Part shown: piece by piece, positions 1 through 64,000 of the stretch | Layout: every line of letters starts with the position of its first letter | Numbering within the stretch: position 1 is the stretch's first letter | Source: Lamellibrachia columna | Lineage: Eukaryota > Annelida > Polychaeta > Sabellida > Siboglinidae | Assembly (NCBI GenBank): GCA_963662155.1 | Contig: OY759261.1 | Location: 41,276,056 to 41,340,055 of the forward strand | Length of the DNA stretch: 64,000 bases | Direction of reading: 5' to 3' | Translations under genes and position numbers: made by a program | Notes under the pieces: model-generated | The model's input: only the letters and a program-made list of their open reading frames with translations | Databases searched by the model: none | Told to the model about the DNA's origin: nothing

Positions 1-360
1 TTTCTTTCTAGTGGGAAAGTGGGGAATACAAGTGGTGAAATCGTAGCACTAGATTTCAACCAACTTCTCAACTGGGAATACCATGGCGGCTCCTAATCGA
101 CGATATTGCGTGCCCCATCCTCCCATGAAACCCCAGGCTTCCCGCAACGAAAACCTTAAATACCCGATGATCGTATAAGTGGTGTATAGTGCAGTGTCAT
201 TCACTAGACGGGCATTATGTAGAGAATGAGATCACAAACAGCTGGTTGGGACTGGCGTCATGTCTTTCAAGGTTAGTGTCTTGAGCGAAGTAAGTGAAGC
301 CAAGATATTACTTTTGACACATATATTTGTGACATCTGCAAGTAACACGATGTTACCTTT

Positions 361-520
361 ATTTGTAACATTTACGTAACTGAGAAAGGTATGTATACGT
401 GTATAAGAAAGATACATTTACGTAAAATAAGAAAGGTACGTATACGCAAAGCAAGAGAGGTACGTATACGTAAATAAGAAAGGTTAGTTTACGTAAATAA
501 GAAAGGTCGAAAATAAGAAC
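361..520. repeat. Short imperfect tandem repeat (acgtaaataagaaaggt type)
   Basis: Units of roughly 27-30 bp built on acgtaaataagaaaggta follow each other with variants such as tatacg in the spacer. A similar but shorter run is at 37570-37690 in the second copy of the composite repeat. No coding content. Confidence 0.7.
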
Positions 521-679
521 CGTCAATGATTCGCCTGAGGTCAAGTTTGGCGATGAGCAGTTAATGATCACTGTGGAGCAGTGGACCAGCGTATGGCGAA
601 ATGAATCCGTCCCAACCATGTTGATACTCCTAAATGGCTGATTATGTTATCCGTGTTATCTACTGTATCACTTCAGTAA

Positions 680-947
680 TGATAACATCACCACCCAAGG
701 GTCTGGCAATGGACAGATCCTCGTCAATGTCTGTCCATGTGTCCAATGATAACATCACCACCAATGGGTCTGGCAATGGACAGATCCTCGTCAATGTCCG
801 TCCATGTGTCCAATGATAACATCACCACCCATGGGTCTGGCAATGGACAGATCCTCGTCAATGTCCGTCCATGTGTCCAATGATAACATCACCACCCATG
901 GGTCTGGCAATGGACAGATCCTCGTCAATGTCCGTCCATGTGTCCAA
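680..947. repeat. 67-bp minisatellite, four copies
   Basis: Copies start at 680, 747, 814 and 881, each beginning tgataacatcaccaccc and ending tccatgtgtccaa, with very few differences. The sister block at 37860-37910 has only one partial unit, so the expansion happened after the two blocks separated. The open frame running through it on the minus strand is a by-product of the repeat. Confidence 0.9.
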
Positions 948-959
948 TGCTGATACGGG

Positions 960-1174
960 ACTGGAATGTCTTCTGGCGCACACAGCCCAGGTGACCTAGT
1001 GACCGGCTGTTCACAAGGTCCCATTTTAAGACCACATTTCTCCCGACAATTTGTGCCCGTCACCGACTTTACAGTCACCCAGGCATGGCTGAGAAGCTGG
1101 ATCGCATCAAATAATGACATTTTCATTGATATATCTTGTGCATTTGCTCGATGAAAAGCATTCTCGTTTTTCAA
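960..1174 (-). pseudogene. Tigger/pogo-type transposase, C-terminal fragment
   Basis: Read on the minus strand from 1174, the translation contains NAQDISMKMSLFDAIQLLSHAW followed by a V-x4-GTNCxEKCGLK stretch (split here to keep it short: key residues are MSLFDAI, HAW and the NC-x3-CG pair). This matches the end of the Tigger/pogo DDE transposase, where a LLDAI..AW..V...TI.NCF..AGF segment follows the catalytic core. Only the end is present. The frame then runs into the 67-bp minisatellite, so the gene is dead. The sister copy is at 37925-38161. Confidence 0.6.
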
Positions 1175-1339
1175 TGACAGATCGACATGGTGGCGAAAAT
1201 GCGCTTTGACCGCACATATGATGCAGTGGTTGCAAAACCAATATTATGCTGGGGGGGTTCACAAAGTGGCTTCTGGGTTTTGTGGGAATTAGTTAAAATG
1301 GTGCCGCCACCTGTCGGATACTAAATTGACCCAATACGC

Positions 1340-1830
1340 GATCTCATGCCAAATGGCACAGAAGCGACCCCCTCCAACTTCCGCACCATCTGCCTGCTCA
1401 ATCAAAGCCGTGTCCATCATCATCCTCTGGAGAGTGAAGATGACCAAAAACAGACACATCGCGGACAACCAGAACGGATTCAGTGCCGGGGCAACCTATT
1501 CATACAAAGTCAGGTCGTGGACGACATTGTGGCTGCGAGAAAAAGTGCTGTATGCATGTTCATTGATTACAGGACTGCCACTGGTGGAGCCCTCGCTCCC
1601 AGAGAAACTCAACATCGTCAGGTCAGTGTCAGGCCAAGGTTGTCGTGGAATATTGCCGGGTGACTGATTCTCCTGATATTTATCTGCGTGCTAGATACTG
1701 TTGCTCATTGCTCAATTTAGATTCCTAGATTCTGTGTTCAGTCGTTGCTCCGACCCTGTTGATGGCGTCACACTCAATTTAGCGTTCGCCTCATACATCT
1801 TGGTTATGCAGATGACACCAGGCAGCTGAG
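1340..1830 (+). pseudogene. Degenerate non-LTR reverse transcriptase
   Basis: No single frame stays open, but conserved reverse-transcriptase blocks appear in order in different frames: PSNFRTICLLNQ near 1369-1400 (the NYR-I-LL block), IADNQNGF near 1457-1480 (the QNGFR block), MFIDYRTA near 1557-1580 (the catalytic FIDY block, second part ruined) and LGYADDT at 1798-1818 (the YADD catalytic box, tat at 1804). Several frameshifts separate the blocks. The same set is found at 38330-38905. Which LINE clade it belongs to cannot be told from this much. Confidence 0.6.
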
Positions 1831-2290
1831 CAGGGATGCCAGAGCGCAACTGATTGACTCACGTGGCTGGACCAACACAGCAAGCCAACGGACCTGAGTC
1901 ACATATTGTGCATGGAGCACCAGCCCTTGGTGCGGCACGTGTACGACGCGAGAATTCAGACAATCCCGCCACACGCCGAGGGACACTAATGGCGATGTGC
2001 CCCGCATGGAGCGTGGCTGAAGCTACAACTCTGAATAGGAGAGAATGGCAAAGACTACCGGTCACATATGTCAGTCTTAGTTCAGGGTCCGCATTAATAC
2101 CGAAGGAGTTGTCCTCGGCAAAAAGCAGAACTTAAGGAAAAACAAACTAAAGATTTATATATGATATGCATCATTGAATGCATAAGGTAACAATCACGAG
2201 TAAGTTACAAAGCTCCATAATGATTAAAAGACAGACGTTTTGGTGATATATCACCGCCAAGCCCAAGCAAAGGTTGATGCGCGCATTAGC

Positions 2291-2843
2291 CTAGGTGTCG
2301 AACACTGCAAATTTCGTAAGGAAGATGACGTTAGAAAAAGAACTATAACATTTTTAAATCGATGACTAAGTAGTGTGTGGGACCAAAGCAGAGTTGGAGC
2401 GGACTGCCAAACACACAGTATACAGTCGCACCTCGTTATTACGCGGATTCAGATATAACGCGGTCAGTTGTGGACCCCGATTTTCTGCCGCCAGGGGAAA
2501 ATGCCAAAGGGTCTGCTTAAACCTACGTAGAATTGCTTTGACAATTCTCAAGAAACATTAGGCGAACAAAATCAATGGACGAGTATCAACGTGTTGTTTG
2601 TTTTGCGCTGTCGCCGACATCAATCGCTGTCGCTGGCTACGCTTTGACGGTTTGTAAATTGCAATCGAGATTCACAAATACGCCTCGCGTAAGAATCAGA
2701 TAAACAGTTTTAAATGCATTTAGTATGCAATACCAACATAACACTTGGGTGAAATGACATGCTTCAATTACATCTTAAATTTAATCGTTTTCGCGACGCG
2801 AAACCAACATGCCAAATTCCTAACCCAAGACAATTTGTTTCAG
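2291..2843. other. Non-coding stretch upstream of the exon array (putative intron)
   Basis: No gene is visible. It contains one terminus resembling a Tigger inverted repeat at 2423-2470, and otherwise unique AT-rich sequence. The last bases before 2844 form a splice acceptor (tttgtttcag). Sequence homology to the array starts at the exon, not before it. Confidence 0.5.
2423..2470 (+). mobile_element. Solo Tigger-like terminal inverted repeat
   Basis: After a TA dinucleotide the sequence reads cagtcgcacctcgttatt then acgcgg, followed by an inner atataacgcggtc repeat. This resembles the family of Tigger/pogo ends (CAG-x-CATACCTCGTT...), which insert at TA. No matching opposite end was found nearby, so this is a fragment or a chance likeness. 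Confidence 0.4.
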
Positions 2844-2885
2844 GAAACGTTCAAGGCCTTGATTCCCGATTGACTGGTGCTGAAG
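2844..2885 (+). CDS. Coiled-coil mini-exon A1 (14 codons, phase 1-1)
   Basis: First exon of the array. Acceptor tttgtttcag, donor gtaagt. Read with one base carried in from the previous exon it gives GNVQGLDSRLTGAE. Hydrophobic residues V3, L6, L10 and A13 have the 3-4-3-4 spacing of heptad a/d positions, and 14 residues are exactly two heptads, so consecutive exons keep register. R9-L10-T11-G12-A13-E14 fits the R-h-x-x-h-E motif known from trimeric coiled coils. A1 is unusual: it ends in the codons for AE like type C, while all other A exons end AV. No start codon or signal peptide lies in this exon; upstream exons must be outside the window or unrecognised. Confidence 0.72.
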
Positions 2886-3949
2886 GTAAGTCATCAACTC
2901 CATTGCAGAAATTCAGTCAATTGTTTTATATTATATTGAAGGAATTACGTTTCTAAGTAATTAACATATAACATGAATACCGGAGTCGACCTATTAAGCG
3001 TACATGCCATAATTAGCATACATCCCCTTTTTAATCAGCAGGATCCATAATTATTGTAAGTTGACTAGTGTGGAACAGCTGAGAAGTGTCGCCATCTGGT
3101 GTTAAGTTGTTGCAACCGCTTTTCAATTGTTCCACATTTGTCACCAAATGACACAACTAGTGTTAAACAGCTACCTTATAATCTACAGAAACACATTTTA
3201 TTGTACACTTATGAGAACAGATTCCTTGATATTTTTTCATTGCCCAATTATTTTTCCAGCGTACTGTAAGCTTATTAGGTTGAATACAGTATGTATTGAT
3301 TCTACGTATCACAATCTGTAAAGTCACAGGAAACTTCTGCCCATTTTGGAGTAATTGAAAAATTCAACAACTACTTTTCGGAGTACGCGACTAACACTGG
3401 TATTACTTCACATTACTTTCTGCTGTAAAGAAATTATCCAACTGTGATGTAATTCAGAATCATTACTGTTGCTACTTTTCTTGTTGGTGTCTGTGTGAAT
3501 TGGTTGTGAAACTAATCACACCATGCCAATCTGTAATACAGAACTTAAGAACGGCCATCCCATCCCACTGGAATGCACCTTCTGTTTAGAAATAACTTTA
3601 ATAGCGTCTCCTTTGACAACATGGTCATTTGTTTCTTTACAACGAAGACTCCCATGCAACAGCTGTTGATGTAAATGACGTGTCAATATCCTCTTTCATC
3701 ATTTGATCAGTTAGACGATTGAAATCGTTGAATGGTGGCATTATGTTTCTGTTCTTGTCACCATAATTATTGGCTGTATCTGGCATGGCAACAATACCTT
3801 GTTATAAAACTTCATGGTGTGATGTAATTGTATCAGTTTGTTAACAGCCAAGTTGCAGCAAAATACACTGTTATTACTGATTCCTATGGATCCATTAAAT
3901 AATGTCCATGTGCATTTGATTGACAATGATACAAATCATCTTTTTTTAG

Positions 3950-3991
3950 GACAAGTTGTGGGCCTTGATTCCCGTTTGACTGGAACTGAAG
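3950..3991 (+). CDS. Coiled-coil mini-exon B1 (14 codons, phase 1-1)
   Basis: Acceptor is a run of T then tag; donor gtaagtcaac. Peptide GQVVGLDSRLTGTE, two heptads with a/d residues V3, L6, L10, T13. Residues 9-14 (RLTGTE) keep the R and E of the trimer motif with Thr at the second core position. This copy has Val at residue 4 (gtg), as in units 4, 6 and 8; the rest have Ala. Confidence 0.75.
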
Positions 3992-4537
3992 GTAAGTCAA
4001 CCAGTCTCTTGCAGAAGTTCAGTCAATACTTTTGTAATATTTTGAAGGTATTGCATTACAAAATGGTAAAGTATTACAGGCTTATTAGTTGCAGTATAAA
4101 ACTTCTACAGTTGATGTATGTGTGAATTGGTGGTGGAAAAAACACGCCAAACAAATCTGTAATACTGAATTTAAGAAACCCACGTCAGTGCAATAACCTG
4201 AATAGAAATACAGCCAATACAAAGCTGCCACAGATATAGTCTTAAGAGACAGCTTTAATGTGCTGGTATTACTTCAACTAAACTTTCAAACAAATTCTAT
4301 AAATTGTCTGACACTATCTCCCAGTTTTACCATTGATTACTTTACCATTTACTATAGGGACTGTTACCTTTCTGGTTGCTTTTTCTTCTTTTACAGCCTG
4401 ATCGTGTAGATTTAATTACATCGGTTTTATGACAACCATGACAACGATAAATATATTTAATTAACGAGATTGATTGACCCCTTTGTAATCTTCATATGTA
4501 TCTGACTGACACTAATGCAAAAGCTTATTTGTTTCAG

Positions 4538-4579
4538 GGAACGTTCTGAACCTAGATTCCAGATTGACTGGTGCTGAAG
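4538..4579 (+). CDS. Coiled-coil mini-exon C1 (14 codons, phase 1-1)
   Basis: Acceptor gtttcag, donor gtaggtg. Peptide GNVLNLDSRLTGAE; heptad core V3, L6, L10, A13 and a full R-L-x-x-A-E trimer motif. C exons use the weaker GTAGGT donor where A and B use GTAAGT. Confidence 0.75.
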
Positions 4580-5340
4580 GTAGGTGAACAACTCCATATC
4601 TGAAGTTAAGTCAATGGTTTTATGTTATTTGTAGGTATTATGCTATCATACATAACTAAATGGTAAATCAATATATCCTAGCTGTAAGTACATGAACAAG
4701 ATGATTGATCACAGCAAATTTATGTCCATTTTGCAATATTATACATCAAACACTTTGATTTGGAGTAGGTGATCTGGTAATGACTAGGCATTATGAGTGT
4801 GTGCTAGTTGTTTTTACCAAATATTTAGGTATAACAGGTTTAGTAATTATAATATCTCTCTAATCTGCGTGAATTGGTGGTGAAACTAACCACACCACGC
4901 AAATATGTAATACAGAATTTAAGTAACCCACATGAGTGCATTATCATGGTTAGAAATAGCTCAACTAACATCTTTTGACAACATGTTCATTTGTTTCAAT
5001 ACATCGAAGACATAGCTACAACAGTTGTCATTAATGTGTTGGTATTACTAGAGCTAACACTTTTTAACAAATGGTGTACATTGCCTGGGACTATCTTCCA
5101 GTTGTTCCATTTACCACTCATAGAAATTTAAATCATTGATTTGCTAGATTTGTGTTCTTGGAACCACCTATACAGTCTTTACCCTGAGGATTTTATCGCC
5201 TGATTGCCTCAATATAATTGCAACGGTTTCATAGCAAACAGGATTTAACTAAGCATATTTTATTAGAAAGACTGATTGGCTCACTAAGTAAAGGATTCAG
5301 CTTTTGATTGACAATGATAGAAAATGCATCTTTCTTTCAG

Positions 5341-5382
5341 GAAACGTTCAGGGCCTTGATTCCCGATTGACTGGTGCAGTAG
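5341..5382 (+). CDS. Coiled-coil mini-exon A2
   Basis: Acceptor tttctttcag, donor gtaagt, phase 1-1. Peptide GNVQGLDSRLTGAV; the final Val replaces the Glu of the R-h-x-x-h-E motif. The 42 bases are identical in A2 to A10. Confidence 0.75.
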
Positions 5383-6447
5383 GTAAGTCATCAACTCCAT
5401 TGCAGAAATTCAGTCAATTATTTGATATTATATTGAAGGAATTACGATTCTAAGTAATTAACATATAACATGAATACCGGAGTCGACCTATTAAGCGTAC
5501 ATGCCCTAATTAGCATGCAGTCCCTTTTTAATCAGCAGGATCCATAATTGTTGTAAGTTGACTAGTGTGGAACAAATGAGAAGTGTCGCCATCTGGTGTT
5601 AAGTTGTTGCAACCGCTTTTCAATAGTTCTACATTTGTCACCAAATGACACCACTAGTGTTAAACAGCTACCTTATTGTCTACAGAAACACATTTTATTT
5701 TACACTTATGAGAACAGATTCCTTGATATTTTTTCATTGCCCAATTATTTTTCCAGCGTACTGTAAGCTTATTAGGTTGAATACAGTATGTGTTGATTCT
5801 ATGTATGTTCACAACCTGTAAAGTCACAGGAAACTTCTGCCCATTTTGGAGTAATTAAAAAATTCAACAACTACTTTTCGGAGTATGCGACTAACACTGG
5901 TATTACTTCACATTACTTTCTGCTGTAAAGAAATTATCCAACTGTGATGTAATTCAGAATCATTACTGTTGCTACTTTTCTAGTTGGTGTCTGTGTAAAT
6001 TGGTTGTGAAACTAATCACACCATGCCAATCTGTAATACAGAACTTAAGAACGGCCATCCCATCCCACTGGAATGCACCTTCTGTTTAGAAATAACTTTA
6101 ATAGCATCTCCTTTGACAACATGGTCATTTGTTTCTTTACAACGAAGATTCCCATGCAACAGCTGTTGATGTAAATGACGTGTCAGTATCCTCTTTCATC
6201 ATTTTATCAGTTAGACGATTGAAATCGTTGAATGGTAGCATTATGTTTCTGTTCTTGTCACCATAATTATGTGCTGTATCTGCCATGGCAACAATACCTT
6301 GTTATAAAACTTGGTGTGATGTAATTGTATCAGTTTGTTAACAGCCAGGTTGCAGCAAAATACACTGTTATTACTAATTCCTATGGATCCATTAAATAAT
6401 GTCCATGTACATTTGATTGACAATGATACAAATCATCTTTTTTTAAG

Positions 6448-6489
6448 GACAAGTTGCGGGCCTTGATTCCCGTTTGACTGGAACTGAAG
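6448..6489 (+). CDS. Coiled-coil mini-exon B2
   Basis: Phase 1-1, donor gtaagt. The acceptor here is tttttttaag rather than tag, still AG. Peptide GQVAGLDSRLTGTE (Ala at residue 4). Confidence 0.74.
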
Positions 6490-7035
6490 GTAAGTCAACC
6501 AGTCTCTTGCAGAAGTTCAGTCAATACTTTTGTAATATTTTGAAGGTATTGCATTACAAAATGGTAAAGTATTACAGGCTTATTAGTTGCAGTATAAAAC
6601 TTCTACAGTTGATGTATGTGTGAATTGGTGGTGAAAAAAACACGCCAAACAAATCTGTAATACTGAATTTAAGAAACCCACGTCAGTGCAATAACCTGAA
6701 TAGAAATACAGCCAATACAAAGCTGCCACAGTTATTGTCTTAAGAAACAGCTTTAATGTGCTCGTATTACTTCAACTAAACTTTCAAACAAATTCTATAA
6801 ATTGTCTGACACTATCTCCCAGTTTTACCATTGATTACTTTACCATTTACTATAGGAACTGTTACCATTCTAGTTGCTTTTTCTTCTTTTACAGCCTGAT
6901 CGTGTAGATTTAATTACATCGGTTTTATGACAACCATGACAACGATAAATATATTTAATTAACGAGATTGATTGACCCCTTTGTAATGTTCATATGTATC
7001 TGACTGACACTAATGCAAAAGCTGATTTGTTTCAG

Positions 7036-7077
7036 GGAACGTTCTGAACCTAGATTCCAGATTGACTGGTGCTGAAG
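7036..7077 (+). CDS. Coiled-coil mini-exon C2
   Basis: Phase 1-1, acceptor gtttcag, donor gtaggtg. Peptide GNVLNLDSRLTGAE, identical in bases to C1. Confidence 0.75.
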
Positions 7078-7839
7078 GTAGGTGAACAACTCCATATCTG
7101 AAGTTAAGTCAATGGTTTTATGTTATTTGTAGGTATTATGCTATCATACATAACTAAATGGTAAATCAATATATCCTAACTGTAAGTACATGAACAAGAT
7201 GATTGATCACAGCAAATTTATGTCCATTTTGCAATATTATACATCAAACACTTTGATTTGGAGTAGGTGATCTGGTAATGACTAGGCATTATAAGTGTGT
7301 GCTAGTTGTTTTTACCAAATATTTAGGTATAACAGGTTTAGTAATTATAATATCTCTCTAGTCTGCGTGAATTGGTTGTGAAACTAACCACGCCACGCAA
7401 ATATGTAATACAGAATTTAAGTAACCCACATGAGTGCATTATCATGGTTAGAAATAGCTCAACTAACATCTTTTGACAACATTTTCATTTGTTTCAATAC
7501 ATCGAAGACATAGCTACAACAGTTGTCATTTAATGTGTTGGTGTTACTAGAGCTAACACTTTGTAACAAATGGTGTACATTGCCTGGGACTATCTTCCAG
7601 TTGTTCCATTTACCACTCATAGAAATTTAAATCATTGATTTGCTAGATTTGTGTTCTTGGAACCACCTATACAGACTTTACCCTGAGGATTTTATCGCCT
7701 GATTGCCTCAATATAATTGCAACGGTTTGATAGCAAACAGGATTTAACTAAGCATATTTTATTAGAAAGACTGATTGGCTCACTAAGTAAAGGATTCAGC
7801 TTTTGATTGACACTGATAGAAAATGCATCTTTCTTTCAG

Positions 7840-7881
7840 GAAACGTTCAGGGCCTTGATTCCCGATTGACTGGTGCAGTAG
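7840..7881 (+). CDS. Coiled-coil mini-exon A3
   Basis: Phase 1-1, acceptor tttctttcag, donor gtaagt. Peptide GNVQGLDSRLTGAV, base-identical to A2. Confidence 0.75.
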
Positions 7882-8944
7882 GTAAGTCATCAACTCCATT
7901 GCAGAAATTCAGTCAATTATTTGATATTATATTGAAGGAATTACGTTTCTATATAATTAACATATTATAACATGAATACCGGAGTGGACCTATTAAGCGT
8001 ACATGCCCTAATTAGCATGCAGTCCCTTTTTAATCAGCAGGATCCATAATTATTGTAAGTTGACTAGTGTGGAACAACTGAGAAGTGTCGCCATCTGGTG
8101 TTCAGTTGTTGAAACCGCTTCTCAATAGTTCTACATTTGTCACCAAATGACACCACTAGTGTTAAACAGCTACCTTATTGTCTACAGAAACACATTTTAT
8201 TTTACACTTATGAGAACAGATTCCTTGATATTTTTTCATTGCCCAATTATTTTTCCAGCGTACTGTAGGCTTATTAGGTTGAATACAGTATGTATTGAAT
8301 CTACGTATGTTCACAACCTGTAAAGTCACAGGAAACTTCTGCCCATTTTGGAGTAATTAAAAAATTCAACAACTACTTTTCGGAGTACGTGACTAACACT
8401 GGTATTACTTCACATTATTTCTGCTGTAAAGAAATTATCCAATTGTGATGTAATTCAGAATCATTACTGTTACTACTTTTCTAGTTGGTGTCTGTGTAAA
8501 TTGGTTGTGAAACTAATCACACCATGCCAATCTGTAATACAGAACTTAAGAACGGCCATCCCATCCCACTGGAATATACCTTCTGTTTAGAAATAACTTT
8601 AATAGCATCTCCTTTGACAACATGGTCATTTGTTTCTTTACAACGAAGACTCCCATGCAACAGCTGTTGATGTAAATGACACGTCAATATCCTCTTTCAT
8701 CATTTTATCAGACGATTGAAATCGTTGAATGGTAGCATTATGTTTCTGTTCTTGTCACCATAATTATGGGCTGTATCTGCCATGGTAACAATACCTTGTT
8801 ATAAAACTTGGTGTGATGTAATTGTATCAGTTTGTTAACAGCCAGGTTGCAGCAAAATACACTGTTATTACTGATTCCTATGGATCCATTAAATAATGTC
8901 CATGTACATTTGATTGACAATGATACAAATCATCTTTTTTTTAG

Positions 8945-8986
8945 GACAAGTTGCGGGCCTTGATTCCCGTTTGACTGGAACTGAAG
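8945..8986 (+). CDS. Coiled-coil mini-exon B3
   Basis: Phase 1-1, T-rich tag acceptor, donor gtaagt. Peptide GQVAGLDSRLTGTE. The intron just after it has the aaaagataa variant typical of odd-numbered units. Confidence 0.75.
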
Positions 8987-9533
8987 GTAAGTCAACCAGT
9001 CTCTTGCAAAAGATAATTCAATACTTTTGTAATATTTTGAAGGTATTGCATTATAAAATGGTAAAGTATTACAGGCTTATTAGTTGCAGAATAAAACTTC
9101 TACAGTTGATGTATGTGTGAATTGGTGGTGAAAAAAACACACCAAACAAATCTGTAATACTGAATTTAAGAAACCCACGTTAGTGCAATAACCTGAATAG
9201 AAATACAGCCAATACAAAGCTGCCACAGTTATTGTCTTAAGAAACAGCTTTAATGTGCTGGTATTACTCCAACTAAACTTTCAAACAAATTCTATAAATT
9301 GTCTGACACTATCTCCCAGTTTTACCATTGATTACTTTACCATTTACTATAGGGACTGTTACCATTCTGGTTGCTTTTTCTTCTTTTACAGCCTGATCGT
9401 GTAGATTTAATTACATTGGTTTTATGACAACCATGACAACGATAAATATATTTAATTAACGAGATTGATTGACCCCTTTGTAATGTTCATATGTATCTGA
9501 CTGACACTTAATGCAAAAGCTTATTTGTTTAAG

Positions 9534-9575
9534 GGAATGTTCTGAACCTAGATTCCAGATTGACTGGTGCTGAAG
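9534..9575 (+). CDS. Coiled-coil mini-exon C3
   Basis: Phase 1-1, donor gtaggtc. Peptide GNVLNLDSRLTGAE with a silent change (aat for Asn2). Its acceptor is tttgtttaag instead of tttgtttcag, probably weaker; this exon is the best candidate in the array for inefficient inclusion. Confidence 0.7.
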
Positions 9576-10359
9576 GTAGGTCAACAACTCCATATCTGAA
9601 GTTAAGTCAATGGTTTTATGTTATTTGTAGGTATTATGCTTTCAGACATAACTAAATGGTAAATCAATATATCCTAGCTGTAAGTACATGAACAAGATGA
9701 TTGATCACAGCAAATTTATGTCCATTTTGCAATATTTAAGAAATACATCAAACACTTTGATATGGAGTACGTGATATGGTAATGACTAGGCATTATGAGT
9801 GTGTGCTAGTTGTTTTTACCACATATTTAGTTATAAAAGGTTTATTAATTATAATATTTCTCTACTCTGCGTGAATTGGTGGTGAAACTAACCACGCCAC
9901 GCAAATATGTAATACAAAATTTAAGTAACCCATATGAGTGCATTATCATGGTTAGAAATAGCTCAAATAACATCTTTTGGCAACATGTTCATTTGTTTCA
10001 ATACATCGAAGACATAGCTACAACAGTTGTTGTCATTTAATGTGTTGGTATTACTAGAGCTAAAACTTTGTAACAAATGGTATAAATTGCCTGGGACTAT
10101 CATCCAGTTGTTCCATTTACCACTCGTAGAAATTTAAATCATTGATTTGCTAGATTTGTGTTCTTGGAACCACCTATACAGTCTTTACCCTGAGGATTTT
10201 AGTTTCTTCTTATATCGCCTGATTGCCTCAATATAATTGCAACGGTTTCATAGCAAACAGGATTTAACTAAGCATATTTTATTAGAAAGACTGATTGGCT
10301 CACTAAGTAAAGGATTCAGCTTTTGATTGACACTGATAGAAAATGCATCTTTCTTTCAG

Positions 10360-10401
10360 GAAACGTTCAGGGCCTTGATTCCCGATTGACTGGTGCAGTA
10401 G
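10360..10401 (+). CDS. Coiled-coil mini-exon A4
   Basis: Phase 1-1, same splice sites and same 42 bases as A2; peptide GNVQGLDSRLTGAV. The surrounding unit 4 is especially close to unit 1 (both share ataatctacag and tacgtatcacaatctg in the A-B intron). Confidence 0.75.
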
Positions 10402-11465
10402 GTAAGTCATCAACTCCATTGCAGAAATTCAGTCAATTATTTGATATTATATTGAAGGAATTTCGTTTCTAAGTAATTAACATATAACATGAATATCGGA
10501 GTCGACCTATTAAGCATACATGCCCTAATTAGCATGCAGTCCCTTTTTAATCAGCAGTATCCATAATTATTGTAAGTTGACTAGTGTGGAACAGCTGAGA
10601 AGTGTCGCCATCTGGTGTTAAGTTGTTGCAACCGCTTTTCAATTGTTCCACATTTGTCACCAAATGACACAACTAGTGTTAAACAGCTACCTTATAATCT
10701 ACAGAAACACATTTTATTGTACACTTATGAGAACAGATTCCTTGATATTTTTTCATTGCCCAATTATTCTTCCAGCGTACTGTAAGCTTATTAGGTTGAA
10801 TACAGTATGTATTGATTCTACGTATCACAATCTGTAAAGTCACAGGAAACTTCTGCCCATTTTGGAGTAATTGAAAAATTCAACAACTACTTTTCGGAGT
10901 ACGCGACTAACACTGGTATTACTTAACATTACTTTCTGCTGTAAAGAAATTATCCAACTGTGATGTAATTCAGAATCATTACTGTTGCTACTTTTCTTGT
11001 TGGTGTCTGTGTGAATTGGTTGTGAAACTAATCACACCATGCCAATCTGTAATACAGAACTTAAGAACGGCCATCCCATCCCACTGGAATGCACCTTCTG
11101 TTTAGAAATAACTTTAATAGCGTCTCCTTTGACAACATGGTCATTTGTTTCTTTACAACGAAGACTCCCATGCAACAGCTGTTGATGTAAATGACGTGTC
11201 AATATCCTCTTTCATCATTTGATCAGTTAGACGATTGAAATCGTTGAATGGTGGCATTATGTTTCTGTTCTTGTCACCATAATTATTGGCTGTATCTGGC
11301 ATGGCAACAATACCTTGTTATAAAACTTCATGGTGTGATGTAATTGTATCAGTTTGTTAACAGCCAAGTTGCAGCAAAATACACTGTTATTACTGATTCC
11401 TATGGATCCATTAAATAATGTCCATGTGCATTTGATTGACAATGATACAAATCATCTTTTTTTAG

Positions 11466-11507
11466 GACAAGTTGTGGGCCTTGATTCCCGTTTGACTGGA
11501 ACTGAAG
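11466..11507 (+). CDS. Coiled-coil mini-exon B4
   Basis: Phase 1-1, tag acceptor, donor gtaagt. Peptide GQVVGLDSRLTGTE (Val at residue 4, as in B1). Confidence 0.75.
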
Positions 11508-12056
11508 GTAAGTCAACCAGTCTCTTGCAGAATTTCAGTCAATACTTTTGTAATATTTTGAAGGTATTGCATTACAAAATGGTAAAGTATTACAGGCTTA
11601 TTAGTTGCAGTATAAAACTTCTACAGTTGATGTATGTGTGAATTGGTGGTGGAAAAAAAACAGGCCAAACAAATCTGTAATACTGAATTTAAGAAACCCA
11701 CGTCAGTGCAATAACCTGAATAGAAATACAGCCAAATCAAAGCTGCAACAGTTATTGTCTTAAGAAACAGCTTTAATGTGCTGGTATTACTTCAACTAAA
11801 CTTTCAAACAAATTCTATAAATTGTGTGACACTATTACCCAGTTTTTTATATTGATTACTTTACTATTTACTATAGGGACTGTTACCATTCTGGTTGCTT
11901 TTTCTTCTTTTACAGCCTGATCGTGTAGATTTAATTACATTGGTTTTATGACAACCATGACAACGATAAATATATTTAATTAACGAGATTGATTGACCCC
12001 TTTGTAATGTTCATATGTATCTGACTGACACTAATGCAAAAGCTTATTTGTTTCAG

Positions 12057-12098
12057 GGAACGTTCTGAACCTAGATTCCAGATTGACTGGTGCCGAAG
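12057..12098 (+). CDS. Coiled-coil mini-exon C4
   Basis: Phase 1-1, acceptor tttcag, donor gtaggtc. Peptide GNVLNLDSRLTGAE with a silent gcc for Ala13. Confidence 0.75.
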
Positions 12099-12879
12099 GT
12101 AGGTCAACAACTCCATATCTGAAGTTAAGTCAATGGTTTTATGTTATTTGTAGGTATTATGCTTTCAGACATAACTAAATGGTAAATCAATATATCCTAG
12201 CTGTAAGTACATGAACAAGATGATTGATCACAGCAAATTTATGTCCATTTTGCAATATTTAAGAAATACATCAAACACTTTGATATGGAGTACGTGATAT
12301 GGTAATGACTAGGCATTATGAGTGTGTGCTAGTTGTTTTTACCAAATATTTAGTTATAACAGGTTTATTAATTATAATATGTCTCTACTCTGCGTGAATT
12401 GGTGGTGAAACTAACCACGCCACGCAAATATGTAATAAAAAATTTAAGTAACCCATATGAGTGCATTATCATGGTTAGAAATAGCTCAAATAACATCTTT
12501 TGGCAACATGTTCATTTGTTTCAATACATCGAAGACATAGCTACAACAGTTGTTGTCATTTAATGTGTTGGTATTACTAGAGCTAAAACTTTGTAACAAA
12601 TGATATAAATTGCCTGGGACTATCATCCAGTTCCATTTACCACTCACAGAAATTTAAATCATTGATTTGCTAGATTTGTGTTCTTGGAACCACCTATACA
12701 GTCTTTACCCTGAGGATTTTAGTTTCTTCTTATATCACCTGATTGCCTCAATATAATTGCAACGGTTTCATAGCAAACAGGATTTAACTAAGCATATTTT
12801 ATTAGAAAGACTGATTAGCTCACTAAGTATAGGATTCAGCTTTTGATTGACACTGATAGAAAATGCATCTTTCTTTCAG

Positions 12880-12921
12880 GAAACGTTCAGGGCCTTGATT
12901 CCCGATTGACTGGTGCAGTAG
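12880..12921 (+). CDS. Coiled-coil mini-exon A5
   Basis: Phase 1-1, base-identical to A2; peptide GNVQGLDSRLTGAV. Acceptor tttctttcag, donor gtaagt. Confidence 0.75.
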
Positions 12922-13990
12922 GTAAGTCATCAACTCCATTGCAGAAATTCAGTCAATTATTTGATATTATATTGAAGGAATTACGTTTCTAAGTAATTAA
13001 CATATAACATGAATACCGGAGTCGACCTATTAAGCGTACATGCCCTAATTAGTATGCAGTCCCTTTTTAATCAGCAGGATCCATAATTATTGTAAGTTGA
13101 CTAGTGTAGAACAACCGAGAAGTGTCGCCATCTGGTGTTAAGTTGTTGCAACCGCTTTTCAATAGTTCTACATTTGTCACCAAATGACACCACTAGTGTT
13201 AAACAGCTACCTTATTGTCTACAGAAACACATTTTATTGTACACTTATGAGAACAGATTCCTTGATATTTTTTCATTGCCCAATTATTTTTCCAGCGTAC
13301 TGTAAGCTTATTAGGTTGAATACAGTATGTATTGAATCTACGTATGTTCACAACCTGTAAAGTCACAGGAAACTTCTGCCCATTTTGGAGTAATTAAAAA
13401 ATTCAACAACTACTTTTCGGAGTACGCGACTAACACTGGTATTACTTCACATTACTTTCTGCTGTAAAGAAATTATCCAACTGTGATGTAATTCAGAATC
13501 ATTACTGTTGCTACTTTTCTTGTTGGTGTCTGTGTGAATTGGTTGTGAAACTAATCACACCATGCCAATCTGTAATACAGAACTTAAGAACGGCCATCCC
13601 ATCCCACTGGAATGCACCTTCTGTTTAGAAATAACTTTAATAGCGTCTCCTTTGACAACATGGTCATTTGTTTCTTTACAACGAAGACTCCCATGCAACA
13701 GCTGTTGATGTAAATGACGTGTCAATATCCTCTTTCATCATTTTATCAGTTAGACGATTGAAATCGTTGAATGGTAGCATTATGTTTCTGTTCTTGTCAC
13801 CATAATTATTGGCTGTATCTGGCATGGCAACAATACCTTGTTATAAAACTTCATGGTGTGATGTAATTGTATCAGTTTGTTAACAGCCAGGTTGCAGCAA
13901 AATACACTGTTATTACTGATTCCTATGGATCCATTAAATAATGTCCATGTACATTTGATTGACAATGATACAAATCATCTTTTTTTTTAG

Positions 13991-14032
13991 GACAAGTTGC
14001 GGGCCTTGATTCCCGTTTGACTGGAACTGAAG
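13991..14032 (+). CDS. Coiled-coil mini-exon B5
   Basis: Phase 1-1, preceded by a long T run and tag; donor gtaagt. Peptide GQVAGLDSRLTGTE; odd-unit intron variant follows. Confidence 0.75.
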
Positions 14033-14580
14033 GTAAGTCAACCAGTCTCTTGCAAAAGATAATTCAATACTTTTGTAATATTTTGAAGGTATCGCATTAC
14101 AAAATGGTAAAGTATTACAGGCTTATTAGTTGCAGTATAAAACTTCTATAGTTGATGTATGTGTGAATTGGTGGTGCAAAAAAAACACGCCAAACAAATG
14201 TGTAATACTGAATTTAAGAAACCCACGTTAGTGCAATAACCTGAATAGAAATACAGCCAAATCAAAGCTGCCACAGTTATTGTCTTAAGAAACAGCTTTA
14301 ATGTGCTGTTATTACTTCAACTAAACTTTCAAACAAATTCTATAAATTGTGTGACACTATTACCCAGTTTATCCATTGATTACTTTACTATTTACTATAG
14401 GGACTGTTACCATTCTGGTTGCTTTTTCTTCTTTTACAGCCTGATCGTGTAGATTTAATTACATCGGTTTTATGACAACCATGACAACGATAAATATATT
14501 TAATTAACGAGATTGATTGACCCCTTTGTAATGTTCATATGTATCTGACTGACACTAATGCAAAAGCTTATTTGTTTCAG

Positions 14581-14622
14581 GGAACGTTCTGAACCTAGAT
14601 TCCAGATTGACTGGTGCCGAAG
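14581..14622 (+). CDS. Coiled-coil mini-exon C5
   Basis: Phase 1-1, acceptor tttgtttcag, donor gtaggtc. Peptide GNVLNLDSRLTGAE, gcc for Ala13. Confidence 0.75.
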
Positions 14623-15405
14623 GTAGGTCAACAACTCCATATCTGAAGTTAAGTCAATGGTTTTATGTTATTTGTAGGTATTATGCTTTCAGACATAACT
14701 AAATGGTAAATCAATATATCCTAGCTGTAAGTACATGAACAAGATGATTGATCACAGCAAATTTATGTCCATTTTGCAATATTTAAGAAATACATCAAAC
14801 ACTTTGATATGGAGTACGTGATATGGTAATGACTAGGCATTATGAGTGTGTGCTAGTTGTTTTTACCAAATATTTAGTTATAAAAGGTTTATTAATTATA
14901 ATATGTCTCTACTCTGCGTGAATTGGTGGTGAAACTAACCACGCCACGCAAATATGTAATAAAAAATTTAAGTAACCCATATGAGTGCATTATCATGGTT
15001 AGAAATAGCTCAAATAACATCTTTTGGCAACATGTTCATTTGTTTCAATACATCGAAGACATAGCTACAACAGTTGTTGTCATTTAATGTGTTGGTATTA
15101 CTAGAGCTAAAACTTTGTAACAAATGGTATAAATTGCCTGGGACTATCATCCAGTTGTTCCATTTACCACTCATAGAAATTTAAATCATTGATTTGCTAG
15201 ATTTGTGTTCTTGGAACCACCTATACAGTCTTTACCCTGAGGATTTTAGTTTCTTCTTATATCGCCTGATTGCCTCAATATAATTGCAACGGTTTCATAG
15301 CAAACAGGATTTAACTAAGCATATTTTATTAGAAAGACTGATTGGCTCACTAAGTAAAGGATTCAGTTTTGATTGACACTGATAGAAAATGCATCTTTCT
15401 TTCAG

Positions 15406-15447
15406 GAAACGTTCAGGGCCTTGATTCCCGATTGACTGGTGCAGTAG
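15406..15447 (+). CDS. Coiled-coil mini-exon A6
   Basis: Phase 1-1, base-identical to A2; peptide GNVQGLDSRLTGAV; donor gtaagt. Confidence 0.75.
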
Positions 15448-16514
15448 GTAAGTCATCAACTCCATTGCAGAAATTCAGTCAATTATTTGATATTATATTG
15501 AAGGAATTTCGTTTCTAAGTAATTAACATATAACATGAATATCGGAGTCGACCTATTAAGCATACATGCCCTAATTAGTATGCAGTCCCTTTTTAATCAG
15601 CAGGATCCATAATTATTGTAAGTTGACTAGTGTAGAACAACCGAGAAGTGTCGCCATCTGGTGTTAAGTTGTTGCAACCGCTTTTCAATAGTTCTACATT
15701 TGTCACCAAATGACACCACTAGTGTTAAACAGCTACCTTATTGTCTACAGAAACACATTTTATTGTACACTTATGAGAACAGATTCCTTGATATTTTTTC
15801 ATTGCCCAATTATTTTTCCAGCGTACTGTAGGCTTATTAGGTTGAATACAGTATGTGTTGATTCTATGTATGTTCACAACCTGTAAAGTCACAGGAAACT
15901 TCTGCCCATTTTGGAGTAATTAAAAAATTCAACAACTACTTTTCGGAGTACGCGACTAACACTGGTATTACTTCACATTACTTTCTGCTGTAAAGAAATT
16001 ATCCAACTGTGATGTAATTCAGAATCATTACTGTTGCTACTTTTCTTGTTGGTGTCTGTGTGAATTGGTTATGAAACTAATCACACCATGCCAATCTGTA
16101 ATACAGAACTTAAGAACGGCCATCCCATCCCACTGGAATGCACCTTCTGTTTAGAAATAACTTTAATAGCGTCTCCTTTGACAACATGGTCATTTGTTTC
16201 TTTACAACGAAGACTCCCATGCAACAGCTGTTGATGTAAATGACGTGTCAATATCCTCTTTCATCATTTTATCAGTTAGACGATTGAAATCGTTGAATGG
16301 TAGCATTATGTTTCTGTTCTTGTCACCATAATTATTGGCTGTATCTGGCATGGCAACAATACCTTGTTATAAAACTTCATGGTGTGATGTAATTGTATCA
16401 GTTTGTTAACAGCCAGGTTGCAGCAAAATACACTGTTATTACTGATTCCTATGGATCCATTAAATAATGTCCATGTGCATTTGATTGACAATGATACAAA
16501 TCATCTTTTTTTAG

Positions 16515-16556
16515 GACAAGTTGTGGGCCTTGATTCCCGTTTGACTGGAACTGAAG
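16515..16556 (+). CDS. Coiled-coil mini-exon B6
   Basis: Phase 1-1, tag acceptor, donor gtaagt. Peptide GQVVGLDSRLTGTE (Val variant). Confidence 0.75.
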
Positions 16557-17102
16557 GTAAGTCAACCAGTCTCTTGCAGAAGTTCAGTCAATACTTTTGT
16601 AATATTTTGAAGGTATTGCATTACAAAATGGTAAAGTATTACAGGCTTATTAGTTGCAGTATAAAACTTCTACAGTTGATGTATGTGTGAATTGGTGGTG
16701 AAAAAAACCCGCCAAACAAATCTGTAATACTGAATTTAAGAAACCCACGTCAGTGCAATAACCTGAATAGAAATACAGCCAATACAAAGCTGCCACAGTT
16801 ATTGTCTTAAGAAACAGCTTTAATGTGCTGGTATTACTTCAACTAAACTTTCAAACAAATTCTATAAATTGTGTGACACTATTACCCAGTTTTACCATTG
16901 ATTACTTTACTATTTACTATAGGGACTGTTACCATTCTGGTTGCTTTTTCTTCTTTTACAGCCTGATCGTGTAGATTTAATTACATCGGTTTTATGACAA
17001 CCATGACAACGATAAATATATTTAATTAACGAGATTGATTGACCCCTTTGTAATGTTCATATGTATCTGACTGACACTAATGCAAAAGCTTATTTGTTTC
17101 AG

Positions 17103-17144
17103 GGAACGTTCTGAACCTAGATTCCAGATTGACTGGTGCTGAAG
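17103..17144 (+). CDS. Coiled-coil mini-exon C6
   Basis: Phase 1-1, acceptor tttgtttcag, donor gtaggtc. Peptide GNVLNLDSRLTGAE, gct for Ala13. Confidence 0.75.
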
Positions 17145-17925
17145 GTAGGTCAACAACTCCATATCTGAAGTTAAGTCAATGGTTTTATGTTATTTGTAGG
17201 TATTATGCTTTCAGACATAACTAAATGGTAAATCAATATATCCTAGTTGTAAGTACATGAACAAGATGATTGATCACAGCAAATTTATGTCCATTTTGCA
17301 ATATTTAAGAAATACATCAAACACTTTGATATGGAGTACGTGATATGGTAATGACTAGGCATTATGAGTGTGTGCTAGTTGTTTTTACCAAATATTTAGT
17401 TATAACAGGTTTATTAATTATATTATCTCTCTAGTCTGCGTGAATTGGTGGTGAAACTAACCACGCCACGCAAATATGTAATAAAAAATTTAAGTAACCC
17501 ATATGAGTGCATTATCATGGTTAGAAATAGCTCAAATAACATCTTTTGGCAACATGTTCATTTGTTTCAATACATCGAAGACATAGCTACAACAGTTGTT
17601 GTCATTTAATGTGTTGGTATTACTAGAGCTAAAACTTTGTAACAAATGATATAAATTGCCTGGGACTATCATCCAGTTCCATTTACCACTCACAGAAATT
17701 TAAATCATTGATTTGCTAGATTTGTGTTCTTGGAACCACCTATACAGTCTTTACCCTGAGGATTTTAGTTTCTTCTTATATCGCCTGATTGCCTCAATAT
17801 AATTGCAACGGTTTCATAGCAAACAGGATTTAACTAAGCATATTTTATTAGAAAGACTGATTAGCTCACTAAGTATAGGATTCAGCTTTTGATTGACACT
17901 GATAGAAAATGCATCTTTCTTTCAG

Positions 17926-17967
17926 GAAACGTTCAGGGCCTTGATTCCCGATTGACTGGTGCAGTAG
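17926..17967 (+). CDS. Coiled-coil mini-exon A7
   Basis: Phase 1-1, base-identical to A2; peptide GNVQGLDSRLTGAV; donor gtaagt. Confidence 0.75.
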
Positions 17968-19033
17968 GTAAGTCATCAACTCCATTGCAGAAATTCAGTC
18001 AATTATTTGATATTATATTGAAGGAATTACGTTTCTAAGTAATTAACATATAACATGAATACCGGAGTCGACCTATTAAGCGTACATGCCCTAATTAGTA
18101 TGCAGTCCCTTTTTAATCAGCAGGATCCATAATTATTGTAAGTTGACTAGTGTAGAACAACCGAGAAGTGTCGCCATCTGGTGTTAAGTTGTTGCAACCG
18201 CTTTTCAATAGTTCTACATTTGTCACCAAATGACAAAACTAGTGTTAAACAGCTACCTTATTGTCTACAGAAACACATTTTATTGTACACTTATGAGAAC
18301 AGATTCCTTGATATTTTTTCATTGCCCAATTATTTTTCCAGCGTACTGTAAGCTTATTAGGTTGAATACAGTATGTATTGAATCTACGTATGTTCACAAC
18401 CTGTAAAGTCACAGGAAACTTCTGCCCATTTTGGAGTAATTAAAAAATTCAACAACTACTTTTCGGAGTACGCGACTAACACTGGTATTACTTCACATTA
18501 CTTTCTGCTGTAAAGAAATTATCCAACTGTGATGTAATTCAGAATCATTACTGTTGCTACTTTTCTTGTTGGTGTCTGTGTGAATTGGTTGTGAAACTAA
18601 TCACACCATGCCAATCTGTAATACAGAACTTAAGAACGGCCATCCCATCCCACTGGAATGCAACTTCTGTTTAGAAATAACTTTAATAGCGTCTCCTTTG
18701 ACAACATGGTCATTTGTTTCTTTACAACGAAGACTCCCATGCAACAGCTGTTGATGTAAATGACGTGTCAATATCCTCTTTCATCATATTATCAGTTAGA
18801 CGATTGAAATCGTTGAATGGTAGCATTATGTTTCTGTTCTTGTCACCATAATTATGTGCTGTATCTGCCATGGCAACAATACCTTGTTATAAAACTTGGT
18901 GTGATGTAATTGTATCAGTTTGTTAACAACCAGGTTGCAGCAAAATACACTGTTATTACTGATTGCTATGGATCCATTAAATAATGTCCATGTACATTTG
19001 ATTGACAATGATACAAATCATCTTTTTTTTTAG

Positions 19034-19075
19034 GACAAGTTGCGGGCCTTGATTCCCGTTTGACTGGAACTGAAG
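19034..19075 (+). CDS. Coiled-coil mini-exon B7
   Basis: Phase 1-1, tag acceptor, donor gtaagt. Peptide GQVAGLDSRLTGTE; odd-unit intron variant follows. Confidence 0.75.
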
Positions 19076-19620
19076 GTAAGTCAACCAGTCTCTTGCAAAA
19101 GATAATTCAATACTTTTGTAATATTTTGAAGGTATCGCATTACAAAATGGTAAAGTATTACAGGCTTATTAGTTGCAGTATAAAACTTCTACAGTTGATG
19201 TATGTGTGAATTGGTGGTGAAAAAAACACACCAAACAAATCTGTAATATTGAATTTAAGAAACCCACGTCAGTGCAATAACCTGAATAGAAATACAGCCA
19301 ATACAAAGCTGCCACAGTTATTGTCTTAAGAAACAGCTTTAATGTGCTGGTATTACTTCAACTAAACTTTCAAACAAATTCTATAAATTGTGTGACACTA
19401 TTACCCAGTTTTACCATTGATTACTTTACTATTTACTATAGGGACTGTTACCATTCTGTTGCTTTTTCTTCTTTTACAGCCTGGTCGTGTAGATTTAATT
19501 ACATCGGTTTTATGACAACCATGACAACGATAAATATATTTAATTAACGAGATTGATTGACCCCTTTGTGATGTTCATATGTATCTGACTGACACTAATG
19601 CAAAAGCTTATTTGTTTCAG

Positions 19621-19662
19621 GGAACGTTCTGAACCTAGATTCCAGATTGACTGGTGCCGAAG
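19621..19662 (+). CDS. Coiled-coil mini-exon C7
   Basis: Phase 1-1, acceptor tttgtttcag, donor gtaggtg. Peptide GNVLNLDSRLTGAE, gcc for Ala13. Confidence 0.75.
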
Positions 19663-20443
19663 GTAGGTGAACAACTCCATATCTGAAGTTAAGTCAATGG
19701 TTTTATGTTATTTGTAGGTATTATGCTTTCAGACATAACTAAATGGTAAATCAATATATCCTAGCTGTAAGTGCATCAACAAGTTGATTGATCACAGCAA
19801 ATTTATGTCCATTTTGCAATATTTAAGAAATACATCAAACACTTTGATTTGGAGTAGGTGATCTGGTAATGACTAGGCATTATGAGTGTGTGCTAGTTGT
19901 TTTTACCAAATATTTAGGTATAACAGGTTTATTAATTATAACATCTCTCTAGTCTGCGTGAATTGGTGGTGAAACTAACCACGCGACGCAAGTATGTAAT
20001 ACAGAATTTAAGTAACCCACATGAGTGCATTATCATGGTTAGAAATAGCTCAAATAACATCTTTTGGCAACATGTTCATTTGTTTCAATACATCGAAGAC
20101 ATAGCTACAACAGTTGTTGTCATTTAATGTGTTGGTATTATTAGAGCTAAAACTTTGTAACAAATGATATAAATTGCCTGGGACTATCATCCAGTTCCAT
20201 TTACCACTTATAGTAATTTAAATCATTGATTTGCTAGATTTGTGTTCTTGGAACCACCTATACAGTCTTTACCCTGAGGATTTTAGTTTCTTCTTATATC
20301 GCCTGATTGCCTCAATATAATTGCAACGGTTTCATAGCAAACAGGATTTAACTAAGCATATTTTATTAGAAAGACTGATTAGCTCACTAAGTATAGGATT
20401 CAGCTTTTGATTGACACTGATAGAAAATGCATCTTTCTTTCAG

Positions 20444-20485
20444 GAAACGTTCAGGGCCTTGATTCCCGATTGACTGGTGCAGTAG
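20444..20485 (+). CDS. Coiled-coil mini-exon A8
   Basis: Phase 1-1, base-identical to A2; peptide GNVQGLDSRLTGAV; donor gtaagt. Confidence 0.75.
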
Positions 20486-21552
20486 GTAAGTCATCAACTC
20501 CATTGGAGAAATTCAGTCAATTATTTGATATTATATTGAAGGAATTACGTTTCTAAGTAATTAACATATAACATGAATACCGGAGTCGACCTATTAAGCG
20601 TACATGCCCTAATTAGTATGCAGTCCCTTTTTAATCAGCATGATCCATAATTATTTTAAGTTGACTAGTGTAGAACAACTGAGAAGTGTCGCCATCTGGT
20701 GTTAAGTTGTTGCAACCGCTTTTCAATAGTTCTACATTTGTCACCAAATGACAAAACTAGTGTTAAACAGCTACCTTATAATCTACAGAAACACATTTTA
20801 TTGTACACTTATGAGAACAGATTCCACGATATTTTTTCATTGCCCAGTTATTTTTCCAGCGTACTGTAGGCTTATTAGGTTGAATACAGTATGTGTTGAT
20901 TCTATGTATGTTCACAACCTGTAAAGTCACAGGAAACTTCTGCCCATTTTGGAGTAATTAAAAAATTCAACAACTACTTTTCGGAGTATGCGACTAACAC
21001 TGGTATTACTTCACATTACTTCCTGCTTTGAAGAAATTATACAACTGTGATGTAATTCAGAATCATTACTGTTGCTACTTTTCTAGTTGGTGTCTTTGTA
21101 AATTGGTTGTGAAACTAATCACACCATGCCAATCTGTAATACAGAACTTAAGAACGGCCATCCCATCCCACTGGAATGCAACTTCTGTTTAGAAATAACT
21201 TTAATAGCGTCTCCTTTGACAACATGGTCATTTGTTTCTTTACAACGAAGACTCCCATGCAACAGCTGTTGATGTAAATGACGTGTCAATATCCTCTTTC
21301 ATCATTTTATCAGTTAGACGATTGAAATCGTTGAATGGTAGCATTATGTTTCTGTTCTTGTCACCATAATTATGGGCTGTATCTGGCATGGCAACAATAC
21401 TTTGTTATAAAACTTCATGGTGTGATGTAATTGTATTAGTTTGTTAACAGCCAGGTTGCAGCAAAATACACTGTTATTACTAATTCCTATGGATCCATTA
21501 AATAATGTCCATGTGCATTTGATTGACAATGATACAAATCATCTTTTTTTAG

Positions 21553-21594
21553 GACAAGTTGTGGGCCTTGATTCCCGTTTGACTGGAACTGAAG
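21553..21594 (+). CDS. Coiled-coil mini-exon B8
   Basis: Phase 1-1, tag acceptor, donor gtaagt. Peptide GQVVGLDSRLTGTE (Val variant). Confidence 0.75.
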
Positions 21595-22143
21595 GTAAGT
21601 CAACCAGTCTCTTGCAGAAGTTCAGTCAATACTTTTGTAATATTTTGAAGGTATTGCATTACAAAATGGTAAAGTATTACAGGCTTATTAGTTGCAGTAT
21701 AAAACTTCTACAGTTGATGTATGTGTGAATTGGTGGTGGAAAAAAAACACTCCAAACAAATGTGTAATACTGAATTTAAGAAACCCACGTTAGTGCAATA
21801 ACCTGAATAGAAATACAGCCAAATCAAAGCTGCCACAGTTATTGTCTTAAGAAACAGCTTTAATGTGCTGGTATTACTTCAACTAAACTTTCAAACAAAT
21901 TCTATAAATTGTGTGACACTATTACCCAGTTTTTTATATTGATTACTTTACTATTTACTATAGGGACTGTTACCATTCTGGTTGCTTTTTCTTCTTTTAC
22001 AGCCTGATCGTGTAGATTTAATTACATCGGTTTTATGACAACCATGACAACGATAAATATATTTAATTAACGAGATTGATTGACCCTTTTGTAATGTTCA
22101 TATGTATCTGACTGACACTAATGCAAAAGCTTATTTGTTTCAG

Positions 22144-22185
22144 GGAACGTTCTGAACCTAGATTCCAGATTGACTGGTGCCGAAG
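22144..22185 (+). CDS. Coiled-coil mini-exon C8
   Basis: Phase 1-1, acceptor tttgtttcag, donor gtaggtc. Peptide GNVLNLDSRLTGAE, gcc for Ala13. Confidence 0.75.
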
Positions 22186-22968
22186 GTAGGTCAACAACTC
22201 CATATCTGAAGTTAAGTCAATGGTTTTATGTTATTTGTAGGTATTATGCTTTCAGACATAACTAAATGGTAAATCAATATATTCTAGCTGTAAGTACATG
22301 AACAAGATGATTGATCACAGCAAATTTATGTCCATTTTGCAATATTTAAGAAATACATCAAACACTTTGATTTGGAGTACGTGATATGGTAATGACTAGG
22401 CATTATGAGTGTGTGCTAGTTGTTTTTACCAAATATTTAGTTATAAAAGGTTTATTAATTATAATATGTCTCTACTCTGCGTGAATTGGTGGTGAAACTA
22501 ACCACGCCACGCAAATATGTAATAAAAAATTTAAGTAACCCACATGAGTGCATTATCATGGTTAGAAATAGCTCAAATAACATCTTTTGGCAACATGTTC
22601 ATTTGTTTCAATACATCGAAGACATAGCTACAACAGTTGTGGTCATTTAATGTGTTGGTATTACTAGAGCTAAAACTTTGTAACAAATGGTATAAATTGC
22701 CTGGGACTATCATCCAGTTGTTCCATTTACCACTCATAGAAATTTAAATCATTGATTTGCTAGATTTGTGTTCTTGGAACCACCTATACAGTCTTTACCC
22801 TGAGGATTTTAGTTTCTTCTTATATCGCCTGATTGCCTCAATATAATTGCAACGGTTTCATAGCAAACAGGATTTAACTAAGCATATTTTATTAGAAAGA
22901 CTGATTGGCTCACTAAGTAAAGGATTCAGTTTTGATTGACACTGATAGAAAATGCATCTTTCTTTCAG

Positions 22969-23010
22969 GAAACGTTCAGGGCCTTGATTCCCGATTGACT
23001 GGTGCAGTAG
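22969..23010 (+). CDS. Coiled-coil mini-exon A9
   Basis: Phase 1-1, base-identical to A2; peptide GNVQGLDSRLTGAV; donor gtaagt. Confidence 0.75.
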
Positions 23011-24075
23011 GTAAGTCATCAACTCCATTGCAGAAATTCAGTCAATTATTTGATATTATATTGAAGGAATTTCGTTTCTAAGTAATTAACATATAACATG
23101 AATATCGGAGTCGACCTATTAAGCATACATGCCCTAATTAGCATGCAGTCCCTTTTTAATCAGCAGTATCCATAATTATTGTAAGTTGACTAGTGTGGAA
23201 CAGCTGAGAAGTGTCGCCATCTGGTGTTAAGTTGTTGCAACCGCTTTTCAATAGTTCCACATTTGTCACCAAATGACACAACTAGTGTTAAACAGCTACC
23301 TTATAATCTACAGAAACACATTTTATTGTACACTTATGAGAACAGATTCCTTGATATTTTTTCATTGCCCAATTATTTTTCCAGCGTACTGTAAGCTTAT
23401 TAGGTTGAATACAGTATGTATTGATTCTACGTATCACAATCTGTAAAGTCACAGGAAACTTCTGCCCATTTTGGAGTAATTGAAAAATTCAACAACTACT
23501 TTTCGGAGTACGCGACTAACACTGGTATTACTTCACATTACTTTCTGCTGTAAAGAAATTATCCAACTGTGATGTAATTCAGAATCATTACTGTTGCTAC
23601 TTTTCTTGTTGGTGTCTGTGTGAATTGGTTGTGAAACTAATCACACCATGCCAATCTGTAATACAGAACTTAAGAACGGCCATCCCATCCCACTGGAATG
23701 CACCTTCTGTTTAGAAATAACTTTAATAGCGTCTCCTTTGACAACATGGTCATTTGTTTCTTTACAACGAAGACTCCCATGCAACAGCTGTTGATGTAAA
23801 TGACGTGTCAATATCCTCTTTCATCATTTTATCAGTTAGACGATTGAAATCGTTGAATGGTAGCATTATGTTTCTGTTCTTTTCACCATAATTATTGGCT
23901 GTATCTGGCATGGCAACAATACCTTGTTATAAAACTTCATGGTGTGATGTAATTGTATCAGTTTGTTAACAGCCAAGTTGCAGCAAAATACACTGTTATT
24001 ACTGATTCCTATGGATCCATTAAATAATGTCCATGTGCATTTGATTGACAATGATACAAGTCATCTTTTTTTTAG

Positions 24076-24117
24076 GACAAGTTGCGGGCCTTGATTCCCG
24101 TTTGACTGGAACTGAAG
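24076..24117 (+). CDS. Coiled-coil mini-exon B9
   Basis: Phase 1-1, tag acceptor, donor gtaagt. Peptide GQVAGLDSRLTGTE; odd-unit intron variant follows. Confidence 0.75.
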
Positions 24118-24661
24118 GTAAGTCAATCAATCTCTTGCAAAAGATAATTCAATACTTTTGTAATATTTTGAAGGTATTGCATTACAAAATGGTAAAGTAT
24201 TACAGGCTTATTAGTTGCAGTATAAAACTTCTACAGTTGATGTATGTGTGAATTGGTGGTGAAAAAACCCGCCAAACAAATCTGTAATACTGAATTTAAG
24301 AAACCCACGTCAGTGCAATAACCTGAATAGGAATACAGCCAATACAAAGCTGCCACAGTTATTGTCTTAAGAAACAGCTTTAATGTGCTGGTATTACTTC
24401 AACTAAACTTTCAAACAAATTCTATAAATTGTGTGACACTATTACCCAGTTTTACCATTGATTACTTTACTATTTACTATAGGGACTGTTACCATTCTGT
24501 TGCTTTTTCTTCTTTTACAGCCTGATCGTGTAGATTTAATTACATCGGTTTTATGACAACCATGACAACGATAAATATATTTAATTAACGAGATTGATTG
24601 ACCCCTTTGTAATGTTCATATGTATCTGACTGACAGTAATGCAAAAGCTTATTTGTTTCAG

Positions 24662-24703
24662 GGAACGTTCTGAACCTAGATTCCAGATTGACTGGTGCTG
24701 AAG
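24662..24703 (+). CDS. Coiled-coil mini-exon C9
   Basis: Phase 1-1, acceptor tttgtttcag, donor gtaggtg. Peptide GNVLNLDSRLTGAE, gct for Ala13. Confidence 0.75.
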
Positions 24704-25487
24704 GTAGGTGAACAACTCCATATCTGAAGTTAAGTCAATGGTTTTATGTTATTTGTAGGTATTATGCTTTCAGACATAACTAAATGGTAAATCAATATAT
24801 CCTAGCTGTAAGTACATGAACAAGATGATTGATCACAGCAAATTTATGTCCATTTTGCAATATTTAAGAAATACATCAAACACTTTGATATGGAGTACGT
24901 GATATGGTAATGACTAGGCATTATGAGTGTGTGCTAGTTGTTTTTACCAAATATTTAGTTATAACAGGTTTATTAATTATATTATCTCTCTAGTCTGCGT
25001 GAATTGGTGGTGAAACTAACCACGCCACGCAAATATGTAATAAAAAATTTAAGTAACCCATATGAGTGCATTATCATGGTTAGAAATAGCTCAAATAACA
25101 TCTTTTGGCAACATGTTCATTTGTTTCAATACATCGAAGACATAGCTACAACAGTTGTTGTCATTTAATGTGTTGGTATTACTAGAGCTAAAACTTTGTA
25201 ACAAATGGTATAAATTGCCTGGGACTATCATCCAGTTGTTCCATTTACCACTCACAGAAATTTAAATAATTGATTTGCTAGATTTGTGTTCTTGGAAACA
25301 CCTATACAGTCTTTACCCTGAGGATTTTAGTTTCTTCTTATATCGCCTGATTGCCTCAATATAATTGCAACGGTTTCATAGCAAACAAGATTTAACTAAG
25401 CATATTTTATTAGAAAGACTGATTGGCTCACTAAGTATAGGATTCAGCTTTTGATTGACACTGATAGAAAATGCATCTTTCTTTCAG

Positions 25488-25529
25488 GAAACGTTCAGGG
25501 CCTTGATTCCCGATTGACTGGTGCAGTAG
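25488..25529 (+). CDS. Coiled-coil mini-exon A10
   Basis: Phase 1-1, base-identical to A2; peptide GNVQGLDSRLTGAV; donor gtaagt. The following intron has a small deletion near 25575. Confidence 0.75.
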
Positions 25530-26587
25530 GTAAGTCATCAACTCCATTGCAGAAATTCAGTCAATTATTTGATATTGAAGGAATTACGTTTCTAAGTAAT
25601 TAACATATAACATGAATACCGGAGTCGACCTATTAAGCGTACATGCCCTAATTAGTATGCAGTCCCTTTTTAATCAGCAGGATTCATAATTATTGTAAGT
25701 TGACTAGTGTAGAACAACTGAGAAGTGTCGCCATCTGGTGTTAAGTTGTTGCAACCGCTTTTCAATAGTTCTACATTTGTCACCAAATGACACCACTAGT
25801 GTTAAACAGCTACCTTATTGTCTACAGAAACACATTTTATTGTACACTTATGAGAACAGATTCCTTGATATTTTTTCATTGCCCAATTATTTTTCCAGCG
25901 TACTGTAAGCTTATTAGGTTGAATACAGTATGTATTGATTCTACGTATCACAATCTGTAAAGTCACAGGAAACTTCTGCCCATTTTGGAGTAATTGAAAA
26001 ATTCAACAACTACTTTTCGGAGTACGCGACTAACACTGGTATTACTTCACATTACTTTCTGCTGTAAAGAAATTATCCAACTGTGATGTAATTCAGAATC
26101 ATTACTGTTGCTACTTTTCTTGTTGGTGTCTGTGTGAATTGGTTGTGAAACTAATCACACCATGCCAATCTGTAATACAGAACTTAAGAACGGCCATCCC
26201 ATCCCACTGGAATGCACCTTCTGTTTAGAAATAACTTTAATAGCGTCTCCTTTGACAACATGGTCATTTGTTTCTTTACAACGAAGACTCCCATGCAACA
26301 GCTGTTGATGTAAATGACGTGTCAATATCCTCTTTCATCATTTTATCAGTTAGACGATTGAAATCGTTGAATGGTAGCATTATGTTTCTGTTCTTGTCAC
26401 CATAATTATTGGCTGTATCTGCCATGGCAACAATACCTTGTTATAAAACTTGGTGTGATGTAATTGTATCAGTTTGTTAACAGCCAGGTTGCAGCAAAAT
26501 ACACTGTTATTACTTATTCCTATGGATCCATTAAATAATGTCCATGTACATTTGATTGACAATGATACAAATAATCTTTTTTTTTAG

Positions 26588-26629
26588 GACAAGTTGCGGG
26601 CCTTGATTCCCGTTTGACTGGAACTGAAG
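26588..26629 (+). CDS. Coiled-coil mini-exon B10
   Basis: Phase 1-1, tag acceptor, donor gtaagt. Peptide GQVAGLDSRLTGTE; even-unit intron variant follows although residue 4 is Ala. Confidence 0.75.
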
Positions 26630-27175
26630 GTAAGTCAACCAGTCTCTTGCAGAAGTTCAGTCAATACTTTTGTAATATTTTGAAGGTATTGCATTATAAA
26701 ATGGTAAAGTATTACAGGCTTATTAGTTGCAGTATAAAACTTCTACAGTTGATGTATGTGTGAATTGGTGGTGAAAAAAACACGCCAAACAAATCTGTAA
26801 TACTGAATTTAAGAAACCCACGTCAGTGCAATAACCTGAATAGAAATACAGCCAATACAAAGCTGCCACAGTTATTGTCTTAAGAAACAGCTTTAATGTG
26901 CTGGTATTACTTCAACTAAACTTTCAAACAAATTCTATAAATTGTCTGACACTATCTCCCAGTTTTACCATTGAGTACTTTACCATTTACTATAGGGACT
27001 GTTACCATTCTGGTTGCTTTTTCTTCTTTTACAGCCTGATCGTGTAGATATAATTACATCGGTTTTATGATAACCACGACAATGATAAATATATTTAATT
27101 AACGAGATTGATTGACCCCTTTGTAATGTTCATATGTATCTGACTGACACTAATGCAAAAGCTTATTTGTTTCAG

Positions 27176-27217
27176 GGAACGTTCTGAACCTAGATTCCAG
27201 ATTGACTGGTGCCGAAG
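27176..27217 (+). CDS. Coiled-coil mini-exon C10
   Basis: Phase 1-1, acceptor tttgtttcag, donor gtaggtg. Peptide GNVLNLDSRLTGAE, gcc for Ala13. Confidence 0.75.
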
Positions 27218-27998
27218 GTAGGTGAACAACTCCATATCTGAAGTTAAGTCAATGGTTTTATGTTATTTGTAGGTATTATGCTATCAGACATAACTAAATG
27301 GTAAATCAATATATCCTAGCTGTAAGTACATGAACAAGATGATTGATCACAGCAAATTTATGTCCATTTTGCAATATTTAAGAAATACATCAAACACTTT
27401 GATTTGGAGTAGGTGATCTGGTAATGACTAGGCATTATGAGTGTGTGATAGTTGTTTTTACCAAATATTTAGGTATAACAGGTTTATTAATTATAATATC
27501 TCTCTAGTCTGCGTGAAGTGGTGGTGAAACTAACCACGCCACGCAAATATGTAATACAGAATTGAAGTAACCCACATGAGTGCATTATCATGGTTAGAAA
27601 TAGCTCAAATAACATCTTTTGGCAACATGTTCATTTGTTTCAATACATCGAAGACATAGCTACAACAGTTGTCATTTAATGTGTTGGTATTACTAGAGCT
27701 AAAACTTTGTAACAAATGGTATAAATTGCCTGGGACTATCATCCAGTTGTTCCATTTACCACTCATAGAAATTTAAATCATTGATTTGCTAGATTTGTGT
27801 TCTTGGAACCACCTATACAGTCTTTACCCTGAGGATTTTAGTTTCTTCTTATATCGCCTGATTGCCTCAATATAATTGCAACGGTTTCATAGCAAACAGG
27901 ATTTAACTAAGCATATTTTATTAGAAAGACTTATTGGCTCACTAAGTAAAGGATTCAGCTTTTGATTGACACTGATAGAAAATGCATCTTTCTTTCAG

Positions 27999-28040
27999 GA
28001 AACGTTCAGGGCCTTGATTCCCAATTGACTGGTGCAGTAG
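27999..28040 (+). CDS. Coiled-coil mini-exon A11 (Arg to Gln)
   Basis: Phase 1-1, acceptor tttctttcag, donor gtaagt. One base change (cga to caa) turns residue 9 to Gln: GNVQGLDSQLTGAV. It is the only loss of the otherwise invariant Arg in the whole array and sits in the last unit. Confidence 0.72.
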
Positions 28041-29105
28041 GTAAGTCATCAACTCCATTGCAGAAATTCAGTCAATTATTTGATATTATATTGAAGGAAT
28101 TACGTTTCTAAGTAATTAACATATAACATGAATACCGGAGTCGACCTATTAAGCGTACATGCCCTAATTAGCATGCAGTCCCTATTTAATCAGCAGGATC
28201 CATAATTATTGTAAGTTGACTAGTGTGGAACAACTGAGAAGTGTCGCCATCTGGTGTTAAGTTGTTGCACCCGCTTTTCAATAGTTCCACATTTGTCACC
28301 AAATGACACAACTAGTGTTAAACAGCTACCTTATTGTCTACAGAAACACATTTTATTGTACACTTATGAGAACAGATTCCTTGATATTTTTTCATTGCCC
28401 AATTATTTCTCCAGCGTACTGTAGGCTTATTAGGTTGAATACAGTATGTGTTGATTCTACGTATGTTCACAACCTGTAAAGTCACAGGAAACTTCTGCCC
28501 ATTTTGGAGTAATTAAAAAATTCAACAACTACTTTTCGGAGTACGTGACTAACACTGGTATTACTTCACATTACTTTCTGCTGTAAAGAAATTATCCAAC
28601 TGTGATGTAATTCAGAATCATTGCTGTTGCTACTTTTCTAGTTGGTGTCTGTGTAAATTGGTTGTGAAACTAATCACACCATGCCAATCTGTAATACAGA
28701 ACTTAAGAACGGCCATCCCATCCCACTGGAATGCACCTTCTGTTTAGAAGTAACTTTAATAGCATCTCCTATGACAACATGGTCATTTGTTTCTTTACAA
28801 CGAAGACTCCCACGCAACAGCTGTTGATGTAAGTGACGTGTCAATATCCTCTTTCATCATTTTATCAGTTAGACGATTGAAATCGTTGAATGGTAGCATT
28901 ATGTTTCTGTTCTTGTCACCATAATTATGGGCTGTATCTGCCATGGCAACAATACCTTGTTATAAAACTTGGTGTGATGTAATTGTATCAGTTTGTTAAC
29001 AGCCAGGTTGCAGCAAAATACACTGTTATTACTGATTCCTATGGATCCATTAAATAATGTCCATGTACATTTGATTGACAATGATACAAATCATCTTTTT
29101 TTTAG

Positions 29106-29147
29106 GACAAGTTGCGGGCCTTGATTCCCGTTTGACTGGAACTGAAG
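29106..29147 (+). CDS. Coiled-coil mini-exon B11
   Basis: Phase 1-1, tag acceptor, donor gtaagt. Peptide GQVAGLDSRLTGTE; odd-unit intron variant follows. Confidence 0.75.
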
Positions 29148-29478
29148 GTAAGTCAACCAGTCTCTTGCAAAAGATAATTCAATACTTTTGTAATATTTTG
29201 AAGGTATTGCATTATAAAATGGTAAAGTATTACAGGCTTATTAGTTGCAGTATAAAACTTCTACAGTTGATGTATGTGTGAATTGGTGGTGAAAAAAACA
29301 CACCAAACAAATCTGTAATACTGAATTTAAGAAACCCACGTCAGTGCAATAACCTGAATAGAAATACAGCCAATACAAAGCTGCCACAGTTATTGTCTTA
29401 AGAAACAGCTTTAATGTGCTGGTATTACTTCAACTAAACTTTCAAACAAATTCTATAAATTGTCTGACACTATCTCCC

Positions 29479-29752
29479 AGTTTTACCATTGATTACTTTA
29501 CCATTTACTATAGGGACTGTTACAATTCTGGTTGCTTTTTCTTCTTTTACAGCCTGATCGTGTAGATTTAATTACATCGGTTTTATTGTAACTATGACAA
29601 CGATAAATATTTTAAATAGTTTTACCATTGATTACTTTACCATTTACTATAGGGACTGTTACCATTCTGGTTGCTTTTTCTTCTTTTACAGCCTGATCGT
29701 GTAGATTTAATTACATCGGTTTTATTACAACCATGACAACGATAAATATATT
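29479..29752. repeat. Local tandem duplication inside the last array unit
   Basis: A segment of about 135 bp running from the gttttaccattgattacttt motif to the acgataaatat motif occurs twice in a row, with slightly different junctions. All other units have it once. It marks breakdown of the array at its right edge. Confidence 0.85.
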
Positions 29753-29832
29753 TAATTAACGAGATTGATTGACCCCTTTGTGATGTTCACATGTATCTGA
29801 CTGACACTAATGCAAAAGCTTATTTGTTTCAG

Positions 29833-29874
29833 GGAACGTTCTGAACCTAGATTCCAGATTGACTGGTGCCGAAG
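29833..29874 (+). CDS. Coiled-coil mini-exon C11
   Basis: Phase 1-1, acceptor tttgtttcag. Peptide GNVLNLDSRLTGAE, gcc for Ala13. Its donor is gtaagtg rather than the gtaggt of the other C exons. It is the last of the 33 array exons; the intron behind it carries two internal deletions. Confidence 0.75.
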
Positions 29875-29902
29875 GTAAGTGAACAACTCCATATCTGAAG
29901 TT

Positions 29903-30222
29903 TAGTCAATGTAATGACTAGGCATTATGAGTGTGTGCTAGTTGTTTTTACCAAATATTTAGGTATAACAGGTTTATTAATTATAATATCTCTCTAGTCT
30001 GCGTGAAGTGGTGGTGACATCGAAGACATAGCTACAACAGTTGTTGTCATTTAATGTGTTGGTATTACTAGAGCTAAAACTTTGTAACAAATGGTATAAA
30101 TTGCCTGGGACTATCATCCAGTTGTTCCATTTACCACTTATAGAAATTTAAATCATTGATTTGCTAGATTTGTGTTCTTGGAACCACCTATACAGTCTTT
30201 ACCCTGAGGATTTTAGTTTCTT
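29903..30222. other. Deleted remnant of the C-A intron at the array end
   Basis: Compared with other units, the intron after C11 jumps from gtcaatg directly to taatgactaggc, and from gtggtga directly to catcgaagacatagc, losing two blocks of a few hundred bases in total. After about 30222 the homology stops and the D-type block begins. Confidence 0.8.
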
Positions 30223-30295
30223 TCTGATAAAAGTCTCCAAATAATACAATGTCACTCACCGTGTTAACTTTTTTCCACTTGACTCTGGTGAACAG

Positions 30296-30337
30296 AAGAA
30301 CAGAAGAAAGATAAACAGGAAAGGCAGGCTTTGAAAG
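30296..30337 (+). CDS. Charged-helix mini-exon D1 (14 codons, phase 1-1)
   Basis: The acceptor is gtgaacag and the donor gtaagttaac. With the carried-in G it reads EEQKKDKQERQALK. Length, phase and two-heptad size equal the A/B/C exons, but composition is different: mostly Glu, Lys, Arg and Gln, with weak core positions, as in a charged helix that could extend the coil. Several AG pairs are close together (aacagaagaacag); the chosen one is the only one giving 42 bp and the shared phase. Three further D exons exist downstream. Confidence 0.7.
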
Positions 30338-30530
30338 GTAAGTTAACTTACCTTAATTGAAAATGATCAGATTATTGTATAGTATTATTGTCATAAATAT
30401 ATTACTATTATTATACCTATGAATGGCTGTGTTACAAGTTTTTTTTGACACTTGTAAAAATACTGTGCATTTGTTGAATGAATTGCCATACCACTGTTAC
30501 CAGCTTCCATCTGGAAGACAATGAACACAT

Positions 30531-32590
30531 ATGCATAGACAAACTAAATCTTGAGTACTTCGACATCGACCCCAACTCACAGGATATAGACATAAACTGG
30601 ACCTTTTACCGCGAACGTCTGAATACCTTGATTAACAATAACATACCTAGACGATACACAAAAGCTAAAACCCACCTCCCCTGGATAACACGTGAACTAA
30701 TTAGAATGCAGAGAAGACGAAACAAAAGCCACAAAAAGGCAAAGCAAACTGGACTAAACAGTGACTGGGAAAAATTTAAGGAACTCCGAAAGCAAGCTAC
30801 TAAAGCATTAGCAAAATCCTACAAAGACTATGTTAACAACCACATTGGAGACAGCCTGAAAACTAATTCAAAACGATTCTGGTCATTTATTAAGGCAAAT
30901 AAACGAGAAAACATTGGCATCCCCACACTTCGAGTAAACGACCAACCAATAATTAATGATTGAGATAAAGCAAATGCCCTAAACAACCAATTTAGCTCTG
31001 TATTTACCCAAGAAAAGCACCCTATCCCCCTAATAGCCCCCTCTACTTACCCCAACATCCCCCTTCTCGAAATTGGCATAGATGGCGTAATAAATCAGCT
31101 GGAAAATCTAAACCAGAACAAAGCTACAGGCCCAGATGAACTCCCAGCCAGAGTCCTTAAAGAAACTGCAAAGCATATAGCTCCCATCATCACCCAAATT
31201 TTCCAACAATCATACAACACAGGTAAACTTCCTAATGACTGGCTACAAGCATTAGTAACTCCTATACACAAAAAGAGCCATAAATCTGACCCAGCTAACT
31301 ACAGACCCATAACACTAACCTGCATCCTCTGTAAAGTAATGGAACATATCATCCTAAGCAACATGTGGAAACACCTGCACAAACATAACATCATTCTCCA
31401 CTTCCAACACGGATTCCAGTCGGGACTGTCTTGTGAATCTCAACTCATTGAGACAGTCCACGACTGGATGACTGCTATGGACAACAAGACCCAAATTGAC
31501 GCAATCCTGCTTGACTTTGCTAAAGCCTTCGACAAAGTGCCTCACCTATGTCTTCTATCAAAATTGACCTCCTACGGAATCACTGGAAACACTCAAAATT
31601 GGATCAAATCTTTTCTATCCAACCGCAAACAGAGAGTCTCAGTTAACAGTGCCCTGTCGGACATCACAGATGTCACATCTGGTGTCCCACAGGGTTCAGT
31701 TCTAGGACCTGTCCTCTTCTTACTCTACATAAATGACATAAATGGGAACATCAAATCTTCTATATGCCTTTTTGCAGATGATAGTATTATATATCGTAAA
31801 ATTTCTTCCAAAACCGACCACAAAATTCTCCAAACTGACCTAAGCCAACTCCAAACATGGTCAGACAAATGGCAAATGGAATTTAATGTATCTAAATGCG
31901 TCCACCTTCCAATAACAAACAAAACTAAACCCAGCACACACAAGTACTCGCTTTCTGGCCAGCCATTATCCACCGTATCCAGCCACTCATACCTCGGAGT
32001 AAAATTGGATTCCAAATTAACCTGGACAAATCACGTCACTGACATAACTTCAAAATCTTCGAAATGTTTAGGCATGATTAAACGAACTCTTGGCCCATGT
32101 AAACCCGAAGTTAAGCAAACCGCCTACAACATGCTAATCCGGCCAAAACTTGAGTACTCTTCACCCATATGGAATCCCCACACCTTTTCACAAGTTAAAA
32201 GCCTTGAAAGAGTGCAACACTCTGCTGCCAGATTTGTTAAAAATGATTACAGACGGAACACAAATCCAGCAGATCTAATTACTGCCCTTGGATGGCCAAC
32301 CCTCGAACGAAGGCGCATTATCAAACAAGCCACTACCTTCTACAAAATTCTAAACAACATTATTGAGATCACCCCCCTCCAGGCCTACTAACTCGCTCTC
32401 GAACCCGTGGACAATACATAGCCCCCAAGTGTCGTATAAATGCAATGGTCTTTTCATTTTATCCCAGAGCCATTCGCATATGGAATATCATTCCATCAAA
32501 AATTACCAACATAAAAAACCCAAAATCATTTCAAGAAGCTATTATGGAACTCCCTTTCACCACACCTCCTCACCTAAACTGCCTTTAAAA
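30531..32590 (+). pseudogene. Reverse transcriptase ORF2, nearly intact, 5'-truncated
   Basis: One frame runs from the insertion start to 32391 with a single TGA at 30961-30963. Reverse-transcriptase blocks are all present: NYRPITLTCILCKVMEHI near 31300-31345, FQHGFQSGLSC, the catalytic LLDFAKAFDKVPH (31507-31545), SGVPQGSVLGPVLFLLYIND (31678-31737), FADDS (31771-31785), then YLGVKLDSKLTW and the RPKLEYSSPIWNP thumb region. The endonuclease is missing through 5' truncation. A frameshift near 32375 moves the last part (WNIIPSKI, ending near LPFTTPPHLNCL at about 32587) into another frame. Damage is light, so this is a young insertion; it postdates duplication of the D blocks because its sister blocks lack it. 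Confidence 0.85.
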
Positions 32591-32883
32591 CACAGTGCTC
32601 AGCGTAAACTTATCCATGGTGTGGGTATGGAGACTGTCTATGTGTGCATGTGGCAAGGCAGCGACAGTATCCATACACACAACCAACCTATTAAAAATTT
32701 TCGTTAAACATCCTATACATAAAATAAATAAAACTATCAGATAAAAACCATTTCAGCAACATTAATAATACTAGTCTTTTAATCAAATGTACCACCCATA
32801 GCGCATGCGCACAGTCCACCACAAACTCCTGCGTTAGCCCAAGTTTGGGCTGTTTGGAGTAAACCACTTGAGACTTGAGACTT
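30531..32883 (+). mobile_element. 5'-truncated non-LTR retrotransposon (CR1/jockey-like)
   Basis: Comparison with the empty site at 44600-44612 puts the insertion between gaacacat (ending 30530) and ctcttatgc (from 32884). It begins inside the coding region and ends in a 3' tail with a short hairpin (agcccaa/ttgggct, 32836-32851) followed by repeated acttgag units at 32863-32883, as in CR1/L2-type elements whose 3' ends are short tandem repeats rather than poly(A). Confidence 0.85.
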
Positions 32884-32938
32884 CTCTTATGCTTAATTCT
32901 GATATATTCGTCAACAGATAATGTATACGGTTTAACAT

Positions 32939-33386
32939 ATCCACCCTCTATATAGTTACTATATTAACTTGTAACTTGTAATCATGAAGTGAGGTGACAT
33001 AATACGATGACAAACTCTACATTAACAACAGGATCCACCCTCTATGTACTTATTATATTAACTTGTCACTTGTAATCATGAAGTGATGTGATGTAATACA
33101 ATGACACACTCTACATTAACAACAGAGATCCACTCTCTATGTACTTATTATATTAACTTGTAACTTGTAATCATGAAGTGAGGTGACATAATACAATGAC
33201 ACACTCTACATTAACAACAGGATCCACCCTCTATGTACTTATTATATTAACTTGTCACTTGTAATCATGAAGTGAGGTGATGTAATACAATGACACACTC
33301 TACATTAACAACAGAGATCCACCCTCTATGTACTTATTATATTAACTTGTAACTTGTAATCATGAAGTGAGGTGATGTAATTAAAT
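32939..33386. repeat. 94/95-bp minisatellite, five copies
   Basis: Copies begin with atccac-ctctat at 32939, 33033, 33128, 33222 and 33317. Each contains cttgtaatcatgaagtga and ends in acattaacaaca. The ends alternate between aacagg and aacagag. The paralogous sites near 45180 and 49635 have a single copy. Confidence 0.9.
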
Positions 33387-34265
33387 GAAACAATAAAACA
33401 GGGAAATATAGACTATTGAAGGTAGATAATTTGAGTATCCTCAATTCCCAACAGTAACTGTGTATGATTAAAGGCATGCACAATGATTTTTCATTGGCAA
33501 ACTGAATGACTGTTTATGGGACGTTGAGATACTACATGAATTAATATTACCTATGGTTTGTTAAACTGATTGATACAAAACGTGTTACCATAGTGATGTT
33601 TCGTCTCTTAATATTTTTGAAAATGCGCAATATGACAACACAATAAAATATGTTAGTTTTATTACATATGTTCACACCGCCTCCTGCTATAAATGAAACA
33701 CCAATAACTCTTCACATTTGAAGGAATTATAATACAGCAATTTATATATTATTACACTAACTTTGAAGGCATTCTGACAGTATTTCCTCCCGGGTTCCGA
33801 CACCCACTCTCCTCTTTCTACGCACCATCGCCTCCTTGCTCCAGTGGCCACTGATCTACCAATTGACAATGTATTTAGAAAGCCACAAAGGCAGTTATTT
33901 AGAGTTATTTGCTATAATGCTTTTCTTCCTGGCGGACAAAGATGGAAAAAGTAGCCGAATTGTGGCTGAATTGAGTGTGAGCCACTCTCCAGATGGCGTA
34001 ACCATCACTCCATCATCTCTATATTTATATGCTAACCTTGGGGTTTTGTGGTTATTTACTATAGTGCTTTTCTTCCTGTCGGACAGAGATGGTAACAGTG
34101 GCCGAATTGAGTGTGAGCCACTTTCCAGATGAGGTCAGACCAAAGTTGAACTTCCTGTTTAAGTCCTGGTTTTGTTCTTAAGATAAAGTTAAGACATTGC
34201 TCTATTCACATATATGCATCACGTGGCAGTTTAAAAAAGTTTTTACAAAGGTCAGTTAGGTCACT
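33387..34265. other. Non-coding remainder of D block 1
   Basis: No gene is seen. The part 33904-34133 contains a partial tandem duplication (gcttttcttcctg-cggaca-agatgg ... gagtgtgagccact), offset about 149 bp. This region aligns with 50217-50541. After 34165 the paralogy stops. Confidence 0.6.
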
Positions 34266-34271
34266 GACCTT

Positions 34272-34398
34272 GACCTGATAAGACCAAATGGAGTAAACTC
34301 CGATTTTGATCAAATGTTATTGTTATCTTTATGACATTATGTTAACAAGTTTCATAAAAAAATTACAATGGGACCATCGTAAGTTCTTGAGATACAAC
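34272..34398. repeat. Left terminal inverted repeat of a DNA transposon
   Basis: From gacctgata to gagatacaac. Its inverse is found, imperfectly, at 35994-36126: the outer parts (gacctgata...gagtaaactc) and the inner parts (aagttcttgagatacaac) match best. Confidence 0.75.
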
Positions 34399-34604
34399 AA
34401 ATTAAAGTTGGGACAGCACTTGGTAACACTCACGCTTTAACAAGTGCAGGTGAGAAAAGAATAGGCCAATTGAAATTACACCATATTGTAACAATGACAG
34501 ATGTATTTGGAAGACCAAGAACCAACATACAAATAATCACCCAGAGATGTGAACGTTTGTAACGTGTGAATATTTATACAAATACTTATACAATGTGTGA
34601 CTAG

Positions 34605-35803
34605 TACGTCAGGGTTCCTGGGATAAATTAATGACGGTGCTGGTCTGCATGGATGAAAGAAGCTGATTGTTACTTCCTCTGTATCAGCACTAGTGTCCAG
34701 TACACACCCCAGCCACCCCTGGCCATCATATCTGCATGTGACAAACCCTGTGATGTCATCAAAGCAGATGTCATCCTTGAGCACCGAGATTTGTGCCTTG
34801 GACATTGACAAGGCTGTTGAGTAGGAGCGAAGTGTGAGTGAAGACTGTGAGTGCTTACTGCACTTCATCTACCATTTCTCTTTCCATCAGTGCATTCATT
34901 TGTTCTTTGAAAGTGGATATCTTGGGACACTGTGCACATTCTCCCATGTGACATTTAGGAAGAGAAGGATTACATGTCATCTGAGTCAGGCCTTGCTTGT
35001 GGGACTCCAGTGGGATATCCTCCAATGTCACACGACAAAGCTTGGCACCTATCCACATCAACTTGACATTCTGATGCACAGTACACACAGACTGCATGTG
35101 TGCCACTAGCTCCTACAAGAACACATTCCTTCAGATGGAGATCTGCAAACTGGGAAAATCCAACTCGTACTTCTGCGTGCTTTGTTTTGAATGATTCATA
35201 TGCCTCTCTGAGGTTACAGAGAATAAGGTGCTTCTGTATTTTAATTTGCTTCTCCTCCATTTTCTCTGACACAAAATCTTTCATCCCTGGCATCACATGA
35301 CTAACTTCATCAGATATGTACCACTCTTTGACTTGTTCAACTGCTCTTTGAGTCAGAGTTCTCCCTGATAGTTTTGGGTTGGGTGGGTTTCGGGTTGCTA
35401 GGATTCCCTTTTCGTTGCTCGCCTAACCATGTCATCAGTGGCACCAAATTCTTCCAAGATCTTTTGTCTTGCCCAACTGTTTCTTCTTAATTGATGCATG
35501 GAATGCATCTTTTAGTTGCTGCATGATTTCAGATTCACCAGTCTGATTTGATGAAGTGTCACTTACTTCTACATTCATGGCTTGTAGTCTCTGCTTGATG
35601 GCTGTTCCAACCCACTTCACTTTTACTTTGGCATATTGTTTTGACCGTTGCAGTCTCTGTTTCTTAAATGGAGATATTCCTAGTGGTGATATTGATGTCT
35701 TTAGTGTGGAGATGTTATCTTCCAATTCCTCTACTACACCAACTGTACTTGGACCAGCCACTTCCTGAGTTTTAGATGAACTGCGTGTTGTTGGTCCAGC
35801 CAT
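34605..35803 (-). pseudogene. Broken transposon-associated protein of an uncharacterised invertebrate family
   Basis: Pieces in order on the minus strand: a start MAGPTTRSSSKTQEVAG at 35803; basic, possibly DNA-binding stretch SPFKKQRLQRSKQYAKVKVK; after a frameshift near 35460, KILEEFGATDDMVRRATK, which looks like a helix-turn-helix; then SDEVSHVMPGMKDFVSEKM and LILCNLREAYESFKTKHAEV near 35310-35190; another frame gives VCTVHQNVKLMWIGAKL and a Cys pattern MTCNPSLPKCHMGECAQCP near 35090-34900; and a last piece GFVTCRYDGQGWLGCVLDTS near 34700. From memory of similar predicted proteins in corals, molluscs and deuterostomes, a long middle part is missing here. Function unknown; a transposition protein is the likely role given the inverted repeats around it. 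Confidence 0.5.
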
Positions 35804-35993
35804 CACATGGAAGAGACACTGCATTTGAAAAAAACCCAGACAAAAACAGATGATCAAAGTACATTGTGTTATTAGACCCAAATCAAAATAAATTTCACCA
35901 ATTATAGATAATGCACACAACATTGAGGGTATCTGGTTAAATTAGACTGCAGAACCTAAATTTGCATGAACATTGCCTCCATCCTAACTTCAA

Positions 35994-36126
35994 GTTGTAT
36001 CTCAAGAACTTACCATGAACCCACTCTAATTTTTAAATGGGACTTGTTGGTGCAGTGACCTTACTAATGGTCAAATTTGATAAAAAAAATTACTCAAGAG
36101 TTTACTCATTTTGGGTATATCAGGTC
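35994..36126. repeat. Right terminal inverted repeat of the 34272-36126 transposon
   Basis: Reverse complement begins gacctgatatacccaaa and ends aagttcttgagatacaac, matching the left repeat with substitutions and gaps. Confidence 0.75.
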
Positions 36127-36204
36127 ACCACTCTTCCTTTCCACCTTAGATGTATGATGTCTCGATCATATGTTTAGAAACTGATGTTTTATTGAAGGGA
36201 AGGA

Positions 36205-37030
36205 TAGTTTAATGTTGGTGAGCTACGTGGTTGGTGAATGTGTGGAGCAGTTTAGCAGGAGAAGGATGTGTCTCTGTTGACTCCGCAGTTCCTATTCCCA
36301 CTGTGTGAGACAACTGCTGAAGCCTCCCGGCCATCCAAGCCGAGGAACTGGCGTCGTACGCCTCATGTAAACTCTTCCCAACCGTGAGCAGCTCGGTGCC
36401 TTTCTCTTCCAACGACAAACAACTTCTTCTTGTCACCAGTCAACACGAATGTGAATACAACTGTTTCCATCTCCTTTGACTTATCTCCCCTTTCTCTGCC
36501 TCAGATTCAATGTAACAGTTGTATCAGTGGGTGCCCGGAAATAAAGTTCTACTCTCATCAGTATTCCATATGTCGTCGTCATCGTATGCTTGCCTGAGCT
36601 CTGGCCACACTTCGGCGATCGAATGGTCACTTGAGTCGACAGGTTGACCTTCACCGTGTAGCTTTCTGTGCACCAGACATTCCCTCTTCTCATTGCGAGA
36701 AAACCAATCATCAGTGGCCTTGAATGTGGAATTATTAAATTTTAGGCAAGTTTTCCGCCTTTTGCACAACCAAGCTGAGGCCAGAGAGAGATGCATTCTT
36801 GTCTCAGGTAACATGGATTCACTGCCACGTCGACATCAGGAGTCTTTTGTCTGACCAAGCTGAGGCCAGAGAGAGGTACATTCTTGTCTCAGGTAACATG
36901 GATTCACTGCCACGTCGACATCAAGAGTCTTCCAAAGCTCATTTCGTGTTCTGTCGCTGTTGACACTCCCTTCGATTTCTTGATGCTGTTTGAGGATTCA
37001 CTAAATGGTTGAAAGTGAATCTTCTAGCTT
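36205..37030 (-). pseudogene. Tigger/pogo-type transposase, N-terminal and central part
   Basis: Reading leftwards from about 37030: a segment with FNNSTFKATDDWFSRNEKRE (the DNA-binding part that precedes the core), HRKLHGEGQPVD, WPELRQAYDDDDIWNTDES (the first catalytic Asp block, normally N-A-D-E-T), then in another frame YFRAPTDTTVTLNLRQRKG, GDKKKLFVVGRERHRAAHGW, YDASSSAWMAG and LLLLNCSTHSPTT. Family members have LLLDNxxxH at that last place; here the Asp codon is missing, so one catalytic residue is lost. There are at least three frameshifts and stops. The ORF also contains the 85-bp duplication at 36771-36940. Confidence 0.75.
36771..36940. repeat. 85-bp tandem duplication in the Tigger remnant
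   Basis: The segment beginning caagctgaggccagagagag and running to the cgtcgacatcaggagtctt part occurs at 36771 and again at 36856 with three or four differences. Confidence 0.9.
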
Positions 37031-37059
37031 TGACACGGCCTCCCTTTTGCTCACATATG

Positions 37060-37300
37060 GATAAAGTAATCATCATTTTATGACTAAGATCGCCAACTGT
37101 TGTACATCGTTGATGGAAACATGAATCATCATTTTATGACAGATCACCAACTGTTGTACATCGTTGAATCATCATTTTATGACTAAGATTGCCAACTGTT
37201 GTACATCATTGATGGAAACATGAATCATCATTTTATGACTAAGATCGCCAACTGTTGCACATGGTTGATAGAAACATGAATCATCATTTTAATAAAGAAG
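37060..37300. repeat. Imperfect ~55-60-bp tandem repeat (gaatcatcattttatgac)
   Basis: Four to five copies of a unit containing aatcatcattttatgac, gccaactgttgtacat and gttgatggaaacat. A related single unit is near 39600-39660, next to the other Tigger N-terminal fragment, so this was part of the element's 5' non-coding end. Confidence 0.75.
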
Positions 37301-37924
37301 TCATAAACTGTTGATTAACACGCACCAATGACCATGAATACACAAATTTCCTTCCCGCAACAAAAATCTTAAATACCGTATAAGATCGTATAAGTGGTGT
37401 ATAGTGCAGTGTCGTTCACTAGACGGGCATTATGTAGAGAATGGGATCACTGGTTGGGACTGGACTCGTGTCTTTCAAGGTTAGTGTCTTGAGCGAAGTA
37501 AGTGAAGCCAAGATACTACTTTTGACAGATTTGTGACATATGCAAGTAACACGATGTTACCTTTATTTGTAACGTTTACGTAAATAAGAAAGGTATGTAT
37601 ACGTATATAAGAAAGATATGTTTAAGTAAAATAAGAAAGGTACATATACGTAAATAAGAAAGGTTAGTTTACGTAAATAAGAAAGGTCGAAAATAAGAAA
37701 CGTCAATGATTCGCATCAGGTCAAGTTTGGCGATGAGCAGTTAATGATCACTATGGAGCAATGTGCCAGCGTATGATGGAATGAATCCATCGCAGCCATG
37801 TTGATACTCCTAAACGGCTGATTATCTTATCATGTTATCATCTACTGTATCACTTCAATAACGATAACAGACAGATCCTCATCAATGTCCGTCCATGTGT
37901 CCAATATTGCTGCAGGTCTGGAAT

Positions 37925-38161
37925 GTCTTCTGGCGCACACAGCCCAGGTGACCTTGTGACCGGCTGTTCACAAGGTCCCATTTTAAGACCACATTTCTCC
38001 CAACAATTCGTACCCATCACCGACTCTACATTCCCCAAGGCATGGCTGAGAAGATGGATCGCGTCCAACAATGACATCTTTATTGATATATCTTGTGCAT
38101 TTGCTCGATTACAAGCATTCTCGTTTTTCAATGACAGATCGACATGGCGGCGAAAATGCAC
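37925..38161 (-). pseudogene. Tigger/pogo-type transposase, C-terminal fragment (copy 2)
   Basis: Minus-strand reading from 38161 gives HFRRHVDLSLKNENACNRA, then MSLLDAIHLLSHALGNV and GTNCWEKCGLKMG. This is better preserved than the copy at 960-1174 and supports the same call. It is collinear with the minus-strand N-terminal piece at 39405-39545, so both may derive from one element split by the reverse-transcriptase insertion. Confidence 0.65.
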
Positions 38162-38329
38162 TTTGACCGCACGTATGATGCAGTGGTTGCAAAACCAATA
38201 TGATGCTGGTGGGGGTATTCTGAGTTTTGTGGGAATTAGTTAAAATGGTGCTGCCACCTGTCGGATAGTAAATTTACCCAAAATACGATCTCATGCTACA
38301 GTTGGTAGATCAAATGATACTGAAGCGAC

Positions 38330-38905
38330 CCCCTCCAACTTCCGCACCATCTGCCTGCTCAATCAAAGCCGTGTCCATCATTATCCTGTGGAGAGTGAAG
38401 ATGACCCCAAAACAGACACATCGCAGACAACCAAAACGGATACAGGGAATGAAGAGAGTGCTGGGTCAACCTCTTCATGCAAAGTCAGGTCGTGGACGAC
38501 ACAGTGACTGTGAGAAAAAGTGCCGTATGCATGTTCGTTGATTAAAGTGCTGCCACTAGTGGAGCCCTCGCTCCCAGGGAAACTCAATGTCATCAGGTCA
38601 GTGTCAGGCCAAGGTCGTGTTCGTTGATTACAGTGCTGCCACTGGAGGAGCCCTCGCTCCCAGGGAAACTCAACGTCATCAGGTCAGTGTCAGGCCAAGG
38701 TCGTCGTGGAATATTGCCGGGTGACTGATTCTCCTCATATTTATCTGCGCACTAGATATTGTGTTCGCTCATTGACTCTGGCGACGGCAGCACACTCAAT
38801 TTAGATTCCTAGATTCTGTGTTCAGTCGTTGCTCCGACACTGATGACGGCGTCACACTCAATTTAGCGTTCGCTTCATACATCTTGGTTATGCAGATGAC
38901 ACCAG
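38330..38905 (+). pseudogene. Degenerate reverse transcriptase (copy 2)
   Basis: Blocks as in copy 1: PSNFRTICLLNQ near 38335-38370, SIIILWRVKM near 38375-38404, a VFVDYSAATGG-like block near 38620-38645, and LGYADD at 38883-38900 (YADD codons tat 38889 to gac 38900). Broken by frameshifts and by the 86-bp duplication. Confidence 0.6.
38533..38704. repeat. 86-bp tandem duplication
   Basis: The stretch beginning gttcgttgatta and ending gtcaggccaaggtcgt is present at 38533 and at 38619 with a few substitutions; the sister block at 1560-1640 has it once. Confidence 0.9.
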
Positions 38906-39404
38906 GCAGCTGAGCAGGGACGCCAGAGCACAACTGATTGACTCACGTGGCTGGACCAACACAGCAAGCCAACGGACCTGAGTCACATATTGTGCATGGA
39001 GCACCAGCCCTTGGTGCAGCACGTGTACGATGCAAGAATTCAGACAATCCCGCCATATGCCGAGGGACACTAATGGCGATGTGCCCCGCATGGAGCGTGG
39101 CTGAAGCTACAACTAGAGTAGTACCGAATAGGAGAAAATGACAAAGACTACCGGTCACATACATCAGTCAGCATTAATACCGAAGGAGTTGTCCTCGGCG
39201 ACAAGCAGAACTTAAGGAAAAGAAAACTAAAGATTTATATATGATATGCATCATTGAATGCATAAGGTAACAATCACGAGTAAGTTACAAAGCTCGATAA
39301 TGATTAAAAGAGAGACGTTTTGGTGATATATCACCGCCAAGTCCAAGCCAACCGACTTACGCTATAGACTACACGTTACGCTACATGGCTGAAGGCGTTA
39401 GTCC

Positions 39405-39545
39405 AGGTCCATACATACGAACCCTGACCTTCCCTCTTCTTAAAGTGACAAGACAAATCATCCGTGGCTTTGAATGTGGAATGTGTCAGTTTTTGTTTTT
39501 CATTGTGGATAGAGAAACGTTGAGCTTCGATGTGGCATCCCTTTA
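39405..39545 (-). pseudogene. Tigger-type transposase, short N-terminal fragment
   Basis: Minus-strand translation contains LKGCHIEAQRFSIHNEKQK, then LTHSTFKATDDLSCHFKKRE. The TFKATDD part matches FKATDDWF in the fragment at 36205-37030. Nothing of the catalytic core remains next to it. Confidence 0.5.
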
Positions 39546-39820
39546 ACTCGTAACATAGAACAAGTAAACATCACATTAGGGCTACGATTACACACTTTGA
39601 ACATCATTTATGGAAACAAGAATCATCATTTTAAGATAAAGGTCAAGAACTGTTGAAGAACACGCACCTACGAACACAAATACAACGTAGAATCTGACCT
39701 TCAACAAAGCATCGTTTGTGGATAAAAGTTTCTTATGTTCGGTCACTGACACCCTGTTGAGCACACCAGAAACTGAGACTGCAGCAGGGAATGACAGACT
39801 TGACTGATTCAGATGGCTCC

Positions 39821-40694
39821 ACTGCATAGGAAACACTGCACAGTAAACACTGCACAGGAAACACTGCACAGGAAACACTGCACAGGAAACACTGCACAGT
39901 AAACACTACACAGTAAACACTGCACAGGAAACACTGCACAGGAAACACTGCACAGGAAACACTTCACAGGAAACACTGCACAGGAAACACTGCACAGTAA
40001 ACACTACACAGTAAACACTGCACAGGAAACACTGCACAGTAAACACTACACAGTAAACACTGCACAGGAAACACTGCACAGGAAACACTGCACAGGAAAC
40101 ACTTCACAGGCAACACTGCACAGTAAACACTGCACAGTAAACATGGCACAGTAAACACTGCACAGGAAACTGCACAGGAAACACTGCACAGGAAACACGG
40201 CACAGTAAACACTGCACAGTAAACACTGCACAGTAAACACTGCACAGGAAACTGCACAGGAAACACTGCACAGTAAACACCGCACAAGAAACACTGCACA
40301 GGAAACACTGCAGAGTAAACACTGCACAAGAAACACTGCACAGTAAACACTACACAGTAAACACTGCACAGTAAACACGGCACAGTAAACACTGCACAGT
40401 AAACACTGCACAGGAAACACTGCACAGTAAACACTGCACAGGAAACTGCACAGGAAACACTGCACAGGAAACACTGCACAGGAAACACTGCACAGTAAAC
40501 ACCGCACAGGAAACACCGCACAGGAAACACCGCACAGGAAACACCGCACATGATACACCGCACAGGAAACACCGCACAGGAAACACCGCACAGGAAACAC
40601 CGCACAGGAAACACCGCACAGGAAACACCGCACAGGAAACACCGCACAGGAAACACCGCACAGTAAACACCGCACAAGAAACACTGCACAGGAT
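39821..40694. repeat. 14-bp minisatellite, about 60 copies
   Basis: Unit aaacactgcacagg with variants (gtaaac, ccgcac, agaaac) repeated without large interruptions; the right third is enriched in the accgcac variant. Because 14 is not a multiple of three and the unit lacks stops on the minus strand, all three minus frames stay open and give Cys/Val/Phe-rich pseudo-proteins with a 14-residue period. These are not genes. Confidence 0.95.
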
Positions 40695-41031
40695 AAATGT
40701 TAATGGAATGTTTAACTTAAGATGTAATGCTTCGCATTGGGAAAGGATAAATAATAATAATTTGGTCATCAATCCTGATACACTGTGAAGATACCTTATA
40801 TTGAAGTTTGCATACCTGCTGTGTTTAGTTCTGTGTAATATCGTGTTGTGTTACAATTTTTTGTTTGCTTGGTGAACAATTAATTAGTTGTTTATACTAA
40901 AACAATGCGTTCCTCCCAGTAGAGTAGATTGAAGCATTTTTATTGATATGTCTCGTGGGATAATACACGTCCTTAAAGTAACACTTTGTCAATCACCATG
41001 TTAATTGTTTCTGTTCATTTCTGATCCACAG

Positions 41032-41073
41032 AAGAACAGAAGAAGGCTGAACGGGAAAGACACGCTTTGGAAG
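41032..41073 (+). CDS. Charged-helix mini-exon D2 (14 codons, phase 1-1)
   Basis: Acceptor gatccacag, donor gtaatttt (weaker than the other D donors). Peptide EEQKKAERERHALE. 42 bp, phase 1 on both sides. The corresponding exon is absent from the sister block at 47147. Confidence 0.68.
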
Positions 41074-41884
41074 GTAATTTTCTTTAGAATGATTTTTAAA
41101 AGTTCAGACGGTTTTTATTATTATTTTTTTTATTTTATTTTATTATTATTATTATTAGTATTACTTTATTGTTTTATTCTTATAACTTTGAATGACAGTG
41201 TTACATATTGCTAAGTGTTGCGGCACTTGCAACATTCAGTGTGTTCGTTTAATAAGTTGCCATACCTATTACAATGTTATCAGTTAAATATCCTGAATTC
41301 GGAAGGCCTGTAGGCTTTTCTAAGTCTCATTACTATTCCGTTGCCGATATAGTATAATATCAAATTAATGTTGTGTTCGCATATACAAATAGTGAATGTT
41401 TGCTTCAGGGTTTGCAGAATTCTGACAGGATGGTTTCTACCGTGGTTTAAACCATGGTTTAACCGTCTCATCAGAAATACCTTTCTGACATCAAAATATC
41501 AGAAACTGTGTTTGAAACATTTTCTTAAAAAATATTATCACATGCTGTTTTGTTTAATGTGTCAATTGTGTATTAAATCAACGCATTAGTAACCTGTTAC
41601 ATGTCATATACAATTGCAACTTTTACTCTGTGCAGTCTGCTGTGTTTGCATTATCTACCAATTTGTTAGTTTAGCAGATAGAAATGATAACAGATCTATG
41701 TAAATGTTGCAGCATGGTTTCACTTGGCAGCTAGCTTTTAAAAGAGCAGGACTGGTGTCAATCACAACTGAGAAAGCATGACAGAAGTTGGCTGGGTGTA
41801 GGTGCATCCCAGTAATAACATTAGAGATGACTTCAAGGGACTGGGTTAGGACTGTGCACAGACCTGTGTGGCTGTGTCAATAAG

Positions 41885-42958
41885 GGGGCACCCTAAAAGG
41901 TGGGCCCGTAAAAGGCAGGCAAGAATTAAGGGGATTAACAAGGATGCACAATAATGCTGTGCTCCCGTTTTACATGTGGTGTAGTTATTATTGTTGCTTT
42001 TTCAGGCGTGCGTGCAGGCATGTGTATGTTGTGATGTTTTTATCAATAGTTTAACAAATATAAAATAAATTTTAAATAACAACTAAACATTTGTTGAATA
42101 TTACCGATCTTTTAATTGCGCAGCGCTATCGCTCATTCGCGCATGTTCATACCACTTAACAGTAGCTTTTTAATTACTGTTCGTTGAAAGTCTTCGAATG
42201 AGTGTAGATCAACATATTAATAAGAAGCACAATCAATCGTAAACTGAGAGCAGAGCAGCTATAGTTGAGCATAGCAGGGTTGATTTAGATCATTTGCCAT
42301 ATTGTTGAATTTTGTATAAATGATTATAATGAACTGGAAATACAATCAAGATTGTGGAACTTTGACATGGCAAAGTGTAGAAAATGTTTAGTGACATGTT
42401 TAAAATAAAAAAGTTTATTCGTTTTCCAAAAAGCTCTCAACCTAATGAAATCAAAATGGACATGAACAGATTTTTAATACAGCTGCTATGTCCTTGTGGC
42501 CTTCCTGAAGTTTTTGATGACATGATGGCTTGTGACCGGTGCGGCAAGTGGTATCATCAGAGATAAAAAACCTCTGACACACGTATAAAAGATGAAGTAA
42601 AGCACCTACCAAATTTCATAAATTTATTTTATTTAAATGTTTGTTAAAGAATTAACTAAAATATTATGGTCATAGTTATTAGTAAATATCAATTAGTAAA
42701 TATTCCAGAGTTCTAAGAGATTGTGAATGCAATTTTTGTATCGATTGTAGCAACACACATGGCTCTTTGAATGCTGAATACATTCTGTGTTATTAATTGT
42801 TCACCAGTGGATAAAATTATTGTGATGATCTCTATATTGACACAATTACCTCGTTTTGATAGCGTTTATTGTGATGATTCTTAATCAATTGATTTTTGCA
42901 GTAGTATTACCATAGTCTGTTTTTTTAGTGTACAGAGATCAATGTGTTCCATTTCAAC
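41885..42958. mobile_element. ~1.07-kb insertion with a PHD-finger fragment
   Basis: The sister block at 47555-47580 runs straight from gtgtcaataag to the cagtttggagc stretch, so this segment was inserted here (or removed there). It starts with ggggcaccctaaaagg and ends near ttcaacag. No terminal repeats were recognised. It carries the PHD-like fragment at 42384-42566. Confidence 0.55.
42384..42566 (+). pseudogene. Truncated PHD-type zinc finger
   Basis: The short frame has LLCPCGLPEVFDD then MMACDRCGKWYHQR and a stop. C-x-C, C-x2-C and the W-Y-H spacing are those of the first half of a PHD finger; the last Cys residues are missing because a TAA follows. PHD fingers occur in host chromatin proteins and also in ORF1 or transposase proteins of some invertebrate elements; inside this insertion the second origin is likelier. 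The upstream residues are not recognised. Confidence 0.5.
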
Positions 42959-43279
42959 AGTCATTTGGAAGCCGACAAATGAGTCAAATTTAAGCAATTG
43001 AGACAGAACTGTACTGTTGTACTACTCACTGCTGTGAGCTGATAGTGAGCTGTGCCCAGCTTCATTTTGTAAGATTAGACAAATCTATATCAAAGAAAGA
43101 TTCAAGGCAGGCCCAGGCAATCATTTGAAGTCCCAATATCCAGAGCTGAACTATCAAGCGAGCTGCAACTAAATTTCTTAAGAGTATTTGTCTGAGCTTG
43201 TTTTTATCATACGTGCACTTGTCTGTGCTTGATGGAGGTATAAACTGATTGGCCCAATGCTTTCTACTTAGGAAGTTGC

Positions 43280-43379
43280 TTGGCCAGCCGCCTGTTGCTA
43301 CACCTTGGCCAGCCACCTGTTGTTACACCTTGGCCAGCCACCTGTTGCTACACCTTGGCCAGCCACCTGTTGCTACACC
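43280..43379. repeat. 25-bp minisatellite, four copies
   Basis: Unit ttggccagccacctgttgct+acacc at 43280, 43305, 43330 and 43355. The sister locus 47860-48034 has seven copies, so copy number changed after duplication. Confidence 0.95.
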
Positions 43380-43505
43380 TTCACATAGAGATACACTGTT
43401 ACATGTGAAAGAAGTGTAAACTGATTACCCACTTTTTTAGACATTGTCATTTTGAATAGTGACTTTAATAGTGCTAGTAGCACCCCTGCATGCACCTTGT
43501 TTCAG

Positions 43506-43646
43506 GGTGGCAGACCAGCTAAGGCTGTGTGGGAACATTTTGTTACAGTGGAAAGTAATGGAAAAACAGTTGCTAGAAATAAGTTCTCTGGTCACCAGAT
43601 GTCATCCAAATGTGATAGAATGCTGGTTCATCACACCAAGTGCAGA
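43506..43646 (+). pseudogene. BED-type zinc finger relic (copy A)
   Basis: After a possible acceptor ttgtttcag the frame reads GGRPAKAVWEHFVTVESNGK, then TVARNKFSGHQM and CDRMLVHHTKC. The pattern W-x3-F, the -x-C-x2-C- site, R-M and H-x3-C at the end is that of BED fingers of hAT transposases and ZBED genes, but both Cys of the first pair are lost (N and S). It starts in phase 0, unlike the phase 1 exons around it, and stops soon after. Probably a hAT remnant; a decayed host exon cannot be excluded. Confidence 0.5.
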
Positions 43647-43699
43647 ACATCATGCATTTATATTGCATGTATTAGATTCTGACACGTTCTGACGGGTGT

Positions 43700-44300
43700 C
43701 AGAAACCCAACCCTGGTTTGCGTAAATGTGAATTACAAGTGCCACTGAAAGAGATGGCAGTTCAGTTAGATTGTAATGAGACAAACACAGCACCCTAATT
43801 AAAAATTATTTCCTTCTGGAAACAAGTCAGCACATCAGTTACATATCGATTAGTTTAACATGACACTTTTTTAAGTTAGTAGATACATTAATTAGATGTC
43901 ACGTAGTGGACATCCTTGTGAAGCAGACACTAACATTGCCACATCAATAAAGGTTCATACTGCTAGGTCACACCTAACATACAAAGTATCATCGTTACTA
44001 AGACAATCTCTAGTAGATGTATCATTATATTCTGTTTCAATTGTCACACATCCCAACTCAAAATCATGTATTTTGTTTCAGTAAATAACAATAACATTTG
44101 TTTTGTTGTTCAGATGTTGTTTGAAGGCCTTTAAATATTTTATGTAGCTGCCTGTGTTTATTCCTGTGTAGTACGTGTTGATGTTTCTATTATACAATAT
44201 TAATACATTGATCAATTAATTATTTGTGTATATTTACAAATCATATTTACAGGATATGTTGACTGAGTTTAAGCATTTTCATTAATATGTATATTGGGAT
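43700..44300. other. Non-coding intron sequence shared with 48395-48990
   Basis: Parallel to the sister block in order and nearly in sequence; no frame of interest and no other recognisable element. Confidence 0.5.
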
Positions 44301-45760
44301 GATGAAAATCTCCAAATAATACAATGTCATTCACCGCGTTAACTTTTTCTATTCCATTCGACTCTGGTGAACAGAAGAACAGAAGAAAGTTAAACTGGAA
44401 AGGCAAGCTTTGAAAGGTAAGTTAACTTACCTTAATTGAAAAAGATCCGGTTACTTTATAATATTATTGTCATAAATGTATTTCTGTTATACCTATGAAT
44501 GGCAGTGTTACAAGGTATTATGACACTTGTAAAAATACTGCACTTTTGTTGAATAAATTGCCATACCACTGCTACCAGCTTCCATCTGGAAGACAATGAA
44601 CACATGCTGCTCTTATGCTCAATTCTTATCTATTCTTCAACAGATAATGTATAAGGTTTTGTTAATTAATAAATATTTCATGTGAATGTGAACAAAGTAA
44701 CGAATATTAATATTTTCAATGAAGTGACCATTCACTATTTTATTAAACTAATGCTATCCCCTATTAATATTCAGGTACACAATGGTGTCAACACACATCA
44801 AACTAACAGCTCAGTTATTTCAAACCTGGGATAAGTTTAGTTGTTTTTCTTCGCATGCATAGCGCTATAAATAAGGGAGTGGAATGGTAATAAGTCAGAT
44901 GGAGATGACAGGATTTCCTTATTGTTTGCCACTTCGTACCAATTTTGCCTTATGCTACGATTCATATAATGACAGTATATTAATTATTATTTATGATGTA
45001 TATCGTTAATGCCTGAGTTATATGTAGTACTGTGAATGTGACAAATAACTGGATATGTAGGCGTAATGAATACGAGTACAAGTTTACATGTTTTTGTTAA
45101 CGTGTAGCTCTACGTTTGGGAATTATACAACCTCAGTGTAATAAATGGTGCGAGTAACATTGAATCATCCTGATAAACTTGTCACTTGTAATCATGAAGT
45201 GAGGTGATGTCATAAGATGTCTCACTGTACATTAACAATGGGAATCCACATTCTATGTATTTATTATATTATCATGACTTATTAAATGAAACACTAAAAA
45301 AGGAGTTTAAGTATCTCCAATTCCAAACGGTAACTATGTATGATTAAAGGGTATATACAATGATTTTTCATTGACAAACTGAATGACTAGTTTACGTGAC
45401 ATTGAGATACTACATGAATTAATATTGATCTCGGTTGGTTAAACTGATACAAAACGTGTTACCATCGTGATCTTTCGTCTCTTAATATTTGAGAAAATAC
45501 GCAATATGACAACAAAATAAAATATGCTAGTTTTATTACATACATTCACACCGCCTCCTGCTGTAAACGAAACACCAGTAAATCTTCACATTTGAAGGTG
45601 AACTTATTCACAGGATGGTTTATTCGTCCTCCAAATTCCGTTTGATACTACAGCAGTCTATATATTATTAGGCTAACTTTGGGGTCAATCTGGCCGTATC
45701 TCCTCCCAGACGCCAATGCCCACTCTCCTCTTTCTACACACGTTCGCCTCCTTGCACCAG
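44300..45760. repeat. D-exon paralogous block 2
   Basis: Parallels 30225-34165 and 48990-50541. It provides the empty site (44600-44612) for the retroelement at 30531-32883. The homology ends at 45760 where a reverse-transcriptase fragment begins. Only D3 is coding. Confidence 0.8.
44375..44416 (+). CDS. Charged-helix mini-exon D3 (14 codons, phase 1-1)
   Basis: Acceptor ggtgaacag, donor gtaagttaac. Peptide EEQKKVKLERQALK; V6, L8 and L13 make it more hydrophobic than D1. 42 bp, phase 1-1. Confidence 0.7.
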
Positions 45761-45769
45761 TTTTGTTTT

Positions 45770-46330
45770 GTGCATTTTTTAAAGCAAAAATGTTTTATTA
45801 TCTTAGTGCAATACGTAAGCCATTCGAAAGTTTAAAACCATAAGTAGAAAAACATTTCGCCCTCAAGCTCAGTGCAGCACAAACGTTTTTTGAATTTGTC
45901 CCTTTTCCTTGTGTTATGCAAACTATCTTCATTAGAATAAAAGAATCTTTCAATGCTATTGGGTAATGGTTTATGTTTTACTTTGTACATCAATATAGAT
46001 GTTTTATATTCAATTAGGTCGACAAATTTAATAAATTTAATCTTAATAAATAAGGTATTTGTATGGTCACGAGCCTTTACTCCACAAATAAATCTCACAA
46101 CTCTCTTTTGTAGAGTAAATAGGGACATTCAATTTGAGCGATCAGTATTTCCCCATATCTCTGAGCGGTAGTCTATATGGGTAATCACTGCTGAGGCCTT
46201 TAATAAAAAGTACGCTTTATAAATTATTGACACTGTTTTATCCAATTTAGAATTTATCGATTGTATATGTGCTTTCCAAGACAGCTTATCATCGATACTC
46301 AAGCCAAATTAATAATTTGCTTTAGTTAAT
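45770..46330 (-). pseudogene. Non-LTR reverse transcriptase, C-terminal fragment
   Basis: Reading leftwards from about 46310: GLSIDDKLSWKAHIQSINSK, SAVITHIDYRSEIWGNTDRS, a stop, then SLFTLQKRVVRFICG, FIKFVDLIEYKTSILMYKVK and RDKFKKRLC. The L-Q-K-R-x-V-R-x-I stretch after W-G is typical for the thumb and C-terminal part of jockey/CR1-like ORF2 proteins. The catalytic palm is absent. It was inserted into D block 2 at about 45760. Confidence 0.7.
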
Positions 46331-46807
46331 TTCGATATAGAAGTACATGATTTATGTACATGCAAAAGCTAACTTTTAATGCACACTACTTGTTGTAAAT
46401 GCTTTAAGAAAACATACCACATATATTTCATACCTCAGTACCTGAAAATACGACTGGTCTTCTGATTGTCCACTCTGAAATAAAACACCAAACATGATTT
46501 CACTGATCACATTCCTACCAAGTATTGTTGCCTATGTGCTGCTATTTAACTAGGAAATGTTGTGGAAATTTGCCTTTTGATTATTTCAGGCAGAACATGT
46601 GAAGAAAGTGGGGAATTTTTTTGGTCGCATTCCTGACAACAATTAATAATATGAATTGGTTATTTGCTCATTTGCACATTGCTCATTTGAAATAAGAATT
46701 AATGTTAAATTAAATACATTTCCAAGGCTGTAGATTTTATTTGATTTTTGCAGACCTTCCCAGCATTAACATGTCACATTGAAATATCATACCTGTCATT
46801 CTGCCAA
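46331..46807. other. Non-coding, nothing recognised
   Basis: AT-rich single-copy sequence between the reverse-transcriptase fragment and the start of duplication copy B. Confidence 0.4.
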
Positions 46808-47859
46808 AATGTTAATGGAATGCTTAACTTAAGTTATAGAACTCCACATTGGAAAAGGAAAAATAATAATTTCATCATCAATATGTGACCCTCCTGAGAC
46901 ACTGCTCCCTGTGAAAATACCTTATATTGAAGTCTGCGTACCTGCTATGTTTAGATCTGTGTTTTTTATTATGGTGAACATTTAATTAGTCGTTTATACT
47001 AAAACAATGCGTTCCTCCCACACAAAATAATCACAGGTTTAGTTGAATAAATTGAAGCATTTTTTATTGATATGTCTCTTGTGATAATAAACTTCCTTAA
47101 AGTAACAATTTGTCAATCACCATTTTAATTGTTTCTATTCGTTTCAGATGGTTTTTATTATTATCTTTATATTTTATTATTGTTATTGTTTGACAGGACG
47201 GTTTCTACCAAGGTTTAAACCATGGTTTCAACTGTCTCATCAGAAATACCATTCGGACATCAAAATGTCAGAAACTGTCAGAAACTCTGTGTTTATAATT
47301 GCAACTTTTACTCTGTGCAGTCTATTATGTTTGCATTTTCTACCAATTTTTTTAGCAGATAGAAATGTTAACAGATCTATGTAAGTGTTGTAGCATGGTT
47401 TCATTTGGCAGCTAGCTTTTAAAAGAGCAGGACAGGTGCCAATCTCAATCGGGAAAGCATGACAGCAGTTGGGTGGGTGTAGGTGCATACCAGTAATAAC
47501 ATTGGAGAGGACTTCAAGTTACAGAGTTAGGACTGTGCACAGACCTGTGTGGCAGTGTCAATAAGCCAGTTTGGAGCAAACAAATGAGTTAAACTTAAGC
47601 AATTCAGACAGAACTGTACTGTTGTGAGGTGATAGTGAGCTGTGCCCAGCTTCATTGTGTAAAATTAGACTAATCGACATCAAACAAAGATTCAGAGCAA
47701 TCATTTGAAGTCCCAATTTCCACAGCTGAACTATCAAGTGAGCTACAACTACATTTTGTAAAAGTATTTGTCTGAGCTTGCTTTTATCATATGTGCACCT
47801 GTCTGTGCTTGATGGAGGTATAAGCTGATTGTCCCAATGCTTTCTACTTAGGAAGTTGC

Positions 47860-48034
47860 TTGGCCAGTCACCTGTTGTTACACCTTGGCCAGCCGCCTGT
47901 TGCTACACCTTGGCCAGTCACCTGTTGCTACACCTTGGCCAGTCACCTGTTGCTACACCTTGGCCAGCCACCTGTTGCTACACCTTGGCCAGCCACCTGT
48001 TGTTACACCTTGGCCAGCCACCTGTTGCTACACC
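47860..48034. repeat. 25-bp minisatellite, seven copies
   Basis: Units at 47860, 47885, 47910, 47935, 47960, 47985 and 48010. Same unit as 43280-43379 with three extra copies; frames through it are open by chance. Confidence 0.95.
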
Positions 48035-48160
48035 TTCACATAGAGATACACTGTTACATGTGAAAGAAGTGTAAACTGATTACCCACTTTTTTAGACATT
48101 GTCATTTTGAATAGTGACTTTAATAGTGCTAGTAGCACCCCTGCGTGCACCTTGTTTCAG

Positions 48161-48300
48161 GGTGGCAGACCAGCTAAGGCTGTGTGGGAACATTTTGTTA
48201 CAGTGGGAAGGAATGGAAAAACTGTTGCTAGATACAAATTCTGTGGTCACCAGATGCCACCCAAATGTGATAGAATGCTGGTTCATCACACCAAGTGCAG
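48161..48300 (+). pseudogene. BED-type zinc finger relic (copy B)
   Basis: Frame GGRPAKAVWEHFVTVGRNGK, then TVARYKFCGHQMPPKCDRM and LVHHTKCRKS, then a stop. The second Cys of the first pair is kept here and the first is Tyr. Together with copy A this suggests an ancestral A-R-C-K-F-C-G-H motif, so the finger was once whole. Confidence 0.5.
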
Positions 48301-48989
48301 AAAATCATAAATTTATATAGCATGTATTAGATTCTGACGGGTTTCTGACAGTTTCTGACATTGTCACGTCAGAAATACCTTTCTGACTGTCAGAAACCAA
48401 CCCTGGTTTGCGTAAATGCGAATTACGCATGCCACTGAAAGAGATGGCAGTTCAGTTAGATTGTAATGAGACAAACACAGCACTCTAATTAAAAATTATT
48501 TCCTTCTGGAAACAAGTCAGCACATCAATTACATATCGATTAGTTTAACATGAAACTTGTTTAAGTTACCAGATACATTAATTAGATGTCACGTAGTGGA
48601 CATCCTTGTGAAGCAGACACTAAGATTCCCACATCAATAAAAGTTCATACTGCTAGGTCACACCTAACATACAAAGTATCATCATTACTAAAACAATCTC
48701 TAGTAGATGTATCATTACATTCTGATTCAATTGTCACACATCCCAACTCAAAATAATGTATTTTGTTTCAGTAAATGACAATAACATTTGTTTTGTTGTT
48801 CAGATGTTGTTTGAAGTCCTTTAAATATTTTATGTAGCTGCCTATGTTTATTCCTGTGTAATACGTGTTTATGTTTCTATTATACAACATTAATACATTG
48901 ATCAGTTAATTATTTGTGTATATTTACAAATCATATTTACAGGATATGTTGACTGAGTTTAAGAATTTTCATTAATATGTATCCTGGGA

Positions 48990-50541
48990 TGATGAAAGTC
49001 TCCAAATAATACGATGTCAGTCAGAGCGTTAACTTTTTCTTTTCCACTTGACTCTGGTGAACAGAAGAACAGAAGAAAGCTAAACTGGAAAGGCAGACTT
49101 TGGAAGGTAAGTTAACTTACCTTATTTGAAAAAGATCAGGTTATTTTATAATATGATTGTCATAAATGTATTACTATTATATATTAAAATTAAACTAATG
49201 CTATCCCCTATTAATATTCAGGTAAGCAATGGTGTCAACACACATCAAGCTAACAGCTCAGTTATTTCAAACCTCGGATAAGTTTAGTTGTTTTTCTTCG
49301 CATTCATAGCGCTATAAATAAGGGAGTGGAATGGTAATAAGTCAGATGGATATGACAGGATTCCCTAAATGTGTGCCACTACGTACCAATTTTGCAATTT
49401 TGCCTCATGCTACAATTCATATAACGACAGTATATTAATTATTATTGATGATGTATGTCGTTAATGCCCGAGTTATATGTACTACTGGCGAATGTGATGA
49501 ATAACTGGATATGTAGGGGTAATGAATACGAGTACATGTTTACATGTTTTTGTTAACGTGTATCTCTACATTAGGGAATTAGACAACCTCAGTGTAATAA
49601 ATGGTGCGAGTAACATTGAATCATCCTGATGAACTTGTCACTTGTAATCATCAAGTGAGGTGATGTCATACAATGGCACACTGTACATTAACAATGGGGA
49701 TCCACCCTCTATGTACTTATTATATTATCATGACTTATTAAAGGAAACACTAAAAAAGGGAAATACAGACTTTTGAAGGGGGGTAATTTCAGTATCCCCA
49801 ATTCCAAACAGTAACTCTGTATGATTAAAGGGTATATACAATGATTTTTATTGGCAAACTGAACGACTATTTTACGTGACAGTGAAATACTACATTAATT
49901 AATAGTTATCTCGGTTGGTTAAACTGATACTGATATAAAACGTGTTACTATCGTGATCTTTCCTCTCTTAATATTTTCGAAAATACACAATATGACAACA
50001 AAATAAAATATGTTTTATTACATAATATATTCATACCGCCTCCTGCTATAAACAAATCACCAAGAACTCTTCACATTTGAAGGTAAATTTATTCACAGGA
50101 TGGTTTATTCGTCTGTCAAATTGAATTTTATACTACAGCAATTTATATATTATTACGCTAACTTTGGGGGCAGTGTGGCTGTATCTCCTACCTGGCGCCT
50201 CTTTCTACGCACCTTTGCCTCCTTGCACTAGTGGCCACTGATCTACCAACTGACGATGTATTTAGAAAGACACAAAGGCAGCTATTTAGAGTTATTTACT
50301 CTAATGTTTTTCTTCATGGTGGACAATGATGGAAACATTAGCCGAATTGTGGCCGCGTTGAGTGTGAGTCACTCTCCATATGGCGTAACCATCACTACAT
50401 CATCTCTATTTATATGCTAACCTTGGGGGTTGACGGTTATTTACTGTTTTTCTTCCTGTCGGACAAAGATGGTAATAGTAGCTGAATTGAGTGTGAACCA
50501 TTCTTCAGATGAGGTCAGACCATAGTTGAATTTCCTATTTA
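48990..50541. repeat. D-exon paralogous block 3
   Basis: Parallels 30225-34165 and 44300-45760, keeping the right-hand part up to cagatgaggtcagacc. D4 is its only coding sequence. Confidence 0.8.
49065..49106 (+). CDS. Charged-helix mini-exon D4 (14 codons, phase 1-1)
   Basis: Acceptor ggtgaacag, donor gtaagttaac. Peptide EEQKKAKLERQTLE. It is the last mini-exon seen before the NACHT exon, about 11 kb upstream of it, and its phase (one base carried over) is the phase the NACHT exon needs. Confidence 0.7.
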
Positions 50542-50773
50542 TTGTTTGACATAAATGTAGGGCATATTAAATCATGATATGTGAAATTAAGAAATTCATA
50601 TGATGTGACATGAGTGAAATTGAGCAGGCATATTAACAGGTTTGTTTGTAGGAGCTATTGGCTATGAAATATGTATTTTTTATACAGAATTTAACAGTCG
50701 GAGGGATTTATGGGGAATTTGTATAAAGCAGCTGGATGTATGTTATTTTGTCCAAACTTGATTAGCATGTCAG

Positions 50774-52985
50774 TTGATGACTGATCCGGCTTTATGTGAT
50801 AAATCTGGCAATATATCTGGTGATCATTACTCGATATCGTTTTCTGCACACATGTCGAAACCACGTCCGAAGCTATGTGCGATCAATGTTAACTCATTCA
50901 AAGAATGCATATGTCAAAACAATAACCTACACGACGTTGAGCCACCTCTCCATGAGCTAATAACCAACTACATATAACAGTTCATTGGATGATATCATCA
51001 ATCTTCAAGCGCCACTGTTGAATCGAGCAATCACACTTCATCCACACGCCCCATGGTACTCTTAACAAATTTCGTGATGTCAAGCATAAACGTCGGAAGC
51101 TGGAACGTTGCAGGCGCTCAACAAAACTAGATGTGCATCACCAGCTGTATCGGGACTTTTGCGTCGCAGTCAACAAGTCATTACATACCGCCAAAACCGA
51201 GTACTGTGAGAGTCAAATCGAGCAGTGTCGACGTGACACTAAGGCAATGTTTTGGACTGTGAACACACTGATGGGAAACAACAGAGGCTGCCTGTTGCCC
51301 AGTCACACGTCAGACGTTCAACTCGCTAGTGACTTTTCAGATTTTTTCACTACAAAGATATCAACGATTCGTGACTCTCTGTGTCCCGAGGACACGCCAG
51401 ATCTCATGACGCCATTGGACGGTGATGTACAGGTGACACTTGATTCGTTTTCCCCGACGACGAATGAAGAAATCATAGGCATCATCGAATCTTCGCCAGA
51501 CATGTCTTGCAACCTAGATCCTATTCCAACTTGGTTGCTTAAATCATGCATCAGTGAACTAGCACCGATAATAGTTGCTATTGTGAATAGGTCTTTCGAA
51601 ACATCACACGTGCCTGTCGAGCTGAAGCGTGCCCACATTAGACCACGCCTGAAGAAACCATCTCTTGATCCTGACATACTAAACAATTACCGACCAGTGT
51701 CGAACTTAACATTCGTCTCCAAAATAATCGAAAAAGTTGTTCACACCCGCCTTGAACAACATCTGCGAGAAAACAATCTGCACGAACCATCGCAATCCGC
51801 CTACAGGAGGCAACATTCAACTGAAACAGCACTCATCAAAATACAAAGCGACATCCTCCAAGCACTTGACAATGGACGAATTGTTGCGCTTGTTCTTTTA
51901 GATCTCTCAGCAGTGTTAGACACTATCAATCACTCCATCCTTATCGAGCGTCTAGAGCATTTTCTTGTTCTTTTAGATCTCTCAGCAGTGTTAGACACTA
52001 TCAATCACTCCATCCTTATCGAGCGTCTAGAGCATTTTCGGCAATGCCCTGAAATGGATGGCATCTTACTTGCGAGAGCGAATCCAACAAGTCATCATTG
52101 GTGATGTCTCCTATGCCGATGTCTTACTTGAATATGGCATCCCACAAGGATCAGTACTAGGCCCGAAACTGTACTCGCTATATACACGGCCACTTGGAGA
52201 CGTCATCAGGCATCATCAACTAGATGTGCACTTCTATGCTGATGACACCCAGTTATATGTCTCATTCATGAACAACGACCCCGAAGAGCGATCAACAGTA
52301 GTGGCCCATTTGAGCGACTGTATCAAGGATGTTCGTACATGGCTTACGCAAAACATGCTAAAATTGAATGATGAGAAGACGGAAGTGATCTTGTTCACAT
52401 CCAAACATGGATTGAAATCGTTGCCAAACATAGCTGTTTCGGTCGGAGGACAACAACAACTACAATCATCCTCCGTCCGTGATCTTGGGGTTAAATACGA
52501 TCAACATCTAAGTATGACCCAGCATGTGAACGTCGTGTGCCGAACTGGATATTACCACCTCAGAAATAACGGGAGGATCCATCGATACCTGATGATTCAT
52601 GATTCAGCGAAAACACTTGTTCATACTCTCGTAACATCAAGACTCGATTATTGCAATTCTCTACTACATGCCTGTGAATCGGCTTGCAAAAATGCAACGT
52701 CTGCAGAACGCATGCGCGTGCATGATCACAAGAACCAGTCGCCGCTCGCACATCACTCATGTTCTGAAGGAGCTACACTGGCTTCCAGTTCACTGCCGAA
52801 TACAATATAAGATCATGTCACAAACTTTCTGTGCTAACCATCACCAAGCACCGGATTACCTGAGTGATCTGCTGTCCATTTACAGACCAACACGCTCACT
52901 ACGATCTGAATCTACCATCACATTGACTGTGCCTAGAACTAGAACAACCACATTCGGTGATCGCATGTTCGTCATTTTAGTTGTA
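50774..52985 (+). pseudogene. CR1/L2-like ORF2 remnant with internal duplication
   Basis: Order of pieces: PALCDKSGNISGDHYSISF (endonuclease end, S-D-H block), several frame changes, then from 51133 a long frame with the linker, NNYRPVSNLTFVSKIIEKV near 51684-51740, YRRQHSTETALIKIQSDIL, the catalytic LVLLDLSAVLDTINHSIL block twice, then after a frameshift near 52045 MASYLRERIQQV, GIPQGSVLGPKLYSLYT (52135-52185), HFYADDTQLYVSF (52231-52269), and after a further shift near 52660 the region LKELHWLPVHCRIQYKI. The usual A-F-D of the first catalytic box reads V-L-D here. Dead element; clade assigned from the L-D-L-S-A...D-T-x-x-H-S and H-W-L-P-V motifs. Confidence 0.8.
51889..52038. repeat. Exact 75-bp in-frame tandem duplication in the reverse transcriptase
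   Basis: 51889-51963 and 51964-52038 are identical and together double 25 codons covering the first catalytic box. No difference was found between the copies. Confidence 0.95.
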
Positions 52986-53213
52986 ATGCCCTTAAATGTT
53001 TAAAATGCCTTTAAATTTACTTGTATTGTTAGCTGTTTAATTTGATGTATGATTTTTAGTTGTATTGTTCTTAATTAATGTATTATTTTAATTATTCATT
53101 TATATATTATTTTAATTATTTATATATTTAGCTGTATTATTACTGTATTGTAAGGCGCCATAAAGCACTATGTGATTATGGCGCTATATAAATATTGTAT
53201 TTTATTATTATTA

Positions 53214-55698
53214 TGGCAGTTACAGTGAACAGTTTTCAGAATTTTTGATGGTTCAATTTTCTGATAAGCAGTCAAAACGTTAGCAAGGCCACCAATGCAA
53301 TATTACACTGTGATCTGACTTCAGATGGTTTGACCATGACCCCACCATCTATCTATTAATTTAAATTGTTTTCTTTACTACTACATTAGACCTTAGATTT
53401 GAAGGCAGCGTACAAACATTTCTAAATCAATCACCTGGCTGGGTCGAAATTGAGGGGTATCTGCTTAGGGTGCATTTTTCTGATAGCTGTGTGATTTTAT
53501 CGAATTACACACACACAGCATGTATGTTAATAGAGGATACATGTGGTGTGAAATGTTGAAAAAAATCAAATCGTAGGACAAATTTTGCAGGAATCCTAAG
53601 AAACACCATAATGGCAACCTACTTGAACATCAAATGTGGTTTCACCCATTTTGTTACATGGACGGGTGTGAGCTAGTAAAGATTCAAACATGAAGTGTAA
53701 TATTGTTAATTTAGATAAACTGTACTGTAAGCTCAAACAATTAATAGAATTTGGGCATTTGAACCCCCGCCCCGCCAACTCCATATCATTTATCCAATTA
53801 AAATAATTGTGCATTCTCTGTAATGCTTTTGTCCAAACATGTTCAAAGGGAGTAGTTTTACACCCATTTATTAAACCAATTGTTTAAATAATTTAGAATA
53901 AGCAGGCCCTCACACCCGTTTATTAAACCAATTGTTTAAATGATTTAGAATAAGCAGGCCTAGACACCCGTTTATTAAACCAATTGTTTAAATGATTTAG
54001 AATAAGCAGGCCTACATACCCGTTTATTAAACTAATTGTTTAAATGATTTAGAATAAGCAGGTCTACCCACATGTTTATTAAACCAGTTAAATTGTTTAC
54101 TTAAATTATCCACACTCTATTCACACACTACATATATTTGAACATCACCGAACATGATTAGCCAAGGGCTAAATTAATCCAAGAGGCAGCTGTAATTAGT
54201 TTAGTCCGACTGAACAATACGCAAGGTAAAGTGTGTAAATGTCGGCTGGAGGCTATTCACTTTTTAATGATTAAAATTAATTATGTTGAAGAATTTAAAA
54301 ATGCACTGTTTTGTTTAAACGACTGCGATTACATTTTTCCTAACCTGACTGTGCAAATTAATTAAATTATTCACTCACTTTTAACATCACCGAACCAGAT
54401 TCACGGTGGCTTTTAAATGAACTGCAGAAGTAACGTTAAACTATGTTCATAAAAATGACCATTATATGACTATAAGTATGCACTTGGCTTTAAATAAAGT
54501 CCTACATCAAAACCGAGAGCGTGATGCAAAAGAAGCCCAGGTGAAAGGTATGGTGTCAGTTTTATTATTCCGTACAGGGATTGCATCAACAAGTGACCTG
54601 TTTTCTAGCACTGAGATGTTGTTCATGATATAGATGATTCTTAATGCTAGGTAGTTTTGGTGTTTGGTTACGCCAGCATCAACTGAATTGGTGTTAAACC
54701 AATTAACTTCCGTTGGAGGTAAACGTAGGACCAATGGTGGTGTTTGATTGAATAATCAATAGTTATTCTGCCAATGCTGGACCAACATTGATGCTAAAGC
54801 GGCTAATCACCATTTGACATGCCTCTGTTGGACCAACGTTGGCTTAATGTCAGGTAACACACATTCCACAAGCCTTCACAGCATAGCTCCAATGGAGATA
54901 TTAAAGCGAAACCAAAGGCATTTTGGGGGCCTTTGCACCTATAAGAGTACTTGAAAACTAACCATTTGCAACTATTGTCAAGAATATCATGCAAGTGGTT
55001 AACTAAATATACCTTGTTGAACACAGAAAATCTTTTTTGTATGGGCAGCGCCACATTTGTTCAGAATCCTACGTCAAGAGTGCTGACTAGGTTCTAGGTT
55101 CCCACAACTCCAACTTTAAACACCTGATTGTAGACGTAGACGATTTTAGTCACATACTTGCCAATAAGTTTGGACATGTTGTTTGCATCTAAAATCAACT
55201 TATTTGGCAAGATAGCCCATCCGTTCATTGTTTACTAACCGCCTCATGTTCCGATTTGACAGTTTTTGTGATTGAGTGCTTGCACTGTGTCGAAGCCTTC
55301 GGCTGACATACATGCTGGAAGATTGTCGGTACTGCTTCAGGCTATAAAGGTCTCCATTAGCGATGTCCTGAAGGATCTTGACCCATTAGTTGATGAAAAT
55401 ATATCAACTTCAAAACATGACTCTTTAAAATAGGCCAAACAAAGTCTAATATATGGCTTCCAACCAGACCACCTATAATTGTGAATCCATTGCCTCACTA
55501 CTGTCTGTTTTTCCAGAGGAAATCGAAAAAAAAAAAACTACCTCGTTGAATCATATTTACATCCGAATGCTGCACAGTGCAGCTTTGTAAGAGTGTTTGC
55601 TGCGTGTAAGTCCAAAATAAAAGCAAATAAAAATATAACTGCAAATCTCAACCACGTTAAAAATACATGCGTTATGCACAGCCTACAGCACAGCTGCA
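53214..55698. other. Intergenic or intronic stretch without genes
   Basis: Contains the 52-bp minisatellite at 53861-54090, a diverged repetition of the sequence around aacatcaccgaac (54143 and 54382), and paired ccaatgctggaccaac / ttggaccaacgttgg motifs near 54770-54840 that may be the trace of a small element. No exon with array-like phase or sequence was seen. Confidence 0.5.
53861..54090. repeat. 52-bp minisatellite, about 4.5 copies
   Basis: The cacccgtttattaaacc motif starts at 53861, 53913, 53965, 54017 and 54069; units also contain gatttagaataagcaggcc. Confidence 0.95.
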
Positions 55699-55758
55699 TT
55701 GGGGGTTAAGGGGCTGCTCGCTGCTGATTGGTCAAAATTGCAAACACTGATGAATATG

Positions 55759-58560
55759 TCACCCTTCATGAAAAATTACATTAGACCAGAATTTTGCACT
55801 TTTAGAAAAGATTCCCATTCTATTTTTAAACACATTCACACTACTAGCATTAACACAATCATTTGGCAGTTTGTTCCATTCGTTTATCACCCTCTGTGAG
55901 AAAGAGTACTTTCTCATGTCCAACCTACACTGCTCCTTAACTAATGCTGCGTTGTGTCCTCTGGTTCTACTGCCTTCTTTAAGTTTGAAGAACATATTCC
56001 TATCAACATCCTCATAACCATTCACTATTTTAAACACTTCTATTTCGTCTCCTCTTAGTTTCCTGGTCTCTAGTGTTGTCAAACCACATTGTAATAAGCG
56101 ACTTTCGTAACTAAGGTCTTTTAATTCTGGAATCATTTTAGTTGCTCTTCGTTGTATTCTTTCTAGCTTGTCTATGTCTTTTTTACGATATGGCCTCCAT
56201 GCTTGAATACAATATTCCAAATGTGGTCTAACTATTGCTTTGTACAGGGGTACAATTAGATGTTTCTCCTTATACGTGATAGTTCTCCTAATTAGCCCTA
56301 GAATTTGATTTCCTTTCGAAGCAGCAATCCCACATTGCTCTGAAACTTTCATGTCAGCACTAAATGTTACTCCTAAATCCTTTACTTGTGTAGTTCTACC
56401 TAGTACAGCATCCCCCATTTTATATTACTCGTCCATATTTCCATGTCCTATGTGTATACATTTACACTTCCCAAAATAGAATAACATTTGCCATTTTTCT
56501 GATCATTTAACTAATTTATCTAGATCATCCTGTAAACTTTGTTTATCTGTATCATTAGTAACCTTTCTGAATAATTTTGTGTCATCTGCAAATTTGAGTA
56601 CTTTGCTAGATATGTCATCCTCCAAATCATTTATATATATTAAAAACAGTATAGGGCCTAATACTGATCCCTGTGGTACCCCACTCAAAACAGATTTCCA
56701 GTTTGAAATCTCACCATCTTCTATTACTCTCTGTCTTCTGTGTGTAAGCCACTTTTCTATCCAGTTGATTACATCATTGCCTATACACTGGGCTTTTAGT
56801 TTAAGTAACAATCTTTGATGTGGCACTTTATCGAAAGCTTTCTGAAAATCTAAGTAGACAACATCCACTGGTGACCCGTCATCTACCCACTTTGTAATTT
56901 CTTTCAAAAAACATAAGAGATTAGTTAGACATGACCTTGCTTTTAGGAATCCATGTTGAGATGTATTTATTAATTGATGTTTTACAAGGAATTCCACCAT
57001 GTGGTCTCTAATTAATGTTTCGAGTAATTTACATACAACTGATGTTAAACTCACTGGTCTGTAATTTTCTGGCTTCTTCCTCGATCCCTTCTTAAATAGC
57101 GGCGTAATGTTTGCTTCTTTCCATTCTGAAGGAACTATTCCTTCTTCTAGTGACAAGTTAAACAATTTTGCAAGTGGTGTACTAATTTGATCAACAATTT
57201 CCTTAAGCAGTTTTGGTGGTATGCCGTCAACTCCAGGTGATTTATTGTCTTTCATCTTCTTAATTTTCTTTGCTATCATTTCAGGAGTTACAAATAACTG
57301 CCCTAAATGTTCTGATTTATTGCCCTCAAATTTAGTCAATGGAACTGGAAGTGAGCTAGTATCTTCTGTGGTAAAAACTGAGCTGAAATACTCAATCAGG
57401 ACCTCTGCCATTTGGAACCCGTCTGAAATTATGTTTTCACTATTGTTTTCCAGTGGTCCGACCTGATCTCGAACTTTCTGTTTACTCCTTACATAAGCAT
57501 AGAAACTCTTGCTGTCATTTTTTATATTACCTGCCAATTTTTTTTCAAAGGTTCTTTTAGATTTTCTAATTTCAGTTGTAGCTAGGTTAAGTGCCTCTGT
57601 AGTTTGTGTAGTCTTCTACATTTCCAGTGTGTTTATAGACCCTCCACAACATCTGTTTGTGAGCAATTTTTCCAATAGCTTCTTTTGACAGGTGGTTTTT
57701 CCTGGACCTTTTCCCTTGTTTTCTTAATGGAATAAATTTCTCAATAATGCCCTCAATCTCATATTTTAAATAAGTCCAGCATTCTGTTGCTGTCTTGTTC
57801 TTCATCAAGTTATTCCAATCTATATTTGCTAGATATGTTCTCATCACTTTATATTTGCCATTGTTGAAGTTCCTCCTCCATTGTTTTTTATATTTATTCC
57901 CTGTTTTTACTTTTATATTAAAATGGATTTGGTTATGGTCACTTGAACCCAAAGGTTCATGTACTTTAACATTGTCAACTAATTCATTTTGAGAAGACAA
58001 AATTAAATCTAACACATTCCCACCTCTGGTTGGTTACAAGACATGTTGAGTAAGGAAACAATCCTGTGTTAGAAGTAGAAACTGATGGTCGTCACCTCTA
58101 GCACTCTCTAATGATTCCCAATGTATATGGCCATGGTTAAAATCACCCATTATAACACATTCTCCCTTGCTCACCTCCCTTATCGCCTTTTGTAATTTTA
58201 CATCTTCCTCTTGTCCTATGTTAGGACTACGATAAACTACTCCTATTGTTAATGTTGAGTTCCTGGTAACTATGTTACACCAAACTGCTTCCACACTATC
58301 TGCTTCACTTTTCAGTGTTATTTCATATGCTTGGATAGATTCTTTAATATATAAAATTACTCCACCTCCCCTTCTTTCTCGTCTGTCCTTCCTAAACATT
58401 ACATAACCTGTCAGTGCTAACTCAGCATCTACTATATCTTCATTTGCCCATGATTCTGTGATGCCTATTACATGAGGATCAATATCTGCTACCATAATGT
58501 CTAACTCACTTTTTTATTTACTATGCTCCTGGCATTTAAGCATACACATTTAAGTTCATT
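55759..58560 (-). pseudogene. Retrotransposon ORF2: endonuclease plus reverse transcriptase
   Basis: Minus-strand order: NARSIVNKKSELDIMVADID, VIGITESWANEDI, GGGVILYIK, GVVYRSPN, VIMGDFNHGHIHW (apurinic-like endonuclease blocks), a TAA near 58016, SSDHNQIHF (its last catalytic block), a frameshift near 57590, then KNDSKSFYAYVRSKQKVRDQ, KMKDNKSPGVDGIPPKLLKE, PENYRPVSLTSVVCKLLE, YLDFQKAFDKVPHQRLL (first catalytic box), LSGVPQGSVLGPILFLIYIN, KFADDTKLF (second catalytic box), a TGA near 56500, a TAA near 56425, and the C-terminal LERIQRRATKMIPELKDLSY and RVINEWNKLPNDCVNA. All catalytic motifs are kept, with three stops and one frameshift, so it is dead but fairly young. Confidence 0.88.
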
Positions 58561-58646
58561 GTCTGAAATTATTGGTGAACATTTCTTTGGATGTGTATTT
58601 GTAGTAGTACTCCTTTGAGTTTTCTCTGTCAGTTCCCCCTGCGCAT

Positions 58647-58913
58647 CTAGTTTAAATAATTTATGGTACCTGTGCCCTCGTCGACAACTCTGACAAACTC
58701 ACACGCAAGAACTGCAATGCCCTTCCCTGTCAGATGAAGTCCATCTCTCATGAAAAAGTCACCTCTTCCCACAAAGTTTAACCACATGTCTATGAAGCCT
58801 ACTCCCTCCTCCATACATACCTTCTGTACCAGTCTGTTGATCGCCATCCTCCTACAGTTCCTATATTCCTCACCCCTGCCCTTGGCACTCTTATACGTGC
58901 AAAGGCCCAACAC
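58647..58913 (-). pseudogene. Retrotransposon ORF1 fragment, SGNH/esterase-like
   Basis: The 88-residue frame contains CRRMAINRLVQKVCMEEGVG, FIDMWLNF and FFMRDGLHLTGKGIAVLA. The D-G-L-H-L-x-x-x-G block is the C-terminal catalytic Asp/His block of SGNH hydrolases, known from ORF1 proteins of CR1-type elements. The N-terminal Ser block is missing because the element is truncated at 58945. Confidence 0.6.
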
Positions 58914-59309
58914 AATGCCTTTGGTTTCACTTCAAGTTGACTAATCCATAGTTTGCATGCTAATGATGGTCCCACATTATCATGTTTGATGAATAGGAAG
59001 TTGTCTATTCATAAAATATAAAGCAACTAGTATGGCACTTCCAGAATATTATGTACAAGTAAAACAAGATGTTGTTATGTTTCAATGTCAGTATGATTCA
59101 CATTGTTCGTGGTTTGACTGGAGTGCAATCAACTTACAAATGTGCTAATATGTTGAAACTGGGATTGCATAGAAATATAAGACATGTATACAGACCATCC
59201 GGAATAAAGAACCCTCCCCCAAACTGACTGGGGAAAAACTGATGAAGTAGCGCAACACGCTCGCCCAGAGCGAGAGTTTGTGTAGAGAAGGGCTTGCTTT
59301 ACTAACATT

Positions 59310-59420
59310 TAACAACATTCAACTTTTCTATAATAATAACAATAATAATGTTATAATAAATAAAAAAGTATTTATATTGCACCCAATCAATAAAGAAGGC
59401 TCTCAGGCACTTTACATACA
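59310..59420 (-). repeat. L2-like LINE or SINE 3' end
   Basis: Minus-strand reading has gtaaagtgcctgagagcctt, tgcaatataaatac and an attattattgttatt tail, similar in layout to the 3' end at 53155-53213. Confidence 0.55.
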
Positions 59421-59741
59421 TGCAACCATAACTTACTAAAATATTATTAATTATAAAAAGAATACATATATTAATTAAATACAAAATAAATATATTAAAA
59501 TTGATATTAATTATATTAAAAACAATATCAATAATGAATATTCTAAAACATAGTCCAAATTTGTAGGGGAGACCAGGCACTCTGAATAGGTGTGTGTGTG
59601 TGCGGGTGCGGGTGCGGGTGGGTGTGCGAGTGCGAATGCGCGTGTGTAGGGGAGACTGGGCACAGTGAATACATGTATGGCATGGCTTCTACATCCCTGA
59701 TGATCTCTTTTGTATTCTTTTATGAAAATAAAACACAATTT

Positions 59742-59798
<57 letters not shown>

Positions 59799-59822
59799 GC
59801 ATAAATACATATTTATGCATAA

Positions 59823-59893
<71 letters not shown>
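59742..59893. repeat. TA microsatellite with inverted tatttatgcataaata spacers
   Basis: Three (TA)n runs separated by copies of the palindromic atttatgcataaat motif. Frames through it are meaningless. Confidence 0.95.
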
Positions 59894-59895
<2 letters not shown>

Positions 59896-60128
59896 TAAAT
59901 ACAAAGTACACAATGTTTAAATGTATATATACAAAGTAAACTTATTATGAAATAGCAAAATAATATTTAATTGAATGTCTCCCTTGGTTTGTAGGGTTGT
60001 CACATTATGTCATTGTTCATGTTGTGCACATGTTTATGGCCACTGTCACCCAATGTTGACATTGAAGAGTTCACCAGGAACACAAAACTTAACCAGTTGA
60101 CAGTGTTATTACCTATTCTTCTTTTCAG

Positions 60129-61788
60129 ATGAATTAGAGAAGTTTGAGAACTGTCTGAAGGTTGTTCAACAACACAAGATTGAAGGTTATCTAACGAAGA
60201 AACAAGATGCAAACTTCACGGTCAAGGACTTAGATGAGCTGTACGTTGATCTTCGCATCCACAACAAGGAAGACAACTACAACAGATTGGAGACTCGGAC
60301 ACACTACGACCTTCTTGAACTGCAGAAGGATGTTGACAGATGTCATCCAATTAAAGTAAACGACTTATTCCTACCTGTGCGAGAAGGGGCTCAACCCACA
60401 AGACGGGTGTTGGTAGTTGGAAAGGCGGGTATTGGGAAGACCATGTTGACCATGCACATACTTGATAAGTGGGTCAATGGTCACTTGATGTCCACCTATC
60501 GACACGTCTTCTACTTTGCCTTGCGGGACCTGTCACACATCAGCCAGTCTTCATTGACACATTTGTTCTTCGAACTTCATGATCAGGAAATTTCGAAACC
60601 AAGTGATGATGCTACAGCTGAATTTTTCAACGACGTGGCTGCCAATCCTGGCAGGTGTCTCGTGATGCTAGATGGCGCAGATGAATTCGGAGAGATTGAT
60701 TTGAAAGGGGATAAATTTGAACCCAAACAAGTTGTTGACATGCGCAAACTGTTGTCATCGGTCATTCAAGGAAAGACGCTGGGGCGCGCGGACGTACTGG
60801 TGACATCTAGGCCGGGCGGCATCAAAGACATCAGCTGTTTTGACAAGACTGCAGAAATTTATGGATTCACACAAGACAAGATCTCTGAGTATATCTTAAA
60901 GTTCTGCGGAGGTGACGAAGACTTAAAGACAAGCATAGAAGACCACATCACCGGAAACATGAATATAGCGTCGCTATGCTATATTCCAGTGCAGTGTGAT
61001 CTTATCTGTCGCACTGTACGGGCAAAGAAGAACTCTCCCAGCGAACAGTTGCCAGAAACAATCACCCAGCTGTACACCATGGCTGTTACAAATTTGGTAC
61101 ATGAGCACCATCCTCTATTCAAAGGCAAAGAAGTTGAAGACGATGTTGTTGGTCAGCTCAGCAAACCCTTACTCAATCATGCCAAACTCGCAAGGAGCGG
61201 AATGGGAGAGTCACCAGTAAAGGTAACGTTTTCAAAGACAGACATTGAGGCGTTGCACTTGGAGAAATCTTCCATAGAATGTGGTCTGTTAACATTCACA
61301 AAGGAGAAGAGAGAGAGTGTCGTGAGAAAGTACAGCTGCGTATACAGCTTTACACATCTCACGATGCAGGAGTGGTTGAGTGCAGTTGCATTGGTCTCCA
61401 GCCCAAAGAACACAGAGTCAATGATAATGAAATCAGCGAATGATGGTCAGCTAGACCTGGTGCTCATGTTTCTTTGTGGACTGGTGGGTGACCAAATGAA
61501 CAAGGAATTCCTGGACTCACTGGACTGTCGAATACGGATGACTGCAGAACATGTACTCGAGCTTGTCGTTCAGCGAGAGCGTGAGAAAACTGGAAAGGAC
61601 CATAAACAAAGCGTGCTTCTGATTCTGCTACTGTTGTTTGAATCGCGACGCCCAGAACTCTGGTCCTCAGTATCAGGCTATGTGATGCAAGATGGCAAGA
61701 CCCTTAATCTCTCAGGGCAGCACATAAGCCCAGTGGAGCTCCAAGCCGTGACGTTCATATTCCACATTGGTGATTTCAACTCACTAGA
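60129..61788 (+). CDS. NACHT-domain exon of an NLR-like immune receptor
   Basis: Exon of 1660 bp, acceptor tcttttcag, donor gtaagt at 61789, phase 1 in and phase 2 out. The in-frame TAA at 61790 lies inside the donor, so it is not the protein end. Residues 1-53 before the first Met are in frame and continue a helical linker (DELEKFENCLKVVQQHKIEG). Counting from Met at 60287: Walker A GKAGIGKT at 45-52, Walker B LVMLDGADE at 125-133, sensor VLVTSRPGG at 170-178, a winged-helix-like part with YIPVQCDLIC near 232-241, the NLR signature FTHLTMQEWLSAVAL near 355-369, and an LNLSGQHISPVELQAVTF segment near the end that looks like the first leucine-rich repeat. NACHT ATPases drive oligomerisation of NLR receptors in the cytosol after ligand sensing. 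The catalytic motifs are intact. Downstream LRR exons are expected beyond the window. Confidence 0.9.
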
Positions 61789-62389
61789 GTAAGTACCCAC
61801 AATCTAATTACAATCACCTGTATTGGGCATGTGTGGCTGTTCTATTCAAATTATCACTGCTGCCACTCTGTTGCTAACTCATTTCCAGTAACATTACAAT
61901 ACAAATGTGATATTATAGAAAGTGGCATTTGTCTGATATATGAAATAATAACTTTATTTTGGTTACACATACATTTTAACGTACTTACAATATGACTGAT
62001 AAAACAAATAGCGGAGCAATCAAGGAGATCCTCTAGAAACCCCACGGGGCTTATGACGAGGACCACCCAGAACAATAAATCAACATATTTTGTTTCCTTA
62101 GGCTTAAGCCAAAAACATATACTAAACAACATTATTGCAAGTGAAATACAATGTAATGTAGACAATAAAAAAAGTTGCTTAATATGAACATACAAATTGT
62201 AATTAGAATTTTATGAACAAATAATACACTAATAACCTAACTAATTATTGTGCATGAATACATAGAAAAATGTGAACATGAACACATTAAGTAATGCATG
62301 AACCATGAATACATTAAACACTACATGAACATGAATACATTAAACACTACATGAACATGAATACATGGTCTTCTCTACCGTGTTAAAAT
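61789..62389. other. Start of the intron after the NACHT exon
   Basis: Nothing coding seen. 62209-62365 contains short repeats of acatgaacatgaatacatta that recur, diverged, at 62551-62660 on the other side of the hairpin. Confidence 0.5.
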
Positions 62390-62539
62390 AAAGGTAGATG
62401 TACAGTATATGTTGTACAAATACAAATTGAGTCTAAAAAATGTTGCGTAAATATCAACATACAATTTGTACTTGATATTTAAGCAACATTTTTGAGATTC
62501 AATTTGTATTTGTACAACATATACTGTACATCTACCTTT
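62390..62539. repeat. Long near-perfect inverted repeat (68-bp arms, 14-nt loop)
   Basis: Left arm 62390-62457 (starting aaaggtagatgtacag) pairs with right arm 62472-62539 (ending ctgtacatctaccttt) with only a few mismatches. It could be a foldback element or small MITE; transcribed in the intron it would form a stable hairpin. Confidence 0.9.
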
Positions 62540-62726
62540 GTACGTTGAATTATATGAACAAACAATACACTAATACACTAATTACATTGCACATTAATTC
62601 ATTAACTGTGAGCATGAATACAATAAGTAATACATGATCCTGACTACATTAAATATTACATAAAATATATATGACACATACTGTCTTCAGTTGCAGACAG
62701 TACCTCTTATACCGTAGCATTAAAGT

Positions 62727-63515
62727 TTATTTATTAAAATGTTGTGATCTATTGTATCGAAAGCCTTGGAGAGATCAAGAAAAACACCTTTATTATATTT
62801 TTTATGGTCAATGTTACTTGATATTTTATCAACCAACTCAATTAGTGTCATATACGTAGAATAATTTTTTTCTAAATCCATATTGTTGTTTTGATGTTAT
62901 GTTGTGTTCTGTTAAAAACTTGTAAAGCCTATTGTACATTAGGTGTTCCAATATTTTTGAGAGGCATGGAAGGATAGAAATTGGTCTATAATTTGAGAAT
63001 AGTTCAGGGTTTTCACTTTTGTACAAGGCAATAACCTTTGCTGTTTTTAGTTTTCTGGGCACTATGCCAGTCAGAAGTGAATTATTAAAAATGTGGGCAA
63101 GGTAATTTGCAATTTGTGGTATAACTTGTTTAATAATGTATGGATCAACATGTCGAAACCACTTGATTTCTTTGAATTTGCTTTTTTACTATGTTAATTA
63201 TTTCCTCGGGATATGTAGGTGTACAGAAAAACTTGATGCATTTAAAAACAAATTGTGTTGGGTCATTTCCTGTTTGCATTAAGTTTACATTAAGGCGATG
63301 ACCTATGTTGGTAAAATAATTATTGAAATGGTCCACTATTTCCCTTTTGTCTGTACAGTGTGTGCCGTTTAATGCAACAAATTTATCATTATCAAATTTA
63401 TCTTTAAAATATTTTTTCTTTGACTGCCTGATTACATGAGTCAGTTTGTTTTTGGAATTTTTATAGATAACCTCACTTTTTGAAAATGTGTTTCTTTGCA
63501 TACAGGAAACCAACT
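62727..63515 (-). pseudogene. Non-LTR reverse transcriptase fragment
   Basis: Minus strand: KLTHVIRQSKKKYFKDKFDN, FNNYFTNIGHRLN, then YIIKQVIPQIANYLAHIF, GIVPRKLKTAKVIALYKS, FSNYRPISILPCLSKILEHL, QQYGFRKN, a one-base insertion in an A run near 62865, and FLDLSKAFDTIDHN (first catalytic box) near 62750-62790. The rest of the palm, with the second box, is missing. Jockey/CR1-like; it may be of the same family as 45770-46330. Confidence 0.8.
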
Positions 63516-63765
63516 ACAACAGCGAATGTTTGCTGGCTGTGATAGATTTCACTAACGTGTTTTTAAATTCTGCATAGCAGGTTACACAGACATTTATTTT
63601 GTACTGTAATGTATTCAGTGACTACAATACATTAGACCTGATTAGCAATTTAAAACCTTCACATCCACTGTTCCTCAGTTTTTTATTCATATTATTTGTG
63701 TCATCCTTATTCCATGAGCGCTTAATTTACATAGTAATTAAATAATTAGTATGACATATATATAC

Positions 63766-63848
<83 letters not shown>

Positions 63849-64000
63849 CACACATAATGCCAATAAAAGGTATATATGCTAATACTTCAGACAGCAAACA
63901 TATATATCATTGTTTATCAAATTATACATGATGAATTGATCAGGCCCACTTGGTGTACTTGGAATCAACTGCCACATACTATGTTTAAAGGATTATAGTA
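63516..64000. other. Intron sequence to the window end
   Basis: AT-rich, holds a long TA microsatellite at 63754-63842. No exon recognised. Confidence 0.5.
63754..63842. repeat. TA microsatellite
   Basis: Uninterrupted (TA)n preceded by two tatatacata units. Confidence 0.95.

Follow-up and report, generated by a model that had tools for sequence, protein, structure and literature searches.

A tandem array of 33 two-heptad mini-exons, predicted to encode the coiled-coil stalk of an NLR, in the tubeworm Lamellibrachia columna

The window analysed here, a stretch of 64,000 nucleotides of Lamellibrachia columna (contig OY759261.1, positions 41,276,056 to 41,340,055), carries on its plus strand an array of 33 exons of 42 bp, phase 1-1, from position 2844 to 29874. 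Three exon types, A, B and C, follow one another in 11 A-B-C blocks: block 1 at 2844-4579 (exons 2844-2885, the first of the array, 3950-3991 and 4538-4579), block 2 at 5341-7077 (5341-5382, 6448-6489, 7036-7077), block 3 at 7840-9575 (7840-7881, 8945-8986, 9534-9575), block 4 at 10360-12098 (10360-10401, 11466-11507, 12057-12098), block 5 at 12880-14622 (12880-12921, 13991-14032, 14581-14622), block 6 at 15406-17144 (15406-15447, 16515-16556, 17103-17144), block 7 at 17926-19662 (17926-17967, 19034-19075, 19621-19662), block 8 at 20444-22185 (20444-20485, 21553-21594, 22144-22185), block 9 at 22969-24703 (22969-23010, 24076-24117, 24662-24703), block 10 at 25488-27217 (25488-25529, 26588-26629, 27176-27217) and block 11 at 27999-29874 (27999-28040, 29106-29147 and the last exon, 29833-29874). 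AG precedes every exon, and the donor is GTAAGT in 23 cases and GTAGGT in 10. All 33 segments of the eleven-fold array described in the first-pass annotation, with these splice sites, were thus located, and the 1-1 phase proposed there is open in each. The accompanying statement that other phases hit stops holds for 27 of the 33; the other six, all of C type and carrying a GCC codon (12057, 14581, 19621, 22144, 27176, 29833), have a second open phase. Upstream of four B exons (3950, 11466, 16515 and 21553) the frame stays open to an alternative acceptor, giving a possible 144-bp exon. No further or broken copy was found in the window by gapped search. Block length is 2497-2526 bp for the ten complete ones, and the divergence of blocks is 1.3-3.5%; given this closeness and the existence of three exon types only, the 33 exons are not independent of each other.

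Scans for the exon pattern separated the two strands. A loose scan for AG-42-GTR in phase 1-1 gave 42 candidates on the gene strand (the 33, four exons of a D class and five others) versus 16 on the opposite one, and a tighter version gave 40 versus 2. With strict splice sites and lengths of 27-303 bp, five candidates were obtained between 30200 and 60000, four of them exactly 42 bp long, while the opposite strand of the window yielded a single one, of 30 bp. In the whole genome, the pattern made of exon end plus donor had 128 matches and its reversed control none. A hand count assigned at least 119 of these to five arrays (54 to array 2, 32 to the window, 14 to array 3, 17 to array 4 and 2 to array 5), the remaining 9 being on the reverse strand. 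A diverged pattern with CTN at position 10 had no match.

The four D-class exons (EEQKK...), also of 42 bp and on the plus strand, sit between the array and a NACHT exon, at 30296-30337 (phase 1-1, EEQKKDKQERQALK), 41032-41073 (EEQKKAERERHALE, with the weaker donor GTAATT), 44375-44416 (EEQKKVKLERQALK) and 49065-49106 (EEQKKAKLERQTLE). The NACHT-HD exon of an NLR follows on the same strand at 60129-61788, phase 1 in and phase 2 out. In window coordinates, which are negative upstream of the window start, the phase chain opens with exon 1 (end at -10968, phase 0), passes through -10099..-9941 (0-0), -8326..-8036 (0-0) and -5242..-5152 (0-1), and continues as 33 x 42 (1-1), 4 x 42 (1-1) and the NACHT exon (1-2). 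Joined exons 1-3 match DUF4559 at 7.6×10−34, the match spanning all three; this part lies 8-11 kb upstream of the window and is phase-compatible with the succession of array, D exons and NACHT. N-termini are as a rule variable in the animal NLR family. No match to CARD, Death or PYD was obtained up to E 0.1 in 337 N-terminal residues outside the Pro/Ala/Thr-rich stretch of exon 1.

The NACHT exon matches PF05729 at 3.2×10−29 (102.4 bits, cut-off 26.7), and its best PDB sequence matches are NLRP3 chains. Matches to NLRC4_HD2 (31.2 bits, cut-off 33.1) and NOD2_WH (16.1 bits, cut-off 23.1) are below threshold. NB-ARC reaches 12.4 bits for a cut-off of 23.5, far less than NACHT, which sets the exon apart from the plant CC-NLRs. 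No match to the Fisna extension (PF14484) was found in it up to E 0.1, nor any relative among viral contigs scanned with the exon. The LRR exons of the window gene were not located, and 2500 N occupy positions 64001-66500, just past the window; in the relative P0062, LRR_6 and LRR_4 are above cut-off. Judged from this architecture, the array encodes the predicted coil of an NLR (NACHT) immune receptor, a context that the first-pass annotation had overlooked.

A similar organisation recurs in a protein model of Lamellibrachia satsuma, P0130 ('Protein NLRC5'), in which an N-terminal exon and four 14-mers precede NACHT and the end is LRR-like. P0130 matches the gene of array 5 at 95.9% in the N-terminal exon (268 residues) and at 97.3% in the NACHT exon (559 residues). 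HD2 is barely over cut-off in this model (33.5 bits), and LRR matches are below cut-off. Like the window gene, it has the 14-residue repeats ahead of the same kind of NACHT exon; unlike it, it has four repeats only, and is a database model for which we saw no account of arrayed exons. Model P0129 has five repeats, and resembles the arrays whose C type carries S at position 5 (14 and 21 exons).

Each exon encodes 14 residues, exactly two heptads. In the joined peptide, V3, L6, L10 and A/T13 return every 14 residues without a break, so that the heptad is continuous with hydrophobic a and d positions, and the uninterrupted register between exons that had been proposed is confirmed. Coiled-coil prediction on the joined peptide used approximate weights. 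The mean heptad score (1.37) exceeded those of all 200 shuffles (mean 0.91, maximum 1.06), whereas COILS-type P ranged over 0.32-0.66 at the six positions of the array that were sampled; this, and the 2-3 Gly among the 14 residues of each repeat, count against a coil. Because each exon is in phase 1-1 and worth two heptads, the gain, loss or skipping of any number of them preserves both frame and a/d register. This would also permit alternative splicing, in which the exons are real and a subset is used in each transcript, varying stalk length from one gene. The five repeats of P0129, compared to the 14 and 21 exons of the arrays it resembles, fit such a process, but may equally reflect a collapsed assembly or a gene-finder error, and the exon copies are too similar to provide sequence diversity via splicing. 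We consider this explanation rather unlikely, and favour a stalk into which all the exons would be spliced.

On the window's contig (C1), five arrays were found, with 4, 14, 21, 33 (the window, array 1) and 54 exons. A NACHT exon lies on the same strand downstream of four of the five, at 8.2, 11.4, 21.7 and 30.3 kb, a proximity with P of about 4×10−9 if 25 NACHT matches are assumed to be spread evenly on C1 (a recount of 26 gives the same order). The gene of array 3 has upstream exons of the same kind as the window gene. Seven D exons also lie elsewhere on this contig, at C1:50.66-50.68 Mb. Array 2, at C1:35.08-35.12 Mb, stands without a close NACHT exon, inverted, 6 Mb from the window array. 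The two copies are about 1% apart and have 11 (window) and 18 blocks; they have a retroelement insertion in common, and their 3′ flanks differ at 12 of 1262 aligned bases, with 332 further positions in gaps. An assembly error, by which array length or the second copy would be an artefact or a misplaced haplotype, could explain such a near-identical flank and shared insertion, as well as the distant, inverted position of array 2 and its lack of a close NACHT partner. Blocks inside one array nevertheless differ among themselves, and the architecture recurs at three diverged loci, arrays 3, 4 and 5, which makes this a very improbable source of the pattern as a whole.

We then come to constraint on the exons. 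No in-frame stop occurs in the 106 exon copies read. Among the 104 that have their AG (the other two being omitted from this hand tally), distinct changes were 17 silent versus 10 replacement, a silent excess over expectation with P of 2×10−4 to 2×10−3; without the most diverged exon of array 5, the ratio was 13:8 (P 0.0016-0.007). Over 24 aligned blocks of arrays 1-3, gap columns amounted to 0/126 in exons and 456/2549 in introns. Fixed differences (2/126 versus 111/2090, p = 0.09) and variable columns (12/126 versus 408/2549, p = 0.06) were lower in exons, but not significantly. Pairwise pN and pS, for A/B/C as for D exons, are uninformative at 42 bp, and block copies are too young to decide on selection by themselves. 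Exon copies also decay, as indicated by the AG lost before the opening exon in both array 3 and array 4, the absence of a C exon (once of B and C) at three places in these two arrays, and a weak C-like match in array 3 (25 bp, 4 mismatches, 1 gap). The first exon scans were ungapped and blind to copies broken by indels; the weak match emerged when the sequence already scanned was searched with gaps allowed, which revealed no such copy in arrays 1, 4 and 5 or in the part of array 2 that was read.

These decayed copies, the non-significant exon-intron difference and a block divergence of 1.3-3.5%, which cannot reveal constraint on the youngest copies, would be in keeping with an intronic tandem duplication, most copies of which are never spliced in. 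The absence of stops, the silent excess and the confinement of gaps to introns argue against it, as does public model P0130, where all four mini-exons of the smallest array are joined to NACHT. We regard a mostly unspliced array as improbable, and think it likely that the array makes up most of a coiled-coil stalk in a vestimentiferan NLR.

As to its origin, comparison of the A, B and C exons with one another shows 9, 8 and 12 mismatches in 42 bases (71-81% identity, ungapped), a divergence about like that of their intron flanks (70-84% identical). This intron similarity suggests that an exon-plus-intron unit first yielded the three types, and that the A-B-C block, roughly 2.5 kb in size, then multiplied by tandem duplication. 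The earlier proposal, that mini-exons duplicate with their introns to lengthen a coil one 14-residue step at a time, stands for duplication and for register-preserving growth; the recent step, however, is the three-exon block, i.e. 42 residues, and copying of one exon with its intron is suggested solely for the older split into A, B and C. If all 33 exons were spliced into one transcript, they and the four D exons would together encode 518 residues, which as an uninterrupted helix would measure about 77 nm, estimated from the helix rise. The coil may act as a spacer and self-association stalk linking the DUF4559 part to the NACHT switch, with a length evolving by unequal recombination in whole-heptad steps.

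Arrays with one repeat per exon are known in other immune receptors, zebrafish NLRs (PMC4852459) and brown-algal ROCO LRR proteins (PMC11378527), and the previous qualification of an undescribed system was too strong. By this comparison, immune-receptor genes that devote one symmetric exon to each structural repeat are a kind already known, of which we take the tubeworm coil array to be a variant; in the literature searched, outside of which most subscription papers fall, no description of the 42-bp array was found. Zebrafish NLR-B30.2 proteins likewise carry short peptide repeats at the N-terminus, variable in number, each on a single exon and extensively duplicated in some groups, but these repeats are of about 30 residues, in fish proteins with Fisna and B30.2 domains, and the word 'coiled' is absent from the paper (PMC4852459). 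Brown-algal ROCO genes, also candidate immune receptors, give each structural repeat an exon of its own, in tandem and with constant length (72 bp) and phase, and alternative splicing of their LRR exons is reported; they differ by LRR repeats, phase 2 and variable sequence, being neither coil nor NLR (PMC11378527). NBPF Olduvai triplets resemble the A-B-C succession, with three diverged units per tandemly amplified higher-order block of several kb, and with copy numbers that reportedly differ from one human genome to another; here the monomer is an Olduvai domain of about 1.6 kb, human, and the protein is unrelated as judged by architecture alone (PMC9584774). Schistosome micro-exon genes share many very short exons (3-81 bp) with long introns between them, but encode secreted proteins, and the abstract mentions no amplified heptad block (PMC10526429).

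Vestimentiferans have an expanded NLR family and draw their nutrition from internal symbionts. Lineage-specific NLR expansions have been reported among them, with 20 in Paraescarpia and 68 in Lamellibrachia luymesi (PMC8476170). Exons of 42 bp are probably easily missed by gene models, and NLR stalks may be under-described. Exon and protein structural unit coincide here, so that the coil can be lengthened or shortened by exactly two heptads at a time. A tentative extension is that the number of symmetric exons serves as a heritable ruler, setting the distance from the N-terminal end of the NLR to NACHT and shifting fast through unequal exchange of 2.5-kb blocks, perhaps also between individuals and by splicing. 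The counts cited for this reading are 4-54 exons among five loci, and 11 versus 18 blocks in copies diverged by ∼1%. Loci with 4 to 54 units form a natural series, in which it is directly testable whether stalk length tunes NLR assembly.

A first protein search with a 210-aa joined repeat gave eight matches, and the four inspected look bacterial or phage-like (P0002 has GDITGLDGRLTTAE). Length limits had excluded long NLRs from this search; a later one included them. A phage or bacterial origin of the repeat was rejected in favour of convergence, the window being accounted for by its exon structure, by its NACHT context and by the protein models of L. satsuma. Finally, no single uninterrupted exon with the 14-mers of P0068 was found in the genome. 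Of 17 matches, the best spans residues 90-118 only, the other 16 being weaker and elsewhere. This best match lies 2.5 kb upstream of the NACHT exon at C1:57.88 Mb, a result that would be compatible with separate mini-exons at that locus.

All 33 segments of exactly 42 bp described as exons in the first-pass annotation were recovered; the first starts at 2844, the last ends at 29874, and each has AG directly before it and a GTAAGT (n = 23) or GTAGGT (n = 10) donor after it. Read in phase 1-1, the array gives three 14-mers in order, eleven times, namely A, GNVQGLDS(R/Q)LTGA(V/E), B, GQV(A/V)GLDSRLTGTE, and C, GNVLNLDSRLTGAE, and the joined 33-exon peptide contains no stop. The ten complete A-B-C blocks are 2497-2526 bp long, and pairwise divergence among the eleven blocks is 1.3-3.5%. 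Closure of the other phases, also claimed at first, was observed in 27 of the 33 exons; in six C copies a second phase is open. In four blocks, the B-exon frame is also open upstream as far as another possible acceptor.

An exact search of the genome with a pattern of 34 places, made up of the 3′ portion of the exon and the donor, yielded 128 matches, compared to none for a reversed control. The window array accounts for 32 of them, one short of its 33 exons. Four other arrays lie on the same contig (C1): array 2 (35.077-35.121 Mb, minus strand, 54 matches, 32 exons read), array 3 (50.437-50.449 Mb, minus, 15 copies, AG in 14), array 4 (58.419-58.435 Mb, minus, 22 copies, AG in 21) and array 5 (61.901-61.904 Mb, plus, 4 copies); 119 of the 128 matches were assigned to these five arrays, leaving 9. 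In 4 of the 5 arrays a NACHT exon is found downstream on the same strand, at 30.3 kb in the window and at 11.4, 21.7 and 8.2 kb for arrays 3, 4 and 5, whose NACHT exons are 66-68% identical to that of the window. Assuming an even distribution of 25 hits along C1, the probability of this arising by chance is about 4×10−9, a value to be taken only as a guide, since NLR genes are clustered and a recount gave 26 hits. No close NACHT exon was found by array 2, the nearest downstream match being about 90 kb off and 30% identical. The first A-like copies of arrays 3 and 4 (C1:50448873 and C1:58435468) have AA instead of the AG acceptor and read RN(V/I)EGLDTRLIGAE; they are either decayed or using another acceptor.

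Among 106 exon copies from the five arrays, none contains an in-frame stop and 104 have AG. In a gapped alignment of 24 blocks (11 from the window, 10 from array 2 and 3 from array 3), gap-bearing columns numbered 0 of 126 in exons versus 456 of 2549 in introns, neighbouring columns not being independent. A gapped search for broken exon copies returned one weak match, in array 3. Counted by hand, distinct changes among exon copies were 17 silent versus 10 replacement, where a silent share of 29-34% is expected (P 2×10−4 to 2×10−3 for the excess, omega about 0.24-0.30). Against constraint on the protein, substitution density alone did not differ significantly between exons and introns (p 0.09 and 0.06).

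Divergence between A, B and C, which also counts against constraint, is about alike in exons (71-81% identical) and flanking introns (70-84%). Because the introns of the three types are related, we infer that the exon-plus-intron unit was duplicated before the triplet was amplified: one such unit would have given rise to A, B and C, and the A-B-C triplet would have been amplified later. In a block tree where array 2 was represented by its blocks 9-18 only, window and array-2 blocks interleave, window blocks 7, 8 and 9 neighbouring array-2 blocks 14, 15 and 16, respectively. Window blocks 10 and 11 depart from this offset, block 10 grouping with array-2 block 18, and array-2 blocks 10 to 12 are near-identical to each other. 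The interleaving indicates that the two arrays have a common ancestor, and have since arrived at 11 and 18 blocks. Such a block pattern is the outcome that unequal exchange between blocks would give. Arrays 3 and 4 have shorter blocks (about 2.1-2.2 kb), their C type reads GNVLSLDSRLTGAE, and at three places C, once B and C, is absent.

The window occupies C1:41276056-41340055 of an 880-Mb genome, and the analysis was extended beyond it by 50 kb on the upstream side and 40 kb on the downstream side (negative positions are upstream). A long open frame at -15446 to -10968 (C1:41260609-41265087), whose end is the DUF4559-like part, is followed by exons at -10099..-9941 and -8326..-8036, both phase 0-0, and at -5242..-5152, phase 0 to 1. 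The DUF4559 profile spans the first three joined upstream exons (7.6×10−34), and their joins are supported by this match running across all three. Exon -5242..-5152 ends in LGPLGRKVDDLQ, and on direct reading the same 3-4 hydrophobic spacing continues into the first array exon. Phases are compatible throughout, from the DUF4559 part to the NACHT exon. The long open frame has 1493 codons, largely Pro/Ala/Thr/Ser repeats of types ATPSAAPGTAAPAATTAV and KPAVASKP, and a dinucleotide repeat precedes this stretch. Exon -8326..-8036 (C1:41267729-41268019) contains nine HTSDIHQ-type heptads on 21-bp units, which would be a second DNA mechanism of coil growth in the same gene; in the array-5 gene, VQALDGT heptads take their place.

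Both strands of the window were scanned for AG-42-GTR exons in the phase of the array. Nine candidates outside the array were found on the gene strand and 16 on the opposite strand. Four of the nine form one new sequence class, D, located on the gene strand at 30296 (EEQKKDKQERQALK), 41032 (EEQKKAERERHALE), 44375 (EEQKKVKLERQALK) and 49065 (EEQKKAKLERQTLE). With strict splice sites and lengths of 27-303 bp, five candidates were obtained between 30200 and 60000, four of them the D exons, and one, of 30 bp, on the opposite strand of the whole window. Allowing one mismatch, 14 D-class exons were found in the genome: the 4 of the window, 1 beside array 2, 2 at 40.30 Mb, preceding a NACHT exon (88% identical), and 7 at 50.665-50.680 Mb. 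These seven form one run on the minus strand (C1:50665205-50679742), with no close NACHT exon among the matches listed. Downstream of the array and D exons of the window lies the NACHT exon, 60129-61788 (PF05729, 3.2×10−29), for which NLRP3 chains are the best matches by sequence. As it opens in phase 1, the mini-exons can be spliced directly into it. Reverse-transcriptase-like reading frames follow the first D exon (30478-32391) and are present beside array 2 too, so that this retroelement-like insertion is older than the split of the two arrays. A 14-bp minisatellite, CACTGCACAGGAAA, occupies 39820-40693 in 63 copies, and its open frames are probably meaningless. Directly past the window end, 2500 N (64001-66500) are a possible place of an LRR exon.

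Among named proteins, those closest to the window NACHT exon come from Lamellibrachia satsuma. The related database protein P0029 shares 98% identity with half of this query, and a 100% match to its final 53 residues lies at 68346-68504. On these matches, the source is probably a Lamellibrachia close to L. satsuma. P0130, a public L. satsuma protein named 'Protein NLRC5', starts with an N-terminal domain, VQALDGT-type heptads and the 14-mers GNVQDLDSRLTSAE, GNVQGLGSRLTGTV, GQVAGLDSRLTGTE and GNVQGLDSRLTGAE, followed by a short linker, DELKKLEESLKVVQQ, NACHT, HD2 and an LRR-like end. It matches the array-5 gene at 95.9% over 268 residues in the N-terminal exon and 97.3% over 559 residues in the NACHT exon, and its four 14-mers map one by one onto the four array-5 mini-exons, with two residue differences. 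A separate annotation, itself a predicted model, thus joins exactly those mini-exons to NACHT. Among other related proteins, P0129 has five such 14-residue repeats and no NACHT match, P0062 has one clear repeat, GNVHDLDSRLAGVE, and P0068 has a different 14-mer series ahead of the same NACHT-adjacent sequence.

Given the symmetric 42-bp geometry, gain, loss or skipping of an exon leaves frame and heptad register unchanged. With COILS-type weights, the mean heptad score was 1.37 for the joined repeat, compared to a mean of 0.91 and a maximum of 1.06 in 200 shuffles, and 1.66-1.83 for the D exons. The repeat contains 2-3 Gly per 14 residues, and coil probability at the positions printed was only 0.32-0.66. 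We infer that the array encodes a stalk separating the N-terminal part from NACHT, which would be long, perhaps flexible, and able to associate with itself.

Parts of this arrangement have been described elsewhere. Zebrafish NLR-B30.2 proteins carry N-terminal repeats of about 30 residues on single exons, heavily duplicated in some groups (PMC4852459), brown-algal ROCO genes encode one LRR per 72-bp phase-2 exon (PMC11378527), and NBPF genes contain tandem blocks, each of three diverged units (PMC9584774). As far as the literature was searched, what is new is the combination of an animal NLR, an exon of two heptads and dozens of copies. NLR or NLRP expansion has been reported from tubeworm genomes, with no such mini-exons mentioned in the sections seen (PMC8476170, PMC6862839), and the terms NLR, NACHT and NOD-like are absent from another tubeworm genome paper (PMC8789280). 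In a further report, a tubeworm NLR is given as CARD-NACHT-LRR (PMC11508797), a layout from which the window gene differs.
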